Assembly: GCF_900188275.1 (NCBI RefSeq)
Contig: NZ_FZNY01000002.1
Span: forward strand, 496,001-560,000
Source of the DNA: Dokdonia pacifica
GTDB taxonomy: Bacteria > Bacteroidota > Bacteroidia > Flavobacteriales > Flavobacteriaceae
DNA: 64,000 bases
Reading direction: 5' to 3'
Translations under genes and position numbers: made by a program
Shown here: piece by piece, positions 1 through 64,000 of the stretch
How positions within the stretch are numbered: position 1 is the stretch's first letter
Layout: each line of letters begins with the position of its first letter
Notes under the pieces: model-generated
Database searches by the model: none
What the model was told of the DNA's origin: nothing
The model's input: only the letters and a program-made list of their open reading frames with translations

Positions 1-1
1 A

Positions 2-934
2 ATCGAAGCCTTGCAATTATTAGATTGGGTAGCTCGTGGCAATACATTGTATATAGGAGCACGTGGTATAGGGAAAACTATTTTGGATACACTCTCCTTA
101 GAAACCGATTCTTATTATCAATTAGATAACTTAGATAGAAAGCCTTTATTAGAACTTGCGCATCCTGACCTTGTAACAAAAGTTCCTTATGCCTTAGATC
201 GAGATATACAGACTTCCTATTTTGAAGAGGTAGATACTCTTAATACATATGTTTTAGGAATGTACGACTATAGAAAAGATGAAGACACGCTCTCATTAAA
301 TGCTCCTAAAGTACATTTTATAAAACAAGCCTTTGAAGAAGGAACTATTGTAATACATCTTATGCCTGATGTATTTACCAACTATTTCATGCTTCATAAT
401 ACCAATTACACATACACCGAGGCTGCTTTAAAATATCTTCCCGAAGAAGGACCCATTTTCTGGGACAACCACTATAAGAATGGGAAAACGCTACAAACCT
501 CTCGTTTACGTTATTTATTAAGTAATAGGTATTTTAAATGGGCCTATTATATGCTTATTATTGGTGTAATTCTTTGGATATTCTTTGAAGGAAAACGTAA
601 ACAAAGAGCTATACCAATTATAAAACCGTTACCAAACCAAACACTTGCTTTTACAAAAACTATTGCAGGAATGTATTATGAAAAGCAAGATCATAAAAGT
701 ATTGCTTTGCATCAAATCAATCACTTTATGGAATACATAAGAGAGCACTATTTATTACAGACTTCAGATAGAGGACTTGATTTTATAGGAAGATTGGCTT
801 CAAAATCTAATAATACGCAAGAAGACACAAAACGACTCATGGATTACATTACTGCCATTGGTCAGAAATATCCAATTACACAAGAAGAATTATTAAAATT
901 AAATAAGCTTATAGAAGCTTTTAAAACTAAATAA
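2..934 (+). CDS. DUF4350-type membrane protein, 5' end cut by window
   Basis: The reading frame is already open at the window edge (a TTG at 11 is in frame but need not be the start), so the N-terminus is missing. What remains is a soluble domain followed by one clear membrane span around nt 535-590 (AYYMLIIGVILWIFFEG) and a basic, helical cytoplasmic tail. The gene stops 2 bp before a MoxR ATPase, which is followed by a DUF58 protein. That order and the architecture match the DUF4350 proteins usually found in MoxR operons of Bacteroidetes. The role is probably as a membrane partner of the MoxR chaperone; the exact function is not known. Family assignment rests on context and topology. Confidence 0.72.
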   Translation: MEALQLLDWVARGNTLYIGARGIGKTILDTLSLETDSYYQLDNLDRKPLLELAHPDLVTKVPYALDRDIQTSYFEEVDTLNTYVLGMYDYRKDEDTLSLNAPKVHFIKQAFEEGTIVIHLMPDVFTNYFMLHNTNYTYTEAALKYLPEEGPIFWDNHYKNGKTLQTSRLRYLLSNRYFKWAYYMLIIGVILWIFFEGKRKQRAIPIIKPLPNQTLAFTKTIAGMYYEKQDHKSIALHQINHFMEYIREHYLLQTSDRGLDFIGRLASKSNNTQEDTKRLMDYITAIGQKYPITQEELLKLNKLIEAFKTK

Positions 935-936
935 AC

Positions 937-2028
937 ATGGACGACGTAACAGGAACTGGAACACCAGAAGATGGAAAAGAAAACACGCCATTACCACAAG
1001 ATACTCCTTCGGCAACTCCAGAAGAAATTATAGAAGATACAACGAGTACTCAAGAGAATCTTACGTTTACGAATAGAATTCCGTTAGAAGAATTACGTAA
1101 TGCTGCAGATAAAATACGAGAAGAGCTTGCAAAAATTATTGTAGGACAATCTGAGTTTATAGAACTTCTTATTGTTGCATTACTTTCTGATGGTCATGTA
1201 CTTATAGAAGGGGTTCCTGGAATTGCAAAAACAGTAACTGCCAAACTATTTTCAAAAACGCTTGACACACAATTTAGTCGTTTGCAATTCACACCAGACT
1301 TAATGCCAAGTGATGTATTAGGAACGTCTGTACTAAACATGAAAACGAGTGATTTTGAATTCAAAAAAGGACCTATCTTTTCTAATATTGTTCTTATTGA
1401 TGAGATCAATCGTGCGCCTGCCAAAACTCAAGCGGCATTATTTGAAGTTATGGAAGAACGTCAAATAACTATAGACGGTATACGTTATCCAATGGATCCT
1501 CCGTTTATGGTATTAGCAACTCAAAATCCCGTAGAGCAAGAAGGAACTTATGCACTTCCTGAGGCACAATTAGATCGTTTTCTATTTAAAATTAAAGTAG
1601 ACTACCCTTCATTAGAAGAAGAAGTATCTATCTTAAAAAATCACCATGATCGTAAAGGTGTTATTGCAAAAGATACTATTAATGCAGTATTAAACCCTAC
1701 AAAACTAGCGACCTTCAGAGAACAGACGCAAGCTGTTATGATTGAGGAAAAAATCCTTAATTATATTGCAGAAATTGTGATGAGCTCTCGTAAGCATCCG
1801 CATTTATATTTAGGAGGTTCTCCTCGTGCATCTTTAGCTATTATGAATGCAGCCAAGGCATTTGCAGCAATCGCTGGTCGTGACTTTGTAATTCCAGAAG
1901 ATGTAAAGCGTGCCGTAGTACCTGTAATGCGTCATCGTATTATTCTATCTCCAGAAAGAGAAATGGAAGGAATGACACCTGAACAAGTAATTGATATGAT
2001 TGTACAATCCATAGAAATCCCTAGATAG
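937..2028 (+). CDS. MoxR family AAA+ ATPase
   Basis: A 363-residue AAA+ protein of the MoxR/RavA group, thought to act as a chaperone that matures or activates protein complexes. An acidic, Pro/Thr-rich N-terminal extension of about 50 residues precedes the core. Walker A is EGVPGIAKT (about residues 90-98) and Walker B is LIDEINRAP (about 152-160). The downstream segment ATQNPVEQEGTYALPEAQLDRF is the characteristic MoxR sensor region (nt about 1518-1580). The C-terminal lid contains GGSPRAS. It lies 2 bp after the DUF4350-like gene and 1 bp before the DUF58 gene, so the three are almost certainly cotranscribed and translationally coupled. The ATG at 937 is the first in frame after the previous stop. 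Confidence 0.94.
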   Translation: MDDVTGTGTPEDGKENTPLPQDTPSATPEEIIEDTTSTQENLTFTNRIPLEELRNAADKIREELAKIIVGQSEFIELLIVALLSDGHVLIEGVPGIAKTVTAKLFSKTLDTQFSRLQFTPDLMPSDVLGTSVLNMKTSDFEFKKGPIFSNIVLIDEINRAPAKTQAALFEVMEERQITIDGIRYPMDPPFMVLATQNPVEQEGTYALPEAQLDRFLFKIKVDYPSLEEEVSILKNHHDRKGVIAKDTINAVLNPTKLATFREQTQAVMIEEKILNYIAEIVMSSRKHPHLYLGGSPRASLAIMNAAKAFAAIAGRDFVIPEDVKRAVVPVMRHRIILSPEREMEGMTPEQVIDMIVQSIEIPR

Positions 2029-2029
2029 A

Positions 2030-3370
2030 TTGGCACTTATTCGTTTTATAAAATCTTTATTTGTACGACATAGAATTTTCTATGTAATCGCCATTATTGG
2101 GGCACTTTACCTTATTTCAAATTGGTTTCATTTTCTATTTCCAATAACAAACCTTTTATGCTTAGGGCTTGCTGTTATATTTTTTATAGATTGCTTGGTC
2201 CTTTTTCGCGGAAGCGAACCCATAAAAGCGCAACGATTACTACCTGAAAAATTTTCAAATAGTGATTTAAATGAACTTAGTGTAAATATTCAAAACAAAT
2301 ATCCCTTTGAAATTACGGTAACCATTATAGATGAAATCCCTGTACAATTTCAAAAAAGAGATTTTAAAAAAACATTTCAAATTCCTGCAAAATCAAACCA
2401 AGAATATGTCTATAAGTTACGCCCTGTAGAGCGTGGTGAGTATGTATTTGGACATCTTAATGTATATGTAAGTAGTCCGATTGGTATTGTAAAAAGACGT
2501 TATCGCTTTGAAAAAGATCAAATGGTAAAGGTGTATCCTTCATTTATTCAAATGAAAAAGTATTCCTTTCTTGCTCTAGATAATAGACTCACGCTGTATG
2601 GTATGAAAAAAATACGTCGTATTGGACATACCATGGAGTTTGAGCAAATCAAAGATTATGTAATAGGTGATGATGTACGTACTATTAACTGGAAAGCTAC
2701 CGCAAAAAGAGCAAGCCTAATGGTTAATCAATACCAGGATGAAAAGGCACAACCTATTTATACGATTATAGATGCGAGCCGAACTATGAAAATGCCATTT
2801 GATGGTCTTACCCTACTCGATTATGCGATTAATAGTACACTAGCCTTTTCTAATATTGCACTTAAGAAAAAAGATAAAGTAGGACTGATCTCTTTTGCCG
2901 AAAATATAAAGAATCATGTTCCGGCAAGTAGTAAAAAAACACATCTTAATACAATTCTAGAAGTATTATATAATACCAATACAAAATTTTTAGATAGTGA
3001 TTTTAGCACGTTGTATACACAAATCAAACGTAAGGTTACACAACGTAGTTTACTACTTCTATACACCAATTTTGAACATATTTCATCTTTAGAAAGGCAA
3101 CTCATTTATTTAAAAGCGCTTTCGCGAAAACATGTATTGGTGGTTATCTTTTTTCAGAATACAGAACTGGACGAGTTATTACATACAAAAGCAGAAGATC
3201 TGGAGACGGTTTATCACAAAACCATTGCTCAAAAAACAGATTATGATAAAAAAGTAATGGCAAAAACACTTGCAAAATATGGTATCCAAACCATTTTAAC
3301 CAAACCTGAAGATCTTACCGTCAATACTATAAATAAGTATCTAGAAATCAAAGCAAAAGGGCTTATCTAA
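2030..3370 (+). CDS. DUF58 domain membrane protein
   Basis: Two adjacent hydrophobic spans lie near the N-terminus (about residues 15-60), followed by a beta-rich region and a C-terminal vWA-like half. The DUF58 core is seen at EFEQIKDYVIGDDVRTINWK, followed by the IDASRTM segment that resembles a degenerate metal-ion-adhesion site. DUF58 proteins are standard partners of MoxR ATPases, and the gene begins 1 bp after the MoxR stop. The only start that fits this spacing is TTG at 2030, a plausible start in this clade. A 12-base part of the GCTTTCGCGAAAGC repeat lies in the coding region at 3118-3129. No membrane anchor is visible at the C-terminus. Confidence 0.9.
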   Translation: MALIRFIKSLFVRHRIFYVIAIIGALYLISNWFHFLFPITNLLCLGLAVIFFIDCLVLFRGSEPIKAQRLLPEKFSNSDLNELSVNIQNKYPFEITVTIIDEIPVQFQKRDFKKTFQIPAKSNQEYVYKLRPVERGEYVFGHLNVYVSSPIGIVKRRYRFEKDQMVKVYPSFIQMKKYSFLALDNRLTLYGMKKIRRIGHTMEFEQIKDYVIGDDVRTINWKATAKRASLMVNQYQDEKAQPIYTIIDASRTMKMPFDGLTLLDYAINSTLAFSNIALKKKDKVGLISFAENIKNHVPASSKKTHLNTILEVLYNTNTKFLDSDFSTLYTQIKRKVTQRSLLLLYTNFEHISSLERQLIYLKALSRKHVLVVIFFQNTELDELLHTKAEDLETVYHKTIAQKTDYDKKVMAKTLAKYGIQTILTKPEDLTVNTINKYLEIKAKGLI

Positions 3371-3469
3371 TTTATTTTGTTTTCTAGTTTTCAAAAAATT
3401 CTTTTAAAAAAAACGCAACCTTTTTCTTGTAATTCAGATAAGTAGGTATAACAACTTATTTCTTGAATT

Positions 3470-4900
3470 ATGAAAAACCCTTTAATATATTTTACAAGTT
3501 TATTACTAATTATCAGTAGTTTTTATAGCTGTCAAAACGACGATGACACTACCATAGATCCGACTACTACTACACCAGAAACACTAGATGTAGCAACGAT
3601 TATCGAAGTAATAACTAACAATAGTTCTGATGGAGTTTGGGAAATTGAACAAGCACTATTAGTGAAACAAAATAATAACAATGTTACCCTTACAGGAAGT
3701 TATGTTGTAAGAGATGATGTATTTACATTTACAGAAGGTGCAAATCAAACCATTCAACTTCATTGGAAAAAAGGATATGATATCAATCTGCAAGCTCAAA
3801 ATACGCTAGAAGCAGGTACAGATAGAAATGCATCTTCAGAAAATTTTGTAATAAACATAGATGCTGAAACTGGTATTCTTTCCACTCCAGATAATAGAAT
3901 AACAGGAAATTATGTTCAGGAATCTGGTGAGATCACACTTATCATTGGTGCTGTAAATTCTAATGATACATTAAACCTAAACATGAATCCTAAAAATCAA
4001 TCTGAGTACCTAAGCATTCCTACAACCCTATCAGATCCACAAGAATTATTCAGTTTTAGTACAGGAGTCCCTAGAGTAGGTTTTAAAGTATCTCAATCAC
4101 AAAACAGTCTCTACATTACTAATAGAAATGATCTAGAAGGATTAGGAGCTCAACAAGCGTTTAAATATGATTTAAGTAATCATACTGCAACTTCTATTGA
4201 GTTTACACTACAAGATTTTGCAACTAAAAACATTGAATTTATAGATGGAAAAGTTCTAAGTCTAGGAGGAGCTAGATTTCAAGCATTAGACTATGAATTA
4301 ACAGGCGTAGAATCATTTATTGAAATAGACCCATTTACCACACTCATATTTAATGGTACAGCTTCTTTAGACGATACCGTTTATACCTTTGGAAATTATG
4401 ATAATAGTAATATCATTTCAACATGGCGCATAGGGGATGCCAGTACACAACCATTAGCAACCATACCAGCTCCATCTGATATCGCTTTTATGGATGGTGA
4501 AGTTATTGATCAGGTCTTATATATATTTGGAGGTTGGGATTCAGAATTTGATGGATCTGACACTTTATATACATATCATATAGATACTGGAGCTCAAAAT
4601 CAGATACAACTTCCTGTTATCATTCAACAAGCCTACACATCTACTGTAGAAAACCTTATATATGTATTAGGAGTAAAACCATTTAACAGTGAACAAAATC
4701 AACAAAAAGTTTTTGGAGTTTATAATACGCTAGATAGCAGTTTTGAAGAAATAAGTACAGATAACTTGGATGTCATTTTAGTAAATAAGAATATTGAACA
4801 ATTTCAAGTTACTGGTAATAAGGTATATTTTGTAACTTCAGAAAATCTTGGCGCACCCAATGGTTATACTAACAGCGTATATGAAGCTACTTTAAACTAA
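3470..4900 (+). CDS. Secreted lipoprotein with kelch-like propeller repeats
   Basis: A 476-residue protein starting with a lipoprotein signal: a hydrophobic stretch and then FYSCQNDDD, where Cys21 would be lipidated; the acidic residues after it fit surface export signals in Bacteroidetes. The second half has repeated blades such as YIFGGWDSEFDGSDTLYTYH and VYTFGNYDNSN, which resemble kelch motifs. A Thr-rich linker follows the lipid site. No catalytic residues are recognised. It ends 6 bp before a M64 peptidase that is also a lipoprotein, so the two probably form an operon and act together at the cell surface. The start at 3470 is the only one that gives an intact signal peptide. Function unknown. 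Confidence 0.8.
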   Translation: MKNPLIYFTSLLLIISSFYSCQNDDDTTIDPTTTTPETLDVATIIEVITNNSSDGVWEIEQALLVKQNNNNVTLTGSYVVRDDVFTFTEGANQTIQLHWKKGYDINLQAQNTLEAGTDRNASSENFVINIDAETGILSTPDNRITGNYVQESGEITLIIGAVNSNDTLNLNMNPKNQSEYLSIPTTLSDPQELFSFSTGVPRVGFKVSQSQNSLYITNRNDLEGLGAQQAFKYDLSNHTATSIEFTLQDFATKNIEFIDGKVLSLGGARFQALDYELTGVESFIEIDPFTTLIFNGTASLDDTVYTFGNYDNSNIISTWRIGDASTQPLATIPAPSDIAFMDGEVIDQVLYIFGGWDSEFDGSDTLYTYHIDTGAQNQIQLPVIIQQAYTSTVENLIYVLGVKPFNSEQNQQKVFGVYNTLDSSFEEISTDNLDVILVNKNIEQFQVTGNKVYFVTSENLGAPNGYTNSVYEATLN

Positions 4901-4906
4901 TCATTT

Positions 4907-5905
4907 ATGAAAACAATAAAAATCCTTTTTGTAATTGCTATCGCCCTAAGTATGTATGCATGCTCTGGAGATGACAATGATCGTTTTAAGCCTGTTCTTG
5001 CCGAAGATGTTACATTTTTTGAAGATGGTGAAGTAGAAATGCTTTTTGAAAATGCAGGACCAAATGGTATTACGATGGTATTTATAGGTGATGGTTATGT
5101 AAAAGAAGATTTAGGAGAAATCTATGGCAGTTATAGAGCCGATGCCGAGCGTTATTTTGACTACCTCTTTAGCAGAGAACCATTTGCTAGCTATCAAGAA
5201 CACTTTAATGCCGCTATCATATATACAGAATCACAATCACGCACTATTCCAGAAAACGAAAGTGTAGATAGTACTGCACTTGGATCCTATGCATACGAAG
5301 GATGGACCGGTAGAGACTTCTATGCTTCTGATTATGATAAACTCGATTTTTATAAAAACAAATTACCCATAGGATACCGAAACAATAGCAATATTTTAAT
5401 AGTTCTGAATGGACGTGGTGGTGGGAATGCGTGTTTTGGGTGTGATGTTGCACACTCAGGAAGTACTTCCCAATTTACAATGGTACATGAAGTAGGACAT
5501 TCTTTTGGTGGATTAGGTGATGAATATGAATTACAAAATCAAACCACTCCAAATGTCTCTTTTATTCCTAATCTAGATAATACAGATGACCTCTCTCAAA
5601 TCAAATGGAGTCATTTTATTGACCTTCCAGGCTATGCAAATGTAGGAGCATATGAAGGGGGTGGTTATGTATCTGAAGGAGTATGGAGACCACAAAATGA
5701 AAGTATTATGAGAGGTGGCAGTAGTATATTTGCCGACCTCTTTAATGCCCCTAGTAGAGAGACTATTGTAAAAAGAATTTATGAAATACGCGGAATTCCA
5801 TATGATTTTGAAACATTTTTAGCAAATGATGTGGTCACTAGATCGGCAATTTCTACCCAAGGAAAATCCGTAAACACACAAGTTCTCTATGGATGCATGC
5901 ATTAG
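4907..5905 (+). CDS. M64-family zinc metallopeptidase, lipoprotein
   Basis: A 332-residue secreted metallopeptidase. The signal peptide ends in a lipobox (SMYAC, Cys19). The zinc motif is VHEVGHSFGGLGDEY: His194 and His198 as ligands, Glu195 as the catalytic base and Asp205 as a likely third ligand. This HExxHxxGxLxDEY form is typical of the M64 (IgA-peptidase-like) family. Two cysteines just before it (ACFGCD) may form a disulphide. Compared with larger M64 proteins it lacks extra C-terminal modules. It follows the kelch-like lipoprotein by 6 bp and is followed by a clear terminator, so it closes that operon. Substrate unknown; surface proteolysis is the likely role. Confidence 0.9.
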   Translation: MKTIKILFVIAIALSMYACSGDDNDRFKPVLAEDVTFFEDGEVEMLFENAGPNGITMVFIGDGYVKEDLGEIYGSYRADAERYFDYLFSREPFASYQEHFNAAIIYTESQSRTIPENESVDSTALGSYAYEGWTGRDFYASDYDKLDFYKNKLPIGYRNNSNILIVLNGRGGGNACFGCDVAHSGSTSQFTMVHEVGHSFGGLGDEYELQNQTTPNVSFIPNLDNTDDLSQIKWSHFIDLPGYANVGAYEGGGYVSEGVWRPQNESIMRGGSSIFADLFNAPSRETIVKRIYEIRGIPYDFETFLANDVVTRSAISTQGKSVNTQVLYGCMH

Positions 5906-5924
5906 ATTAGCCATAAATTGATGT

Positions 5925-5958
5925 AAAAAGGATGTTAAGAGATGAACATCCTTTTTTT
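5925..5958 (+). terminator. Rho-independent terminator after the M64 gene
   Basis: Twelve-base perfect arms (5925-5936 and 5945-5956, AAAAAGGATGTT and its complement) enclose an 8-nt loop and are followed by a T tract. It lies 20 bp after the peptidase stop and before the purB promoter. Confidence 0.85.
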
Positions 5959-6014
5959 ATGAACATATCCTAACTTTTTATAGGTTATAATTCTTATGCT
6001 ATCATAGTGTTTTT

Positions 6015-6022
6015 TATCTTTG
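6015..6022 (+). promoter_or_regulatory. -7 element TATCTTTG upstream of purB
   Basis: It matches the Bacteroidetes TAnnTTTG -7 consensus and lies 23 bp before the ATG at 6046. No convincing TTG -33 partner is seen at the usual spacing. It argues against the in-frame GTG at 6007, which would lie upstream of this element. Confidence 0.6.
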
Positions 6023-6045
6023 CCCCTTATTTAAAACTACATCAT

Positions 6046-7389
6046 ATGTCGTTGTCACATTTACAAGCCATCTCACCTATTGATGGTCGTTATGCATCAA
6101 AAACAGAATCGCTTGTACCCTTCTTTTCTGAAGAAGCACTTATAAAGTATCGAGTTAAAGTAGAAATAGAATACTTTATCGCACTATGTGAATTACCATT
6201 ACCCCAATTAGAAAGTATTGATAAACATTCTTATATCGCTTTACGCGAAATATACTCAGACTTTACTACCCAAGATGCACAAGCTATCAAAGACATTGAA
6301 AAGACAACCAATCATGATGTAAAAGCTGTTGAATATTTTATCAAACAAAAATTTGATACCCTTCATCTTGCAGAATATAAAGAATTCATTCACTTCGGGC
6401 TTACCTCTCAAGACATTAATAATACAGCAATTCCATTAAGTCTTAAAGATGCTGTAAACCAAGTGTATATTCCACAATTATTAGAAGTTGTAGATCACTT
6501 AAAACAACTAGTAGATGAATGGAGTTCTATCTCATTACTAGCACGTACACACGGACAACCCGCCTCTCCTACTCGTTTAGGAAAGGAAATTGAAGTATTT
6601 GTAGTACGTATAGAAGAACAATTGAATCTATTAAATGATATCCCAAGTGCTGCAAAATTTGGTGGTGCTACAGGAAATTTTAATGCTCACAAAGTAGCCT
6701 ATCCAATGATAGATTGGAAAGCTTTTGGAAATAGTTTTGTACAAGAAACCTTACGCCTACATCACTCCTTCCCTACTACACAAATAGAGCACTATGATCA
6801 CATGGCTGCATTATTTGATGGCCTAAAGAGAATCAATACCATTATTATTGACCTAAATCGTGATTTCTGGACCTATATCTCTATGGAGTATTTTAAGCAG
6901 AAAATCAAAGCAGGAGAAGTAGGTTCTAGTGCAATGCCACATAAAGTAAATCCAATTGATTTTGAAAATAGTGAAGGGAACTTAGGTATTGCAAATGCAA
7001 TTTTTGAACACCTAGCTGCAAAGCTTCCAGTTTCAAGATTACAACGTGATCTTACTGATAGTACAGTATTACGTAATATAGGAGTACCTATAGGGCATAC
7101 TGTTATAGGGTTACAATCTACTTTAAAAGGATTAAATAAATTACTCCTTAATGAACAGAAGATAGCACAAGATCTAGAAAACAATTGGGCGGTAGTGGCA
7201 GAAGCAATTCAGACGATATTACGTCGTGAAGCCTATCCAAACCCATATGAAGCGCTAAAAGAATTAACACGCGTAAATGAACACATCACGCAAGAATCTA
7301 TTGCTGCATTCATAGATACCCTTGACGTAAGTGAAGCTATAAAAGGAGAGTTAAAAACAATCACTCCAGAAAACTATACAGGAATTTAA
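6046..7389 (+). CDS. purB: Adenylosuccinate lyase
   Basis: A cytoplasmic lyase of the fumarase/aspartase superfamily. It removes fumarate from adenylosuccinate and from SAICAR in purine synthesis. The N-terminus LQAISPIDGRYASK is the usual purB start, and the signature loop GSSAMPHKVNPIDFENSEGN lies at about residues 293-312. The catalytic THGQPASPT segment is also present. At 447 residues the length fits the shorter bacterial PurB. ATG 6046 is preferred over GTG 6007 because the promoter element lies between them and the family N-terminus begins there. The stop overlaps the start of a small downstream gene (ATG shares base 7389), so the two are translationally coupled. Confidence 0.96.
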   Translation: MSLSHLQAISPIDGRYASKTESLVPFFSEEALIKYRVKVEIEYFIALCELPLPQLESIDKHSYIALREIYSDFTTQDAQAIKDIEKTTNHDVKAVEYFIKQKFDTLHLAEYKEFIHFGLTSQDINNTAIPLSLKDAVNQVYIPQLLEVVDHLKQLVDEWSSISLLARTHGQPASPTRLGKEIEVFVVRIEEQLNLLNDIPSAAKFGGATGNFNAHKVAYPMIDWKAFGNSFVQETLRLHHSFPTTQIEHYDHMAALFDGLKRINTIIIDLNRDFWTYISMEYFKQKIKAGEVGSSAMPHKVNPIDFENSEGNLGIANAIFEHLAAKLPVSRLQRDLTDSTVLRNIGVPIGHTVIGLQSTLKGLNKLLLNEQKIAQDLENNWAVVAEAIQTILRREAYPNPYEALKELTRVNEHITQESIAAFIDTLDVSEAIKGELKTITPENYTGI

Positions 7390-7628
7390 TGAGACTTTTA
7401 AAACTCATTTGGGATTTTAGAGGCCCTGCAGGTGCACAAACAGCAGTGCATCATGAAAAACATCTGAAAGAGTTCGCTTTCGCGAAAGCGTTAACCACTC
7501 AAATCACAGGTGTAGAAGATATTAGCGAGCTTCATAGCATTGCCTACTTGGTCGTTCAGGAAGATGAAATGCGCCCTGTAAGAGACGCTCTAAAACCACA
7601 CAGAGGACAAGTATACACTGAAAATTAA
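7389..7628 (+). CDS. Small conserved hypothetical protein coupled to purB
   Basis: A 79-residue protein whose ATG overlaps the purB stop by one base. It has no signal peptide or membrane span. Visible features are an early Trp/Phe-rich segment (LIWDFRGPAGAQTAVHHEKH), a central AFAKA encoded by a perfect 16-bp palindrome at 7475-7490, and a charged C-terminus. I recognise no catalytic motif. Tight coupling suggests a role linked to purB expression or purine metabolism, but that is inference only. It could be an accessory or regulatory subunit. Confidence 0.75.
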   Translation: MRLLKLIWDFRGPAGAQTAVHHEKHLKEFAFAKALTTQITGVEDISELHSIAYLVVQEDEMRPVRDALKPHRGQVYTEN

Positions 7629-7659
7629 TAGTTCGGCACAGATATTGGTTTCTATCTCA

Positions 7660-7667
7660 TATATTTG
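7660..7667 (+). promoter_or_regulatory. -7 element TATATTTG upstream of the OmpH-like gene
   Basis: An exact TAnnTTTG match 37 bp before ATG 7705. It gives the OmpH-like gene its own promoter and excludes the upstream in-frame start at 7645. Confidence 0.7.
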
Positions 7668-7704
7668 CACGCGCGACGCTAAAAAAACTAATAAATTATA
7701 TACA

Positions 7705-8223
7705 ATGAAGAAAATGATTCTTATCGCATTTGTTGCTCTATTTTCTGCGACAACATTTGCTCAAACCACAAAAGTAGGTACTGTAGATGCCGATTATACG
7801 TTATCTCAAATGCCTGAGCTAAAAGGTGCACAAGATGCCCTTAAAGTATACAATCAAGACCTTGAAAAACAATTAGCTGATAAATTAACTAATTATGACA
7901 AGGTATATAAAGCTGCAGAAGCTGGCTTTGCTGCAATGACAGATGCAGAGAAAAAAGCAAAACAAGAAGAGCTGGCTACATTAGAAAGCGATATCACAAA
8001 ATTTCGTAACAACGGAACACAGCTTGTACAATTAAAACAAAACGAATTATTACAACCTCTTTATCAAAAAATTGGTGAGAATGTTGCTATTGTTGCTAAA
8101 GAATTAGGATACACTCAAATCCTAAACATTGGAAATAATAATAATTTAGCATACATAGACCCAACGCATGATATTACTTTAAAGGTACTTGCTAAAATGG
8201 GAATTACTGTAAAACAAGAATAA
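7705..8223 (+). CDS. OmpH/Skp-family periplasmic chaperone-like protein
   Basis: A 172-residue secreted protein. The signal peptide is MKKMILIAFVALFSATTFAQ, cleaved after AQ. The mature part starts with a beta segment (KVGTVDADYTLSQMPEL), followed by a long helical, Lys/Glu/Ala-rich coiled coil (about residues 45-115) and a C-terminal ILNIGNNNNLAYIDP segment. This is the layout of OmpH/Skp chaperones, which hold unfolded outer membrane proteins in the periplasm. Bacteroidetes often carry several copies. The chosen start gives a complete signal peptide and lies 37 bp after a promoter element. A strong terminator follows 23 bp after the stop, so the gene is probably monocistronic. Confidence 0.88.
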   Translation: MKKMILIAFVALFSATTFAQTTKVGTVDADYTLSQMPELKGAQDALKVYNQDLEKQLADKLTNYDKVYKAAEAGFAAMTDAEKKAKQEELATLESDITKFRNNGTQLVQLKQNELLQPLYQKIGENVAIVAKELGYTQILNIGNNNNLAYIDPTHDITLKVLAKMGITVKQE

Positions 8224-8246
8224 TCGCTTTACAAAATAACATCAAT

Positions 8247-8277
8247 AAAAAAGCCATTCATAATGAATGGCTTTTTT
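8247..8277 (+). terminator. Rho-independent terminator after the OmpH-like gene
   Basis: A fourteen-base stem (AAAAAAGCCATTCA and its complement, 8247-8260 and 8264-8277) with a 3-nt loop and a T tract. The A tract on the other side could also serve the minus strand. I see no further features between here and 8447. Confidence 0.9.
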
Positions 8278-8447
8278 ATGTGATAGAACTACTGTTTGAG
8301 TAGATATATCATTTTAAAATAGAGGTTTATATGAGTGCTCTGTATATCTCAATAGTATAAAAAGTACTTTCAATTCCTAATAAAAAAATCACTTTGCAAT
8401 AAAAAAGTCTATTTTCTATCAACGAGCATCTTGATTGGTCTATACTC

Positions 8448-8834
8448 TTATTTCTCTAGGATTTCTTTAATATTTGGTTTAAAGTAATTAGGACCTTTTA
8501 GCACTTTTCCATCCTCACGATAAATCGGTTTTCCATCTTCTCCTAACTTACTCATATTACTACGTTGAATCTCATTAAAGACTTCTTCTATCTTATCTTG
8601 CATTCCATGTTCTATAATGGTACCACATAAGATATATAGCATATCCCCTAAAGCATCTGCTACTTCTACTAAGTCTCCATCATTAGCAGCTTCCAAATAT
8701 TCTTCGTTTTCTTCCTTCATTAAATTAAAACGAAGTAGATTTTTCTCTTTGGTTAATTGTGCAGTAGGAGTTTCTTCTATTCCTAATCCAAATGCACTGT
8801 GAAATTCGTGTACGGCAGCTATTTTGTTCTTCAT
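8448..8834 (-). CDS. MazG/PRA-PH-like nucleotide pyrophosphohydrolase
   Basis: A 128-residue all-alpha NTP pyrophosphohydrolase. The magnesium-binding residues are visible as EENEEYLEA followed by VEVADALGDMLYILCG, the EExxE...ExxD pattern of the MazG/phosphoribosyl-ATP pyrophosphohydrolase superfamily. The C-terminal GKVLKGPNYFKPNI segment is typical of single-domain versions in Bacteroidetes. The probable role is hydrolysis of a noncanonical or surplus nucleoside triphosphate to the monophosphate; the substrate cannot be read from sequence. The gene stands alone, with a hairpin repeat directly upstream. Its start, ATG 8834, gives a normal family N-terminus. Confidence 0.85.
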   Translation of the reverse strand: MKNKIAAVHEFHSAFGLGIEETPTAQLTKEKNLLRFNLMKEENEEYLEAANDGDLVEVADALGDMLYILCGTIIEHGMQDKIEEVFNEIQRSNMSKLGEDGKPIYREDGKVLKGPNYFKPNIKEILEK

Positions 8835-8840
8835 ACTAGT

Positions 8841-8908
8841 ACCCGAGAAGGCGGGTATCCTTTTTTGCCCCTACTCCGACTATGCACTTCGACTAGCTCA
8901 GTGCGACA
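8841..8908. repeat. REP-like interspersed repeat segments
   Basis: A short hairpin (ACCCG and CGGGT arms, 8841-8856) is followed at 8886-8908 by a TTCGACTAGCTCAGTGCGAC segment. The latter is a variant of the CTTCGACAGGCTCAG unit seen at 53370. It lies between divergent genes. Confidence 0.5.
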
Positions 8909-8971
8909 CTCAGCATAAATTACGGCGGGTATATTATTAATAATTTGTTCGTAAATATACGAGCTATGTCG

Positions 8972-8979
8972 TATTTTTG
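8972..8979 (+). promoter_or_regulatory. -7 element TATTTTTG upstream of the small membrane protein
   Basis: An exact TAnnTTTG match 21 bp before ATG 9001. A TTTG at 8944-8947 is a possible -33 element with slightly long spacing (24 bp). The in-frame TTG at 8977 lies inside the element and is rejected as a start. Confidence 0.55.
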
Positions 8980-9000
8980 AAGTCTCTAAAATACCACAAA

Positions 9001-9189
9001 ATGTTTAGTACTGGACAGTTGATTTTTGTTATTTTCTTTGTTGTTGCATTTATAGCTTTTATAACCTATTCCTACCGTAAAGATGCTAAACTTCATAAAA
9101 AAGAATACAAAGGTTCTCGTTGGATACTTCTAGGATTCATTGGTTTTGTTGCCTTACTTTTTGTCATTAAGTATACACTCAAAGGATAA
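9001..9189 (+). CDS. Small two-span membrane protein
   Basis: A 62-residue protein with two hydrophobic segments (LIFVIFFVVAFIAFITYSY and WILLGFIGFVALLFVIKY) joined by a basic Lys-rich linker, RKDAKLHKKEYKGSR, which should lie in the cytoplasm and leave both ends outside. I do not recognise the family. ATG 9001 was chosen because the upstream TTG overlaps the promoter element. The gene stands alone between the pyrophosphohydrolase and the signalling locus. Confidence 0.7.
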   Translation: MFSTGQLIFVIFFVVAFIAFITYSYRKDAKLHKKEYKGSRWILLGFIGFVALLFVIKYTLKG

Positions 9190-9267
9190 CGTTTTATCGT
9201 TATTTATAGTTTTTGATCGATTTTATTTTTTGTACTTGTAAATTTCTCATAGCTTGTTAGGAGAATA

Positions 9268-9283
9268 TACCCGATAATGGGTA
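9268..9283. promoter_or_regulatory. Candidate NarL-type operator (7-2-7)
   Basis: TACCCGATAATGGGTA: two inverted heptamers separated by 2 bp, extended to TATACCC/GGGTATA arms. It lies 60 bp before the 9344 gene that heads the kinase/regulator operon. It is the first of five sites sharing TACC-N8-GGTA. Confidence 0.6.
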
Positions 9284-9343
9284 TACCGACTACTACAATT
9301 GTCTATTAGTTTAGCAACATATTAATTATAAACAAAATAAAAA

Positions 9344-10129
9344 ATGGAAAAAGAAAGCAATTCTGATAACCTATTATCTAGTATTGATTATAATAATGAT
9401 AAAAATTGGCAATTTATAATTGCCAGCCAAAATTATGGAACCACTTATGCTATTTATGCTAAATTCACTATTATAAAAGAGAAAGACGGAGAAACAAGGA
9501 GAGAAATTCAATTCAAAATCCGAAACTATAAAGGTCAAATACAATTAGGTATTTATGATGTGATTTTTAACAAAACAAATGGACAAATTGATATTTTAGT
9601 ACAAGCATTAAATCGTACTAGAACAACAGAATCATATAATTTTAATTTCGAATATAAAATAGGAGACAAAGACAATAGACTTAAAATAGTAAGATATTTA
9701 ATACCTATGTTTCTTATTGCTCCTAATAAAGAGTTTAGTAAGAAAGACTTAGATTCATTATGCGATAGAGGTAGTGGGATTTTTTGTAAAAAATATAAGT
9801 ATTTTGATGAAGAAAGAAATAGAGAAACAACATTTATTTGGTATGCAATTTATAAATCGATATTTAATTTTGAAGATGATAATATTATAAATGAATCTTT
9901 TTGTGTTTTTTGTGATCAAAAGTATAACTCAAAAGCTTCGCAAATAGCACATAATCATACAGGTATAATTGATACTGAATTTTTTCACGTAGATGGTGAT
10001 AATTTTGTAATAGCAAAATATGATTATGATGAAGATCCAAAGGATATAGCTCAAAATTTTGATGGTACTTTTACCCTCGCTGGATTTAGATGTAAACAAA
10101 GTACCTTAACAGTAGATACAAACAATTAA
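9344..10129 (+). CDS. Hypothetical cytoplasmic protein with Cys/His cluster
   Basis: A 261-residue protein without a signal peptide or membrane span, and not recognised. The N-terminal half is beta-rich (YAIYAKFTIIKEKDGETRR). The second half contains CDRGSGIFCKK and then FCVFCDQKYNSKASQIAHNH, whose two Cys and two His could form a zinc site. The gene is distinctly AT-rich, like the 5' half of the next gene. It stops 7 bp before the histidine kinase, so it is probably part of that operon and may supply or modify the sensed signal. ATG 9344 has no in-frame competitor nearby. Function unknown. Confidence 0.7.
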   Translation: MEKESNSDNLLSSIDYNNDKNWQFIIASQNYGTTYAIYAKFTIIKEKDGETRREIQFKIRNYKGQIQLGIYDVIFNKTNGQIDILVQALNRTRTTESYNFNFEYKIGDKDNRLKIVRYLIPMFLIAPNKEFSKKDLDSLCDRGSGIFCKKYKYFDEERNRETTFIWYAIYKSIFNFEDDNIINESFCVFCDQKYNSKASQIAHNHTGIIDTEFFHVDGDNFVIAKYDYDEDPKDIAQNFDGTFTLAGFRCKQSTLTVDTNN

Positions 10130-10136
10130 TTACAAA

Positions 10137-11984
10137 TTGAATAAATATTTTTTTTGTTTATTATTTTTAATAGCTATCCATATACACGCACAAGATGTAT
10201 CTATGGATAGCTATTTACGTTCTTTAAAAAATCAAGAATATACTACTAGTCTACAAAATGCTAGTACTTTTAAAAATGAGAAGAAATCTATTCTTGCAAA
10301 AGAACTTATACATCTTATAACTACACGAGAAATAGATAGTATAGACATAAGTAGAATTACAAACGAAGATGATATTATATATCTTCAAACTCTATATAAT
10401 GCATATGTGTATAGATATCAAGATATTCAAGACAATTTAGAAGCATATAAATTATTTTTAAAGGCACTCAAAATAGCTGAAAATGAAAATAATACTTTAA
10501 AAAAACAAAATGCACTTATAGGAATTCTAGATGTTTTTGCTTCTGAAATATTTATAGGTAGTAAAATGTACTTAAACTATTTAGAACAATTCACTGAACT
10601 CAATACAGATGTTTATGATGATGTTTTAATTTTCAATTATAATATCATTTTTAGTTCAAAAGCAAATGAGGATTTATGGGTTGAAGATTCTTATATTTCT
10701 TTTACTAATGCTTTAGAACAAATTTATAAAAATGTACCAGCTTCACATCCTTTATATACTTATTATTATAGAGAAAAAGCTTTACAAGCTAGACTAAAAG
10801 AAGACTTAATATCTTCTAATTCCTATTTTGAAAAAGCTCTAAAAACACTTGAAAATGATACTTATAGAAATGAATTAAAATCTGATATTTTATGGCAAAT
10901 TGCATTTAATCATTATCAAGATGAAAATTATGAAATTGCCTATGAATATCTCATAAATAAAATTGGATATTCTAAAAAATTAAAAAATCAATTTTACAAT
11001 GAACGTCTAAAAGCATATATCTTATCAGAAGAAAAAAAATACGATTCCGCATATTATTTTCTCCGAAAGACTATAGATATGGAATATAAAATAGGGTATC
11101 AAAACAATTCTTTAGAATCTTCAATTTTATCTGTAGAAAATCAAACTGAAAAACTAAAAAACGATAAGTTAATCATTAATAACCAACGACGTAAAAACCA
11201 AAACATAGCTCTAGGATTAGGTGGAAGCCTTGTGGCTGTATCCATCATTGCCTTCTTAGTGTACCGCAACACCAAACGAAAACAACGCATTGCAGAGCAA
11301 GATCGCGAACTCCAAATACAGAAAACAGAAACGATTCTGAAGGAGAAAGAAATCGAAACTATTAACGCTATGATTTCTGGACAAGAAAAAGAACGCCTAC
11401 GACTTGCTAGTGAATTACACGATAATTTAGGAAGTACACTAGCTACGGTTCGTATGCAAGTAGAAAATCTAGAACGCAACCTTGATAAAGTAGATGATCC
11501 AAAAGCCCTACTTCAAAAAACCAATGCGCTCGTTAATGAAGCCTACACAAAAGTGCGCTCCATCTCTCATGAACGTAATAGTGGCGTCCTAGCAAAAGAT
11601 GGGCTCTTACCTGCGATTCAAAAACTAGCAAATACTGTTTCTTCCAATAATAATCTTCAAATAGAAGTACAAGACTTTGGGCTGGAAAATAGAATCGCTA
11701 ATGAATTAGAAATTACCATTTTTAGAATCATTCAGGAGTTAGTGACTAATATCATTAAACACGCTCAGGCTACAGAGGCTAATATCTCGCTTACCCAACA
11801 TGACAACGAACTCAACATCATGATTGAGGATAATGGAAAAGGGTTTAAGGTAGGTAAACTCAAAGAAAAAGACGGTATGGGCTTGGGTAGTATAGAAAGA
11901 CGTGTAGAACACTTAGAAGGTACGATGGAGGTAGATAGTGCTCTAGGTCGTGGTACAAGTATAAGTATAGACATCCCATTATAA
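10137..11984 (+). CDS. TPR-containing sensor histidine kinase, NarX/DesK type
   Basis: A 615-residue kinase. The signal peptide (MNKYFFCLLFLIAIHIHAQ) leads to a periplasmic, helical TPR-like sensor of about 330 residues. One membrane span follows (about 355-377), then a coiled coil, then a HisKA_3 dimerisation domain with phospho-accepting His in ASELHDNLGSTL (about 427). A HATPase_c domain ends the protein (N box about 540, DNGKGF, GMGLGSIERRVEHLEG). The start is TTG 10137, the only one that preserves the signal peptide. The NarL-type regulator at 12023 is the evident partner. The 5' half is much more AT-rich than the 3' half, which suggests that the sensor and kinase modules have different histories. 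Confidence 0.92.
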   Translation: MNKYFFCLLFLIAIHIHAQDVSMDSYLRSLKNQEYTTSLQNASTFKNEKKSILAKELIHLITTREIDSIDISRITNEDDIIYLQTLYNAYVYRYQDIQDNLEAYKLFLKALKIAENENNTLKKQNALIGILDVFASEIFIGSKMYLNYLEQFTELNTDVYDDVLIFNYNIIFSSKANEDLWVEDSYISFTNALEQIYKNVPASHPLYTYYYREKALQARLKEDLISSNSYFEKALKTLENDTYRNELKSDILWQIAFNHYQDENYEIAYEYLINKIGYSKKLKNQFYNERLKAYILSEEKKYDSAYYFLRKTIDMEYKIGYQNNSLESSILSVENQTEKLKNDKLIINNQRRKNQNIALGLGGSLVAVSIIAFLVYRNTKRKQRIAEQDRELQIQKTETILKEKEIETINAMISGQEKERLRLASELHDNLGSTLATVRMQVENLERNLDKVDDPKALLQKTNALVNEAYTKVRSISHERNSGVLAKDGLLPAIQKLANTVSSNNNLQIEVQDFGLENRIANELEITIFRIIQELVTNIIKHAQATEANISLTQHDNELNIMIEDNGKGFKVGKLKEKDGMGLGSIERRVEHLEGTMEVDSALGRGTSISIDIPL

Positions 11985-12022
11985 GAATACCATTATATTT
12001 ATAGCATAAATAATACATCCTT

Positions 12023-12652
12023 ATGATTACAGTTGCCATTGCAGAAGATCACCAATCCCTTATAGACGGGATATCATTACTTTTAAAGTATGAAGAAGGT
12101 ATTTCGATTATTGGAACTTCAAATGATGGTAGGGATCTATTAGATATTGTACGTCTCAAACAACCTAAGGTGGTGATTATGGATATTCGAATGCCTAAAC
12201 TAGATGGGATTGAGGCCACTAAAATCATCATGAAAGAATTTCCGCATACTAAGGTTATTGCCTTTTCTATGTTTGATCAGGACCAGGCAGTCATACAAAT
12301 GCGAGATGCAGGAGCCAAAGGGTATATTCTTAAAAATAGCCCGCTAGAAGAGATTTTAAAAGCCATACATGCGGTAATGCAAGGAAAAGTATACTATGAT
12401 ACTGGCATCGATCAAAGACTATTTGATGACGCTTTCGCGAAAGCTAAAACACCAAAATCCGTATTATCAAAAAGTGAACGAGAAATCCTACGCTTAATCG
12501 CACAGAATAAAACCTCTTCAGAAATCGCCGATATACGATTTACAGCAGTCTCTACTGTAGAAAAACATCGTAAAAATATGATGCGTAAACTAGGGCTAAG
12601 TGGCAAAGGGGAACTTCTTAAATATGCAATAGAAAAAAAATACGATTTTTAA
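12023..12652 (+). CDS. NarL/FixJ-family response regulator
   Basis: A 209-residue DNA-binding regulator. The receiver domain shows the acidic pair AEDH (residues 8-9), phospho-acceptor Asp54 in VIMDIRMPKLDG and the switch Lys in GAKGYILKNS. The C-terminal LuxR/GerE helix-turn-helix is at about 147-195 (LSKSEREILRLIAQNKTSSE). It follows the histidine kinase by 38 bp and should be phosphorylated by it. A perfect GCTTTCGCGAAAGC palindrome at 12431-12444 encodes the interdomain linker residues AFAKA. Inverted TACC-N8-GGTA sites flanking neighbouring genes are plausible targets. Start ATG 12023 is unambiguous. Confidence 0.95.
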   Translation: MITVAIAEDHQSLIDGISLLLKYEEGISIIGTSNDGRDLLDIVRLKQPKVVIMDIRMPKLDGIEATKIIMKEFPHTKVIAFSMFDQDQAVIQMRDAGAKGYILKNSPLEEILKAIHAVMQGKVYYDTGIDQRLFDDAFAKAKTPKSVLSKSEREILRLIAQNKTSSEIADIRFTAVSTVEKHRKNMMRKLGLSGKGELLKYAIEKKYDF

Positions 12653-12719
12653 AAAAGTTCATATTACTTTTCTCTTCATACACTATTTGTAATCAACACA
12701 TTACAAAAATACATACGCT

Positions 12720-12737
12720 TACCACTTAAAAGTGGTA
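12720..12737. promoter_or_regulatory. Inverted repeat TACCACTT-AA-AAGTGGTA
   Basis: Perfect 8-bp arms with a 2-bp centre. It resembles the five TACC-N8-GGTA sites but has 10 bp between TACC and GGTA. It lies 68 bp after the regulator gene, upstream of the small secreted protein gene. It may be a weaker or distinct binding site. Confidence 0.4.
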
Positions 12738-12809
12738 TTCAATTTTCTACTTATAATTTAATAGTGAATTATGGTTTTACCACATAATTTGTATCTTAAA
12801 AACGCAAAA

Positions 12810-12825
12810 TACCCTATACTAGGTA
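12810..12825. promoter_or_regulatory. Candidate NarL-type operator (7-2-7)
   Basis: TACCCTATACTAGGTA, extended to 8-bp arms AAAATACC/GGTATTTT (12806-12829). It has TACC-N8-GGTA geometry and lies 55 bp before ATG 12881 of the secreted protein gene. Confidence 0.6.
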
Positions 12826-12880
12826 TTTTTTTAACTAACCATTATAGTTACTTTTAACAAGTAAAAAATTACAACAAACC

Positions 12881-13297
12881 ATGAAAAAAACAATTTTATT
12901 TGCCGCGTTTCTTATGTTATCAATCTTCCAAGGATTCTCTCAGGATCGAGATTTCGACGGTCTTTGGGAAGGTGTTATGGAAAAAGAAAATGGAGAAAAA
13001 TATACCCTCTCTTTATTTATAGAAGATAATAATGTATACGGAGTTACAACCGATAGCGATGGCGATTTAGTAAAAGACAGACAATTTGAGGTACAGATAA
13101 GCAAAGGATATGGGGAACAACTAAATTTTTTCTGGATCAACAAAGGGGGAGTTTGGACAGAAACACAGATGTTTTCCCTTTCCTATTCTTCTGGTTCAGA
13201 ATTGTCTGTTTATCATATGAGACATGTGTCAAATAAATCAGACGAAAAAGACGGAAATACCGATTGGGGATACTTTTCAAAAGGTACTCTTAAATAA
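12881..13297 (+). CDS. Small secreted hypothetical protein
   Basis: A 138-residue protein with a signal peptide (MKKTILFAAFLMLSIFQGFS, likely cleaved before QDRD). The mature part looks like a small beta-barrel or sandwich: alternating segments such as FDGLWEGVMEKENGEKYTLS, a DSDGD acidic loop and a C-terminal WGYFSKGTL. No cysteines or catalytic motifs are recognised. A candidate NarL-type site lies 55 bp upstream and a strong terminator follows, so it is probably a single-gene target of the adjacent two-component system. It is a good candidate for the main output of that system, though this is inference. Confidence 0.78.
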   Translation: MKKTILFAAFLMLSIFQGFSQDRDFDGLWEGVMEKENGEKYTLSLFIEDNNVYGVTTDSDGDLVKDRQFEVQISKGYGEQLNFFWINKGGVWTETQMFSLSYSSGSELSVYHMRHVSNKSDEKDGNTDWGYFSKGTLK

Positions 13298-13321
13298 AAA
13301 GACACAGAAGATCATTAGTGG

Positions 13322-13357
13322 AAAAGGCGGGTTATTCTTAGTAATAGCCCGCCTTTT
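13322..13357 (+). terminator. Rho-independent terminator
   Basis: Strong stem AAAAGGCGGG with CCCGCCTTTT (13322-13331 and 13348-13357), extended inwards by further pairs and ending in a T tract. It closes the 12881 gene. Confidence 0.9.
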
Positions 13358-13381
13358 ATTTTACTAGTACTTTTTCACAAA

Positions 13382-13397
13382 TACCTAGTGATGGGTA
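13382..13397. promoter_or_regulatory. Candidate NarL-type operator (7-2-7)
   Basis: TACCTAGTGATGGGTA with arms extended by AAA/TTT. TACC-N8-GGTA geometry, 35 bp before ATG 13433 of the HTH-only regulator. Confidence 0.6.
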
Positions 13398-13432
13398 TTT
13401 TATCTTCTCTTTATTCTCTCTAGTTTTAAACT

Positions 13433-13807
13433 ATGAATGTAACCCAAGAAATCATAGCAAATATCGAGCAAGCTTGCTCTCAACATCAGAAATTAAACAT
13501 ACACCAAACGCTTAAAATCATTACAGCATATAGAGCTATTTCTAATGACCCAGAACTCATAGATAAAATACTTCATCTTATTAAAATATATAGTAAACAA
13601 GAGCTTTATTCTAATGCCCTATCTGCTAGACAAAATCAAATTTTTAATTTGATTGGACTTGATTTTTCTTCAAAAGAAATTGCAGATATGCTCGCTATTA
13701 GTGAAGCTACTGTAAGTACCCATAGAAAAAATATTATTAAAAAACTACAAATCTCAGGTACAGGTGCTTTACAAAAGATGGCATATCAATATCTCCACAA
13801 AAAATAG
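13433..13807 (+). CDS. LuxR-type HTH regulator lacking a receiver domain
   Basis: A 124-residue protein. The first 60 residues are helical and unrecognised. The C-terminal half is a LuxR/GerE helix-turn-helix: LSARQNQIFNLIGLDFSSKE, then an AISEATVSTHRKN recognition helix and KKLQISGTGALQ. There is no phospho-acceptor domain, so it cannot be a conventional response regulator. A candidate operator lies 35 bp upstream and two more lie just downstream. This suggests a second-tier regulator controlled by, or competing with, the NarL-type protein at 12023, whose HTH it resembles (TVSTHRKN compared with TVEKHRKN). Confidence 0.85.
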   Translation: MNVTQEIIANIEQACSQHQKLNIHQTLKIITAYRAISNDPELIDKILHLIKIYSKQELYSNALSARQNQIFNLIGLDFSSKEIADMLAISEATVSTHRKNIIKKLQISGTGALQKMAYQYLHKK

Positions 13808-13817
13808 GAGAAACAAA

Positions 13818-13833
13818 TACCCGAAAGAGGGTA
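13818..13833. promoter_or_regulatory. Candidate NarL-type operator (7-2-7)
   Basis: TACCCGAAAGAGGGTA, TACC-N8-GGTA geometry, 10 bp after the HTH-only regulator stop and 71 bp before a possible 29-residue ORF. Confidence 0.55.
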
Positions 13834-13852
13834 TGTTTTAATGGGTATAGTA

Positions 13853-13868
13853 TACCTACTTTTAGGTA
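13853..13868. promoter_or_regulatory. Candidate NarL-type operator (7-2-7)
   Basis: TACCTACTTTTAGGTA, the fifth TACC-N8-GGTA site. It abuts an oppositely arranged palindrome GGTATAGTATACC (13844-13856), sharing its TACC half. The spacing from the 13818 site is 35 bp. Confidence 0.5.
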
Positions 13869-13888
13869 GTTTACATACCTATATTGCC

Positions 13889-13978
13889 ATGGAAATAGAA
13901 TTTGCTATTAGTATTACGGTTACCTATGTTTTAATAAAGATAGACTTCTCGCTATCTATAAGTAAAGATCAAACATAA
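13889..13978 (+). CDS. Possible 29-residue small protein
   Basis: ATG 13889 opens a 29-codon frame ending at 13978. The product begins MEIEFAISITVTYVLIKIDF, with a short hydrophobic, beta-branched middle. It lies 20 bp downstream of two candidate operators and its stop overlaps the start of a terminator hairpin. That arrangement is what a regulated mini-gene would show, but the length allows chance, and the transcript might instead be noncoding. Confidence 0.3.
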   Translation: MEIEFAISITVTYVLIKIDFSLSISKDQT

Positions 13979-14005
13979 AAGAAGCCCCATTTTGGGGCTT
14001 CTTTT
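13977..14005. terminator. Bidirectional terminator
   Basis: Twelve-base arms AAAAGAAGCCCC and complement around ATTTT, with A and T tracts on both sides. It serves the 13433 region on the plus strand and glyA on the minus strand. Confidence 0.9.
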
Positions 14006-14028
14006 ATATATAATATCTTATAAAATAA

Positions 14029-15303
14029 TTATGCTACAAATAATGGCTTATCTCCCATCATTGCATTTACTTTAGAAGCAATTGCTTCTAAAGCTGCATC
14101 ATCTTCATGATTCATGATAGCCTCATCAATAAAGTCTACAATGATTTGCATATCATTTTCTTTAAGACCTCTTGTTGTTATTGCTGCAGTACCTATACGA
14201 ATACCAGACGTTACAAATGGTGATTTATCATCAAAAGGTACCATGTTTTTATTTACGGTAATATCTGCCTTTCCAAGCGCTGCTTCGGCGGCTTTTCCAG
14301 TAATATCTTTATTACGAAGATCAATAAGCATCATGTGATTATCGGTTCCTCCAGAGATAATATCATATCCTTTGGCAACAAATGCAGCAGCCATTACTTC
14401 TGCATTTTTCTTTACTTGGATCATATAGTGTAAGAACTCATCGGTGAGCGCTTCTCCAAAAGCAATTGCTTTAGCCGCGATGATGTGTTCTAAAGGCCCT
14501 CCTTGATTTCCTGGAAAGATTCCACTATCTAATAGAGAAGACATCATACGTGGTTTTCCGCTTTTAAGTGTAATTCCAAATGGGTTTTCAAAATCTTTTC
14601 CCATTAATATTAATCCGCCTCTTGGCCCACGGAGGGTTTTATGAGTGGTTGTCGTTACTACGTGACAATGCGGAATTGGATCTGAGATAATTCCTTTAGC
14701 GATCAAACCTGCTGGATGTGCAATATCTGCCATCAAAATAGCATTTACACTATCTGCAATTTCGCGAAAGCGTGCATAATCAATTTCACGAGAATACGCA
14801 CTAGCACCTGCTATAATCATTTTTGGCTTTTCACGTAAAGCGATCTCTTGTATTTTATCATAATTTAAACGTCCTGTCTCCTTCTCTACTCCATAAAATA
14901 CAGGATTGTATAAACGTCCTGAAAAATTAACAGGAGATCCATGAGTTAAGTGACCACCATGAGAAAGGTCAAACCCTAAAAAGGTATCTCCAGGCTTTAA
15001 ACATGCATGAAAAACAGCTGTATTTGCTTGAGATCCTGAATGTGGTTGTACATTAGCATAGGCGGCGCCAAAAAGCTCTTTTGCGCGTTCTATAGCAATC
15101 GTTTCTACCTCATCTACTACTTCACAACCACCATAATAACGTTTACCTGGATATCCTTCGGCATATTTATTTGTAAGGACTGATCCGGCGGCTTCCATTA
15201 CTTGGTCGCTGACAAAATTTTCTGAAGCAATTAATTCTAAGCCATCTAATTGGCGTTCTTTTTCTTCTTGTATTAAATCAAAAATAGCTGTGTCGCGTTG
15301 CAT
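14029..15303 (-). CDS. glyA: Serine hydroxymethyltransferase
   Basis: A 424-residue PLP enzyme that interconverts serine and glycine and charges tetrahydrofolate with a one-carbon unit. The family N-terminus [14 protein letters not shown] appears as [18 protein letters not shown], the substrate loop as [15 protein letters not shown], and the PLP lysine lies in [28 protein letters not shown] is the cofactor phosphate region. Length and motifs are normal. It stands alone, diverging from fumarylacetoacetase, and ends at a bidirectional terminator. Part of the recurrent palindrome (TTTCGCGAAAGCG) lies within it at 14760-14772. Confidence 0.97.
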
Positions 15304-15370
15304 AATATATCTTATGTTAAAAAGAGTTGTAAAAATAACATAAAGTCTTTATTGCAGTACTATAAAATCC

Positions 15371-15378
15371 TATATTTG
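15371..15378 (+). promoter_or_regulatory. -7 element TATATTTG upstream of fumarylacetoacetase
   Basis: An exact TAnnTTTG match 38 bp before ATG 15417, with a possible -33 TTG at 15352-15354 (16-bp spacing, slightly short). Confidence 0.6.
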
Positions 15379-15416
15379 GGTAGTAAAATTTACTAACATC
15401 TTATTAAGAACCATAT

Positions 15417-16709
15417 ATGCCACTATCTGCTAACAATCCCTCGATAAAAACTTGGCTAAATACTCCCAAGAATACTGATTTTCCCATTCAAAATATCCCT
15501 TTTGGTGTATTCCTAACACGTGATGATGTCATTACCATTGGTACACGTATAGGAGATTATGCTATTGACTTAGGTGCTTTGCATCAGCTAGGTTATTTTG
15601 AAGGAATTCCACTTACTGATGATATTTTTCTACAAGACACTCTAAATGATTTTATTGCCGATGGTCGTAAAACATGGCGACTGGTACGTAATCGTATTTC
15701 TGAAATTTTTAATGAAAGTAATGACGCTTTACGCGAAAATAAAAAACACCGTGAGACTGTTATTTTTGACATGAGTGAAGTAGAGATGCAGCTTCCTGTA
15801 CAGATAGGTGATTATACCGATTTTTATTCTAGTATTGAGCATGCTACCAATGTAGGAACCATGTTTAGAGGAGAGGAAAATGCATTGATGCCTAACTGGT
15901 TACACTTACCTGTGGCATATCACGGTAGAAGTTCTTCTATCATTCCATCAGGAATTCCTGTACATAGACCACAAGGACAAAAATTACCAAATGGTGCTAC
16001 AGAGCCTATTTTTGGGCCATCACGTCTGGTAGATTTTGAATTAGAAATGGCATTTATCACCACTGCTGCAAACAATCTAGGAGAATCCATCACAACAAAA
16101 GATGCAGAAGAAAACATTTTTGGTTTGGTCTTATTTAATGACTGGAGTGCTCGTGATATTCAAAAATGGGAATATGTACCTTTAGGGCCTTTCTTAGCTA
16201 AGAATTTTGCTTCGTCTATCTCTCCTTGGATTGTGACTTTGGATGCCTTAGAGCCTTTTAGAGTAGAGAGTCCTAAACCTAAAAAGGAACTCCTTCCCTA
16301 TTTACAATATGAAGGAAAGAAAAGTTTTGACATAAAATTAGAAGTAGCTTTACAGCCAGAAGGAAAGAAAGAAACGGTTGTAGCAAAATCTAACTTCAAA
16401 TATATGTATTGGAATATGAGTCAGCAGTTGGCACATCATACTGTAAATGGATGCCCTGTAAATGCAGGTGATATGATGGGTAGCGGAACATTATCTGGAC
16501 CTACTCAAGATTCATACGGATCTATGCTAGAATTATCATGGAGAGGGGAACGTCCTGTTCGTTTAGATGAAGGTGGAGATCGTAAGTTTATAGAAGATAA
16601 TGACACTGTGATTATACGTGGGCATTGTAAAGCAAAAGATACCCCTCGTATCGGTTTTGGTGAAGTATCTACTAAGTTATTACCTGTATTCCAACCGAAA
16701 ACGAAATAA
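15417..16709 (+). CDS. fahA: Fumarylacetoacetase
   Basis: A 430-residue hydrolase catalysing the last step of tyrosine catabolism, fumarylacetoacetate to fumarate and acetoacetate. An N-terminal SH3-like domain (IPFGVFLTRDDVITIGTRIG) is followed by the FAH catalytic domain. Metal and substrate residues are seen in DFYSSIEHATNVGTMFRGEE, VDFELEMAFIT and FNDWSARDIQKWEYVPLGPF. GSGTLSGPTQDSYGSMLELS is also typical. The length is that of the eukaryotic-type enzyme. It has its own promoter and no other catabolic gene next to it. The last 20 nt of the gene are duplicated downstream at 16838-16857. Confidence 0.96.
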   Translation: MPLSANNPSIKTWLNTPKNTDFPIQNIPFGVFLTRDDVITIGTRIGDYAIDLGALHQLGYFEGIPLTDDIFLQDTLNDFIADGRKTWRLVRNRISEIFNESNDALRENKKHRETVIFDMSEVEMQLPVQIGDYTDFYSSIEHATNVGTMFRGEENALMPNWLHLPVAYHGRSSSIIPSGIPVHRPQGQKLPNGATEPIFGPSRLVDFELEMAFITTAANNLGESITTKDAEENIFGLVLFNDWSARDIQKWEYVPLGPFLAKNFASSISPWIVTLDALEPFRVESPKPKKELLPYLQYEGKKSFDIKLEVALQPEGKKETVVAKSNFKYMYWNMSQQLAHHTVNGCPVNAGDMMGSGTLSGPTQDSYGSMLELSWRGERPVRLDEGGDRKFIEDNDTVIIRGHCKAKDTPRIGFGEVSTKLLPVFQPKTK

Positions 16710-17020
16710 GACTCTAAAATAAAAAATAACCATTACCAAAACCGTAATGGGTGGTTGTCCTGATAAAAATGTAATTTTTAATACGTTTTTATCAGGACTT
16801 TCCGTTTTAAGGAACCTACCAAGCTACTTCTCGTAATCCAACCGAAAACGAAATAAGGTTTCCTAAATATAAAATATATACCCAAAACCATAATGATGGG
16901 TAGTTATCATAAAAAAAGAGTACATTTTCTAGTACTCTTTTTTTATAATTTTCTGTTACTCGGATATCAAAAAGCGTAATTTTTAATACGTTTTTATAAG
17001 GACTTTCCGTTTTAAGGAAC
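16691..17020. repeat. Imperfect tandem duplication of the fah 3' tail
   Basis: Two paired blocks. The last 20 nt of fumarylacetoacetase (16691-16710) recur exactly at 16838-16857. A 45-nt block at 16771-16815 recurs at 16976-17020 with one mismatch. The second unit has gained a terminator between its blocks. The first unit contains a 12-bp-arm hairpin (TCCTGATAAAAA, 16758-16797). This accounts for most of the 427-bp gap before 17137. Confidence 0.75.
16911..16944 (+). terminator. Rho-independent terminator
   Basis: Thirteen-base arms (AAAAAAAGAGTAC and complement) around an 8-nt loop with a T tract. It is the most likely terminator for fumarylacetoacetase transcripts. Confidence 0.8.
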
Positions 17021-17096
17021 TTAAAAAACTACTTTCTTTTTTAGACTATTACATTTCAAAGTACTAAAACAAATACTTAAATATTTATTTTGGCAT

Positions 17097-17120
17097 TATA
17101 CGCTTTCGCGAAAGCGTATA
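17097..17120. repeat. 24-bp perfect palindrome, GCTTTCGCGAAAGC family
   Basis: TATA-CGCTTTCGCGAAAGCG-TATA. It lies just beyond the stop of the minus-strand kinase gene, where it could fold as a hairpin in the transcript, but there is no T tract. Confidence 0.8.
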
Positions 17121-17136
17121 TCAGATTCACAAAGAT

Positions 17137-18480
17137 TTAAAACACCAAACTAAATACCGAACCTTCCCCTTCAATACTTTTAACGATGATTTTTCCTTTG
17201 TGAAGTAACATAATTTGTTTACACAAACTTAAACCAATACCGCTACCCGTTGCTTTACTAGTAAAGAAAGGCACAAATACATTTTCTAAAATATCTTTAG
17301 GAATACCAGAGCCGTTGTCAAATACTCTAATAACAATATCTCGGTTTGAATTTTGAGCAGCCTCTACTATTATTTTAGCATTTTCAATTTCTTTACACGC
17401 ATCGACAGCATTTAATAATAGATTAATTAAAACCTGCTCAATAAGATGTGTATCTATATCTAATTCTAATTTGGGGGTTGCTACTTTAAAATCTATAGCG
17501 ATATTTTTTGCTTTAATGGATGGCTCCATCAGCAATTGAATATTATTAAACAATTCTGATACTCGAATTCTTTCAAGATTCAAACTTGTTACTTTATTTA
17601 AACTACGATATGTTTTTGCAAATTGTAAAAGTCCTTCGCTACGATTTTTAATTGTTTTAATACCAGAGTTAAGATCTTCCAATTCTAATTGCGTGCTTTC
17701 AGGTTCTTGAAGTGCAACTTGTAAATTCTGATGAAGTGTATCTGCCAATGAAGAAATTGGAGCAATACTATTCATAATTTCATGGGTCATCACACTCAAT
17801 AATTTCTTCCAAGATTCTGATTCATTCTTGTTTAGTGTATCATCAATATTCTGAATAACAATAAGCTTAAAGGCCTCTTCTTCTACTTGAAAAACAGTAT
17901 CAGAAATTAAAATTTTTATAGATTCATTTTTCAATGCAATCGAGATAGAGTCTGGTGCTCTGTGATACATTTCAAAAACAGTAGCAAATAATTCTGGTTT
18001 TCTCGTTTCAACAAATCGTACGTTTTTAAAGGTAGGTACATCTAAAATCTCTCCAAAAGAATCATTACTCCAAAGTACATCACCGGTTTCCAAGTTATAA
18101 GCAATAATACCTATATCAACCATCTCTAAAATTTTCTGGAGATACACATATTGCGCTTGATTTTGAATATTTATTTCTTTTATCGTACGGTTAATTTCAT
18201 TGAATCCTGTGTACAAAAACCGAATATCTTTAGGTCCAATATCTTCTGGAAACCATCTTGAAAAATCACGATACTTCACAGCTTCAAAAAAATCGTCCAT
18301 CGCAGTGAAACGTCTTTTTACAAAGCTATAGGTATTTATAAGCAAGTATATTATCGCTATACTAATAATAACAGCATAGGTGTTATTAGCTATCTCTAAT
18401 GTATAAAGCAATCCTTGAATTAGACCTACAATAATTGCAATTCTAAAAAAGAGTTTAAGAATGTAGCTTCTATAGTTCAT
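17137..18480 (-). CDS. Membrane sensor histidine kinase, NtrY-like
   Basis: A 447-residue kinase. Two membrane spans at about residues 10-30 and 34-52 have almost no external loop, so sensing is probably within the membrane. A linker and a PAS-like domain follow (about 115-215), then HisKA with phospho-accepting His233 in [15 protein letters not shown]. The HATPase domain shows [18 protein letters not shown] and [12 protein letters not shown]. The gene overlaps the upstream sigma-54 regulator by 11 bp and is its clear partner. Both diverge from the ABC transport operon, which suggests that the kinase reports membrane stress or a transported compound. The start ATG 18480 lies inside the regulator gene. 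Confidence 0.93.
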
Positions 18481-19822
18481 ATTTTTCTAATCGTCTATAT
18501 AACGCTGCTCTGGTAATTCCTAATTCTTTTGCAGATTTCGAAACATTGCCTTTGTGTTTTTCTAAAACAGTAAGAATGGCGTTTTTTTCAATATCATCTA
18601 GGTTTAAACTTGTGGTCTCAATGCTTTTTTTGGTCACCGAACGTTCTATAGATGAAAAAACGAGATCTTCAGGTTTTAAAACAGATCCGTCTGTCATGAT
18701 GACCGCACGTTCTAAGACATATTGAAGTTCTCTTACATTACCTGGAAAATCATGTTTCTTCAATTTTGAAATAAAACCACTATCAAAAGAGAACGTATTC
18801 TTATTATACTTTTCGGCATATAACGAAACGAAGTGTCTTGAGAGTTCTGTGATATCTGTACCACGATCTCTTAAAGGAGGAATAATAATATCTACCGTAT
18901 TAATCCTATAAATCAAGTCTTTTCTAAATTTACTTTCATCGGCTAATGTACTTGGATCTACATTTGTAGCACAGATCAGTCTAATATCAATAGGAATAGC
19001 TTCATTAGACCCCAAAGGAGTAACTTGTCTATTCTGTATGACGGTAAGTAAACGTACTTGTTGACCTAACGTAATATTTCCTATTTCATCTAAAAAAAGT
19101 GTGCCTCCATTTGCAGCTTCAAATCTTCCCATCCGATCTTCTCTTGCATCTGTAAATGCTCCTTTTTTATAACCAAATAATTCGCTTTCAAATAGTGTTG
19201 ATGTTAATGCACCTACATCTACTTTAACAAAGGGTTTATCTTTTCTATTTGAGTTATCATGAAGTGCTCTAGCAATTAAATCTTTACCTGTACCATTTTC
19301 ACCAAGAACAAGTACATTTGCATCGGTTGGCGCCACTTTTTCAAGCTTCATAAAGACATCTTGCATGGCATCACTTTCCCCAATAATTTCAACACTAGAA
19401 CTATTTAAAGATGTTGATTTAGAGCTTTTAGTTTTCTTCTTATCTAGTAACGTCTTTATAGTCTCTATGATCTTTTCATTCTTCCATGGCTTCATTAAAA
19501 AATCTGAAGCACCTTCTTTAAGACCTCTAATAGCTAAATCTATATCGGCATAAGCAGTCATAAGAATGACTAAGGTTTCTGGTTTTTGTTTTTTAATCTC
19601 GTTTAGCCAAAAAATACCTTCATTTCCAGTATTGACTAGCCCATTAAAATTCATATCCAGAATAATCACATCGTAATCGGTTTTTTCAATTTGTGACCTA
19701 ATATTACTTGGATTTTTTTCAGTAACAATGTTTTTTGCTAGTGGCTTAAGAAGAAGACGTAATGCAGTAAGTACATCTGCATCATCGTCTATAGCCAATA
19801 TCGAAGCGTTTTTTAATACCAT
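18470..19822 (-). CDS. Sigma-54-dependent response regulator, NtrC family
   Basis: A 450-residue activator. The receiver domain has the acidic cluster DDDAD (12-16), phospho-acceptor Asp56 and Lys111. The AAA+ domain has Walker A GENGTGKD (174-181), the sigma-54 contact loop GAFTDA (221-226) in place of the textbook GAFTGA, and Walker B GGTLFLDEIG. A Fis-type helix-turn-helix is at the C-terminus (about 410-450, GNVSKSAKELGITRAALYRR). It is transcribed away from the adaptor/ABC operon. Repeated motifs at 19880-19928 between them, echoed at 39177-39224, are likely binding sites. The Gly-to-Asp change in the loop may be normal in this phylum. Confidence 0.95.
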   Translation of the reverse strand: MVLKNASILAIDDDADVLTALRLLLKPLAKNIVTEKNPSNIRSQIEKTDYDVIILDMNFNGLVNTGNEGIFWLNEIKKQKPETLVILMTAYADIDLAIRGLKEGASDFLMKPWKNEKIIETIKTLLDKKKTKSSKSTSLNSSSVEIIGESDAMQDVFMKLEKVAPTDANVLVLGENGTGKDLIARALHDNSNRKDKPFVKVDVGALTSTLFESELFGYKKGAFTDAREDRMGRFEAANGGTLFLDEIGNITLGQQVRLLTVIQNRQVTPLGSNEAIPIDIRLICATNVDPSTLADESKFRKDLIYRINTVDIIIPPLRDRGTDITELSRHFVSLYAEKYNKNTFSFDSGFISKLKKHDFPGNVRELQYVLERAVIMTDGSVLKPEDLVFSSIERSVTKKSIETTSLNLDDIEKNAILTVLEKHKGNVSKSAKELGITRAALYRRLEKYEL

Positions 19823-19879
19823 TACTACAATATTACGATTTTATATCAGCTTGTAAAAACAAAAAAAATATAGTTCGAA

Positions 19880-19928
19880 AAAGTGTACACTTTCGGACAT
19901 AAAGTGTATCAAAATCGGACACTTTTAT
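19880..19928. promoter_or_regulatory. Candidate enhancer sites for the sigma-54 regulator
   Basis: A perfect palindrome AAAGTGTACACTTT (19880-19893) is followed by AAAGTGT and ACACTTT arms at 19901-19907 and 19919-19925. TCGGACA repeats at 19893 and 19915, 22 bp apart. The 27 nt at 19902-19928 recur at 39198-39224 with one mismatch. Located between the divergent regulator and adaptor genes. Confidence 0.65.
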
Positions 19929-19973
19929 TTTTTCAAAAAACCACAAATTAATGATTATCAAATGCTTAGTGTT

Positions 19974-19989
19974 TTGGCATCATATTCAC
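19974..19989 (+). promoter_or_regulatory. Sigma-54-like promoter before the adaptor gene
   Basis: TTGGCATCATATTCAC: a good -24 box (TGGCAT), but a poor -12 box lacking the usual GC. It is supported by conservation at 39269-39285 and by lying exactly 48 bp beyond the shared motif in both places. A transcript from here would exclude the in-frame ATG at 19962. Confidence 0.45.
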
Positions 19990-20018
19990 TAGTTAGAGGT
20001 ATAACCAAAAAAACAAAA

Positions 20019-21269
20019 ATGGACGTACCAATTGAAAAGAAAAAATTCTCAAAACAAAAATTGCTAACTATAGGTGGTATTGTAGCAATCCTTGCATTGA
20101 TAGCTTATGTTATTTTTCAAACATCTGGAGGTTCTAAACTCAATGTAGAAAAAGAACGGATTTCTATTAGTACGATAAAAAAGGATGTATTTCAAGAAAA
20201 TATTCCTGTAAATGGGATCGTATTACCCATTACGACCATCTATTTAGATGCACTAGAAGGCGGACGTGTAGAAGAAAAATTTGTTGAAGACGGCGCAATA
20301 CTAAAAAAGGGAGAACCTATTTTAAGATTATCAAATACAGATTTGGAGTTGAGTCTTATTAATCAAGAGACCTCTGTTTATAATCTATTAACGCAAATGC
20401 AAATCTCTCAAAATGCAGCACGTCAAAATACAATTAATAGACAGAATCAATTTACTGATGTAGAGAATAATCTTATTGAAGCAGAGCGTGTATACAATCT
20501 AAATAAGCGTTTATACGATAAGGGAGCAATTGGTCGACAAGATTATGAATCATCAAAAAATAATTATGACTACCAGACTGAGCGTATGAAACTCGCAAAG
20601 CAAGTGCTATCTGAAGATTCTATCTCTTCAAAACTTGAAATAAACCAAGCGAGAGATTCCTATGCTAGAACACAAAGCGCTTTAGAGTTAATGCGCAAAA
20701 AGGTAGGAGATTTAGTAGTGCGTGCTCCGATAGATGGGCAATTAACATCTTTAGATGCAGAAATTGGACAGTCTATAAATAAAGGAACTCGCCTAGGTCA
20801 AGTAGATGTTACCACTGGATATAAGGTAAGAGTAGATATTGATGAACATTATATATCAAGAATATATACTGGACAAACAGGAACTTTCACTCTCAATGAA
20901 AAGTTATACACCTTAACGATAAAGAAAGTCTTTACTCAGGTTACCAATGGCCGTTTCCAAGTAGATATGACCTTTGAAGGTGAAGTGCCAGAAGGCATAC
21001 GAAGAGGACAAAATCTACAGATTAGAGTAGCCCTAAGCGCTGAAAAACAAGCGGTATTGATCCCTAAAGGTGGCTTCTTTCAAAAAACAGGAGGTAATTG
21101 GGTCTTTAAAGTAAGTGAGAATGGAGATAGTGCCTACAAAGTAAATATACGATTAGGAAGTCAAAATACAGCATATTACGAAGTGATAGAAGGATTAAAT
21201 CCTGGAGATAAAGTAATCACATCAAGCTATGACTCTTATGGTGATATCGATGAACTGATTTTGAAGTGA
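20019..21269 (+). CDS. Periplasmic adaptor (HlyD/MacA-type membrane fusion protein)
   Basis: A 416-residue adaptor linking inner membrane permeases to an outer membrane channel. One N-terminal span (about 15-33) is followed by a lipoyl-like half (VNGIVLPITTIYLDALEGGRV), a coiled-coil hairpin (about 110-215, rich in Gln/Asn/Arg), the second lipoyl half (VGDLVVRAPIDGQLTSLDAE) and beta-barrel and membrane-proximal domains. The ATG at 20019 is preferred over 19962, which lies upstream of the probable promoter. It heads the long transport operon; the matching ATPase is 58 bp downstream and the TolC-like protein is at 43168. Confidence 0.9.
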   Translation: MDVPIEKKKFSKQKLLTIGGIVAILALIAYVIFQTSGGSKLNVEKERISISTIKKDVFQENIPVNGIVLPITTIYLDALEGGRVEEKFVEDGAILKKGEPILRLSNTDLELSLINQETSVYNLLTQMQISQNAARQNTINRQNQFTDVENNLIEAERVYNLNKRLYDKGAIGRQDYESSKNNYDYQTERMKLAKQVLSEDSISSKLEINQARDSYARTQSALELMRKKVGDLVVRAPIDGQLTSLDAEIGQSINKGTRLGQVDVTTGYKVRVDIDEHYISRIYTGQTGTFTLNEKLYTLTIKKVFTQVTNGRFQVDMTFEGEVPEGIRRGQNLQIRVALSAEKQAVLIPKGGFFQKTGGNWVFKVSENGDSAYKVNIRLGSQNTAYYEVIEGLNPGDKVITSSYDSYGDIDELILK

Positions 21270-21327
21270 TCTGAAAAAAAAATAATACTGAATATAAAAA
21301 CAAGAATAGCTAATAAAACTTAATACA

Positions 21328-22005
21328 ATGATACAAATTACTGACTTAGAAAAATTTTATAAAACGGAAGAGGTACAGACTATTGCCTTAAACAAATTAT
21401 CATTTGAAGTTAAGAATGGAGAATTTGTAGCCATCATGGGGCCTTCAGGTTGTGGTAAATCTACATTGTTAAATATCATAGGACTTCTAGACGACCCAGA
21501 CGGAGGGAGTTTTCAATTTAATGGCGAGGAAGTTTCTAATTATAATGAGCGCAAACGTTCTGAATTAAGAAAGCACAATGTAGGTTTTGTATTTCAGAGC
21601 TTTAACTTAATAGATGAATTGACTGTTTTTGAAAACGTTGAGTTACCTCTTATATACACTGGCGTAAAACCTGCCGAGCGTAAAAAACGTGTAGAAGAGG
21701 TATTAGAAAAAATGCAAATTATGCATCGTCGTAATCATTTTCCGCAGCAATTATCTGGAGGGCAACAACAACGTGTCGCTGTAGCACGGGCGGTTGTAAA
21801 TAACCCAAAATTAATTTTGGCCGACGAGCCAACAGGAAATTTAGATAGTACAAATGGTAATGAAGTAATGGATTTACTTATAGATCTCAATGAAGCGGGT
21901 ACTACTATCATTATGGTGACACATAGTGAACATGATGCTAAATATAGTCACAGAATCATCAGAATGTTAGATGGTCAAAAAGTGACCGAGAATATCTTGG
22001 TGTAA
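21328..22005 (+). CDS. ABC transporter ATPase, MacB/LolD type
   Basis: A 225-residue ATPase. Walker A is GPSGCGKST, the Q loop VFQSFNLIDELTV, the signature LSGGQQQRVAVARAVV, Walker B LILADEPTGNLDS and the switch His VTHSEHD. All are intact. The length and sequence are those of the MacB/LolD/FtsE group, which drives mechanotransmission rather than transport through the membrane. It sits between the adaptor and the first permease and must energise some or all of the eight permeases. A second ATPase of the same group is at 42480. Start ATG 21328. Confidence 0.95.
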   Translation: MIQITDLEKFYKTEEVQTIALNKLSFEVKNGEFVAIMGPSGCGKSTLLNIIGLLDDPDGGSFQFNGEEVSNYNERKRSELRKHNVGFVFQSFNLIDELTVFENVELPLIYTGVKPAERKKRVEEVLEKMQIMHRRNHFPQQLSGGQQQRVAVARAVVNNPKLILADEPTGNLDSTNGNEVMDLLIDLNEAGTTIIMVTHSEHDAKYSHRIIRMLDGQKVTENILV

Positions 22006-22073
22006 TCATCAATCATCAATCAATACTTGCATCTAGCAAACAATCAAAAAACGAACAGTAATTCTTTTCAATC

Positions 22074-24509
22074 ATGCTTAAAAATTATTTCAAAATAGCG
22101 GTTAGAAACCTTCTTAAAAACAAGGGCTTCTCATTTATAAACATTTTTGGCTTGAGCATAGGTGTAGCTGCCTGCATTTTAATTTCAATTTATATTTTTC
22201 ACGAAAGTAGTTATGATAAACACGTTGCTAATTCTGAAAACATATACAGATTAAATCGTGATTATGTAGATGGAGACCGTGTTGACACTGGCATACATTT
22301 TTCAGCAAATACCGCACCTACACTCATAACAGATTTTGAAGAGGTAGAAAACGCAGGAAGACTAATGTCTAATGGTTTGTTTTGGGGAGCTGGAAGTAAT
22401 GAGATTCGTTTTGATGGAGAAGACACTCAATACTATGAAGAGAATTTCACCTATGCAGATCAAGCTATCATTGATATTATGGATGTTCAAATGGTGTATG
22501 GACAACGCAGAACAGCACTTTCAAAACCCAATACGATAGTTATTTCTGAAACTATAGCAGAAAAATACTTTAGAAACCAGAATCCTATTGGACGCAGTAT
22601 GTATTTAAATGGTAACAATGAAAGACCATTTAAAATAACTGGAGTCATGGAAGATTTTAAGAGTAATTCTCATTTAGATTTTGACTTCTTTATAACATTA
22701 AAAGATGTAGAGTTCGGAGAAGGAGAGCAAACACGATGGTTTCAAAACAATTATTTTACCTACGTGACGCTGAAACCGGGAGTAGATATTCCTGCATTTG
22801 AAGCTAAGATGAATACTATATTGATGGAAAAGTACATAAAACCATCATATAAATTAGCAGGATTTGCTGGATGGGAAAATGCAGAAGAGAAAGAGATCAC
22901 AAACTTACAACCATTAACCGCTATTAACCTCTACTCTACACATGTAGATTATGAATCAAATTCTCGAAACGATATAAAGATTATTTGGATTTTTGGTATT
23001 GTAGCATTGTTTATTCTCATTATAGCTAGTATTAATTTTGTAAATCTCTCTACTGCAAAATCTGCTAATCGTGCAAAAGAGGTAGGATTAAGGAAAGTAG
23101 TTGGTTCTTCACGAACACAACTTATAAGTCAGTTTCTGGTAGAATCTATATTAATCTCGTTAATTGCTTTTATTTTAGGTATACTCTTATCAGCCCTATT
23201 AATGCCGTTGTTTAGAACAACGTCTGGAATAGATCTTGTTATACCATGGTCTAATATTGGCTTTATACCTACTGCCATAGGTGTATCTATTATTGTAGGT
23301 ATTCTTGCAGGTTTGTACCCGTCTTTTTACCTCTCAAGTTTTAACCCTATAAATGTGCTTAAGGGAAAGCTTAGTTCAAAAAGTAAATCTGGCGGATTAA
23401 GAAGTAGCTTGGTGGTATTTCAATTTACAGTATCCATTATTTTAATTGTTGGAACGCTCATTGTTAACCAGCAAATGAATCATATTTTAACTTCAAAAAT
23501 TGGTTTTGAAAAAGATCAGGTCGTTCAAATCTATAGTACCAATGCATTAAATGAACAGGTAGAAACATTTAAAGAAGAACTTAAAAAACTACCTGGAGTA
23601 AACAATGTCACTATTAGTGATTATTTACCCATTAATGGAACAAAACGAAACGGAAATAGTTTTGTAAATGAAGGAAGAGATGGTCTAGATGAAACGATTC
23701 CTGGACAAGCTTGGGTTATTGATGAAGATTATATTGAAACTATGGGTATGACCCTAGTGAATGGACGTAATTTCATTAAGGGCAGAACTTCAGATGAACA
23801 AGCCGTTATTATGAACCAAGCGATGGTAAAAGCGCTAAGGTTAGAAGATCCAGTAGGAAAACGAGTATCAAGATATGGACAGCTTTGGGAAATTATTGGA
23901 GTGGTAGAAGATTTCAATTTTGATACCATGAAAACTACCGTGAGACCTCTTTGTTTTTTTAGTGGTATAAGCCCTTCAATTACTTCCGTTAAAATTAATA
24001 CGAATGATGTTTCTGCAGTCTTAGCATCTATGGAAAACAAATGGACAGAATTTGTTCCTAATATGGCTTTTCGTTACGAGTTTATGGATGCTTCATTTGC
24101 AAAAATGTACGATAATGTAAGTAGAATAAAAGTCATATTTACTGCCTTTGCCATTCTAGCGATATTAGTGGCTTGTCTAGGCTTACTGGCACTATCTGCT
24201 TATATGGTAGAGCAACGCAATAAAGAAATGAGTGTTAGAAAAGTTTTAGGCGCTTCTATACAAACCATTTTTAAACTATTAACAGGAAAGTTTTTAAGCT
24301 TAATCTTAGTAGCACTAGTTATCGCTATTCCTATCGCTTATTATTTAATGAATACATGGTTACAAGATTATGAATACAGAATAGAAATGTCATGGACTGT
24401 ATTCCTATTTGCAGGGATTATGGTTTTAATTATTGCACTAGCAACTATTAGCTATCATGCCATGAAGTCAGCTTTAATCAGCCCGGCAAAGGTATTAAGG
24501 TCAGAATAA
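22074..24509 (+). CDS. FtsX/MacB-type ABC permease, copy 1 of 8
   Basis: An 811-residue permease made of two fused halves. Each half has one N-terminal span, a large periplasmic MacB-like domain and three spans, so about eight spans in total. Spans are seen near 21-42, 302-325, 352-378, 400-425, 445-465, 685-708, 738-760 and 775-797. Cytoplasmic coupling helices are AKEVGLRKVVGSSRTQL and NKEMSVRKVLGAS; the Met-Ser in the second differs from the usual Ile-Gly. The 5' region, including about 40 bp of leader, is nearly identical to that of copy 2, which points to a tandem duplication. The single chain supplies both halves normally made by a dimer. Confidence 0.93.
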   Translation: MLKNYFKIAVRNLLKNKGFSFINIFGLSIGVAACILISIYIFHESSYDKHVANSENIYRLNRDYVDGDRVDTGIHFSANTAPTLITDFEEVENAGRLMSNGLFWGAGSNEIRFDGEDTQYYEENFTYADQAIIDIMDVQMVYGQRRTALSKPNTIVISETIAEKYFRNQNPIGRSMYLNGNNERPFKITGVMEDFKSNSHLDFDFFITLKDVEFGEGEQTRWFQNNYFTYVTLKPGVDIPAFEAKMNTILMEKYIKPSYKLAGFAGWENAEEKEITNLQPLTAINLYSTHVDYESNSRNDIKIIWIFGIVALFILIIASINFVNLSTAKSANRAKEVGLRKVVGSSRTQLISQFLVESILISLIAFILGILLSALLMPLFRTTSGIDLVIPWSNIGFIPTAIGVSIIVGILAGLYPSFYLSSFNPINVLKGKLSSKSKSGGLRSSLVVFQFTVSIILIVGTLIVNQQMNHILTSKIGFEKDQVVQIYSTNALNEQVETFKEELKKLPGVNNVTISDYLPINGTKRNGNSFVNEGRDGLDETIPGQAWVIDEDYIETMGMTLVNGRNFIKGRTSDEQAVIMNQAMVKALRLEDPVGKRVSRYGQLWEIIGVVEDFNFDTMKTTVRPLCFFSGISPSITSVKINTNDVSAVLASMENKWTEFVPNMAFRYEFMDASFAKMYDNVSRIKVIFTAFAILAILVACLGLLALSAYMVEQRNKEMSVRKVLGASIQTIFKLLTGKFLSLILVALVIAIPIAYYLMNTWLQDYEYRIEMSWTVFLFAGIMVLIIALATISYHAMKSALISPAKVLRSE

Positions 24510-24553
24510 ATCATCAGCAAACAATCAAAAACGAACAGTAATTCTTTTCAATC

Positions 24554-26953
24554 ATGATTAAAAATTATTTCAAAATAGCGTTTAGGAACCTTCTTAAAAA
24601 CAAGGTATATTCTCTAATTAATATATCTGGTTTGGCTATTGGTATGGCAGCTACTATGTTAATAGGGCTTTGGATTTTTGACGAACTTAATTACAACAAT
24701 TATTTTAAAGATAAAGCGACCATAGCACAAGTATTTCAGCATGAATCTGCTAATAATATAGTAGATACAGGTCCTGCTATCCCAAGACCTTTAGAGTTTG
24801 CTCTTCGTGAAGATCATGCCGATAATTTTAAACATATTATTATGGCATCTTGGGAGCAACCGAGATATCTTAAGCATGGCGAAACCAACATTAATCGTTT
24901 AGGTCATGCTATACAAGAAGGAGCTACAGAAATGTTGAATTTAGAAGTAGTTGAAGGGGTTAGAGATGGTTTAAAAGAAAAGAATTCTATTATGATTTCT
25001 AAGTCTACTTCAGCATCATTATTTGGGTCTGAAACAGCTATAGGCAAAATCATTAAAGTAAATAACCAGCACGACCTAGTAGTGACAGGAGTTTACAACG
25101 ATATCCCTGAAAACAACTCGTTTAGTGATGTAGACTATTTAATCCCTTGGAAACATTATATCAGTTCTCAAGAATGGATTGAAAATGCTAAAACATCATG
25201 GGGAAATAACTCTTTTCAGATGTTTGCTCAGATTAATGACAATACTACTATGGAAGCAGTAACATCAAAGATCATTGATGTTAAAAAGAATGCTTCTCCT
25301 GAGGAAGCAGAATTTAATCCTCAGATTTTTTTATTCCCAATGGATGATTGGCACTTACGAAGTGATTTTGAAAACGGAGTACAATCTGGCGGACGTATAG
25401 AAAATGTATGGTTATTTGGAGTGATTGGTATTTTTATCTTATTACTAGCTTGTATCAATTTTGTAAATTTAAGTACAGCACGTTCTGAAAAGCGAGCTAC
25501 AGAAGTAGGGATACGTAAATCTATAGGCTCACATCGTGGTCAACTTATTTTTCAGTTTCTAACTGAGTCATTCTCTATAGTCCTTTTAGCTTTTGTAGTT
25601 GCCATTGGGATTGTATTAATAAGTCTTAACGGGTTTAATAATCTTGCTAGTAAAGCAATTATCTTTCCATGGAGTAATGGCATGTTCTGGCTAGCTTCAC
25701 TCCTATTCATTTTAATAACTTCTGTTTTATCAGGAAGCTATCCAGCATTGTATTTATCATCTTTCAATCCAGTATCAGTATTAAAAGGGACTTTTAAAGC
25801 TGGGCGTTATTCTTCATTACCACGTAAAGTTTTAGTAGTGACTCAGTTTACAGTATCTATCGCACTTATTATTGGAACATTAGTGGTTATTAACCAAATT
25901 CAATTTAGTAAAGACAGACCTGTAGGCTATAATAGGGATGGGCTTATTCAGATTCCTGTTATGAGTTCTGAGTTTATTGGTAAGCATGAAACCATGCGTA
26001 CTCAATTTGTTGCATCAGGTGGAGCCATAAGTATGACGACCATGAGTGGTCCTGCTACTCAAGTCTGGTCTAATAGAAGTGGTTATACTTGGGAAGGTAA
26101 ACCTGTAGGGTTTCAAGAAGATTTAGCACATACCTCTGTAAATTATGATTTTGTAAAAACCTTAGGTTTAAAACTCGTTGAAGGTAGAGGATTTTCTAGG
26201 GACTTCCCAACAGACTCTAATGCTGTAATTCTTAATAGTACAGCGGTGAAATATATGGGAATTAAAGACCCCATTGGAAAATATATCAGAGATTCAGATG
26301 TAGATGATCCATTTACACCATTAAAGATTATAGGAGTTATAGATGATATGATTGTTCAGTCCCCTTATAGCCCTGTAAAACAATCAATGTATGTCTTTGA
26401 AAAGTATGGGAATATTGCTTTTTATGACCTACGATTAAATCCAGCTAAAAGTACAAGCGAAAACTTAGCATTGATAGAAAGTGTTTTCAAAAAGAATTTT
26501 CCTAATACACCTTTTGATTATCAATTTGTAGATGAAGAATTTGGCAAGAAGTTTAGAGCAGAAGAGCGCATTGCTAGTTTGGCAAGAGTATTTACTCTCC
26601 TGGCTATTTTTATAAGTTGTTTGGGACTTTTTGGTTTAGCATCTTTTGTTGCAGAACAACGTACCAAAGAAATTGGTGTCCGTAAAGTTTTAGGAGCTTC
26701 TATTAGTCAATTATGGATGTTATTATCCAAAGATTTTATAAAGCTCGTAGTTGTTGCACTTTTAATAGCATCTCCAGTTGCCTATTACATTATGGGACAA
26801 TGGCTGCAAAAGTTCAGTTATCGAACCTCAGTCACGTGGGATGTAATTGCTATTGCTTGTTTTGGGGCTTTAATTATCACCCTTATTACAGTAAGCTTTC
26901 AAGCAATTAAAGCAGCCACATCAAACCCTGTAAAGTCTCTAAGAACAGAATAA
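24554..26953 (+). CDS. FtsX/MacB-type ABC permease, copy 2 of 8
   Basis: A 799-residue two-half permease. Coupling helices are TEVGIRKSIGSHRGQL and TKEIGVRKVLGASISQL. It is closest to copy 6 (34274), which has the same length and shares PRKVLVVTQFTVSIALI in the middle linker and the same C-terminal half pattern (ERIASL.RVFTLLAIFISC). Its leader and first codons instead match copy 1. The mix suggests duplication followed by recombination or conversion among the copies. It starts 44 bp after copy 1 with no terminator between, so it belongs to the same transcript. Substrate unknown; lipoprotein, peptide or toxic-compound handling are all possible. Confidence 0.93.
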   Translation: MIKNYFKIAFRNLLKNKVYSLINISGLAIGMAATMLIGLWIFDELNYNNYFKDKATIAQVFQHESANNIVDTGPAIPRPLEFALREDHADNFKHIIMASWEQPRYLKHGETNINRLGHAIQEGATEMLNLEVVEGVRDGLKEKNSIMISKSTSASLFGSETAIGKIIKVNNQHDLVVTGVYNDIPENNSFSDVDYLIPWKHYISSQEWIENAKTSWGNNSFQMFAQINDNTTMEAVTSKIIDVKKNASPEEAEFNPQIFLFPMDDWHLRSDFENGVQSGGRIENVWLFGVIGIFILLLACINFVNLSTARSEKRATEVGIRKSIGSHRGQLIFQFLTESFSIVLLAFVVAIGIVLISLNGFNNLASKAIIFPWSNGMFWLASLLFILITSVLSGSYPALYLSSFNPVSVLKGTFKAGRYSSLPRKVLVVTQFTVSIALIIGTLVVINQIQFSKDRPVGYNRDGLIQIPVMSSEFIGKHETMRTQFVASGGAISMTTMSGPATQVWSNRSGYTWEGKPVGFQEDLAHTSVNYDFVKTLGLKLVEGRGFSRDFPTDSNAVILNSTAVKYMGIKDPIGKYIRDSDVDDPFTPLKIIGVIDDMIVQSPYSPVKQSMYVFEKYGNIAFYDLRLNPAKSTSENLALIESVFKKNFPNTPFDYQFVDEEFGKKFRAEERIASLARVFTLLAIFISCLGLFGLASFVAEQRTKEIGVRKVLGASISQLWMLLSKDFIKLVVVALLIASPVAYYIMGQWLQKFSYRTSVTWDVIAIACFGALIITLITVSFQAIKAATSNPVKSLRTE

Positions 26954-26976
26954 ACACTCACAATCAAAAAACAATC

Positions 26977-29391
26977 ATGATTTATAATTATTTCAAAATA
27001 GCACTCCGTAACCTTTGGAAAAATAAAGTGTTTACATTCCTAAATATTTTAGGACTTAGTGTCGCCTTTTGTGTTGCTACTTTACTATCCATAGCTTCTC
27101 TAAACAATTTAGCTGAAGATCAATTTCATACAAACAAAGACAATCTTTATAAGGTATATGCTACCGAGCAAACTTCTAAAGGCCCCGAAGAAGTATCATC
27201 TAGATCTACACCATTTGCACCTACACTAAAAGATGAAGTTCCGGGAATAAAGAAAATCACACGTCATTTAGAAGAAAATGTAGTGGTTTCCTATGAAGAT
27301 AAAGAACTGCAACTTGATGTCAGTTATATAGATCCAGACTTTTTTGAGATGTTTTCTTTCCCAGTAATAAAAGGAGAAAACACATCACCTCTTTCACAAA
27401 AATCATCGGTCGCTTTAACGCAAGAAACAGCAAAACTCTTATTTGGAAATGAAGATGTTATAGGAAAAACAATTTTACTACAAGGGCAAGATGCCAAAGA
27501 ACCATTTATTATAAGCGCCATTCTAAAAGATATTCCAAAAGAAAGCTCAATGGGCTTTGATCTGTTAGTTGCTTATGAAAATAACGCATATTACAAGCAA
27601 ACATTAGACGATTGGAGTAGCAGATTCCATAGTGTATACCTACAACTAGACGAAGGAGTAACGACACAACAATTTGAAGAACGCACAAGAGCATTTGTAG
27701 CACAATACTATCGAGAAAATATAGAAAACGCTATCCGAGACGGTGTTCAAAAAGATGCAAATGGACAATATTATCAATTACGCTTATTTCCATATGTAGA
27801 TTCGGTATTTACAAAGTTTAAAGGAGGAATTGCAAAAACTTCTCGAATTATGCCCTATCTGATTTTATGTATTGCAATACTCATCCTATTTATTGCCAGT
27901 GTCAACTTTATAAACATGAATGTAGCTAAAGGAGGACAACGCTTACGCGAAATCGGAATGCGAAAAACACTAGGTGCAACAAAATCCCAACTATTCATTC
28001 AGCTTTGGGTAGAAAGTCTTTTTGTTTTTTCAATTTCCATCATTCTTGGATTGTTATTAGGCTATGCACTTCTCAATGATTTTCAAACACTATTCAGAAC
28101 TAGCGGAACATTTGGAACCTTACTAAGTCCAGAAATCCTAAGCTTATTTGTTATTGCAATTATCCTTATAACGCTTATTGCTGGAGGTTATCCTGCCCTA
28201 CTCCTTAGTAAATTAGGCACTCTTAAAGCATTAAAAGGAAAAATGGAAGCGAGAGACAGCAACCGCCTCAGAAATACATTAATCGTCATACAGTTCAGTA
28301 TTGCCATTTTACTCATTAGTGGCACACTCGTATTAAATAAACAAATTGATTTCTTACGACATAAAGACCTAGGATTTGATAAAAGCAATGTCATCTCCAT
28401 TCCGTTAAATGGTAGTTTAGATAGTTATACCGCATTAAGCAGATTACGCAACGAATTACAAAGCGAACCAGAAATTCTAAGCATTACTGCTGCAGATAAT
28501 AATCTAGGTTCTGGAAGAGACGGTAGTGGATATATGAGTATCTCTGGGTTTGATTATGAAGGAAGAAGTATAAAAACACATAACCTCACTGTAGACTATG
28601 ACTATATAGAAACCTTAAACCTAGAATTAGTTGCTGGTAGAAGCTTTGACAGACAATTTGCCACAGATAGTCTTGCCATGGTCATCAATGAAACAATGGC
28701 TAAAGAATATGGCAAAGAAAACCCATTAGACGTTGTTGTTTCATTTGACGATAGCATTAGATACAAGGTAATTGGTGTTGTAAAAGATTACAATTTCCAA
28801 GGACTAAAAAAAGAAGTGGAACCCCTTACCTTCTACTTAGATCCTAATGTAGGTTATTATTACGCTTTCGCGAAAATAAACCCAGATAAAGCTGTAGGTG
28901 CGTATGATAAAATAGAAAAAGCATGGAACAAAATAGAACCCGAAGCCACATTCTTAGGTTCCTTTTTAGATGAAAATATAGATAGAACTTTAAGAAGAGA
29001 AAAAGTCCTTACCAAAATTATTACAAGCGGATCTATCGTAGCGATTCTCTTAAGCTGCATAGGACTATTCGCCATTTCTATGATTGTTGTCAATCAAAGA
29101 ACAAAAGAAATTGGGGTTCGAAAAATAGTAGGTGCTAGTGTACCAGGTCTTGTAAAATTACTACTATCAGACTTCTTAAAACTTGTAGTCTTAGCCTTTG
29201 TAATTGCGACACCCATAGCATGGTGGATGAGTTCCAAATGGCTAGAAGATTACTCGTATAAAATTACCCTTAATCTTGGCGTATTCATTATAGCCGGTCT
29301 CATAGCTATTATTATAGCCATGCTTACCATTGGTTATAAAACAATGCATGCGGCATTACAGAATCCTGTAAAATCATTAAGAACTGAATAA
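26977..29391 (+). CDS. FtsX/MacB-type ABC permease, copy 3 of 8
   Basis: An 804-residue two-half permease and one of the more divergent copies. The first inner segment reads NFINMNVAKGGQRLREIG in place of the NLSTA pattern of most copies. Coupling helices are REIGMRKTLGATKSQL and TKEIGVRKIVGAS. A partial recurrent palindrome (GCTTTCGCGAAA, 28864-28875) encodes AFAKI in the second periplasmic domain. It has the same start codons and span layout as its neighbours, 23 bp after copy 2. The next copy begins 2 bp after its stop, so the two are translationally coupled. Confidence 0.93.
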   Translation: MIYNYFKIALRNLWKNKVFTFLNILGLSVAFCVATLLSIASLNNLAEDQFHTNKDNLYKVYATEQTSKGPEEVSSRSTPFAPTLKDEVPGIKKITRHLEENVVVSYEDKELQLDVSYIDPDFFEMFSFPVIKGENTSPLSQKSSVALTQETAKLLFGNEDVIGKTILLQGQDAKEPFIISAILKDIPKESSMGFDLLVAYENNAYYKQTLDDWSSRFHSVYLQLDEGVTTQQFEERTRAFVAQYYRENIENAIRDGVQKDANGQYYQLRLFPYVDSVFTKFKGGIAKTSRIMPYLILCIAILILFIASVNFINMNVAKGGQRLREIGMRKTLGATKSQLFIQLWVESLFVFSISIILGLLLGYALLNDFQTLFRTSGTFGTLLSPEILSLFVIAIILITLIAGGYPALLLSKLGTLKALKGKMEARDSNRLRNTLIVIQFSIAILLISGTLVLNKQIDFLRHKDLGFDKSNVISIPLNGSLDSYTALSRLRNELQSEPEILSITAADNNLGSGRDGSGYMSISGFDYEGRSIKTHNLTVDYDYIETLNLELVAGRSFDRQFATDSLAMVINETMAKEYGKENPLDVVVSFDDSIRYKVIGVVKDYNFQGLKKEVEPLTFYLDPNVGYYYAFAKINPDKAVGAYDKIEKAWNKIEPEATFLGSFLDENIDRTLRREKVLTKIITSGSIVAILLSCIGLFAISMIVVNQRTKEIGVRKIVGASVPGLVKLLLSDFLKLVVLAFVIATPIAWWMSSKWLEDYSYKITLNLGVFIIAGLIAIIIAMLTIGYKTMHAALQNPVKSLRTE

Positions 29392-29393
29392 TT

Positions 29394-31772
29394 ATGTTCA
29401 AGTACAATCTTAAAATAGCATTTAGAAATTTCAAAAAATACAAAAGTAGTTTTGTAATTAATATCATTGGGCTCTCAGCTGGAATAGCCTGCGTACTGTT
29501 TATCTCTCTATGGGTACATGATGAAATGAGGGTAGATAAATTTCATGAAAAGGAAAAACAGTTATATCAAGTATTGTCCAATATGACCCTCAATGATGAA
29601 ACAAAGACCTTTGTAGGTAGTCCTTTTCTATTAGCAGATGACATAACTAAAGAATTTCCCGAAGTAGAAGCAGCTACAGCAATCAATGCTGATTTTGCAA
29701 CTCCAGAAGGTGTTTTTACTCACGGAGATAATAATCAAACAGCTAAAGGATTATTTGCCTTGCCTAACTTTTTTGAAGTATTTTCTTTTGATGTATTAGT
29801 CGGTGATCAAAATCAAGTACTACAGAACAAGTATAATCTAGTAATCTCAGAAGAGTTAGCAAAAAGATTATTTAAAACCAAAGAAAACGCCATTGGCAAA
29901 ACATTAAATTGGAATTATAAATGGACAGACGGAAATGGAGAAGAAACATTAGTTGTTTCTGGAGTTTTTAAAACACCACCTGCTCATTCTACAATGAAGT
30001 TTGATTACGTTGTCCATTCTGAATTATTAATCGATTCAGATAGATGGGCTGGAGATTGGAGCGGCCATTATGCAAAATCTTATTTAGTGTTAAAAGAAGA
30101 CACTAATATTTCTAATTTCAATCAAAAAATTGCGAACTATCTAAATACCAAAAGAGATGGTAAATTCAAATTTACATCTTTTGTTCAAAAATTTTCCGAT
30201 AGATATCTCAATCTACCTTATGAAAATGGTGTTCAAGTAGGTGGTCGTATTGTTTATGTTAGATTATTCATCAGTATAGCTCTTATCACATTACTAATAG
30301 CCTGTATCAACTTTATTAATCTTACTACTGCACAAGCTAGTAGAAAAATGAAAGAGGTAGGGGTTAAAAAAACACTTGGAGCCAGTCGCAGATCATTAGT
30401 ATATCAATATATGAGTGAAGCACTCATTCTAGTAATTTTATCAACAGGAGTAGCCTTACTTTTGGTATTTTTATTTCTTCCAAAATTTAATGCAATTACC
30501 GATAAAAATATCCTCTTAAATTTCGGAAGTAATCAACTATTCATAATTACACTCATTATCATCGTTACAGGTTTTTTAGCTGGAAGTTACCCAGCTTTTA
30601 GACTTTCTTCCTTTAAGCCTGTGACCACTTTAAAAGGAGAAACGCCAAAAACGGTTTGGGAATTCTTCCTAAGAAAAGGACTTGTTGTCTTTCAATTCAC
30701 CATTTCAATTGTATTTATTATCAGCATTTTAGTAGTGAATAAGCAAGTAAAATATATGCAAACTAAAAACCTGGGGTACAATAAAGAAAATGTAATTCAA
30801 TTTGAAATAGGAAGTAATATTGAAAATCCTGAAACACTACTTAATGAATTAAAAAACATCACTACGGTTCAAAGTGTAGGGTTTACAAATGGAGAATTCT
30901 TAGAAGGGACAGATAACAATGGTGGATGGATTTGGCCTGGTAAAGATTCTGAAGACTATAGATCTTTCCAAGCGCCTAGAATGGGTTATGGTGCTATTGA
31001 AACGCTAGGAATGAACATTATTGCGGGTCGTTCATTCTCAAAAGAGTTTAATGATAACTACAACAAAATTATACTCAATGAATCTGCATTAAAATTAATG
31101 AGCCTAGAAAACCCTATTGGTCAGATGTTAAAAAAAGGAGAGGCTCAACAAGAAATCATTGGTATCGTTGAAGACTTCCAATATGGTTCATTGCATAAAA
31201 AAATAGAACCACTCGTTATAAGATTTAGATCCTATGGGAACAATATTCTGGTTAAAATCGCACCAGGTACAGAGCGAGAAACGCTTTCAAAAATGGAGTC
31301 TATTTATACAAAATTTAATCCTGGGTATCCTTTTGACTATTCCTTTATGGATAGCAATTATAACAAATTATATGCTGCAGAAATTAAAGTAGCAAATCTT
31401 TCAGACTTCTTTGCAATACTAGCTATTATCATTTCTAGTTTAGGACTTTTTGGACTAGCAACATTTACAGCAGAACGAAGAGCTAAGGAAATCGGAATTC
31501 GAAAAATACTAGGATCTAGCGTATTGGGAATTGTAAAAATGCTATCAAGTGAATTTGCAAAAATGGTTGGTTTTGCTGCATTAATTGCATTTCCAATTGG
31601 ATATTGGTTGTGTAGCAAGTGGTTAGATAATTTTGGATATGCTATTGAATTAAAATGGTGGTTTTTTGGTTTAGCAGGTTGTATCACTATGCTTGTCGCC
31701 ATGATAACAGTAGGACTCCAATGTTATAGAGCTGCTACAGCAAATCCTATACATGCTATTAAAACAGAATAA
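29394..31772 (+). CDS. FtsX/MacB-type ABC permease, copy 4 of 8
   Basis: A 792-residue two-half permease. Coupling helices are MKEVGVKKTLGASRRSL, with Lys in place of the usual Arg, and AKEIGIRKILGSS. It begins 2 bp after copy 3. The N-terminus MFKYNLKIAFRNFKKYK departs from the consensus MIKNYFKIA shared by most copies, and it lacks the CAATCAAAA-rich leader, consistent with translation by coupling to copy 3. The periplasmic domains are of normal size. Different periplasmic domains with conserved coupling helices suggest shared ATPases but different substrates. Confidence 0.93.
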   Translation: MFKYNLKIAFRNFKKYKSSFVINIIGLSAGIACVLFISLWVHDEMRVDKFHEKEKQLYQVLSNMTLNDETKTFVGSPFLLADDITKEFPEVEAATAINADFATPEGVFTHGDNNQTAKGLFALPNFFEVFSFDVLVGDQNQVLQNKYNLVISEELAKRLFKTKENAIGKTLNWNYKWTDGNGEETLVVSGVFKTPPAHSTMKFDYVVHSELLIDSDRWAGDWSGHYAKSYLVLKEDTNISNFNQKIANYLNTKRDGKFKFTSFVQKFSDRYLNLPYENGVQVGGRIVYVRLFISIALITLLIACINFINLTTAQASRKMKEVGVKKTLGASRRSLVYQYMSEALILVILSTGVALLLVFLFLPKFNAITDKNILLNFGSNQLFIITLIIIVTGFLAGSYPAFRLSSFKPVTTLKGETPKTVWEFFLRKGLVVFQFTISIVFIISILVVNKQVKYMQTKNLGYNKENVIQFEIGSNIENPETLLNELKNITTVQSVGFTNGEFLEGTDNNGGWIWPGKDSEDYRSFQAPRMGYGAIETLGMNIIAGRSFSKEFNDNYNKIILNESALKLMSLENPIGQMLKKGEAQQEIIGIVEDFQYGSLHKKIEPLVIRFRSYGNNILVKIAPGTERETLSKMESIYTKFNPGYPFDYSFMDSNYNKLYAAEIKVANLSDFFAILAIIISSLGLFGLATFTAERRAKEIGIRKILGSSVLGIVKMLSSEFAKMVGFAALIAFPIGYWLCSKWLDNFGYAIELKWWFFGLAGCITMLVAMITVGLQCYRAATANPIHAIKTE

Positions 31773-31799
31773 ATATCAATCAATCAAAATCAAATCATC

Positions 31800-34244
31800 A
31801 TGATCAAGAATTATTTCAAAATAGCGTGGAGAAACATCATGAAAAACAAGGTGTTTTCTCTTATCAATGTGATAGGACTTACCATTGGTCTAAGTGCATC
31901 ATTTGTCATTGGTTTAATGATTTTTTACGATGCTACATTTGATAATTTTCATAAAGATGGTGATCGTATATATAGAGTAGTCACAGATTTTAAAGCTCCA
32001 GAAGGTCAATTCTATAATCCAGGGGTTACCCTTGCTTTGAAAGATGCTATAAAAGGCAACTCAAACTTTGAAGTGATAAGCGAGTTCTACATAGAACGCC
32101 CTATGAAAGTAGAGAACAGAGCAAACAACCTTGAATTTAAATTACCAAAGTTTGCCATTTTTGCAGACCAAGATTATTTTAAAATTTTCGATTATACGTT
32201 TATAGCAGGAGATCATACCAATACATTAAACAATCCCAATGAAGTTATATTAACTAAAGAACGTGCTGAAAAATATTTTCCAAATACAGAAATCTCTGAT
32301 ATTATTGGTAAGACTCTTGTTTATAACGATTCTATTAATACTACCGTAAAAGGAATCGTAGAAAACTTTGAAAATAGAACAGATATTGTTTTTCAAGAGT
32401 TCATATCACACCCTACTTTACTTCAAACAAGGATGCGAGAGAACATTATCAGAAAGAATTGGAATAATACCAATTCTAGTTCTCAACTGTTTGTAAAACT
32501 AACGCCAAATGCTGATATCGCCTCCATTAAAGAACGCTTTAAAAGTATTGCTACAGAACATGCTGATGAAGAAGATATAAAATATAATCAAGAACGAATT
32601 TTTCAATTACAGACATTAAACGATATTCATTTTAATGAAAACTATGGAATCTATGATTGGTCTAGTGGACAAGCAAGTAAATCCTTATTAAAAAACTTAG
32701 CACTTGTAGCGCTCTTCCTACTATTATTAGGTTGTATTAATTTTATTAACCTAAATACAGCACAAGCGACACAACGTGCTAAGGAGATAGGCATTCGTAA
32801 GACCCTAGGAAGTTCTAGAAAACAATTGATTAGTCAGTTTATGGGAGAAACATTTCTATTGGTTATAATAGCCGCTCTCCTATCACTATTACTATCAAGG
32901 TGGTTAATTAATGTCTTCTCTGATTTTGTCCCAAAAGACTTAAGCTTTGAATTATTTAAAGCCCCAATTGTTGCTATGAGTGTCATCGTTCTTTTAGTGA
33001 TCGTAACATTCTTATCAGGATTCTACCCCGCAATGGTTCTTTCAAAATTTAATACCGTATCTGTATTAAAAAACCACCTAGCAGTTGGAGAAAAGAAAGT
33101 AAAGCTTAGAAAGTTCCTAACAGTATTCCAGTTTACAATTGCACAGGTCTTTATTATTGCTACACTTTTAGTTGGTAAACAAATAAATTACTTGTTGAGT
33201 AAAGACATGGGCTTTAAAAGTGATGCTGTCATCTCTACTTTCAGACCCATTGGAGAAAGTGGACTTGATAAAATGGAATTATTTGCAGAAAAACTACAAT
33301 CTATTCCTGAAATAAATAAGATAAGTCTGGGTAACTACACACCAGCTTCTTTTAGCTCAAATACTACTACCATGACAAGAATAGACAATGGTAAAGAGAT
33401 ATACGGTGATATACAACTGCTACATGGCGACACTAATTATTTAGAGCTCTTTGAGATTGATTTATTAGCTGGTAGAACGAGGCTTAATGATACGATCAAA
33501 GAACTGGTTATTAATGATACTGCTCGTAAATTTTATGGATTTAATACGCCAGAAGAAGCAGTAGGGCAAACCCTTACATATGAAGATGAAGCACTCCCAA
33601 TAGTAGGAGTCATGGAAGATTTTCATCAACGTTCATTAAAAACGGAAATTAAACCTATGAGTTTTTTAGGTGATTTTTACAGAGGGAATTGGACCTACTT
33701 TTCACAAGCTCACATTGCTTTAAAAAATGAATCTTCAGATAATTTAGAAAATACGATTACTAAAATCGAAAATGAGTATAAAGCTATTTTCCCAGGGGAA
33801 GCATTTAGAATGCAGTTTTTAGATGAAACCATAGAAAATTTTTACAAGAGAGAGCAAAAGATCTCTAAGCTCTTAAATTGGGCAACAGGATTATCAATTT
33901 TAATAAGTTGCCTAGGGCTTTTAGGTTTAGTGATTTATACTACAAATAGACGTGTTAAAGAAATTGGAGTACGCAAAGTATTAGGAGCATCACTATTTCA
34001 AATTAATACACTTTTATGTAAAGAGTTCCTCATTTTAGTCACTATTGCTTTTGTTGTAGCCTCACCTCTAGCCTGGTATGGTATTCATAATTGGCTTCAG
34101 GATTTTGCATATAAGACCTCTATTAGCTTTTGGGTATTTCTAATAAGTGGTTTAGCAATGATCATCTTTGCTTTATTGATCATAAGCGCAAAAACATTAC
34201 AAGCTGCAAATGCAAATCCTGTAAATTCATTACGATCAGAATAA
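31800..34244 (+). CDS. FtsX/MacB-type ABC permease, copy 5 of 8
   Basis: An 814-residue two-half permease, the longest of the set. Coupling helices are AKEIGIRKTLGSSRKQL and VKEIGVRKVLGASLFQI. The middle linker (VKLRKFLTVFQFTIAQVFII) is distinct from the others. The first spans lie at about 18-42 and the last four at about 690-800. It is preceded by a CAATCAATCAAAATC leader 28 bp after copy 4. The first 27 nt of the coding region closely match copies 1, 2 and 8 at the nucleotide level, including silent positions. Confidence 0.93.
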   Translation: MIKNYFKIAWRNIMKNKVFSLINVIGLTIGLSASFVIGLMIFYDATFDNFHKDGDRIYRVVTDFKAPEGQFYNPGVTLALKDAIKGNSNFEVISEFYIERPMKVENRANNLEFKLPKFAIFADQDYFKIFDYTFIAGDHTNTLNNPNEVILTKERAEKYFPNTEISDIIGKTLVYNDSINTTVKGIVENFENRTDIVFQEFISHPTLLQTRMRENIIRKNWNNTNSSSQLFVKLTPNADIASIKERFKSIATEHADEEDIKYNQERIFQLQTLNDIHFNENYGIYDWSSGQASKSLLKNLALVALFLLLLGCINFINLNTAQATQRAKEIGIRKTLGSSRKQLISQFMGETFLLVIIAALLSLLLSRWLINVFSDFVPKDLSFELFKAPIVAMSVIVLLVIVTFLSGFYPAMVLSKFNTVSVLKNHLAVGEKKVKLRKFLTVFQFTIAQVFIIATLLVGKQINYLLSKDMGFKSDAVISTFRPIGESGLDKMELFAEKLQSIPEINKISLGNYTPASFSSNTTTMTRIDNGKEIYGDIQLLHGDTNYLELFEIDLLAGRTRLNDTIKELVINDTARKFYGFNTPEEAVGQTLTYEDEALPIVGVMEDFHQRSLKTEIKPMSFLGDFYRGNWTYFSQAHIALKNESSDNLENTITKIENEYKAIFPGEAFRMQFLDETIENFYKREQKISKLLNWATGLSILISCLGLLGLVIYTTNRRVKEIGVRKVLGASLFQINTLLCKEFLILVTIAFVVASPLAWYGIHNWLQDFAYKTSISFWVFLISGLAMIIFALLIISAKTLQAANANPVNSLRSE

Positions 34245-34273
34245 GTCTCACACCCATTTAAAAATAAATAGCA

Positions 34274-36673
34274 ATGCTTAAGAACAATCTAAAAATAGCG
34301 TATAGAAGTCTTAAAAAAAACAAGATATACTCATTTATCAATATTGTTGGCCTAGCGTTAGGAATTGCTGTAACGATGATTATTGGTCTGTGGATAGCTG
34401 ATGAATTTGATTACAACAATCATTTTGAAAACAAGGATCGCATTGCTCGTATAATGCAACATCAAACAGTTAATGGAGAGGTACACTCTAATGAAACTAT
34501 TCCCCTTGCATTAGAATTTCAATTGCGAGATCAATTTGGAGATGCATTTACACATATTGTAATGTCTTCACGTAATAATGGACGCTTTCTTTCTGTAGAC
34601 AATGAAGTGATTTCTACTAGGGGCCGTTTTATGCAAGCAGATGCTCCAGACCTTTTAAATCTGGAAATGATACAAGGAACCCGCAATGGATTAGAAAAAA
34701 TAAACTCCATTTTACTTTCTGAATCTACAGCAAAAACAATTTTTGGCAACGAAAACCCAATAGGTAAATCGGTTATGTCAAATAATGAACATGCCATGGA
34801 AGTAACAGGAGTATATAAAGATATCCCTAGTAATAATAGTTTTTCTAATCTCCAGTTTTTAATGCCTTTCAAACATTGGATGAATACTAGATGGAGTTGG
34901 TTAGAAAATCAAGATACAAATTGGGACTATAATTCTTTTGACCTCTTTGTAGAACTATCCGAAAATGTAGATCTCACTGCTGTAAATACTCGTATTGAAA
35001 ATGTAAAAAAGGATAATGACCCACGAGGAGATAAATTTGACCCAAGATTATTTGTATTTCCAATGACCGACTGGTATTTGTATTCTCAATTTGAAAATGG
35101 TGCTCAAGTTGGAGGTCGTATTGATAATGTTTGGTTATTTGGTCTTATTGGCCTTTTTGTGCTCATCCTTGCAAGTATAAATTTTATGAATTTAAGTACT
35201 GCACGATCTGAAAAACGAGCACTCGAAGTAGGTATTAGAAAATCCATAGGTTCAACACGTAGACAGCTCATTCATCAGTTTTTGAGTGAGTCATTTCTAG
35301 TGGTATTATTAGCATATATCATTGCTATTGGATTGACTTTACTTTCCATCAACTCATTTAACACCTTAGCAGGAAAAGAAGTTGTTTTTCCTTGGCTTAA
35401 TCCCTTATTCTGGGGAGTTTCAATACTCTTTATTATACTCACGGCATTAATCTCTGGAAGTTATCCTGCCTTATATTTATCATCATTTAAACCCATTAAA
35501 GTGCTTAAAGGAACTTTCAAAATGGGGAGAAATGCTTTGCTTCCGCGAAAAGTGCTTGTTGTAACTCAATTTACGGTTTCTATTGCATTGATTATAGGGA
35601 CACTCGTTGTCAAAAACCAAATCGATTATAGCAAGGATAGGCCTATAGGTTTTGAAAGTTCACAGCTTGTTCAAATACCCACATCCAGCCAAGAATTTCA
35701 AAATAAGTATGAAGTAATGCGTAATCAGTTTATAAACTCAGGCGTCGTTACTCAAATGGCTTGGGGAAGCAGTCCCTCTACACGTATATGGAATTATTCA
35801 TCTGGGTATGAATGGGATGGAAAACCTCTAGATTTTGATGAGAGCCTTGCACAAATGGGAATCTCTTATGATTATATTGATGCGCTCGAAATGAAAATAA
35901 TTGAGGGGCGTTCTTTTTCTAGAGAGTTTACTACAGATTCTAGTGCTGTTATTCTCAATAAAACTGCGGTAGCCTATATGGGAATTCAAAACCCTGTTGG
36001 GAAATACATCCGAGAGACAGAGCCAGGACCTAATAGTGTGCCTATGCAAATTGTAGGTGTGGTAGAAGATGTGATAAATGAATCGGCTTACGAACCTGTA
36101 TCACCACAAATGTATATGTTTGGAAGTGGCTATGGCGGATTCTATTATTTGAGACTTGATCCTGATAAAACAACTAGTGAAAGTCTAGCTACTATCGAAA
36201 AAATATATAAAGCAAATTTTCCAAACCTTCCTTTCAACTACGACTTTGTAGATGAGGAATATGCACAAAACTTCATTGCCGAAGAACGCATTGCAAGCCT
36301 TTCTAGTGTATTTACTTTACTCGCTATTCTCATAAGCTGTTTAGGTCTATTTGGACTCACATCTTTTGTTGCAGAACAGCGCACTAAAGAAATAGGGGTG
36401 CGCAAAGTATTGGGGGCAACAGTTACAAACCTTTGGATGCTGCTTTCAAAAGATTTTATCATCCTTGTTGGCATAGCATTATTACTAGCAGTACCACTCA
36501 CCTACTATTTTATGAGCGATTGGATTGAAAAGTTCTCTTATCGCACAGACATTTCAATACAGGTATTCTTGATTGCTGGATTCGGCGCTATGCTAATTAC
36601 AATGATAACTGTAAGTTTTCAAGCAATTAAAGCAGCCATAGCCAATCCTGTTAACTCATTACGATCAGAATAA
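34274..36673 (+). CDS. FtsX/MacB-type ABC permease, copy 6 of 8
   Basis: A 799-residue two-half permease, the closest paralogue of copy 2 (equal length; shared PRKVLVVTQFTVSIALI, ALYLSSF.P..VLKGTFK and SGYEWDGKP compared with SGYTWEGKP). Coupling helices are LEVGIRKSIGSTRRQL and TKEIGVRKVLGATVTNL. Copies 2 and 6 being separated by three other copies means that the array was not built by simple adjacent duplication. It lies 29 bp after copy 5. The intergenic region after it carries a 26-bp perfect palindrome. Confidence 0.93.
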   Translation: MLKNNLKIAYRSLKKNKIYSFINIVGLALGIAVTMIIGLWIADEFDYNNHFENKDRIARIMQHQTVNGEVHSNETIPLALEFQLRDQFGDAFTHIVMSSRNNGRFLSVDNEVISTRGRFMQADAPDLLNLEMIQGTRNGLEKINSILLSESTAKTIFGNENPIGKSVMSNNEHAMEVTGVYKDIPSNNSFSNLQFLMPFKHWMNTRWSWLENQDTNWDYNSFDLFVELSENVDLTAVNTRIENVKKDNDPRGDKFDPRLFVFPMTDWYLYSQFENGAQVGGRIDNVWLFGLIGLFVLILASINFMNLSTARSEKRALEVGIRKSIGSTRRQLIHQFLSESFLVVLLAYIIAIGLTLLSINSFNTLAGKEVVFPWLNPLFWGVSILFIILTALISGSYPALYLSSFKPIKVLKGTFKMGRNALLPRKVLVVTQFTVSIALIIGTLVVKNQIDYSKDRPIGFESSQLVQIPTSSQEFQNKYEVMRNQFINSGVVTQMAWGSSPSTRIWNYSSGYEWDGKPLDFDESLAQMGISYDYIDALEMKIIEGRSFSREFTTDSSAVILNKTAVAYMGIQNPVGKYIRETEPGPNSVPMQIVGVVEDVINESAYEPVSPQMYMFGSGYGGFYYLRLDPDKTTSESLATIEKIYKANFPNLPFNYDFVDEEYAQNFIAEERIASLSSVFTLLAILISCLGLFGLTSFVAEQRTKEIGVRKVLGATVTNLWMLLSKDFIILVGIALLLAVPLTYYFMSDWIEKFSYRTDISIQVFLIAGFGAMLITMITVSFQAIKAAIANPVNSLRSE

Positions 36674-36708
36674 ATGAGATGAGGGTACTTCATATAAAGT
36701 GAAAATAA

Positions 36709-36734
36709 GTGTACGCTTTCGCGAAAGCGTACAC
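36709..36734. repeat. 26-bp perfect palindrome, GCTTTCGCGAAAGC family
   Basis: GTGTA-CGCTTTCGCGAAAGCG-TACAC between permease copies 6 and 7, 16 bp before the start of copy 7. It could form a hairpin in the polycistronic mRNA. There is no T tract, so termination is unlikely. Confidence 0.8.
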
Positions 36735-36749
36735 ATAAAACTAAGAATC

Positions 36750-39146
36750 ATGATTAAAAACTATATCAAAATAGCATTTAGAAATTTTTGGAGAAATAAG
36801 CTTACTAGTTTTATCAATTTGGTGGGACTTTCCTTAGGTTTAGCCGCCTGCATTTTGATTACTATGTATGTTTCTCACGAAAAGAGTTATGACAGTTTTC
36901 ATAAGGATTCGAAGCGCATTTTTACTGTTGTTGGTAAATTTAAAATTGGTGATGACGATATCAGAATGACAAGGCTTAGCTCCATTGTCGCTTCGCAATT
37001 AAAAGAAAATGATCCGAGTGTAGAGGATGCATTTCGATATTATGAGCATAATCAATCGGTAAGCATAAAAACAAGTGCCTCAAGTAGTGAAGTGTTTTCT
37101 GAAAATAACCTTGCCGCAGCTGATGCCAATTTATTTTCCTTTTTCTCTTTTGATTTAATAAGAGGAAATCCTACTGATGTTTTGAAAACTCCATTTTCTG
37201 TAGTTCTAACAAATAAAGCTGCTGAGAAGTATTTTGCGAAAGCGGACCCTATAGGAAAACAACTTATCATACAACAGGATAGTACTTATAGTTTTACGAT
37301 AACGGGTGTTATGAAAGATTTTCCAACGAATTCTTCTATACAATCTGATATGATAGTCTCTATGTCTAGCCTATCATCCATGAAGGAGACACAACCTTTA
37401 TTAGCATCAGAACGATTTCAAGGAGGAAGTTTTGCAACATATGTCAAGCTGAATGATCTTACGAAAGTAACTGCTGTAGCCAATACTGCTGTACAACTTG
37501 ATAAACTTAGTAATGAAGAATCTACCACTACATATGCATTGGATTTATTTACAGATACCCACGCCCAAACTGCAAATACAGGTCGTTTTGATTATTTAAA
37601 GGTATTTCCAATAGTGGCTTTGCTCATTTTAATTTTAGCACTTACAAATTACATAAGCCTTACTACAGCTAGAGCAGGTACAAGGGCAAAAGAGGTAGGC
37701 GTGCGAAAAATAAGCGGAGCTAATAGAAGAAGTCTTGCGATACAATTTTATATAGAATCAGGGATTTTTGTTTCTATTTCTTTCTTACTAGGAATCGCTA
37801 TCAGTAGTATTTTTAAAGATCGCTTTTTAGAATTATTAAATATAGAAATTGGTAATGCCTTTTTCTATGACAGATCATTTATAACTGCACTAATAGGTCT
37901 GTTTATTTTTGCTGTTTTTGTTTCTGGTGTGTATCCAGCCATTGTATTATCGTCATTAAACCCTGTAAAGAATTTCAAAAATAAATTAGCAAAAAATACA
38001 GGAAGTGTATCTGTTAGAAAAGTATTTACAACATTTCAATTTACCATTGCAGTATTACTTATTGTTTGTGGTATTGTCATGAGTACACAATTAGAATATA
38101 TGCGTACGAAGGATACTGGTTTACAACGGTCTAATGTCATGATGATTCCCATTGAAACTAGTATTGCAACTAATGCTAATACATTAAGGAATAAGGTTGA
38201 AAATCTTTCTGAAGTCGCACAAACAACAGTGGCTATGAACAAGATGTATGGTGGCTACAATATTTATTTTGCATCAAAAGAAAACAGTGATGAAAATTAT
38301 AGTGTATCCACATTTAATGTAGATGAACACTTCATAGAAACATTAGGAGTTTCTTGGTATTTAGAACCGGAAGAAAGGACTGCATTTTCAGAAAATAAAA
38401 AAGTAATTATCAATCAAAAAACAATTGACGAATTAGGATTAAAACAAGATCCAAGAGGTGAGCAAATGAGTTTTGGTAGTCAATTTTTTGAAATCGCTGG
38501 TGTGGTCAAAGATTTCAATTATACATCTTTAGAAGTGCCTATTAAACCTCTGGCCTTTTTTGTGAGTTCTGAGGCCTCTGCAAATAAGAATATGATGGGT
38601 ACTTTTAGTACGTGTCTATATGTAAAGTTTCATGATGAAGTAGCGTTATCTGGTTTACTGGATAAAATTGAAAACATCTATTCATCTCTTGATGAAACAA
38701 CACCTTTTACGTATCAATTTATGGACGATGCATTTGATACACTCTATAAAGCCGAAGAGCGTTTATCATCTATCTTTTACATCTTCATGGTACTAGCATT
38801 AGTAATAGCTAGTTTAGGGCTTCTGGGGTTAATTACTTTTGCTTCAGAGCAACGTGTAAAAGAAATAGGTATCCGCAAAGTTCTGGGTGCTTCTATTTCC
38901 GAAATAGTCGTCTTATTATCTACCGACTTTATAAAGTTAGTAGTATTAGCCATTATTATAGCGGTTCCATTGGCATGGTATTTTGCAGATAGTTGGCTTA
39001 ATTACTTTGCTTTTAGAGTTGATATGCCATGGTGGTCATTTGTAATTGCAGGATTAATAGCTATTAGTATTGCCTTAACTACGGTTAGTTTTCAAGCGAT
39101 TAAAGCGGCTATTGCAAATCCTGTTAACTCGTTGCGATCAGAATAA
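36750..39146 (+). CDS. FtsX/MacB-type ABC permease, copy 7 of 8
   Basis: A 798-residue two-half permease. ATG 36750 is chosen because it gives the family N-terminus MIKNYIKIAFRNFWRNK; the longer frame from 36699 runs through the palindrome at 36709. Coupling helices are AKEVGVRKISGANRRSL, where Ser-Gly replaces the usual Leu-Gly, and VKEIGIRKVLGAS. The segment NYISLTTARAG differs from the NLSTA pattern. After its stop at 39146 comes a 192-bp gap with a second promoter-like region, so it may end one transcript while copy 8 begins another. Confidence 0.93.
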   Translation: MIKNYIKIAFRNFWRNKLTSFINLVGLSLGLAACILITMYVSHEKSYDSFHKDSKRIFTVVGKFKIGDDDIRMTRLSSIVASQLKENDPSVEDAFRYYEHNQSVSIKTSASSSEVFSENNLAAADANLFSFFSFDLIRGNPTDVLKTPFSVVLTNKAAEKYFAKADPIGKQLIIQQDSTYSFTITGVMKDFPTNSSIQSDMIVSMSSLSSMKETQPLLASERFQGGSFATYVKLNDLTKVTAVANTAVQLDKLSNEESTTTYALDLFTDTHAQTANTGRFDYLKVFPIVALLILILALTNYISLTTARAGTRAKEVGVRKISGANRRSLAIQFYIESGIFVSISFLLGIAISSIFKDRFLELLNIEIGNAFFYDRSFITALIGLFIFAVFVSGVYPAIVLSSLNPVKNFKNKLAKNTGSVSVRKVFTTFQFTIAVLLIVCGIVMSTQLEYMRTKDTGLQRSNVMMIPIETSIATNANTLRNKVENLSEVAQTTVAMNKMYGGYNIYFASKENSDENYSVSTFNVDEHFIETLGVSWYLEPEERTAFSENKKVIINQKTIDELGLKQDPRGEQMSFGSQFFEIAGVVKDFNYTSLEVPIKPLAFFVSSEASANKNMMGTFSTCLYVKFHDEVALSGLLDKIENIYSSLDETTPFTYQFMDDAFDTLYKAEERLSSIFYIFMVLALVIASLGLLGLITFASEQRVKEIGIRKVLGASISEIVVLLSTDFIKLVVLAIIIAVPLAWYFADSWLNYFAFRVDMPWWSFVIAGLIAISIALTTVSFQAIKAAIANPVNSLRSE

Positions 39147-39176
39147 ATTTATTTTTTTACAAAGAGAACCTTTTTT

Positions 39177-39224
39177 AAGTGTTCGATTTTGAACAAGAAG
39201 TGTATCAAAATCGAACACTTTTAT
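39177..39224. promoter_or_regulatory. Candidate enhancer sites, second copy
   Basis: Perfect 16-bp inverted arms (AAGTGTTCGATTTTGA, 39177-39192, and complement 39205-39220) with a 12-bp spacer that contains another AAGTGT. The part at 39198-39224 matches 19902-19928 with one mismatch. It could also act as a terminator for copy 7, since TTTT follows the second arm. Confidence 0.6.
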
Positions 39225-39268
39225 AGTTGTGGGTATTTGTAAATATTTAAATTACAGATATTTACATG

Positions 39269-39285
39269 TTTGGCACAATCTTCAC
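39269..39285 (+). promoter_or_regulatory. Sigma-54-like promoter before permease copy 8
   Basis: TTTGGCACAATCTTCAC: a consensus -24 box TGGCAC and the same imperfect TTCAC -12 box as at 19985. The GG lies exactly 48 bp after the end of the shared motif, as in the first copy. ATG 39339 is 54 bp downstream. Confidence 0.5.
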
Positions 39286-39338
39286 TTTATAGTTATCGAA
39301 TTCATCAATCAAAAAACGAATAGTCAAAATAGTAACCC

Positions 39339-41693
39339 ATGTTTAAAAATTATTTCAAAATAGCGATCAGAACCTTATTAAAGCATAAGGGATATAGCTT
39401 TCTAAATATCTTTGGTCTGGCTGTAGGTATTACTTGCGCAAGTTTAATCTTTCTTTGGGTAGAAGATGAACTTAGTTTTAATACAAACTTTGATAAGCAA
39501 GATCAAGTATTTTATGTACCAACTAACCAGCAGTATGAAGGAGAATGGAGAACATTCTATTCTACACCTGGTCCTCTAGCGCAAGATCTAAAAAATGAAA
39601 TCCCAGGAATTATAAGAGCCACCCGCTCTAGTCCACAAGAATCTTTGTTTACGGTTGGAGATAACGCTATTATAAGAAGAGGGCGCTATGTAGATGCAGA
39701 TTTCCTTGAGATATTTAGTCTAAATTTTATCGAAGGTGATAGAGCCAATGCATTCAATAATCCAGAGGCTATTGTTTTAACTCAGGAAGTTGCAGAACAA
39801 CTTTTTGGGAAAGAAGAAAAGGCTCTTGGTAAGATTGTTAGAATAAATGATAAGGATAATTACTCAGTTACTGGAGTTATTGAAAACTTACCTAAAAACA
39901 TCACCTTTAAGTTTGATTGGGTAGCTCCTTTTGAGCGCTATCAGGAAGGAGAAGATTGGATGCAATTTTATGGAAATAATTTCTCAGATACGTTTGTTGA
40001 ATTATCACCTGAAGTAGACTTTGCTACTGTAGATGCAAAAGTGCGTCAATTAGTTCAGCAAAAGGATGAAAATAGCAATACCTATGCCTTCTTACATTCT
40101 ATAAAAGATTGGCATTTACGATCCAAATTTGAAGGAGGGAAAATCATTGGTGGGCGTATCTCTTATATACAATTATTTATCATTGTTGCATTTGTGATTT
40201 TATTGATTGCCTGTATCAACTTTATGAATTTATCTACCGCTAGAAGTGAACGACGTGCCAATGAAGTAGGTGTACGCAAAGCTATGGGTTCTAGTAGAGG
40301 AAGACTCATTGCACAGTTTATTTCTGAGGCTGTTATTTTATCTTCTATTGCCACCTTAGTAAGCCTTATATTGCTGGCCATTTTATTACCGCAATTCAAT
40401 CAAATCATAGGAAAAAACTTAACCCTTGGATTATCGCAACCCTTGCATATTATATCATTAGTAGGCGTAGCTATTATTTGTGGATTATTAGCAGGCTTAT
40501 ATCCTGCGTTTTATTTATCATCCTTTAAACCTGTTGAAGTTTTAAAAGGTTTAAAAATCACAGAAAACTCTGCAGTTTTTATACGAAAAGGATTGGTGGT
40601 AGGTCAATTTACAATATCTATTGTTTTTATTATTACAACCATTTTAGTGTATCAACAAATACAGCATGCAAAAAGCAGAGAACTTGGCCTAGATAAAGAT
40701 CAATTATTATCTATGCCTATAGACGAAGATTTTATTCCAAATTTTGATTTAGTGCAACAAGAATTGATTCGAACAGGTTCTGTTGAAAACGCTACTTTAT
40801 GTAATTCTGAGCTTCTATCTGGAGGGAATAATGGTTCTGGTTATCGTTGGAAAGGTGGTACAGATACAGAAGATGTTTTAATATCTTCTAGAAATGTAAC
40901 GGAGAGTTTCTTTGAAACAACAGGCATGGAAATCATAGAAGGAAGAGGGTTTAGTACAAATGTTGAAGCTGATAGTTCTAATGTTATGATTTCTGAGTCT
41001 CTAGCAAAAATGATGGGAGATACAGATCCGATAGGAAATATTATTATCCGAGGAGATAATGAAATGACAGTGATTGGTGTTGTTAAAGATTATGTATATG
41101 GAAATATGTATGAAGCTAGTGATCCTGTATTATTCATGCATTTTCCAAGCTACGCACGTCATATGTTTATTAAAACAAAAGAAGGTGTTCCTTTGGATAA
41201 AGCTCTCGCTGATATTGAAGCTATTATGAATAAACACAACCCAGCGTATCCATTTGAATATACCTTTATAGATGAAGCTTTTGATGCTAAGTTTAAAAAT
41301 GAACAGCTAATAGGAGAACTATCTCAGATTTTTGCCATTCTTGCGATATTCATTTCTTGTTTAGGTCTATTTGGTTTGGCTACCTATACAGCAGAGAAGC
41401 GCCGAAAAGAAATTGGGGTACGTAAAGTATTAGGTGCTAGCATTACAGCTATTGTAAAATTATTATCTAAAGACTTCTTGAAGTTGGTTTTAATCTCTAT
41501 TGTAATTGCCATTCCAATAGCATGGTATTATATACAAAATTGGCTTCAGGATTATTCCTACCGTATAGATATCAACTGGTGGGTATTTATTATAGCTGGG
41601 CTATTAGCCATCGTGATTGCCATGTTTACAGTGAGTTTCCAAGCAATTAGAGCGGCTATTGCTAATCCAGCAAAAAGTTTAAAAACAGAATAA
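39339..41693 (+). CDS. FtsX/MacB-type ABC permease, copy 8 of 8
   Basis: A 784-residue two-half permease, the shortest. Coupling helices are ANEVGVRKAMGSSRGRL and RKEIGVRKVLGASITAI. The second half resembles copies 2 and 6 (ISCLGLFGLATYTAEKRRKE). It has its own upstream region with the duplicated enhancer and sigma-54-like elements, so it can be expressed independently with the downstream GIN-domain, ATPase and outer membrane genes. This suggests that the array consists of two transcription units under one regulator. The leader CAATCAAAAAACGAATAG resembles those of copies 1 and 2. Confidence 0.93.
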   Translation: MFKNYFKIAIRTLLKHKGYSFLNIFGLAVGITCASLIFLWVEDELSFNTNFDKQDQVFYVPTNQQYEGEWRTFYSTPGPLAQDLKNEIPGIIRATRSSPQESLFTVGDNAIIRRGRYVDADFLEIFSLNFIEGDRANAFNNPEAIVLTQEVAEQLFGKEEKALGKIVRINDKDNYSVTGVIENLPKNITFKFDWVAPFERYQEGEDWMQFYGNNFSDTFVELSPEVDFATVDAKVRQLVQQKDENSNTYAFLHSIKDWHLRSKFEGGKIIGGRISYIQLFIIVAFVILLIACINFMNLSTARSERRANEVGVRKAMGSSRGRLIAQFISEAVILSSIATLVSLILLAILLPQFNQIIGKNLTLGLSQPLHIISLVGVAIICGLLAGLYPAFYLSSFKPVEVLKGLKITENSAVFIRKGLVVGQFTISIVFIITTILVYQQIQHAKSRELGLDKDQLLSMPIDEDFIPNFDLVQQELIRTGSVENATLCNSELLSGGNNGSGYRWKGGTDTEDVLISSRNVTESFFETTGMEIIEGRGFSTNVEADSSNVMISESLAKMMGDTDPIGNIIIRGDNEMTVIGVVKDYVYGNMYEASDPVLFMHFPSYARHMFIKTKEGVPLDKALADIEAIMNKHNPAYPFEYTFIDEAFDAKFKNEQLIGELSQIFAILAIFISCLGLFGLATYTAEKRRKEIGVRKVLGASITAIVKLLSKDFLKLVLISIVIAIPIAWYYIQNWLQDYSYRIDINWWVFIIAGLLAIVIAMFTVSFQAIRAAIANPAKSLKTE

Positions 41694-41721
41694 ATCAATC
41701 AATCAATCAAAATAAAATCAT

Positions 41722-42465
41722 ATGAAACCTATAAAAAGTATCGTCATTGTACTCTTGATTTGTATAAGTCAAGGTTTAAATGCACAAACAAAGAAAGATG
41801 TAGCATCATTTAACAAGGTCATTATCAGTCCTCATATAGAAACCACCTTTGTACAAGGAAATGAAGAGTCTGTAACGATTCTAGACAATGCATTATCAGA
41901 TAATATTGTAAATATTGAAGTAAGTGGAGGCACGCTTAGAGTTTATTTAGATGATGCAAAAGTAACAACCAAGCACATCAAAGTCGTTAAAGACGGTATG
42001 AAGAAGAGTATTCCTCTTTACAAAGGAAAAATATTAACCATCAAGGTAACCTATAAGGATATTGATAATTTATCATTACGAGGAGAACAACGTACTGTTT
42101 GTGAAAGCTCTTTGGATGTTGAGACTTTCAAACTCAACATTTATGGAGAATCAGAAGTATTTTTTAATGAAATTAACTTCAAAGATTTTGATGTAGATAT
42201 TTATGGAGACAGTCAATTAACCATTCAAAAAGGAACAACTGAACATCAAAAAATAACTGTATATGGTGAAGGGGAAGTTGACCTTGCTTCCGTAGATAAT
42301 ACCACATCAAAATTGAAAGCCTATGGCGAAACTGAATTTAGAGTACAAGCATCAAAACGCATAAAATTCTCTGCCTTTGGAGAAGCAGAATTGTATTATA
42401 AAGGAACGGCAAAAGTAAGTAAAGGATTAAGTTTCGGAGACTCAAAAATCAATCGTATCGATTAA
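41722..42465 (+). CDS. Secreted GIN-domain (DUF2807-like) protein
   Basis: A 247-residue protein with a signal peptide (MKPIKSIVIVLLICISQGLN, cleaved near AQT). The mature protein fits the putative auto-transporter adhesin, head-GIN (DUF2807) family: FNKVIISPHIETTFVQGNEE at the front, then five beta-helix turns marked by YGESE, YGDSQ, YGEGE, YGETE and FGEAE. It lies between permease copy 8 (28 bp) and the second ATPase (14 bp), so it is cotranscribed. Its place in a transporter operon suggests a periplasmic or surface substrate or accessory factor, but this is inference. Leader ATCAATCAATCAATC precedes it. Confidence 0.85.
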   Translation: MKPIKSIVIVLLICISQGLNAQTKKDVASFNKVIISPHIETTFVQGNEESVTILDNALSDNIVNIEVSGGTLRVYLDDAKVTTKHIKVVKDGMKKSIPLYKGKILTIKVTYKDIDNLSLRGEQRTVCESSLDVETFKLNIYGESEVFFNEINFKDFDVDIYGDSQLTIQKGTTEHQKITVYGEGEVDLASVDNTTSKLKAYGETEFRVQASKRIKFSAFGEAELYYKGTAKVSKGLSFGDSKINRID

Positions 42466-42479
42466 ATAAAATTAAAAAA

Positions 42480-43157
42480 ATGAACACAAAACTTTTAAGT
42501 TTAAACCTAGCATCTCGAACGGTAAATTCCGGGAGTAATAAAGTCACACTGTTAGATAAAATTGACCTGCAAGTCAACGAGGGTGAGTTTATATCATTAA
42601 TGGGGCCATCTGGATCTGGCAAGTCTACCCTACTCAATTGTATCGGAATGTTAGATAGTTTTACAGGAGGTGGATATACTTTTTTAGGAGAGCCTGTACA
42701 TAGCATGAAAGAAAAAAACAGAAGCAAGTTATATAAAGAATATATTGGTTTTGTATTTCAAGCGTATCATCTTATTGATGAATTGACGGTCTTAGAAAAC
42801 ATCGAAACACCATTATTATATAAAAATATAAAATCATCAGAACGCAAAGCTCTAGTAGCAGACATGCTCGATCGATTTAATATCGTAGGTAAAAAAGATT
42901 TATTCCCATCACAACTAAGTGGAGGACAGCAACAATTAGTAGGAATTGCAAGAGCATTGATTTCTAAACCCAGACTAATCTTGGCAGATGAACCAACAGG
43001 AAATCTAAACTCCAAACAAGGAGAAGAAATCATGGAACTATTTTCAGAATTAAATAAAGAAGGAGTCACTATCATTCAAGCGACGCACTCTGAAAGTAAT
43101 GCCGCTTATGCCTCTCGAATTATTCATTTACTAGATGGAAAAATAATCTCAGAATAA
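42480..43157 (+). CDS. ABC transporter ATPase, MacB/LolD type, second copy
   Basis: A 225-residue ATPase, a paralogue of the one at 21328. Walker A is GPSGSGKST, the Q loop VFQAYHLIDELTV, the signature LSGGQQQLVGIARAL, Walker B LILADEPTGNLNS and the switch His ATHSES. The signature Arg is Leu here (QQQLV in place of QQQRV), and the Asp after the Walker B Asn-Leu is Asn (NLNS in place of NLDS). Neither change removes the catalytic Glu. The operon thus has two different ATPases for eight permeases. It is followed 10 bp later by the TolC-like gene. Confidence 0.94.
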   Translation: MNTKLLSLNLASRTVNSGSNKVTLLDKIDLQVNEGEFISLMGPSGSGKSTLLNCIGMLDSFTGGGYTFLGEPVHSMKEKNRSKLYKEYIGFVFQAYHLIDELTVLENIETPLLYKNIKSSERKALVADMLDRFNIVGKKDLFPSQLSGGQQQLVGIARALISKPRLILADEPTGNLNSKQGEEIMELFSELNKEGVTIIQATHSESNAAYASRIIHLLDGKIISE

Positions 43158-43167
43158 CTCAAATAAT

Positions 43168-44589
43168 ATGATACGCACCTATCTCATATATACCATCATT
43201 AGCTTGATGGGATGGGCAAGTTTTGCTCAAAACCAGATTGACAATACCTACTCCCTAGAAGAGTGTATACGTATTGCGCTAGAAAATAACCTAGATGTAA
43301 AATCAGCGAGTATACAAGCTAATTCTGCTAAAGTAAATCACCAACAATCAAAAGCAGATTTATTACCGAGTATTAATGGTAATTTTAATCTAGGAGTCAA
43401 TACCGGTAGAAGTATTGATCCATTTACCAATGATTTTATCAATCAAGAGCTTACCTTTTCTAATGCTGGATTAAGTATAGATGCGACGGTTTTTAATGGA
43501 TTCAGATTGATCAATACTACTAAGCAAAATCGTTTAAATAGGAAAGCTTCCGAGATGGAACTGGAAGCAGCCAAACAAGATATTACCCTACGAGTAACGC
43601 TTGCCTATTTGCAAATTCTAAACAGTAAAGCCGTTTTAGAATTGGCAGAAGCTCGATTAAAAACCACTCAACAACAACTTAAAATTCAAGAAGATTTTTA
43701 TACAAACGAATCTGGTAATCCTGCAGATTACACAGATATCTTAGGACAAGTAGCAAATGATGAAACCAGTATTGTGGTTGCTCGAAATAACTGGAATAAC
43801 GCCCGATTAAACCTGATGCGATTACTAAACACGGGAGATATGATTGCCTTAGAAACAAAAGATTTTATCTTAGAAGTTTCTCCCTATGAAACCTCTGCCG
43901 ATGCTATCTACCAAGAAGCTTTACAAAACTGGATTACATTTAAAGCAGGAGAATTACGTATTGAAGCTGCAAAAAAAGGAGTAAGTATTGCTAAAGCCCA
44001 ATATACTCCTACAGTATCTGTTTTTGGAGGTGTAAACACCAACTATTCTAGTGCTGCACAAACCTTTACTGCTACGGGAATGAGCATTGTAGAAACTGGA
44101 GATTTTGTAAGCTTAGACGGACAAAATCTACCCGTTTTGAGTGAGCAAACTAATTTTGATGCACAACGTATAGGCTTTAGAGATCAATGGGATAATAACC
44201 TAAATACCGTGGTTGGGCTTTCTGTACAAATTCCTTTTTTTAATGGATTAAGAGCTTCCAATAATGTAAAACTTGAGAAAAATAGAGTAAACGAATCTAT
44301 GGTGGCTTTAGAACGTACACATATAGACATTAAAAATACCATTACGCAAGTTCACTTTGATATGACTACAGCTTATGAACGTTATGAAAGTTTACAAAAA
44401 CAGGTAGAAGCCTATCAGGAATCGTATCGCGTGAATGAAATCAGATTCAATAATGGTATTTCTAACTTTCTAAACTATATCACTAGTAAAAACAACTTAG
44501 ACAATGCGCAAGTAAACCTTGTGAACGCACAATATGAATACCTCTTACGTGTCAAGATTTTAGAGTATTATAGAGGGAATTTCAATTAA
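43168..44589 (+). CDS. TolC-family outer membrane efflux protein
   Basis: A 473-residue outer membrane factor. The signal peptide is MIRTYLIYTIISLMGWASFA, cleaved before QNQ. Two OEP repeats follow, with the usual opening YSLEECIRIALENNLDVKSA, long coiled-coil helices (about 60-110, 135-215, 330-400) and beta segments VNTGRSIDPFTNDF and VVGLSVQIPFFNG. The C-terminus YLLRVKILEYYRGNF is typical of Bacteroidetes TolC proteins. It completes a tripartite export system with the adaptor at 20019. It is the last gene of the operon; a long imperfect hairpin lies 100 bp downstream. Confidence 0.92.
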   Translation: MIRTYLIYTIISLMGWASFAQNQIDNTYSLEECIRIALENNLDVKSASIQANSAKVNHQQSKADLLPSINGNFNLGVNTGRSIDPFTNDFINQELTFSNAGLSIDATVFNGFRLINTTKQNRLNRKASEMELEAAKQDITLRVTLAYLQILNSKAVLELAEARLKTTQQQLKIQEDFYTNESGNPADYTDILGQVANDETSIVVARNNWNNARLNLMRLLNTGDMIALETKDFILEVSPYETSADAIYQEALQNWITFKAGELRIEAAKKGVSIAKAQYTPTVSVFGGVNTNYSSAAQTFTATGMSIVETGDFVSLDGQNLPVLSEQTNFDAQRIGFRDQWDNNLNTVVGLSVQIPFFNGLRASNNVKLEKNRVNESMVALERTHIDIKNTITQVHFDMTTAYERYESLQKQVEAYQESYRVNEIRFNNGISNFLNYITSKNNLDNAQVNLVNAQYEYLLRVKILEYYRGNFN

Positions 44590-44688
44590 AAAATCTTTTG
44601 TAAAAGGAAAAAGGCCATCTCCCCAGACAGCCCTTCCGATCAATATAATCTCACATATGTAACAAATCATTAATAAATCATATTGATC

Positions 44689-44760
44689 AAACAGGCAATA
44701 CTATGCTAATTCACCCCTTATGTTTTTTTGAATTAATATTAGTAAGAAGATGCCTGTTTT
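44689..44760. repeat. Long imperfect hairpin after the efflux operon
   Basis: Outer arms AAACAGGCA and TGCCTGTTT (44689-44697, 44751-44759), with inner pairings TACTA/TAGTA and TAATTCA/TGAATTA, followed by T residues. It may be the operon terminator, a structured RNA or the remains of a small inverted-repeat element. Confidence 0.5.
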
Positions 44761-44766
44761 TAAAAT

Positions 44767-44792
44767 GTATACGCTTTCGCGAAAGCGTATAC
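44767..44792. repeat. 26-bp perfect palindrome, GCTTTCGCGAAAGC family
   Basis: GTATA-CGCTTTCGCGAAAGCG-TATAC, 6 bp after the long hairpin and 25 bp beyond the stop of the minus-strand gene at 44817. Confidence 0.8.
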
Positions 44793-44816
44793 CATACAAC
44801 CCCTAAGAGTATATTT

Positions 44817-45140
44817 TTAGAAGTAACACTCTACTCCTGAATCATTAATATTTATAGTTGGTCCATCTGAAGATGAACAAAAACGCGTGGTATTTGTACC
44901 ATCTGGTGTTTCTATAGAAACAATAATGGCAAAAGTCTTCGCACAACCAGGAGCTGGATCATCAATCAAATCTGCATTTAATGGTATCACTCCCCTATTC
45001 TTAGGTTTATCTAGAATGCCTTGTACAATCTCAGTGACATTGCATGCAGGTCTTGTAGAAGAACCTGGTGTATCCCAAGAATAAATCGCCGAATGAACTT
45101 TATATCTATATGCCCCCATAATAGTTCTAGTATATTTCAT
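44817..45140 (-). CDS. Small Cys-containing hypothetical protein
   Basis: A 107-residue protein, not recognised. It has no signal peptide. Four cysteines (ACNVTE, PGCAKT, RFCSSS, VECYF) and many Thr/Ser/Pro residues suggest a small beta-fold. The ATG at 45140 lies inside a REP hairpin (45139-45158), so the true start may be the next Met at 45119 (MGAYRYKVHSA). It lies downstream of the LytTR regulator on the same strand and, like the paired genes at 47919 and 48439, is a small protein of unknown function in this locus. There may be a frame disruption upstream; moderate confidence only. Confidence 0.5.
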   Translation of the reverse strand: MKYTRTIMGAYRYKVHSAIYSWDTPGSSTRPACNVTEIVQGILDKPKNRGVIPLNADLIDDPAPGCAKTFAIIVSIETPDGTNTTRFCSSSDGPTININDSGVECYF

Positions 45141-45158
45141 TCCCGCGAAGGCGGGAAT
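45139..45158. repeat. REP-type hairpin ATTCCCGC-GAAG-GCGGGAAT
   Basis: A perfect 8-bp stem with a GAAG loop, overlapping the first ATG of the minus-strand ORF. Related short GC hairpins are at 8841 and 49866. Confidence 0.65.
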
Positions 45159-45215
45159 CTCACGTTATTTGCTTTTAATTTCTAGATTAAAACTACAGAA
45201 GAAAAGGAGGTAAAA

Positions 45216-45281
45216 ATGGAAAAATGGAATGAGACGCTACTTTTTACCCATAAAACTGGAATAAGATGGTATGAAAAATAG
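45216..45281 (+). CDS. Possible 21-residue micro-ORF with strong Shine-Dalgarno
   Basis: AAGGAGGT at 45204-45211 sits 4 bp before ATG 45216. The peptide is MEKWNETLLFTHKTGIRWYE plus Lys. A strong Shine-Dalgarno is unusual in this sequence, which makes the frame worth listing, but its short length and lone position leave it doubtful. Confidence 0.2.
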   Translation: MEKWNETLLFTHKTGIRWYEK

Positions 45282-45341
45282 AAGTATAAAAAAGGTGAGC
45301 ATTAAATCACAAAAAAACACAAACACCTAACAAACAACGAA

Positions 45342-46091
45342 TTACCGAAGTGTTCGCATGCGCTTCACAATATCTTTATAGGTGTCGCTAAGGGTAACCT
45401 TATGATTTCCAGACAGTATAATAAGATTATCTGCTAAGATGATCTCTTCAATTTTTTCAAGATTGGCTATATAATTTCTATGTGTACGACAGAAGATATT
45501 ATTATCTAATAACTTTAGAATTTTTGTGAGTGAGATCAAAATCACAAACTTTTCTTTTTCGGTGATAATATTACAGTACTTCTCCTCTACTTCTATATAA
45601 ATGATATCTGTAATACGTACTTTTTTTAAGGATTTCCCTTTCTTAATAAACAAGTACTCATCACTAATCACCGTATCCTCTTCATCTCCTAAAAACACAT
45701 CCTGTTGCGCATAAAACTTCTCTACCGCCATTTCTATAGCATAGAGTAACTCTAGCTCATTAAAAGGCTTCATTAAGTAACTAAAAGGCTGTGTAAGCTT
45801 TGCTCTCTGGAATATCTGACGATCTGTAGAACTTGTCAAAAACACAAAAGGTTTAGAGGCATTAGGCACTGCATTAATGGTTTCGGCAAAAGCAATTCCA
45901 TCGGGCACACCATTCAAGAAAATATCAATAATAACAATATCAATTTTTTTAGAACTATAAAATAGAGATAACGCTTCTTTTAGTGTTGTCGCCACACCAA
46001 CAACCGTAAAGTTATTTTCTTCAAGAGTCTTTACAAGCCTATCACTCTGAGCAGGAGTATCTTCTATGATAAGTACATTGATATTATCCAT
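45342..46091 (-). CDS. LytTR-family response regulator
   Basis: A 249-residue regulator. The receiver domain has acidic residues EDT near position 10, phospho-acceptor Asp56 (IVIIDIFLNG) and Lys in YLMKPFNELEL. The C-terminal LytTR DNA-binding domain (about 140-245) shows FIKKGKSLKKVRITDIIYIE, then the FCRTHRNYIANLEKI segment. ATG 46091 is preferred over 46118 because it starts the receiver domain directly (MDNINVLIIEDTP). It overlaps the 3' end of the histidine kinase by 8 bp, so the pair is translationally coupled. Targets unknown; the nearby small paralogous genes are candidates. Confidence 0.93.
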   Translation of the reverse strand: MDNINVLIIEDTPAQSDRLVKTLEENNFTVVGVATTLKEALSLFYSSKKIDIVIIDIFLNGVPDGIAFAETINAVPNASKPFVFLTSSTDRQIFQRAKLTQPFSYLMKPFNELELLYAIEMAVEKFYAQQDVFLGDEEDTVISDEYLFIKKGKSLKKVRITDIIYIEVEEKYCNIITEKEKFVILISLTKILKLLDNNIFCRTHRNYIANLEKIEEIILADNLIILSGNHKVTLSDTYKDIVKRMRTLR

Positions 46092-47823
46092 TAGGAGGAA
46101 TTTTAGATAAAGATACAATCATTTTTGTACCTTTTCCTAACGTACTTTCTATAAAGAAATTTCCATTATTTTTTTTGATCATTGACTTGCATAATTGCAT
46201 TCCTAAACCAGAACCTATAATATCTTTATTTTCCTTTTCTGAAGTCACAATAGTTTCCTGTAAAAGGTTTTGTCTTGTGGCCTCACTCATACCTATCCCC
46301 GTATCTTCTATCACTAAATCACAAAACCCCTCATGGGTATGTTGTGTATATATTTTGATAGAATCTTCAGGTTTTGAAAACTTAATCGCATTATCTATGA
46401 TGTTTCTTAAGATAATTTTTAATGATTCCTGATCTGCAAATACTTTGTCTTTTTTAGGAATCGTATTTTCAAACTGAATATTCTTTTCTGACAACAAGGC
46501 TTTATAATTATGAGCTACATGCTCTACAATAAAAAACAAGCGTAATTCTGCAATTTCAAAAAACGATTGTTTGGTTTGCAATAAAGCCCAGTTTAATAGA
46601 TTGTCTAATAAGTTATAAGCCCCATTTACAATAGCACTATTAGAATGTAATAATGTATTTACTTTTTCTAAGTTTTTAGCTTCTAGGTTATCTACAAGAT
46701 CTGAATTACTCATTTTTAATGCATTTACAGAAGAACGCAAATCATGACTTACAATAGAAAATAGCTTGTCTTTGGTAGCATTGAGTTCGTCAAGGTTTTC
46801 TTTTTGCTCACTAATAATCTTGTTGGTTTTTACCTTCTCTCTGTAGAAATAAACTCCAGTTCCTAATAATAAAAGCAAGATAATAGAAGAGTACATCAAC
46901 CCATCCTTTTGTGCTTCTTTTACCTTATTTTCAGCTTCTAGCAGACTTACTTCCTGTTGCTTTTGCTCTACCGCAATACGTTTTTCAAGCTGTAAAACTC
47001 TAGCTACTTCATTTTGATCATGTAATGAATCCTTCCATTGATTATGCTCTTCAATATATTGATAGGCTTTTTCGGGTTGATTTAAATACTTTGCTATCTC
47101 ATACATATTATGAGTAGTCCCAATTTTCACATCATAATCATCGATATACCTAGAGAACTCATAAGCCTTGCTATAATTTTTTATTGCCAGACCTGTAGAG
47201 TCTAAATAATCATAATTAATCGCTAAATTCCCATATGCAATAACTAAAGCAATGGTATCTCTTTTCTCTTCTAAATATGCTAAGTTTTTTTGTATATAAT
47301 TATGCGCATCATGATATCTATCAAGTAGCATATAGGAAGTGCCTATATTTCCTTCTATACTATTCCTATTGATACCTAAAAGCTCTTCATTGGTAATTTC
47401 TTCGATAGGCAATAAGTAATCTAAAGCCTTCGTATAATCTTCTTGCTCTATCGCAATGGCTCCTAAAAAAATCTTTGTATGAAGGTAATAATCAAAATCT
47501 TCAGAAATGTTTAAAAACTCATTTTTCGATTCATTAAATACTCTCTTTTTATAAAAACTATACCCTCGTAAAAAATGTGTGAAATTATCTAATTGAATAT
47601 TTTTAGATGTTAAACTTAATTGTTTACTCGTATATAATAAGGTAGAATCCCATTCTCTTCTTAAGAAAAAAGATTGTGCTTTTTTAAAATTAAGCTCACT
47701 AGTATATGGCTCTGATTTTTGTTTGATTATTTTTTCAAAGTCGCTGTATTCCTTTTTCTCCTGAGAAAATAATAGCAAAGGAAAAAAATAAAGTATGCAA
47801 AAAATTAGTATTTTATATTTCAT
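46084..47823 (-). CDS. TPR-containing sensor histidine kinase
   Basis: A 579-residue kinase. The signal peptide (MKYKILIFCILYFFPLLLFS) leads to a periplasmic TPR-rich sensor (about 25-280) and a coiled coil (280-308). One membrane span follows at about 310-327. The HisKA domain has phospho-accepting His360 in LFSIVSHDLRSSVNALK. The HATPase domain shows RNIIDNAIKFS, EDTGIGMS and GSGLGMQLCKSMI. It is partnered with the overlapping LytTR regulator. The architecture is similar to that of the 10137 kinase but of the classical HisKA type, not HisKA_3. Confidence 0.93.
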   Translation of the reverse strand: MKYKILIFCILYFFPLLLFSQEKKEYSDFEKIIKQKSEPYTSELNFKKAQSFFLRREWDSTLLYTSKQLSLTSKNIQLDNFTHFLRGYSFYKKRVFNESKNEFLNISEDFDYYLHTKIFLGAIAIEQEDYTKALDYLLPIEEITNEELLGINRNSIEGNIGTSYMLLDRYHDAHNYIQKNLAYLEEKRDTIALVIAYGNLAINYDYLDSTGLAIKNYSKAYEFSRYIDDYDVKIGTTHNMYEIAKYLNQPEKAYQYIEEHNQWKDSLHDQNEVARVLQLEKRIAVEQKQQEVSLLEAENKVKEAQKDGLMYSSIILLLLLGTGVYFYREKVKTNKIISEQKENLDELNATKDKLFSIVSHDLRSSVNALKMSNSDLVDNLEAKNLEKVNTLLHSNSAIVNGAYNLLDNLLNWALLQTKQSFFEIAELRLFFIVEHVAHNYKALLSEKNIQFENTIPKKDKVFADQESLKIILRNIIDNAIKFSKPEDSIKIYTQHTHEGFCDLVIEDTGIGMSEATRQNLLQETIVTSEKENKDIIGSGLGMQLCKSMIKKNNGNFFIESTLGKGTKMIVSLSKIPPNG

Positions 47824-47865
47824 AAAATAATTTTAGTAACAATGTAACTAAAATATAGGACACAA

Positions 47866-47896
47866 AAAAAGTAGAGAATATTCATCTCTACTTTTT
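47866..47896 (-). terminator. Terminator for the 47919 gene
   Basis: Twelve-base arms (AAAAAGTAGAGA and complement) around a 7-nt loop, with T tracts on either strand. It lies between the 47919 gene and the kinase gene, so the kinase pair needs its own promoter. Confidence 0.85.
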
Positions 47897-47918
47897 AAAT
47901 TATAAAATATTAATATGT

Positions 47919-48359
47919 CTATGCAGGTGGTTGAACCGTTGCTTTTTTCCCTGAAGACGTAATTGGATCTATATCCATCAAATATATCGTCACTTCATCA
48001 TTCACTTGTAATGATGTACAGCTATATTCTGCGATAATCGTATATTCATATACATAGTCAGGGGTTTCTTCTGGATAATCATATTCTAAGCAAAACTTTG
48101 TATTTGCAGCATTCACCATAAAATTAAGAGCAGGATTCTTTTTAGCGTTTATATAGTTAGCATCTATATATACATTAAATCTAAATTTTATGATTGGAAA
48201 ATTAGCATCTTTCGTGACAGATACATTAAAAGGATTCGGTAGAAATGTACTCGTCACTTTATTAGCTCCTAATGAGCTATTTAGTACTTTATCACCTTGA
48301 ATAGCTTTAGAGGCAATTTTTGTTGTAAAATCAGATTGTACAATTGTTTGTGTGTTCAT
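47919..48359 (-). CDS. Small hypothetical protein, tandem paralogue A
   Basis: A 146-residue protein without a signal peptide or membrane span. It is predicted to be beta-rich: IIKFRFNVYIDANYINAKKN, FCLEYDYPEETPDYVYEYTI and EVTIYLMDIDPITSSGKKAT. The first residues (MNTQTIVQSDFTTKI) and the last (ITSSGKKATVQPPA) match the gene at 48439, so the two are a tandem duplication. Unlike its paralogue it carries a short Lys/Asn insertion (YINAKKNPAL). It has its own terminator. Function unknown; the conserved C-terminal tail might be a binding or processing signal. Confidence 0.78.
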   Translation of the reverse strand: MNTQTIVQSDFTTKIASKAIQGDKVLNSSLGANKVTSTFLPNPFNVSVTKDANFPIIKFRFNVYIDANYINAKKNPALNFMVNAANTKFCLEYDYPEETPDYVYEYTIIAEYSCTSLQVNDEVTIYLMDIDPITSSGKKATVQPPA

Positions 48360-48438
48360 AGTAATTAGATTTTAGGTTAATTATTAATAAGTAGGCTTAT
48401 GTAATGTATTTAATAAAATATATAGGGATTAATGTTTA

Positions 48439-48864
48439 TTACGCAGGAGGCTGCACAGTAGCTTTCTTTCCAGAAGAGGTAATCGGATCGGTATCCATAA
48501 GATAAAGTGTAATTTCAGCACCATCTTGTAAAGATGAACTTACAGAATTAGCTGTAATAGTATATTCATAGACATACTCAGGTGTTTCTTCTGGATGATC
48601 ATACTCTAAACAAAATGCGGTTCCTGCATTATTAGACATGAATTTTAAAGCAGATGTATTATTGGCATCAATATATACTTTAAAGCTAAAGTTTATAGTA
48701 GGCGTTGAGTTTTTTATTACCGAAATATCAAAAGGGTTTGGTAAAAACTCATTGGTCACTTTATTAGGGCCTAGAGAACTATTAGAAATTTTAGCTCCTT
48801 TTGTCGGTACCATACTACTGATTTTAATTGGGAAATCTGATTGCGAAATGGTTTGTGTGTTCAT
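48439..48864 (-). CDS. Small hypothetical protein, tandem paralogue B
   Basis: A 141-residue paralogue of the 47919 product. It shares MNTQTI.QSDF, NSSLG.NKVT, FLPNPF, FCLEYD.PEETP.YVYEYTI and the identical tail ITSSGKKATVQPPA. The middle differs, as expected for diverging duplicates. The 40-50 bp upstream of both genes are also similar (TTAG-TTT-GGTTA..., TAAGTAG), so the duplication included the promoter. It has no signal peptide or known motif. A 79-bp gap separates it from paralogue A, with no clear terminator. Confidence 0.78.
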   Translation of the reverse strand: MNTQTISQSDFPIKISSMVPTKGAKISNSSLGPNKVTNEFLPNPFDISVIKNSTPTINFSFKVYIDANNTSALKFMSNNAGTAFCLEYDHPEETPEYVYEYTITANSVSSSLQDGAEITLYLMDTDPITSSGKKATVQPPA

Positions 48865-49200
48865 AATACATTAGTTTTGGGTTATTAATTGTATAAGTAG
48901 CTTTTCACAAATAAAGAATAAAGAATTCGAATATTTGAAAAAAAATGGCATGAAATACATAATTATAGGCATGAAAGTACTAAAAACATGGTATAAGATC
49001 TATATTTTGAAGAAAAAACTTACAAAATCTAACTTCTTCACACTGAAAGGATAAGCTCTAAAATGACATAATTTGTTAAATTTCCTATTATCCTACCCTA
49101 CTCTTGTTTTCAAGTAGAAAAGAACATTCTTTTTCCTCATTCAAGCCGTATCCCTTTGATAGAAAGGGTTTATAGTACGCAACGTTACGTTTCTTAAGAT
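48865..49200. other. 336-bp intergenic region
   Basis: The first 45 bp are the shared upstream region of the paralogue genes. A weak hairpin CCCTTT-GATAG-AAAGGG lies at 49152-49168 without a T tract. I see no convincing gene or promoter in the rest, which is AT-rich. Confidence 0.5.
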
Positions 49201-49665
49201 CTATGAAGCAATGAAGTCGAGTTGCTTCCCTTCTTTTTGGGCCTTTGCGTCCATAGCTGTACCCACAGCAATACCAATACCAATACCCATCCCGATAGGA
49301 ATTCCAATGGCTAAGAATGCCATATTATCTAACGCTACACCAAAGGCTACCCCAAAAGAAACACCAAAAGCAGACATTCCAACGGCCATCCACATATTGC
49401 GATAATAGCCTTTGGTAACCAATTTTAGTTTTTGTTGAAGTAAAGTCAATATTTTAAACTGTCGTTTGCGAAGTTCTTTGGTGAGTATATTTTGAGAGGT
49501 GATCCCATTTAGATGCACGATGTGCTCATTGATTGCCGTAATAACTTCTTCGGTAAGTTCTCTTTCTCGTAGTTCACTTAACAAACTTTGAAAGGTTGTT
49601 ACCTTCTTTTTAAGCTTGTCATCATCAGTTGGCGATACAGCAATATTGAGTTGAGCGATTTCCAT
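49201..49665 (-). CDS. Hypothetical membrane protein with Gly-rich spans
   Basis: A 154-residue protein. The first 85 residues are charged and helical. The C-terminal third has two Gly-rich hydrophobic segments (WMAVGMSAFGVSFGVAFGVA and FLAIGIPIGMGIGIGIAVGT), probably two closely packed spans of the glycine-zipper sort. It ends with a charged tail, AKAQKEGKQLDFIAS. I do not recognise the family. It is a single gene; about 264 bp separate it from the divergent peptidase operon. No promoter was identified. Confidence 0.7.
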   Translation of the reverse strand: MEIAQLNIAVSPTDDDKLKKKVTTFQSLLSELRERELTEEVITAINEHIVHLNGITSQNILTKELRKRQFKILTLLQQKLKLVTKGYYRNMWMAVGMSAFGVSFGVAFGVALDNMAFLAIGIPIGMGIGIGIAVGTAMDAKAQKEGKQLDFIAS

Positions 49666-49749
49666 GGGTGTAATTTTATAAACGTTACTACAAGATAAGT
49701 AGTTATTTGTAAAAGGATGTTACAGGTTATTTTCTTATTCTTTTTATAT

Positions 49750-49763
49750 GCTTTCGCGAAAGC
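49750..49763. repeat. Palindrome GCTTTCGCGAAAGC
   Basis: A perfect intergenic copy between the divergent genes at 49665 and 49957. A separate GC hairpin (GATCCCGC/GCGGGATTA type) follows at about 49864-49886. Confidence 0.75.
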
Positions 49764-49956
49764 GAACCCCCAAAATGTTAATCCCTCTTAAAAATTCCTT
49801 AATGCTTCTTAAAAATTTCTCATTAAATAGTACTTTGAGCAACATAAAGGAAATGAAACCTAGATCCCGCTGAAAAAGCGGGATTAGCTCAACTTACAAT
49901 TTTGAATTCACCCTTCGGGTTTTTCTAAATTGAGTTTCACTAATAAACCAACACTA

Positions 49957-51570
49957 ATGAATTACAAATCACTATTCTCACTCCTTGTGGTATGCGCGAT
50001 GTGCTTTACAACCCTAGCACAAACCGACTATCGCAATGAGCAGCAAGTCAATGCTGCACTTAACAGTATCGCCTCTAAAGGCGGTGCAAAAGCGACACTC
50101 ACTTCCCTTACCAAAACCAATGGCGGAAAAGATATCTGGATGCTCACACTCTCTGACGGCTCTCCAGAAAGTCATCCCGGTATTGCTATTATGGGCGGTG
50201 TACAAGGAGATCACCTATTAGGAACTGAGCTCGCTCTTAATATGGCAGAAAGCATCGTTACCAACCATCCTGAGGTGCTTAAAAAGACCACCTTTTATAT
50301 TTTCCCGAATCTAAGTCCAGATGCGACAGCACAGTATTTTGCAACCACCAAATTTGCGAGACAAGGCAATGCAACTCAAACAGATGATGATCGCGATGGA
50401 AAATTAGATGAAGATGCCTTTGAAGATCTCAATCGCGACGGACTCATTACCATGATGCGTGTAGAAGATCCAACGGGAGATTATCGACTATTAGAAGAAG
50501 ATAATCGTATTCTGGTCAAAGCAGATCCAAATAAAGGAGAACGCGGTACCTATAAAATCTATACCGAAGGACTTGATAATGATAAGGATGGTGTCTTTAA
50601 TGAAGACGGTCTTGGGGGTGTATACTTCAATAAGAACTTTACCTTTAATTTTCCATATTTCACCAAAGGATCGGGAGAACATCCTATCTCTCAAGTAGAG
50701 CACCGTGCCCTACTTGACTTCTTATACACCCAATGGAATCTATATGCGATTCTTACGTTTAGTGATGCCAATAACCTTTCGACGCCACTGAAATACAATA
50801 AAGGAGGTGCTTCTAAAAGAGTGGTGACCAGTATTCTAAAAAACGATGAGGCGATTAACAAAATGCTTTCTGAGGCGTATAATAAACTGGTTCCTAAAGA
50901 AAATGCACCCAATGGTGCTGCACAAGGCGGCAGTGCTTTTGAGTGGAGTTACTTCCACTTTGGAAGACTAGCCATGAGTACACCAGGATGGTGGCCGAAA
51001 AAGTTTGAAGGTGACTCGGTAAACAAAGCACCTAAAAATGAGAAAGCCAACTTCCTTGCCTATGCAGAAGCAGAAGGGATACAAAATGCGTTTATTCCGT
51101 GGCAAGAAGTACAACATCCAGATTTCCCAAATCACAAAGTAGAAGTGGGCGGAATGCATCCTTTTGTCATGAAAAACCCTCCGTATGCTATGGTAGATAG
51201 TATTTCTAAGAAGCATACTGATTTTATATTGAAAGTTGCTGAGATGCAACCTGAGCTACAATTGGTGAACTTACAACAAGAAAGTGTAGGTAACAATCTC
51301 ACTAGAATCACAGTAGATTTACACAATAATGGTCTCTTACCTACGCATACAGAAATGGGTGATAAATCCCGATGGCTTCGTAAGATAAATGTGTATCTAA
51401 AAACTTCCGGTAAGCAACAGCTTATTTCTGGAAAGTCACGACAGGTTATTGAAAAACTAGATGGAGATGGTACACTCACCATGAGTTGGCTCATCCAAGG
51501 TTCAGGAAGTGTCACTCTTGAAGCTACGGTTCCGCAAGCAGGAACTGCCACAAAAACTATCAACTTATAA
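49957..51570 (+). CDS. Secreted M14-family pseudopeptidase
   Basis: A 537-residue protein with a signal peptide (MNYKSLFSLLVVCAMCFTTLAQ); ATG 49957 fits it better than 49930. It aligns along its length with the active-type M14 carboxypeptidase encoded next, but the key residues are changed. The zinc motif HSNE is QGDH here (Gln83 and His86), the second zinc His is Ser269 (LTFSDANN against QSFHNSGG), and the catalytic Glu falls on Pro. Three calcium-type loops (DDDRDGKLDED, DLNRDG, DNDKDGVFNED) are kept. The fold is probably intact but the enzyme inactive, perhaps binding peptide or assisting its partner. It lies 9 bp before the active gene. Confidence 0.85.
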   Translation: MNYKSLFSLLVVCAMCFTTLAQTDYRNEQQVNAALNSIASKGGAKATLTSLTKTNGGKDIWMLTLSDGSPESHPGIAIMGGVQGDHLLGTELALNMAESIVTNHPEVLKKTTFYIFPNLSPDATAQYFATTKFARQGNATQTDDDRDGKLDEDAFEDLNRDGLITMMRVEDPTGDYRLLEEDNRILVKADPNKGERGTYKIYTEGLDNDKDGVFNEDGLGGVYFNKNFTFNFPYFTKGSGEHPISQVEHRALLDFLYTQWNLYAILTFSDANNLSTPLKYNKGGASKRVVTSILKNDEAINKMLSEAYNKLVPKENAPNGAAQGGSAFEWSYFHFGRLAMSTPGWWPKKFEGDSVNKAPKNEKANFLAYAEAEGIQNAFIPWQEVQHPDFPNHKVEVGGMHPFVMKNPPYAMVDSISKKHTDFILKVAEMQPELQLVNLQQESVGNNLTRITVDLHNNGLLPTHTEMGDKSRWLRKINVYLKTSGKQQLISGKSRQVIEKLDGDGTLTMSWLIQGSGSVTLEATVPQAGTATKTINL

Positions 51571-51579
51571 ACCAATCAG

Positions 51580-53313
51580 ATGAAAAAATATATACTTACA
51601 ATCGCATGTGTTCTGATGGTATCCGCTTTCGCGAAAGCGCAATCAGCACAAGACATATTTCAAGCCGTAGGGACGCCTTCTAACCCAAAAGTGAAAATTT
51701 CTTTTAACCAATATTACACCTCGGAAGGATTGGCTGCCTTAGGCAAAAAAATAACCGATGCGCATCCAAATTTGGTAAAGCGTATGTCTATTGGAAAATC
51801 GACACAGGGACGAGATATTTGGATGCTAGCCATTACCGATTACAGTACGGGAGACGCCGATCGCAAACCTGGTTTTTATCTAGATGGTAATATTCACTCC
51901 AATGAGATTCAAGGAGGTGAAATCAGTACATATACCGCTTGGTACTTGACGGAGAGCTTCGGAAAAGTACCGTATATCACCGAGATGTTGAAAGATCGTG
52001 TGTTTTATATTGTTGCTACTATCAATCCTGATGCACGGAATAACTATATGAAAGAAGCCAATACGAGAAATACACCAAGAGCAGGGATGATTCCGCTAGA
52101 TGATGATAGTGATGGGCTTTTTGATGAAGATGGATTTGATGATCTAGATGGTGATGGGTCTATTACACAAATGCGTCGTAAGAGCACTACGGGTGATTTT
52201 ATTTTAGATCCTAGAGATCCTAGAAAGATGATTCGTATCAGTCCAGATGATGTCGTGACTGGGCAACGTTATGAAATGCTAGGTGGTGAAGGAATTGATA
52301 ATGATAATGACGGACGTATTAATGAAGATATTCCCGGATATTATGATCCGAATCGTGATTGGGGTTGGAAATGGCAACCGGATTATGTACAGCGTGGAGC
52401 GTATAAATATCCGTTCTCTGCTCCAGAAACTAGAGCCGTAGCCGATTTTGTAAAAAAGCATCCAAACATTGCTGGTGCTCAGAGTTTTCATAATAGTGGC
52501 GGTATGATTTTAAGAGGGCCTGGTGCCGAAGAAGATCTTGCTACGTATAATCGTGCAGATATTGCTATTTATGATGCGATTGGTAAAAAAGGAGAAGAGT
52601 TATTGCCAGGCTATAACTATCTGACCGTATATAAAGATTTGTATTCTGTATTTGGCGGAGAGCTAGATTGGTTTTATGGTGGTCGCGGGATTTATACGTT
52701 TACCAATGAAATCTTTACAGGTTTTGCGTATTATAAAAATAAAGATGGTGGTTTTGATCAAATCTATGCTGCCGATAAAGATTTATTATTAGGTGATGGA
52801 TTTACACCGTATAAAGAATACAATCACCCAACCTATGGACTCGTAGAAATAGGTGGTTTTAAAAAGAATACAGGACGTGCAACGCCCGGATTTATGCTAG
52901 AGGAAGAGGCGCATCGTAATATGGTATTTGTTTTCTATCATGCATTTCATATGCCACATTTGTCTATCGGTGATGTTTCTGTAAAGTCATTACCAAATGG
53001 CTTAAAAGAAGTAACGGCTACGATCGTAAATGATCGTTTGATGCCTACCCACGCAAGTCAGGATTTAAAATACAACATTGAGCGCCCTGATTACATTTCC
53101 TTGTCTGGTGCAAAAGTATTGGCAGGTATGATTGTACAAGATGCCGATTTTAATGTAACCACAGAGCAAAAAAATACACCAGAAACCATTCGTGTAGCCA
53201 ATATTCCGGGTAATAGCACCGTGATGGTACGTTGGATTGTAAAAGGTGGAAATAACCTCACTATTAAAGTAGATAGCGCCAAAGGTGGTGTTGTAGAGCA
53301 GCGCGTGAAGTAG
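51580..53313 (+). CDS. Secreted M14-family zinc carboxypeptidase
   Basis: A 577-residue secreted peptidase. The signal peptide is MKKYILTIACVLMVSAFAKA, cleaved near QSAQ; its last part is encoded by a perfect 16-bp palindrome (51624-51639). The zinc motif is HSNE (His106, Glu109), the third ligand His304 (AQSFHNSGG) and the catalytic Glu377 (YTFTNEIFTG), all intact. Acidic DxDxDG loops (DDDSDGLFDED, DLDGDG, DNDNDGRINED) insert in the catalytic domain and probably bind calcium. A C-terminal beta domain (about 450-577) follows. It is cotranscribed with the inactive paralogue upstream. Probable role: removal of C-terminal residues from external peptides. Confidence 0.92.
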   Translation: MKKYILTIACVLMVSAFAKAQSAQDIFQAVGTPSNPKVKISFNQYYTSEGLAALGKKITDAHPNLVKRMSIGKSTQGRDIWMLAITDYSTGDADRKPGFYLDGNIHSNEIQGGEISTYTAWYLTESFGKVPYITEMLKDRVFYIVATINPDARNNYMKEANTRNTPRAGMIPLDDDSDGLFDEDGFDDLDGDGSITQMRRKSTTGDFILDPRDPRKMIRISPDDVVTGQRYEMLGGEGIDNDNDGRINEDIPGYYDPNRDWGWKWQPDYVQRGAYKYPFSAPETRAVADFVKKHPNIAGAQSFHNSGGMILRGPGAEEDLATYNRADIAIYDAIGKKGEELLPGYNYLTVYKDLYSVFGGELDWFYGGRGIYTFTNEIFTGFAYYKNKDGGFDQIYAADKDLLLGDGFTPYKEYNHPTYGLVEIGGFKKNTGRATPGFMLEEEAHRNMVFVFYHAFHMPHLSIGDVSVKSLPNGLKEVTATIVNDRLMPTHASQDLKYNIERPDYISLSGAKVLAGMIVQDADFNVTTEQKNTPETIRVANIPGNSTVMVRWIVKGGNNLTIKVDSAKGGVVEQRVK

Positions 53314-53839
53314 CTTACTATGTCAAACTGAGCCTGTCGAAGTTTTTAATCTTTTGATGATTTATAGCCCTTCGACAGGCTCAGGGTGGCAATCTAATTA
53401 TTAACTTGATGAGATTCTGAAACAAGTTCAGAATGACGTACCTCATTGTCCGTTCGAGCGCAGTCGAGAACCCTCATTAAGAGCTAGTTTCTTAGTAAAC
53501 CTCTCGACTGCGCTCGAGGAGACATATGATCAATTATTTTAGAAGATTCAAAGCAGGTTGACCTAAGAAAATGTTACGTAAAAAATGAATTGAAGCGAAG
53601 GAATAAGCAAAAATCCTCGCAAGGAAGAAGCTTATAAGCAACTAAAATTGGATACATATTTGATCGTTCTTAAAAGCTCATACCCTTATTTTTGCGCCGT
53701 AGTGAAAGAAATTTTTAGTAAAAGTTTCTTACGTCTTGATTTTTTTGATTCGTTTTTTCATCAAGGAAAAAATGAATACCACAAATTAGAATGTAAATAC
53801 GTATGTAGCAAACCTCTTGACTGCGCTCGAGGAGACATT
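53314..53839. repeat. Cluster of interspersed inverted repeats (526 bp, no gene)
   Basis: CTGAGCCTGTCGAAG (53328-53342) pairs with its exact complement at 53370-53384. TCGAGCGCAGTCGAGA (53454-53469) pairs with its complement at 53502-53517. The 28 nt around the last arm recur with one mismatch just before 53839. These resemble REP-like elements common between genes in Flavobacteriia. The first pair may also act as a terminator. An open frame at 53648-53947 crosses the region but looks spurious. Confidence 0.7.
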
Positions 53840-54352
53840 CTATTTTATCTTCCGAAAAGTCATACTAATACGACCATCAGTTGCATCAGATTTAGGAATT
53901 GCATGTTTCCAGAGGTCTTGCAGTTCATTTGTCATATAAATAAATGAACCGGAAGGAAGTGCAAAATCTTTTGTGATGCTTTTATCTTCTATGTTTCGAA
54001 ATCGTAAAACCCGAGTAGCGCCTAAAGAAATAATACCAACACCCGTTCCTTCTTCTAAGATGTCTGTTTGATCAGAATGAAATCCCATACTCGATGTACC
54101 ATCGGAATAATAATTAAGTAAGCAGTTATTGGGTTTAAACTCCAATACATCTTCAATATCTAATGCAATACCATTTAATAAAGGCGTAAATGCTTGATGT
54201 ACATACTCCATTTGTGAGTAGTTATAAGCCTTCCCATAACTAGCTGTTTTTCGAGCAGACATACGCTCATCCCAAATCACTGTAGATTGCAATACCGCAA
54301 ACAATCGTGAAGGATCTTCAATAAAATTCTCTATGTAGGTAATCCCTTCCAT
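53840..54352 (-). CDS. AlkB-like 2-oxoglutarate/Fe(II) dioxygenase
   Basis: A 170-residue dioxygenase. The iron site is seen as His and Asp in MGFHSDQTD (about 92 and 94) and the second His in DLWKHAIP (about 148). The 2-oxoglutarate Arg lies in DGRISMTFRKI at the C-terminus, and LNYYSDGTSSMGFHSD is the substrate lid typical of the family. Likely role: direct reversal of alkylation damage in nucleic acids. The small size fits bacterial AlkB-like proteins of the AlkB2/3 type. It begins 7 bp after apt on the same strand and is probably its operon partner. Its stop abuts a repeat. Confidence 0.88.
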   Translation of the reverse strand: MEGITYIENFIEDPSRLFAVLQSTVIWDERMSARKTASYGKAYNYSQMEYVHQAFTPLLNGIALDIEDVLEFKPNNCLLNYYSDGTSSMGFHSDQTDILEEGTGVGIISLGATRVLRFRNIEDKSITKDFALPSGSFIYMTNELQDLWKHAIPKSDATDGRISMTFRKIK

Positions 54353-54359
54353 ACACCTA

Positions 54360-54872
54360 TTAATACGTAATTGCCGCTTTAATCATTTTTCCTTCTAGTT
54401 TGTCTTTTCCTGATAAAAAACTGAGTTCGATTAAGAAGTTACATTGCACTACTTCGCCTCCTAAGCGTTCTATTAATTTCACAACAGCAGCCGCAGTGCC
54501 GCCAGTCGCTAATACATCATCGTGTAATAAAACCTTATCACCGGGTTGTATGGCATCTTCGTGAATTTCTAAGGTATCGGTACCATATTCTAATGCATAG
54601 CTCTGAGAAGCGGTTGTATACGGTAATTTTCCAGGTTTACGTACAGGAACAAAACCTGCATTCAATTCTTTGGCAAGAACACCTCCAAAAAAGAAGCCTC
54701 TAGACTCCACTCCTACTACTTTATCTATGTGCTGATCGCCTACCAGTGCTAGTAATTCTTGACTCGCTTTCGCGAAAGCTGACGCATCCCCAAGCAATGG
54801 AGTGATATCTTTGAAGATAATTCCTTCGGTTGGAAAATCCTGTATATCACGTATGTAATTATTTAGTTTCAT
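54360..54872 (-). CDS. apt: Adenine phosphoribosyltransferase
   Basis: A 170-residue cytoplasmic salvage enzyme that converts adenine and PRPP to AMP. Family motifs are present: IRDIQDFPTEGIIFKDITPL at the start, VVGVESRGFFFGG, and the PRPP loop VLLHDDVLATGGTAAA. The start is placed at ATG 54872, which gives the standard N-terminus and length; the longer frame to 54980 would overlap the tRNA promoter. A perfect palindrome at 54766-54779 encodes AFAKA within the protein. It is divergent from tRNA-Arg and is followed by the AlkB-like gene. Confidence 0.95.
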   Translation of the reverse strand: MKLNNYIRDIQDFPTEGIIFKDITPLLGDASAFAKASQELLALVGDQHIDKVVGVESRGFFFGGVLAKELNAGFVPVRKPGKLPYTTASQSYALEYGTDTLEIHEDAIQPGDKVLLHDDVLATGGTAAAVVKLIERLGGEVVQCNFLIELSFLSGKDKLEGKMIKAAITY

Positions 54873-54889
54873 TTTTTTTAAAAAAGTAT

Positions 54890-54919
54890 TTGCAGGCAAG
54901 ATAAAAAGAAATATATTTG
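54890..54919 (+). promoter_or_regulatory. Promoter of tRNA-Arg
   Basis: A -33 TTG (54890-54892), a 19-bp spacer and -7 TATATTTG (54912-54919), the full Bacteroidetes promoter layout. The tRNA begins 46 bp later. Confidence 0.75.
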
Positions 54920-54965
54920 CACCCCGAAACAAACAAACATTATTTTGTTGTTTTGGAAAAACAAA

Positions 54966-55039
54966 GGCCTCGTGGCGCAACTGAATAGCGCATCTGATTA
55001 CGGCTCAGAAGGTTACAGGTTTGAATCCTGTCGAGGTCA
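54966..55039 (+). tRNA. tRNA-Arg(ACG)
   Basis: A 74-nt cloverleaf. Acceptor arm GGCCTCG pairs with CGAGGTC (one G-U), then discriminator A at 55039. The D stem is GCGC/GCGC, the anticodon stem TCTGA/TCAGA around loop TTACGGC (anticodon ACG), and the T stem ACAGG/CCTGT around TTTGAAT. The CCA end is not encoded. Confidence 0.96.
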
Positions 55040-55042
55040 CGA

Positions 55043-55087
55043 TAAAAATCCGCATATAACTGATAATTAGGTTATTGCGGATTTTTT
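55043..55087 (+). terminator. Terminator after tRNA-Arg
   Basis: Arms AAAATCCGCA and TGCGGATTTT, with inner ATAAC/GTTAT pairing and a T tract, beginning 4 bp after the tRNA. Confidence 0.8.
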
Positions 55088-55167
55088 ATTTGTAGTTGTG
55101 TCACTTTCTGTGTCACTCTACAATGAAATACGTCATATTTTGATATCTTTAAAGAAATCACACTATT

Positions 55168-55377
55168 ATGGCAAATATCTACAACTACGTTATCGAAAAT
55201 GTTTTTTCTCCATTTGACAGACAAACAGGAAATGCAACATATTCCGAACTCAAAGAATTAATACCAAATGACCAACTTACTTTAGTGGAGGCACACGAAA
55301 AATCAAATGCTCCAATGCCTTTTAGTTTAGATATCGAGGATGGAAACAATCATTACTTAATTGAACGCATCAAATAA
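55168..55377 (+). CDS. Small hypothetical protein
   Basis: A 69-residue acidic protein with no signal peptide or membrane span, not recognised. Sequence: starts MANIYNYVIENVFSPFDRQT and ends with NHYLIERIK. TATCTTTA at about 55143-55150 resembles a -7 element 18-25 bp upstream. Its stop codon directly abuts the stop of hsdR on the other strand, so the two genes converge with no spacer. It may be cargo of the restriction island, or a short antitoxin-like protein, but nothing in the sequence decides this. Confidence 0.6.
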   Translation: MANIYNYVIENVFSPFDRQTGNATYSELKELIPNDQLTLVEAHEKSNAPMPFSLDIEDGNNHYLIERIK

Positions 55378-58266
55378 CTACGGTGCAGATATCCCACTAA
55401 TAAAGGTTTCAACGAATTTTAGGATTTTTGAAGTCACTCTTTCGGATTTTGCTTTTCGCTCCTTCAAACTTGGTCTTTGGTTCATCAAATCGACAATATC
55501 GTCACGTAGTGGCTTCTTTTCTGTGAATAGGTAGTCACCGATTACTTTTTCCAGTTTAGTTGCATCTAGGTCTTCTTTATCGCTGAGGTCTTTTATAGCT
55601 CTCATCTTTTCGATACTGATGAAGTTTGCAAACTCATCACCAATGTCCTCTGAATCTTCGATTAGTGGTAAGTGCTGATTGATAAACTTCTCAATCAATT
55701 CTCGCTTACTACGTAATCTCGTATCTCCAGCGATGATATCATAAATGGCTTTCTCTTGCTTTTCTTTGTCTTCTGGAGTTGCATCCTTCAGTTTTGCTAG
55801 TAATTTCAAAATGTATGCAACGTTAATTTCGTCACGGTGTATCAATTCCAGCTCAAAATCTATATCCTGAAGTATCGATACTTTTTCCTTTGCATCGTGG
55901 CTCTTTACTTTATCGTATAAATCCAGATACTTGCTTTTATAGTCTTCAAATGTCTGTTCGTTTACGCTGAGGTCGTCAAAGGTGAACTCCGTAAACGTGC
56001 TAAGAATATTTTTTAAACGCATTAGCTCTCTAAATGCTTTCGCAAAAGCTAGTTCTTCCTCTTCATCCTTCAGATTGTTTACACTGTTAACCGTAGGTGC
56101 TATTTGCAGTAATGCGATAAATGCTGCGTTCATCTTTTCAACGTACTCTTCGTACGGCTGCATTATAATTTCGTCCTTTGCGTTGATGTTTGAGAACAAG
56201 CTTATTGCTTCATCGGTGCGTTCTTTTAGATTTCTGAATGCTACGATATTCCCTTGCGACTTTAATTCGTTTAAAATTCGGTTAGTTCTGGAATAGGCTT
56301 GTATTAAACCGTGATAGCGTAAGTTTTTATCAACGTAAATGGTATTTAGCGACTTGCTATCAAAACCAGTTAAAAACATATTGACCACCAGTAAAATATC
56401 TACTTGCTTATGTTTTACTCGCTTTGCGATGTCATTGTAATAATTGTAAAATGACTGCGAATCTTTAGTACTGTAATTTGTAGCAAACATTTTATTGTAG
56501 TCACCTATGAAACCTTCTAAATGTTCTCTGGTGTGCTGGTTCTTTTCAGCTGTTCCATAGCTTGCTGATGGTTCTGCCGCCATCCTTCGGCCCAGCTCAG
56601 GAGGACTCCCAAACTCATCATCTGTCCAAGTGTCACCTACAGCTTCTTTATCGTCCTCATTTGCGTTGTATGAAAATATGGTTGCTATTCGTAGGTTGTG
56701 TTCTCCTGCTTCCTTTTTTTGCTGGAATAGGTTGTAGTATTTGATTAAGGTATCAACATTGCTCACGCAAAAGATAGCGGTGAATTCTCTACTGTGAGTT
56801 TTCCTATTGTGGTTTGCAATGATGTAGTTAGAAATGGCATCTAAACGTTCAGGTGCTTCCATTACTTCCTTCTCATCAATCGCTTCTACTTCGATATCCT
56901 GAATGCCGTCTTTCTTTTTAAACGTCTGGATATACTCTACTGAGAATTTAAGTACGTTCTCGTCACGAATAGCATCAGTAATCACATACTTATGCAAATC
57001 TTTATTAAATAGCATCGCAGTAGTACGCTTGCCGTATTCGTTCTTTCCTGCGTTATCTTCAAAAATTGGTGTGCCTGTAAAGCCAAACATCTGACTATTC
57101 TCGAAAAATCCTTTAATCGCTTCGTGTGTTTTACCAAACTGTGAACGGTGACACTCATCAAAAATAAACACGACACGCCTATCTCTAAGCGATTCCATTT
57201 TTTTGATATGGCGTGATTTGGTTACTGCGGTATTGAGTTTCTGTATAGTAGTTACTATCAGTTTTGCATCTCCAGTTAATTGCTTTACCAGTGTTGAGGT
57301 ATCGTTCGTGCCGTCAATACTGCCTTTACTAAAGCTATTAAATTCTTTGGTAGTCTGGTAATCTAAATCTTTTCTGTCTACCACAAAAACCACTTTATGC
57401 ACCTGTGGCATCTGTGTAAGTATCTGACTTGTCTTAAACGATGTCAATGTCTTACCTGAACCTGTGGTGTGCCAGATGTAACCGTTTTTTGTTGTGGTTT
57501 TAACAGTATCAATAATGGCTTCTACTGCGTAAAACTGATACGGACGTAATACCATTAAGTAACGTCCCGACTCATTCATCACAACGTACTTGCATATCAT
57601 TTTTGATACGTGACAAGGCTCTAGGAATATCTCAGAAAAGTCTGCGAGCTGTGTGATAAGCTTATTCTTTGTATCTGTCCAGTAAAACGTTTGTTTAAAC
57701 GAACGAGCTTTTATAGGACTGTTTGCGTAGTACTTGGTATTGACTCCGTTGCTGATTACAAACAACTGTATAAACTGAAACAAACCAGCTCCAGCTCCAA
57801 AACTGTGACGCTCGTATCTGTTAATCTGATTAAAGGCTTCTTTGAGTTCTAAACCTCTACGTTTTAACTCAATTTGTACCAATGGTAAACCGTTTATGAG
57901 AATCGTAACATCGTAACGGTTTTTATATTTACCTTCTATAGTGACTTGCTGTGTTACCTGATACTGATTTCTACACCAGTGTATCTGGTTGATGAGTTCT
58001 ATAGTTTTATTTTCACCTTTATCATTTACATAAGGTACACGGTCACGTAATATTTTTGCACGGTCAAAAATTGACCCTTTATTAATGTAGTTAAGTACTT
58101 GCTTAAAATCTTGCTCTGATAAGGTGACCTTGTTATGATTTTCTAGCTGTGTTTTTAAATTGGACAACATCGAAACCTCATCTACTATCTCGACCTTTTT
58201 ATAACCTAATGCTACTAGCTGCGCAACTAGGTTATTCTCTAATATTTGTTCTGGTTGTGTTGTCAT
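55378..58266 (-). CDS. hsdR: Type I restriction endonuclease subunit R
   Basis: A 962-residue motor-nuclease subunit. The N-terminal nuclease domain has the PD-(D/E)xK pattern in RYDVTILINGLPLVQIELKR (Asp and Glu-x-Lys near residues 120-138). The helicase core has Walker A TTGSGKT (about 263-269), DECHRSQFG (about 369) and GFTGTPI (about 393), then the second RecA domain with LLVVNMFLTGFDS and QAYSRTNR. A helical C-terminal region for complex assembly follows. It cuts DNA away from unmethylated HsdS sites. It is separated from hsdM/hsdS by two plus-strand genes. A one-mismatch copy of the recurrent palindrome near 56036-56049 encodes AFAKA. Confidence 0.95.
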   Translation of the reverse strand: MTTQPEQILENNLVAQLVALGYKKVEIVDEVSMLSNLKTQLENHNKVTLSEQDFKQVLNYINKGSIFDRAKILRDRVPYVNDKGENKTIELINQIHWCRNQYQVTQQVTIEGKYKNRYDVTILINGLPLVQIELKRRGLELKEAFNQINRYERHSFGAGAGLFQFIQLFVISNGVNTKYYANSPIKARSFKQTFYWTDTKNKLITQLADFSEIFLEPCHVSKMICKYVVMNESGRYLMVLRPYQFYAVEAIIDTVKTTTKNGYIWHTTGSGKTLTSFKTSQILTQMPQVHKVVFVVDRKDLDYQTTKEFNSFSKGSIDGTNDTSTLVKQLTGDAKLIVTTIQKLNTAVTKSRHIKKMESLRDRRVVFIFDECHRSQFGKTHEAIKGFFENSQMFGFTGTPIFEDNAGKNEYGKRTTAMLFNKDLHKYVITDAIRDENVLKFSVEYIQTFKKKDGIQDIEVEAIDEKEVMEAPERLDAISNYIIANHNRKTHSREFTAIFCVSNVDTLIKYYNLFQQKKEAGEHNLRIATIFSYNANEDDKEAVGDTWTDDEFGSPPELGRRMAAEPSASYGTAEKNQHTREHLEGFIGDYNKMFATNYSTKDSQSFYNYYNDIAKRVKHKQVDILLVVNMFLTGFDSKSLNTIYVDKNLRYHGLIQAYSRTNRILNELKSQGNIVAFRNLKERTDEAISLFSNINAKDEIIMQPYEEYVEKMNAAFIALLQIAPTVNSVNNLKDEEEELAFAKAFRELMRLKNILSTFTEFTFDDLSVNEQTFEDYKSKYLDLYDKVKSHDAKEKVSILQDIDFELELIHRDEINVAYILKLLAKLKDATPEDKEKQEKAIYDIIAGDTRLRSKRELIEKFINQHLPLIEDSEDIGDEFANFISIEKMRAIKDLSDKEDLDATKLEKVIGDYLFTEKKPLRDDIVDLMNQRPSLKERKAKSERVTSKILKFVETFISGISAP

Positions 58267-58356
58267 TTACAATTAAAATAGCAAAATAATCATAATTATA
58301 GAATAACTTACTTAGTAATTTCGTTATTTTGTAAGTTGTAATTCTCTAAACAAGTA

Positions 58357-59481
58357 TTGGAAAATAAAAAAGAAATATTTGCACCACGATTTGATGGTTC
58401 TCGATTTGAGAATCATACAATGCCTTTGGAGCTTTTAGAAGATTTAAAAGTATTGCAGGAAATGACTGTGGAGATGGCAAAAGCTCTTTATTTAGAACAA
58501 AATACCGACAGACAGAGAGTACCTAAAAACTTTACGCAAGGAATTTCATTTGAGTTAGAAGGTCTTCAAGAAGGTAGTACTATACCTAAGATTATTATGA
58601 CATTTGCACTTGCAGGTATGTTTCCAGAAGCTAATGTTACTTATTTTGAACAGGCAAGCGAACACATTAAGGAAGTAGTACAAATTGCATCTGAAGATGG
58701 GAATATTTCTGAAAATGCGCCATCATCTGTTTTGGCCTATTTCAATAGGTTTGGAAAAAAACTTCGTGAAGATGAGCATATAGAATTCCGTCCTGAACAT
58801 AGTGATAAAAAAGCTCGCTTTACCAGAAATACACGGAGGAAATTAATTTCGGCATCTTCTACCTCGGGAGAATACACTGAAGACACAATGCTGAGAGGTA
58901 CTTTGTGCGAAATGGATAAAAGCAAATTATCTTTTCAAATAGAAACTCCGAGTGGAAAAAAAATCACTGGTTTTTACGATGAATTGCAATATTCTCAGTT
59001 TCTACAAGCTTTTGGAGCTAGTCAGGGAAACCAGAAGGTAATAGTCAATGGTCTTGGAAAATTTTCCTCCTTTTCTAAACTCAAAGAAATTAAAAGTGTG
59101 GAAGAGTTGATATTGCTTGATGAAAATGATTTGGGTTACAGATTAGACGAACTATCTCAATTAAAAGATGGTTGGCTCAATGGAGAAGGGACAAAGCTTA
59201 GTAAAGAAGCTCTAAAGTGGTTTGAATTGAAATTTGAGACCTTTATTGAAGCATTAGAAGTGAATACATATGCGTATCCTACACCTGATGGAAATTTACA
59301 ATTAGAATGGTCTAATGAAGATTTAGATATTGAGCTGGTTGTGAATCTTGAAACTAAAACTTCTGATTTACAAATTATAAATCATACGAATCCTTCAAAT
59401 GAAACAAACATAATATTGGAGCTGTCTGAGGATGATAGTTGGTCTGAGTTAAATACTCTTTTAAAAGAGCATCTTAGCTAA
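58357..59481 (+). CDS. Hypothetical protein, first gene of a two-gene cassette
   Basis: A 374-residue cytoplasmic protein starting at TTG 58357, divergent from hsdR. The N-terminal part is helical. A middle beta region (LRGTLCEMDKSKLSFQIETP, VNGLGKFSSFSKLKEI) suggests a small beta-barrel. The C-terminal part has LSQLKDGWLNGEGTKLSKEA and then AYPTPDGNLQLEWS. From memory, proteins carrying the GW-DGEG and YPTP-G--Q-EWS segments recur in diverse bacteria beside a partner like the gene 5 bp downstream; this was not checked. Function unknown. Its place inside a restriction locus suggests defence or island maintenance. Confidence 0.75.
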   Translation: MENKKEIFAPRFDGSRFENHTMPLELLEDLKVLQEMTVEMAKALYLEQNTDRQRVPKNFTQGISFELEGLQEGSTIPKIIMTFALAGMFPEANVTYFEQASEHIKEVVQIASEDGNISENAPSSVLAYFNRFGKKLREDEHIEFRPEHSDKKARFTRNTRRKLISASSTSGEYTEDTMLRGTLCEMDKSKLSFQIETPSGKKITGFYDELQYSQFLQAFGASQGNQKVIVNGLGKFSSFSKLKEIKSVEELILLDENDLGYRLDELSQLKDGWLNGEGTKLSKEALKWFELKFETFIEALEVNTYAYPTPDGNLQLEWSNEDLDIELVVNLETKTSDLQIINHTNPSNETNIILELSEDDSWSELNTLLKEHLS

Positions 59482-59486
59482 ATTTT

Positions 59487-59867
59487 ATGGAGGAAAATAC
59501 GCTCTTACATAGACAGGTACATCCATCATTTATACAAGGTGACAGACTTTCATCCTTAGTTTTCTCTTCGCAAACATTTAAACCTACACCTAAAGATGAA
59601 AAGTGTTTATCAGTGTATAATGGAGATAAATATCAACCAGACGAAAGCTATGAACATTATGTAGATACTGAAATGGAATCTGTTGGTGTGGTTTCTGTCT
59701 CTTTACAAGAATGTAACGATATTGAATTACCTGTAGTTGAAGATAACATCCCTTTTGATGGTCATAGTTTTATAGACTACCGAGACAAATCAAACAGTCA
59801 AATTAAGAAGAAAGCTACTTTGCTCAAGAAAAAAGCAACTGAACGAGGATGGCAATACAGACCTTAA
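59487..59867 (+). CDS. Hypothetical protein, second gene of a two-gene cassette
   Basis: A 126-residue protein starting 5 bp after the previous stop. Visible segments are LLHRQVHPSFIQGDRLSSL near the N-terminus, FKPTPKDEKCLSVYNGDKYQ, VGVVSVSLQEC, and a basic C-terminus QIKKKATLLKKKATERGWQY. Conserved-looking His and Asp residues could be catalytic, but I do not recognise a known nuclease or ADP-ribosyl fold. The gene converges with hsdS (29-bp gap). The strong coupling and size difference fit a toxin/antitoxin or effector/sensor pair, which is inference only. Confidence 0.75.
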   Translation: MEENTLLHRQVHPSFIQGDRLSSLVFSSQTFKPTPKDEKCLSVYNGDKYQPDESYEHYVDTEMESVGVVSVSLQECNDIELPVVEDNIPFDGHSFIDYRDKSNSQIKKKATLLKKKATERGWQYRP

Positions 59868-59896
59868 CTCAGTGTCTATACTTTTCGAATGCTTAG

Positions 59897-61069
59897 TTAC
59901 AAAAACATTTTTTGAAGTAAGGACTCCTTAAGTTTTGCAGAATCATTTACAAGACTATCTAGAACATTTATTCTTAAATCTAGTTTTTTAGCAAAAGACG
60001 ATACTTTTTTTTGCTCATCAGGGTGAGGAATTAAGAATTTTGCTTTTGAGTAATCTTTGAAGTAGATGTGAGGAATTGTGCTACCACTTACATATCTCTC
60101 AAATCTCATATTTTGAAGCAATTCGTATAGAAATCGTAAATCATTTTCTTCAATAGTCCTTATTATATCAAGCGTACCCAATACTGAAGAGTAAGCATCA
60201 CAAAGCAACACTCGACCGACTCCAGCTCCATCTTTAACTATTGAAATATACTCTTGTTCTTCAGTATAGAAATCTACTTTTTGCAAGAAACCAGTTGCTC
60301 CATATATTTTAAAATCACCACCATCTTCATCTAAACTATTAGCTGCGATATTTGACGATGTCTTATTTGAAATCTGAAAAAGAGCCTTCTCTTCCCACTC
60401 AGGAAAATCACTACCATCTTCTTGCTTAAAGCGTATTTCTTGTGAAAATAGCTTTTGCATTATGCTGGTTTTGTAATCTTCTAAGGCATCTTTTTTGGCT
60501 TTGAGTAGTTTGATGCGTTTATCAATAGCTTTTAGGAAATTGGCTATTTTTTGTTGTTCATCTATTGCGGTTGTTGTTATGACAACTTCACTCAGTGTAC
60601 TTTGACCAACATTATATCTTGTGCTACCACCACTCTTTTTCATTATCTCAAGCCTAGACTGTCTAGTTTTTAATAGATAATTCATAAAGAAAGGGTTGTA
60701 ATCACTTTTCTTTTTTCCACGAATAACAAATCCACCAAAAGTTGCTGGTCGTTGTTCGTCTATGTAGACATTAGCTTGTCCTACCTCAGCTCTAGTCTCA
60801 CTACTTCTTTGAAAAAGAATATCTCCATATTCAACAATATTCTTTTCAAACTCATCTTTTGAAATATTTACCGAATCATTTATCAAATCGTGTACAATAA
60901 AATCATTTTCAATAATATCTAAGACGTTTATAAACTTATAACCGAATCCATAATTTTCTTTACCAGCGTTGACTCCATTTTTAAATGTCATCAACTGTTC
61001 TAACGAGGTTTCAAACCAATCCCCATCAAACTCAGGAAAACGCAGCTCTGGCTTTAGTTGTTCTGACAT
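59897..61069 (-). CDS. hsdS: Type I restriction specificity subunit S
   Basis: A 390-residue subunit that sets the target sequence. Two variable target-recognition domains are each followed by a conserved helical region: ANFLKAIDKRIKLLKAKKDA in the middle and FAKKLDLRINVLDSLVNDSA at the end. The half-repeats start alike (LRFPEFDGDW and GSDFPEWEEK). The ATG at 61069 gives the common start MSEQLKPELRFPEF; the longer frame to 61129 would run into the hairpin element upstream. It lies 119 bp after hsdM, with a structured element between. The specificity cannot be read from sequence. Confidence 0.93.
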   Translation of the reverse strand: MSEQLKPELRFPEFDGDWFETSLEQLMTFKNGVNAGKENYGFGYKFINVLDIIENDFIVHDLINDSVNISKDEFEKNIVEYGDILFQRSSETRAEVGQANVYIDEQRPATFGGFVIRGKKKSDYNPFFMNYLLKTRQSRLEIMKKSGGSTRYNVGQSTLSEVVITTTAIDEQQKIANFLKAIDKRIKLLKAKKDALEDYKTSIMQKLFSQEIRFKQEDGSDFPEWEEKALFQISNKTSSNIAANSLDEDGGDFKIYGATGFLQKVDFYTEEQEYISIVKDGAGVGRVLLCDAYSSVLGTLDIIRTIEENDLRFLYELLQNMRFERYVSGSTIPHIYFKDYSKAKFLIPHPDEQKKVSSFAKKLDLRINVLDSLVNDSAKLKESLLQKMFL

Positions 61070-61085
61070 AGCGAGCTGGTTTTTT

Positions 61086-61168
61086 GCGTGAGGGATAGAA
61101 ACGGCATCCTTTTGTGAGTATGCGAACAAAAGATATAGTGGATAGCCCGACCTGATAAGGTCACGCCC
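61086..61168 (-). other. Two-hairpin intergenic element between hsdM and hsdS
   Basis: Read on the minus strand it starts GGGCGT, has a stem GACCT/AGGTC (61149-61162), then GTCGGGCTATCC, a second stem CTTTTGT/ACAAAAG (61109-61132), and ends TCTATCCCTCACGC. From memory, elements beginning GGGCGT, containing GTCGGGCT and ending ATCCCTAACGC recur in Flavobacteriia. It would be transcribed in the hsdM-hsdS mRNA. Confidence 0.5.
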
Positions 61169-61188
61169 AAATAGTTGTTATACTTCAT

Positions 61189-62757
61189 CTAAAAAGGCGT
61201 TGCGATGTTTAATTCTTCACAATAGCCTGCAATTTCTTCATCTACTTCGGCTAATTGTGCCTCTATAGTTCTGAGTCTTGTGGTCACCGCATCGAGGTCA
61301 ATGATAACCTCATCTTCAAACGTATCTACATAACGAGGTATATTGAGGTTGTAATCGTTATCACGTATTTCTTGTATGGTGACTACGTTGCTGTATTTGT
61401 CCTTTTCGGTTCTATTGCGGTAGGTTTCTACAATTTCCAAAACGTCCTGCTCTCGCAGTTCGTTTTGGTTCTTTACCTTCTCATAATGGTCTTCACCACT
61501 GGCATCAATAAACATTATGGTATCGTTTGCCTCACGGCATTTTTTGAGTACCAGAATACAGGTAGGAATGGATGTACCGTAAAATATATTTGCTGGTAAG
61601 CCTATAACGGCATCTAGTGCGTTCAACTCCTCGATGAGGTACTTACGTATTACGTGTTCTGCTGCGCCACGATACAGGACACCGTGAGGCAATACACACG
61701 CCATTGTACCATTATCTGCTAGCTGGTAATACATATGGGTTACAAATGCATAATCTGCCTTTGTGTTAGGTGCTAGCTTCCCAAACTGACTGAAACGCTC
61801 GTCTGTACTATTGAGTGGATTTTTATTCCCTTTCCAATGTGCTGAAAATGGTGGATTTGCTACAATCGCCTCAAAACGATATACTAAATGCTGAGGTTCT
61901 TCTAATGTGTTTTCCTGACGTATATCGAACTGACGATAATGCACATCGTGCAGTATCATATTCATACGTGCGAGGTTGTAGGTGGTACGGTTTAATTCCT
62001 GACCGTAGAACTCACTCACATCTGCTTCTTTGGCTACACGTAATAGCAATGAACCCGAACCACAGGTTGGGTCATATACTGATTTTACTTTGGTTTTTCC
62101 TATAGTAACAATTTTGGCTAATATGGTAGACACCTGTTGAGGTGTGTAGAATTCTCCAGCGGTTTTACCAGCTCCAGCTGCAAATTTACCGATTAGGAAT
62201 TCATATGCATCTCCCAGTACGTCACTCTCGATATCTTCTAATCTAAAATCGATTTCATCTAGTGCATTGATAATCTTTACGATAATCTCGTTCCTTGCGC
62301 CTACTGTACGTCCTAGCTTTGTTGAGGTTAGGTCTAAATCTTCAAAAAGTGCTTCAAAATCATCTTGAGACTCGCTGTCCATCGTGCTTTGCTCGATGTG
62401 TCTTAGGATTTCTTGAAGGTCGTCAAGTATGTATGTGCTTTCTCCTTCTACTTTTGAGCTTCCTTTGCTGGCTACAGCTGCAAATAATTCTTCTGGTTTT
62501 AGGTAGTACCCTAATTTAATGAGTGACTCTTCACGAATTGCCTCAAGTGTTTCAGCGTCAGTCACTTGCGTGAAATCAGTAACTTCCTCACCTTCAAGTA
62601 GTTGATTGGCATAAAGCTCCTGTTTTTCAGATAGATACTTAAAAAATATGAATCCCAAAATGTAGTCACGGTAATCATCTGGATTCATTTTACCTCTCAG
62701 GAGGTTTGCTATTTCCCAGAGTTTACGCTGTAGGAGTTGTTTTTGTTCTTCTGACAT
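61189..62757 (-). CDS. hsdM: Type I restriction DNA methyltransferase subunit M
   Basis: A 522-residue N6-adenine methyltransferase. The N-terminal helical domain (WEIANLLRGKMNPDDYRDYI) is followed by the SAM-binding motif YDPTCGSGSLL (about 229) and the catalytic NPPF (about 300, VANPPFSAHWKG). TAGEFYTPQQVS is also typical. Length and motifs are normal. It methylates the host copies of the HsdS target. Its 5' end overlaps the upstream HTH gene by 35 bp, so the two are cotranscribed and probably translationally coupled. hsdS lies downstream on the same strand. Confidence 0.96.
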   Translation of the reverse strand: MSEEQKQLLQRKLWEIANLLRGKMNPDDYRDYILGFIFFKYLSEKQELYANQLLEGEEVTDFTQVTDAETLEAIREESLIKLGYYLKPEELFAAVASKGSSKVEGESTYILDDLQEILRHIEQSTMDSESQDDFEALFEDLDLTSTKLGRTVGARNEIIVKIINALDEIDFRLEDIESDVLGDAYEFLIGKFAAGAGKTAGEFYTPQQVSTILAKIVTIGKTKVKSVYDPTCGSGSLLLRVAKEADVSEFYGQELNRTTYNLARMNMILHDVHYRQFDIRQENTLEEPQHLVYRFEAIVANPPFSAHWKGNKNPLNSTDERFSQFGKLAPNTKADYAFVTHMYYQLADNGTMACVLPHGVLYRGAAEHVIRKYLIEELNALDAVIGLPANIFYGTSIPTCILVLKKCREANDTIMFIDASGEDHYEKVKNQNELREQDVLEIVETYRNRTEKDKYSNVVTIQEIRDNDYNLNIPRYVDTFEDEVIIDLDAVTTRLRTIEAQLAEVDEEIAGYCEELNIATPF

Positions 62758-62953
62758 TCGGTTGGTTAGTTTCTTTAATTAGGTCTTTTACTTCAACTGA
62801 TAGGATTTCTGCAATAGCAAACAATACTTCTAGTCTGGGCTGTTGTCTGTTCTGGACATAGCCATTCACCATATTGTAGCTTTTGCCTAGCTTCTCTGCT
62901 AGCCATATCTGCTTGATTCCCTTCTCGTTGAGTACTTCTTTTATCCTGTTCAT
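62723..62953 (-). CDS. XRE-family HTH regulator of the restriction operon
   Basis: A 76-residue Cro/CI-type DNA-binding protein, likely a controller that times expression of the restriction genes. The helix-turn-helix reads KGIKQIWLAEKLGKSYNMVN. The C-terminus is a basic tail (NVRRTKTTPTA). ATG 62953 is preferred to TTG 62962 because the latter overlaps a palindrome (62957-62971) that may be its operator. It overlaps hsdM by 35 bp. It is the first gene of the xre-hsdM-hsdS unit. Confidence 0.88.
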   Translation of the reverse strand: MNRIKEVLNEKGIKQIWLAEKLGKSYNMVNGYVQNRQQPRLEVLFAIAEILSVEVKDLIKETNQPNVRRTKTTPTA

Positions 62954-62956
62954 TGT

Positions 62957-62971
62957 GTTCAAGATTTGAAC
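62957..62971. promoter_or_regulatory. Candidate operator GTTCAA-GAT-TTGAAC
   Basis: A perfect 6-bp inverted repeat with a 3-bp spacer, 3 bp before the xre start codon. A different one, ACTTGA-TTA-TCAAGT, is at 63041-63055. Such sites beside a small XRE gene fit autoregulation. Confidence 0.45.
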
Positions 62972-63290
62972 AGCAAAATACTAAATTGTTAATAACCTAT
63001 CGAATTTTGAGATATAAAATGTATAAAAAATGATATTTTAACTTGATTATCAAGTAGTTGTGTTATTTTGAGTTATTAACAAAAATCTGATGAATGACTC
63101 TGAGTGAATATTGGCTAATGGTATTAAAAACAAGGATTTAGTCTAAAAACGATAGCAGTTATACCCGTGCGTGTAGGTGCAATAAGGGATGTTTAATTTC
63201 CTCATATTTTTGAAAAAAAAATTTCGGAGCACTCTGAACTGCGATATATGGTTTTGTTTTTAGCCATATGTAAGAGCGGTGACCGCAAAC
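62972..63290. other. Intergenic region upstream of the restriction operon
   Basis: It holds the inverted repeat at 63041-63055, a loose hairpin ATATGG/CCATAT (about 63246-63270) and a small GCGG-TGA-CCGC hairpin at about 63276-63286. No gene is apparent. The restriction promoter should lie here, but I cannot place it. Confidence 0.4.
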
Positions 63291-63317
63291 AAAAAAACCT
63301 CAGCGATTTGCTGAGGT
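63291..63317 (-). terminator. Terminator of the 63342 gene
   Basis: Eight-base arms ACCTCAGC/GCTGAGGT around a 5-nt loop, followed on the minus strand by seven T residues, 24 bp after the stop. Confidence 0.85.
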
Positions 63318-63341
63318 AGGTAGGGAGGTAGGTGTTGAAGC

Positions 63342-63818
63342 TTAATCCCATCGATGACGTAAACCACGTCCTCCAGCTGTAAAAACACCACCAAACACTT
63401 CTAAAGGCGCAAATACATTTACTGCTAAACTGGGGTCATCTACATAAATGAATCTACGCTTGTTTCCTGCTTGTGTTGTGGAAATTGGTGCTACTCTTAT
63501 ATTGTGAACAGACCTAACTTTTGACATATCCCACGCAGTATTGTCTCCAAGTTTAGTATAAACTGTCATCTGGTTACCAACTATCTCAAACCTGTAATGC
63601 TGCGTAAAATTGGCATCGCTATTAAATTTACGACCTTGCCATTTTCCTTGAATACCTTGCAGTACCTCATCTGCATTTTCAATAGAGATTTCTTTCTTTA
63701 ACTTGAACCCGAAATCTTTTTCGTCTCCAGTAATATAGCTTATTAGTGGAATACCGATAACAAAAAATAGAATTATTGGTATACCAAATTTTAATGCGTT
63801 TTTCTCTGTTTTAGTCAT
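63342..63818 (-). CDS. Hypothetical single-span membrane protein
   Basis: A 158-residue protein. A short basic N-terminus is followed by one membrane span (about 12-30, GIPIILFFVIGIPLISYITG), which would anchor a C-terminal beta-rich domain outside the cytoplasm. Visible segments are QGIQGKWQGRKFNSD and FIYVDDPSLAVNVFAPLEVF, ending GGRGLRHRWD. I do not recognise the family. It has its own -7 element (63841-63848) and terminator, so it is a single-gene unit at the far side of the restriction island. Confidence 0.72.
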   Translation of the reverse strand: MTKTEKNALKFGIPIILFFVIGIPLISYITGDEKDFGFKLKKEISIENADEVLQGIQGKWQGRKFNSDANFTQHYRFEIVGNQMTVYTKLGDNTAWDMSKVRSVHNIRVAPISTTQAGNKRRFIYVDDPSLAVNVFAPLEVFGGVFTAGGRGLRHRWD

Positions 63819-63840
63819 TGCTTATTTGATTTTGATAACA

Positions 63841-63869
63841 CAAATATATCAAAAATAGGTTGTTCTCAA
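63841..63869 (-). promoter_or_regulatory. Promoter of the 63342 gene
   Basis: On the minus strand, TTG (63867-63869), an 18-bp spacer and TATATTTG (63841-63848), 22 bp before ATG 63818. Confidence 0.6.
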
Positions 63870-63919
63870 CCTGTTACGGACAATTGGTGATTTCCAATGA
63901 GTTGTGGAGACTTTTGTGT

Positions 63920-64000
63920 ATGTCAAAAATTGAAGAGAAACAAAATGCAATAGATTTCTGCACCGAATTTGGAAAGCATCTAAGAAAACTTAGGAAATCT
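63920..64000 (+). CDS. Start of a probable XRE-type HTH gene, cut by window end
   Basis: ATG 63920 opens a frame that runs off the window (27 codons). It begins MSKIEEKQNAIDFCTEFGKH and continues LRKLRKS. The pattern FGKHLRKLRKS is the usual lead-in to an XRE/Cro-type helix-turn-helix (F-x-x-L-R-x-L-R). It diverges from the 63342 gene. The assignment is tentative because the helix-turn-helix itself lies beyond the edge. Confidence 0.45.
   Translation, partial: MSKIEEKQNAIDFCTEFGKHLRKLRKS

Follow-up and report, generated by a model that had tools for sequence, protein, structure and literature searches.

Enhancers of sigma-54 promoters are usually described as working from flexible distances, and the canonical -12 box of these promoters has GC ten bases after the GG of the -24 element. 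Promoters of the NtrC/NifA type in Proteobacteria carry paired upstream dyads, an IHF-type site between these dyads and the promoter, and a TGGCA element, and are served by an AAA+ activator with a Fis-type HTH. In the available parts of PMC7962754 and PMC7057263, this UAS-IHF-promoter layout is established for Proteobacteria, and IHF commonly acts between the activator site and the promoter at RpoN promoters (PMC7962754). Sigma-54 control has been predicted for COG0577 FtsX-type permeases in Bacteroidia, in a report that claims the first evidence of this link in its available part (PMC12316311). The broad link between sigma-54 and FtsX permeases is thus already in the accessible published record. 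In Flavobacterium psychrophilum, predicted sigma-54 motifs (SM4) are located at mapped transcript starts, including that of grpE, according to the available part of PMC9723704. The MacAB-TolC, darobactin DarBCD and ADOP exporters combine an adaptor, a separate ATPase, a double MacB_PCD/FtsX permease and TolC.

We analysed a locus of Dokdonia pacifica that shares features with all of these systems. The window (the whole stretch of 64,000 nucleotides that was analysed) contains a corresponding set of putative promoter elements, with an IHF-like site among them, and the same type of activator as the proteobacterial NtrC/NifA-type promoters, but the spacing in its family is nearly fixed or shifted by approximately one turn, the IHF-like site is symmetric, and the -12 box lacks GC. 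The UAS is also nearer (approximately -88 and -109) than the 100-150 bp given in the available part of PMC7057263. The permease class under predicted sigma-54 control is the same as that of PMC12316311, but the available part of that report describes an enrichment at the level of the class and mentions neither an activator site nor the spacing of a module nor a repetition of promoters. F. psychrophilum belongs to the same family as the host of the window, but the genes described in the available part of PMC9723704 are for chaperones, gliding and the envelope. The exporter parts are those of MacAB-TolC, DarBCD and ADOP, but the locus contains eight permeases and two ATPases with one adaptor and one TolC. 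No report of a phase-locked module, of the symmetric block or of their repetition in exporter rows was found in the literature searched, which included few subscription papers.

Results

Exporter locus

The features of the locus are listed in Table 1. The kinase and regulator genes on the (-) strand are followed on the (+) strand by the genes for the adaptor, ATPase 1 and P1-P7 and, after a gap of 192 bp, by those for P8, the DUF2807 protein, ATPase 2 and TolC. This gap, which contains module 2, is the largest between the ATPase 1 and TolC genes. All other gaps are 76 bp or shorter for any start of the P7 gene, and the next largest is 76 bp with the start at 36750. The adaptor ORF as listed (from 19962) overlaps the promoter of module 1, and the start that recurs among the sequences of relatives is ATG 20019 (MDVPI…). 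Adaptor, ATPase, MacB_PCD/FtsX permease and TolC are all found at the locus, as in an exporter set of the MacAB-TolC type, and its role may be the export of peptide-like or envelope-damaging compounds.

The pairwise identity of P1-P8 is 29-58%. MacB_PCD and FtsX (Pfam) are detected in P1 and P8, and P2-P7 are assigned by similarity to these two. The cut-off of 622 bits for the ADOP duplicated permease (TIGR03434) is not reached by P1 (335) or P8 (343), and the DarC, DarD, DarB and ADOP cut-offs lie above the scores of the adaptor, the two ATPases, P1 and P8. P2 (24554-26953) and P6 (34274-36673) are 58% identical to each other, while the other permease pairs are 29-38% identical. Judged from this identity, the P2/P6 pair is a later duplication inside the permease row.

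Close to the start of the P7 gene is a perfect hairpin of 11 pairs, GTGTACGCTTTCGCGAAAGCGTACAC (36709-36734, (-) strand). At L104 and L109, its palindrome, GCTTTCGCGAAAGC, is also present 5' of the module. Beyond the exporter row, the opposite strand encodes a LytTR response regulator (45342-46118, (-)) and contains an ORF of 579 aa (46084-47823, (-)).

Table 1. Positions in the window of the two promoter modules and of the genes of the exporter locus
Feature	Position	Strand	Basis or remark
Sensor histidine kinase	17137..18480	-	HATPase_c (Pfam); overlaps regulator gene
NtrC-type response regulator, predicted activator of both modules	18470..19822	-	receiver, Sigma54_activat, HTH_8 (Pfam); GAFTDA
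Module 1, distal activator dyad TGTACACTTTCGGACA	19884..19899	+	sequence; column profile of 88 modules
Module 1, proximal activator dyad TGTATCAAAATCGGACA	19905..19921	+	inside 27-mer 19902-19928; seen in relatives
Module 1, symmetric IHF-like 25-mer	19944..19968	+	16/17 fixed positions; set-level tests
Module 1, sigma-54-like -24/-12 TGGCATCATATTCACTAGT	19975..19993	+	sequence; profile
HlyD/MacA-like periplasmic adaptor, first gene of unit 1	20019..21269	+	Pfam; NCBIfam RND_mfp over cut-off, DarC-like below
ABC ATPase 1	21328..22005	+	Pfam, NCBIfam
Double permeases P1-P7, seven in tandem	22074..39146	+	ORFs
Module 2, distal activator dyad TGTTCGATTTTGAACA	39180..39195	+	perfect 16-nt inverted repeat with proximal dyad
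Module 2, proximal activator dyad TGTATCAAAATCGAACA	39201..39217	+	inside 27-mer 39198-39224; seen in relatives
Module 2, symmetric IHF-like 25-mer	39240..39264	+	14/17; supported by fixed position only
Module 2, sigma-54-like -24/-12 TGGCACAATCTTCACTTTA	39271..39289	+	sequence
Permease 8 (P8), first gene of unit 2	39339..41693	+	Pfam
DUF2807 protein	41722..42465	+	Pfam
ABC ATPase 2	42480..43157	+	Pfam; 54% identical to ATPase 1
TolC-type outer membrane efflux protein	43168..44589	+	Pfam

Make-up of the modules

Each module begins with a pair of TGT-N10/11-ACA dyads, which are separated by two helical turns. These are followed by an IHF-like dyad, symmetric and 25 bp long, and by the -24 element TGGCA. 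The initial annotation had reported a repeated 27-nt motif, and its two copies do recur with a difference at 1 of 27 bases. This 27-mer covers the proximal dyad only; in both window copies a distal dyad begins 21 bp upstream. In module 2, both dyads together form the inverted repeat within 39177-39220. TGGCA starts at 19975 and 39271, with its first G 48 bp beyond the motif in both copies, as had been noticed. The neighbouring gene encodes, as read initially, a sigma-54 activator with a Fis-type HTH, in which the activator loop is GAFTDA, not GAFTGA.

In other activator families, the letters of the dyads change with the HTH of the activator. Among the loci of other activators from the spacing search below, those with a TRxxLYR(R/K) helix have CG in at least one dyad in 17 of 17 cases (e.g. 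TGTATCAAAACCGAACA), while it is present in the dyads of none of the 6 loci with an RQTLYNK helix (e.g. TGTCCAAAAATTGGACA and TGTAAAATAATTTTACA). This result suggests that the dyads are the predicted sites of the regulator.

Occurrence in the genome and in relatives

The initial annotation had suggested a scan of the genome for the motif and an alignment of the region in related species. When the 5.52-Mb genome was scanned with the 19-nt core GTGTATCAAAATCGNACAC, matches with up to 2 mismatches were found at the two window sites only. Four further matches have 3 mismatches, and the reversed control gives 2 matches at up to 3 mismatches. With up to 3 mismatches allowed, the composite of core, N52 and TGGCA is found at the two window sites only, and not once with the reversed control. 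Taken by itself, the promoter element is not significant genome-wide, since with up to 2 mismatches it gives 23 matches and its reversed control gives 26.

The relatives are the best 80 of 175 matches of the regulator, among which the closest named one is from an uncultured Dokdonia (91% identical). Of 41 loci chosen by us among these 80, the genomes of all but L054 were searched. The composite is found in 39 of 41 genomes (that of the window and the 40 relatives; reversed control 0), and a variant is present in the remaining two. Conservation of the module is seen next to the regulator gene, and at least two copies are present in the genomes of 29 of the 40 relatives. With the genome of the window included, 30 of 41 genomes contain two to four copies, and in these 30 genomes all copies but one share contig and strand and are located within approximately 32 kb. 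The exception (L203 in G164) precedes a lone, unlinked MacB_PCD/FtsX permease on another contig. The genome scan and the search for the composite in relatives rule out that the motif is a general repeat.

The profile of 88 distinct modules, among which only identical ones were merged, contains four main conserved blocks, which are the distal dyad GTGTNCRNTTNCGAACA, the proximal dyad GTGTATCAAAANCGRACAC, the spacer block YAANNNNYTGATWWTYARNNNNTTR and TTTGGCAYCATCTTCACTATAT. Entry into the profile required both the core, with no more than 3 mismatches, and a TGGC separated from it by a gap of 52 nt. The conservation of the proximal core and TGGC is therefore partly due to this selection, which was not applied to the distal dyad, to the spacer block or to the positions past TGGC.

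Among 28 loci with a downstream module (L183-L202 and L204-L211), the gene that comes after the last module encodes a P8-type permease in 22, the DUF2807 protein in 4 and ATPase 2 in 2. ATPase 2 is encoded downstream of the last module in 27 of them, and the sequence of L185 ends before that point. Since the last module precedes the genes for ATPase 2 and TolC, the second promoter would serve the tail that carries them. An extra module precedes another permease at L207, and the simpler loci L214 and L215 have a single module with adaptor, ATPase, permease and TolC. A few loci suggest that the rows may acquire modules while acquiring genes. Extra modules are also located before genes for a PF00144 beta-lactamase-family serine hydrolase (L195 and L213) and an S41 peptidase (L195), which is a hint of a regulon that may pair export with peptide cleavage.

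Spacing and phasing

When up to 4 mismatches and gaps of 44-59 nt are allowed, 113 distinct modules are obtained, and the gap between core and TGGC is 52 nt in 92 of them, 51 in 11, 50 in 4, 53 in 2 and another length in 4. A recent duplication as the cause of the equal spacing is unsupported. Agreement at the 19 uninformative spacer columns is 0.376 between modules within one locus (14 pairs), 0.370 between loci and 0.26 for the window pair, with 0.382 expected from composition. The spacers of one locus are no more alike than unrelated ones, indicating that the equal spacing does not come from a fresh copy.

At loci of other activators, two TGT-N10/11-ACA sites 20-24 bp apart, followed by TGGYA 55-100 bp on, are found at 27 of 56 loci and in 0 of 1120 shuffled upstream regions; this strict pattern gives nothing at the other 29 loci. 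At four loci that offer a choice of two sites, we retained the site that scores higher for the IHF-like block. The distance between dyads and promoter is 68-70 bp at 13 of the 27 loci, 79-82 bp at 14 and 71-78 bp at none. Without L102-L110, nine homologues that are nearer than the rest (67-80% identical), the pattern is found at 22 of 47 loci, with 8 in the short class and 14 in the long class. Two distance classes approximately one helical turn apart are what a constraint to one face of the helix predicts.

The -12 box

The -12 box is non-canonical, as initially described. GC is present ten bases after the GG in none of 89 modules (only identical ones merged), and AC is present there in 79. 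The canonical spacing is matched by the grpE promoters examined, and TGGCAN6TTGC is found at 22 of 30 grpE loci of the same order. Among 27 promoters that belong to related activators, 4 do have GC at N10, with, for example, TTCGCT where the window family has TTCACT, and the likeliest change is therefore G to A at -13. The genome encodes RpoN, with one PF04552 match.

Among the 80 regulator relatives (the best 80 of 175), the loop is GAFTDA in 65, GAFTGA in 8 and GSFTDA in 1, and 6 give no match. GAFTDA is listed among the loop variants expected to stay active in the available part of PMC4641369. It was rejected as the cause of the odd -12 box, because the 8 relatives with GAFTGA likewise lack GC at N10. 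A sigma-54 regulator frame of 390 aa with GAFTSA (L003, G000:C12:200243-201397) may stop before the Fis-type HTH, and a similar extent recurs among many of the matches listed. At 12 grpE promoters (L134-L137, L139, L142-L144, L147, L149, L150 and L154), a conserved direct repeat TGACATTTTGACA is located directly 5' of the canonical TGGCAGTACTTTTGC.

IHF-like block

The right half of the 25-mer of module 1 (19956-19968) matches WATCAANNNNTTR exactly (9/9), and module 2 matches it at 6 of 9 positions. This consensus is quoted from the available part of PMC5963220, and exact sites for it occur 12 times in the 64-kb window. For the whole 25-mer, the 16/17 of module 1 is one of only two such scores in 64 kb, while 23 places there reach at least the 14 of module 2.

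Sets of promoters were compared with shuffled sequences, anchored at TGGCA. The mean score of 17 is 15.7 for the derivation set (65 sequences; shuffles 10.2, 0/500), 13.8 for the non-flavobacterial promoters (17, without L076 of Bizionia, a member of the Flavobacteriaceae; shuffles 9.6, 0/2000), 11.6 for unselected TGGCA sites upstream of L111-L128 (25, without L102-L110, some of which are in the derivation set; shuffles 9.4, 0/2000) and 11.3, with a top score of 12, for a control of 22 canonical, near-identical grpE promoters (shuffles 9.7, 0/2000), and no probability can be read from these values, since the shuffles are mononucleotide shuffles of related sequences. Duplicates were removed at 75% within the derivation set and within the non-flavobacterial set, but not within the L111-L128 set. 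The grpE set also scores above its shuffles, indicating that relatedness of the sequences inflates the outcome of these tests; the difference at grpE is a lower score of the block, not its absence. A block of at least 13 at TGGCA is found at 12 of 18 loci of L111-L128 (offset up to 4) versus 0 of 22 grpE promoters (offset up to 2). In the class with the longer distance, three promoters have their best block (at least 14) 10-11 bp farther upstream when 25 offsets are tried. The genome encodes two HU/IHF-fold proteins, with HU-beta and IHF-alpha as best matches, neither of which passes an IHF cut-off.

Discussion

The initial annotation proposed two co-regulated promoters under one sigma-54 activator, and the comparative evidence strongly favours this proposal. 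Very probably, the kinase/NtrC-type pair encoded beside the exporter row activates both units via sigma-54, with each copy acting as a complete promoter module. The kinase would phosphorylate the regulator, and dimers of the regulator would then bind to both dyads, centred at approximately -109 and -88 relative to the predicted starts near 20001-20003 and 39297-39299. A protein of the IHF/HU fold probably takes part and would bend the DNA at the symmetric dyad centred at approximately -45, such that the AAA+ ring contacts sigma-54 polymerase at TGGCA (-24)/TTCAC (-12) and the promoter is opened. Module 1 would start the adaptor, ATPase 1 and P1-P7, and module 2 would start P8, the DUF2807 protein, ATPase 2 and TolC, probably as two separate transcripts. 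With one module for each unit, all exporter parts would be induced together despite a row of approximately 25 kb. No terminator-like site is called before the second promoter, and read-through is therefore possible, in which case the second promoter may be an internal booster.

The second copy may instead be mainly an RNA element, in which 39177-39220 forms a terminator-like or processing hairpin at the end of the P7 transcript and the resemblance to a promoter is a coincidence. This copy folds at -21.9 kcal/mol (z approximately -7), and the median z of the other modules is -3.6 (n=40) versus -2.0 for first modules (n=49), a comparison that is only suggestive with mononucleotide shuffles. However, first modules lie between divergent genes and are conserved there without any upstream gene to terminate, the distance to TGGCA is fixed, certain second modules fold poorly (the weakest at -6.1 kcal/mol), and the second module is without a called terminator, so that we regard this explanation as very improbable. 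Scarcely more credible is that dyads and regulator are real and the promoter is that of another sigma factor, such as the -33/-7 type of Bacteroidota, with TGGCA as part of another element. The -12 box is off-consensus in all 89 modules and TATA-like letters come after the promoter element in the module profile, but the sigma-54 interaction domain of the activator is complete, TGGCA recurs at a fixed spacing (although TGGC was required in building the profile), and the related promoters that retain GC at N10 point to sigma-54.

The nature of the symmetric block is less certain. It is quite conceivable, if somewhat doubtful, that another dimeric regulator uses the 25-mer as its operator, or that the 25-mer reflects a weaker sequence preference near -24, rather than a site for IHF/HU. 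The 25-mer is palindromic while the E. coli IHF consensus is not, the HU/IHF-fold proteins fall below every IHF cut-off, and the grpE promoters score lower and yet are non-random. On the other hand, each half of the 25-mer resembles WATCARNNNNTTR, exactly so in module 1, and the 25-mer lies between the activator site and the promoter, which is the usual place of IHF at RpoN promoters in the available part of PMC7962754. The high-scoring blocks at L111-L128, set against none at grpE, likewise argue for an IHF-like site. If the block is bound by an IHF/HU-fold protein, its symmetry suggests a homodimer.

Beyond the window, we tentatively propose, as a generalization that we hold to be plausible and a little short of probable, that the sigma-54 frame of Bacteroidota is phase-locked, with dyads 21-23 bp apart, approximately 70 or 80 bp (one turn) to -24, a homodimeric HU/IHF-fold site between them and a degenerate -12 box. 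Families of NtrC-type activators would swap the letters of the dyads within this frame, and ABC-exporter rows would grow by copies of it, also in trans.

Distances that hold nearly to the base pair, or differ by one turn, across species and activator families offer a natural series for studying how activator, bend and polymerase fit together. The off-consensus -12 box beside the canonical grpE promoters of the same order poses a clean question on how -12 is read. In Bacteroidota, the module can be searched for in order to assign regulons to NtrC-type regulators and to rows of FtsX permeases. The control of a large exporter set becomes directly testable, and the whole exporter row is probably under a single sensor.
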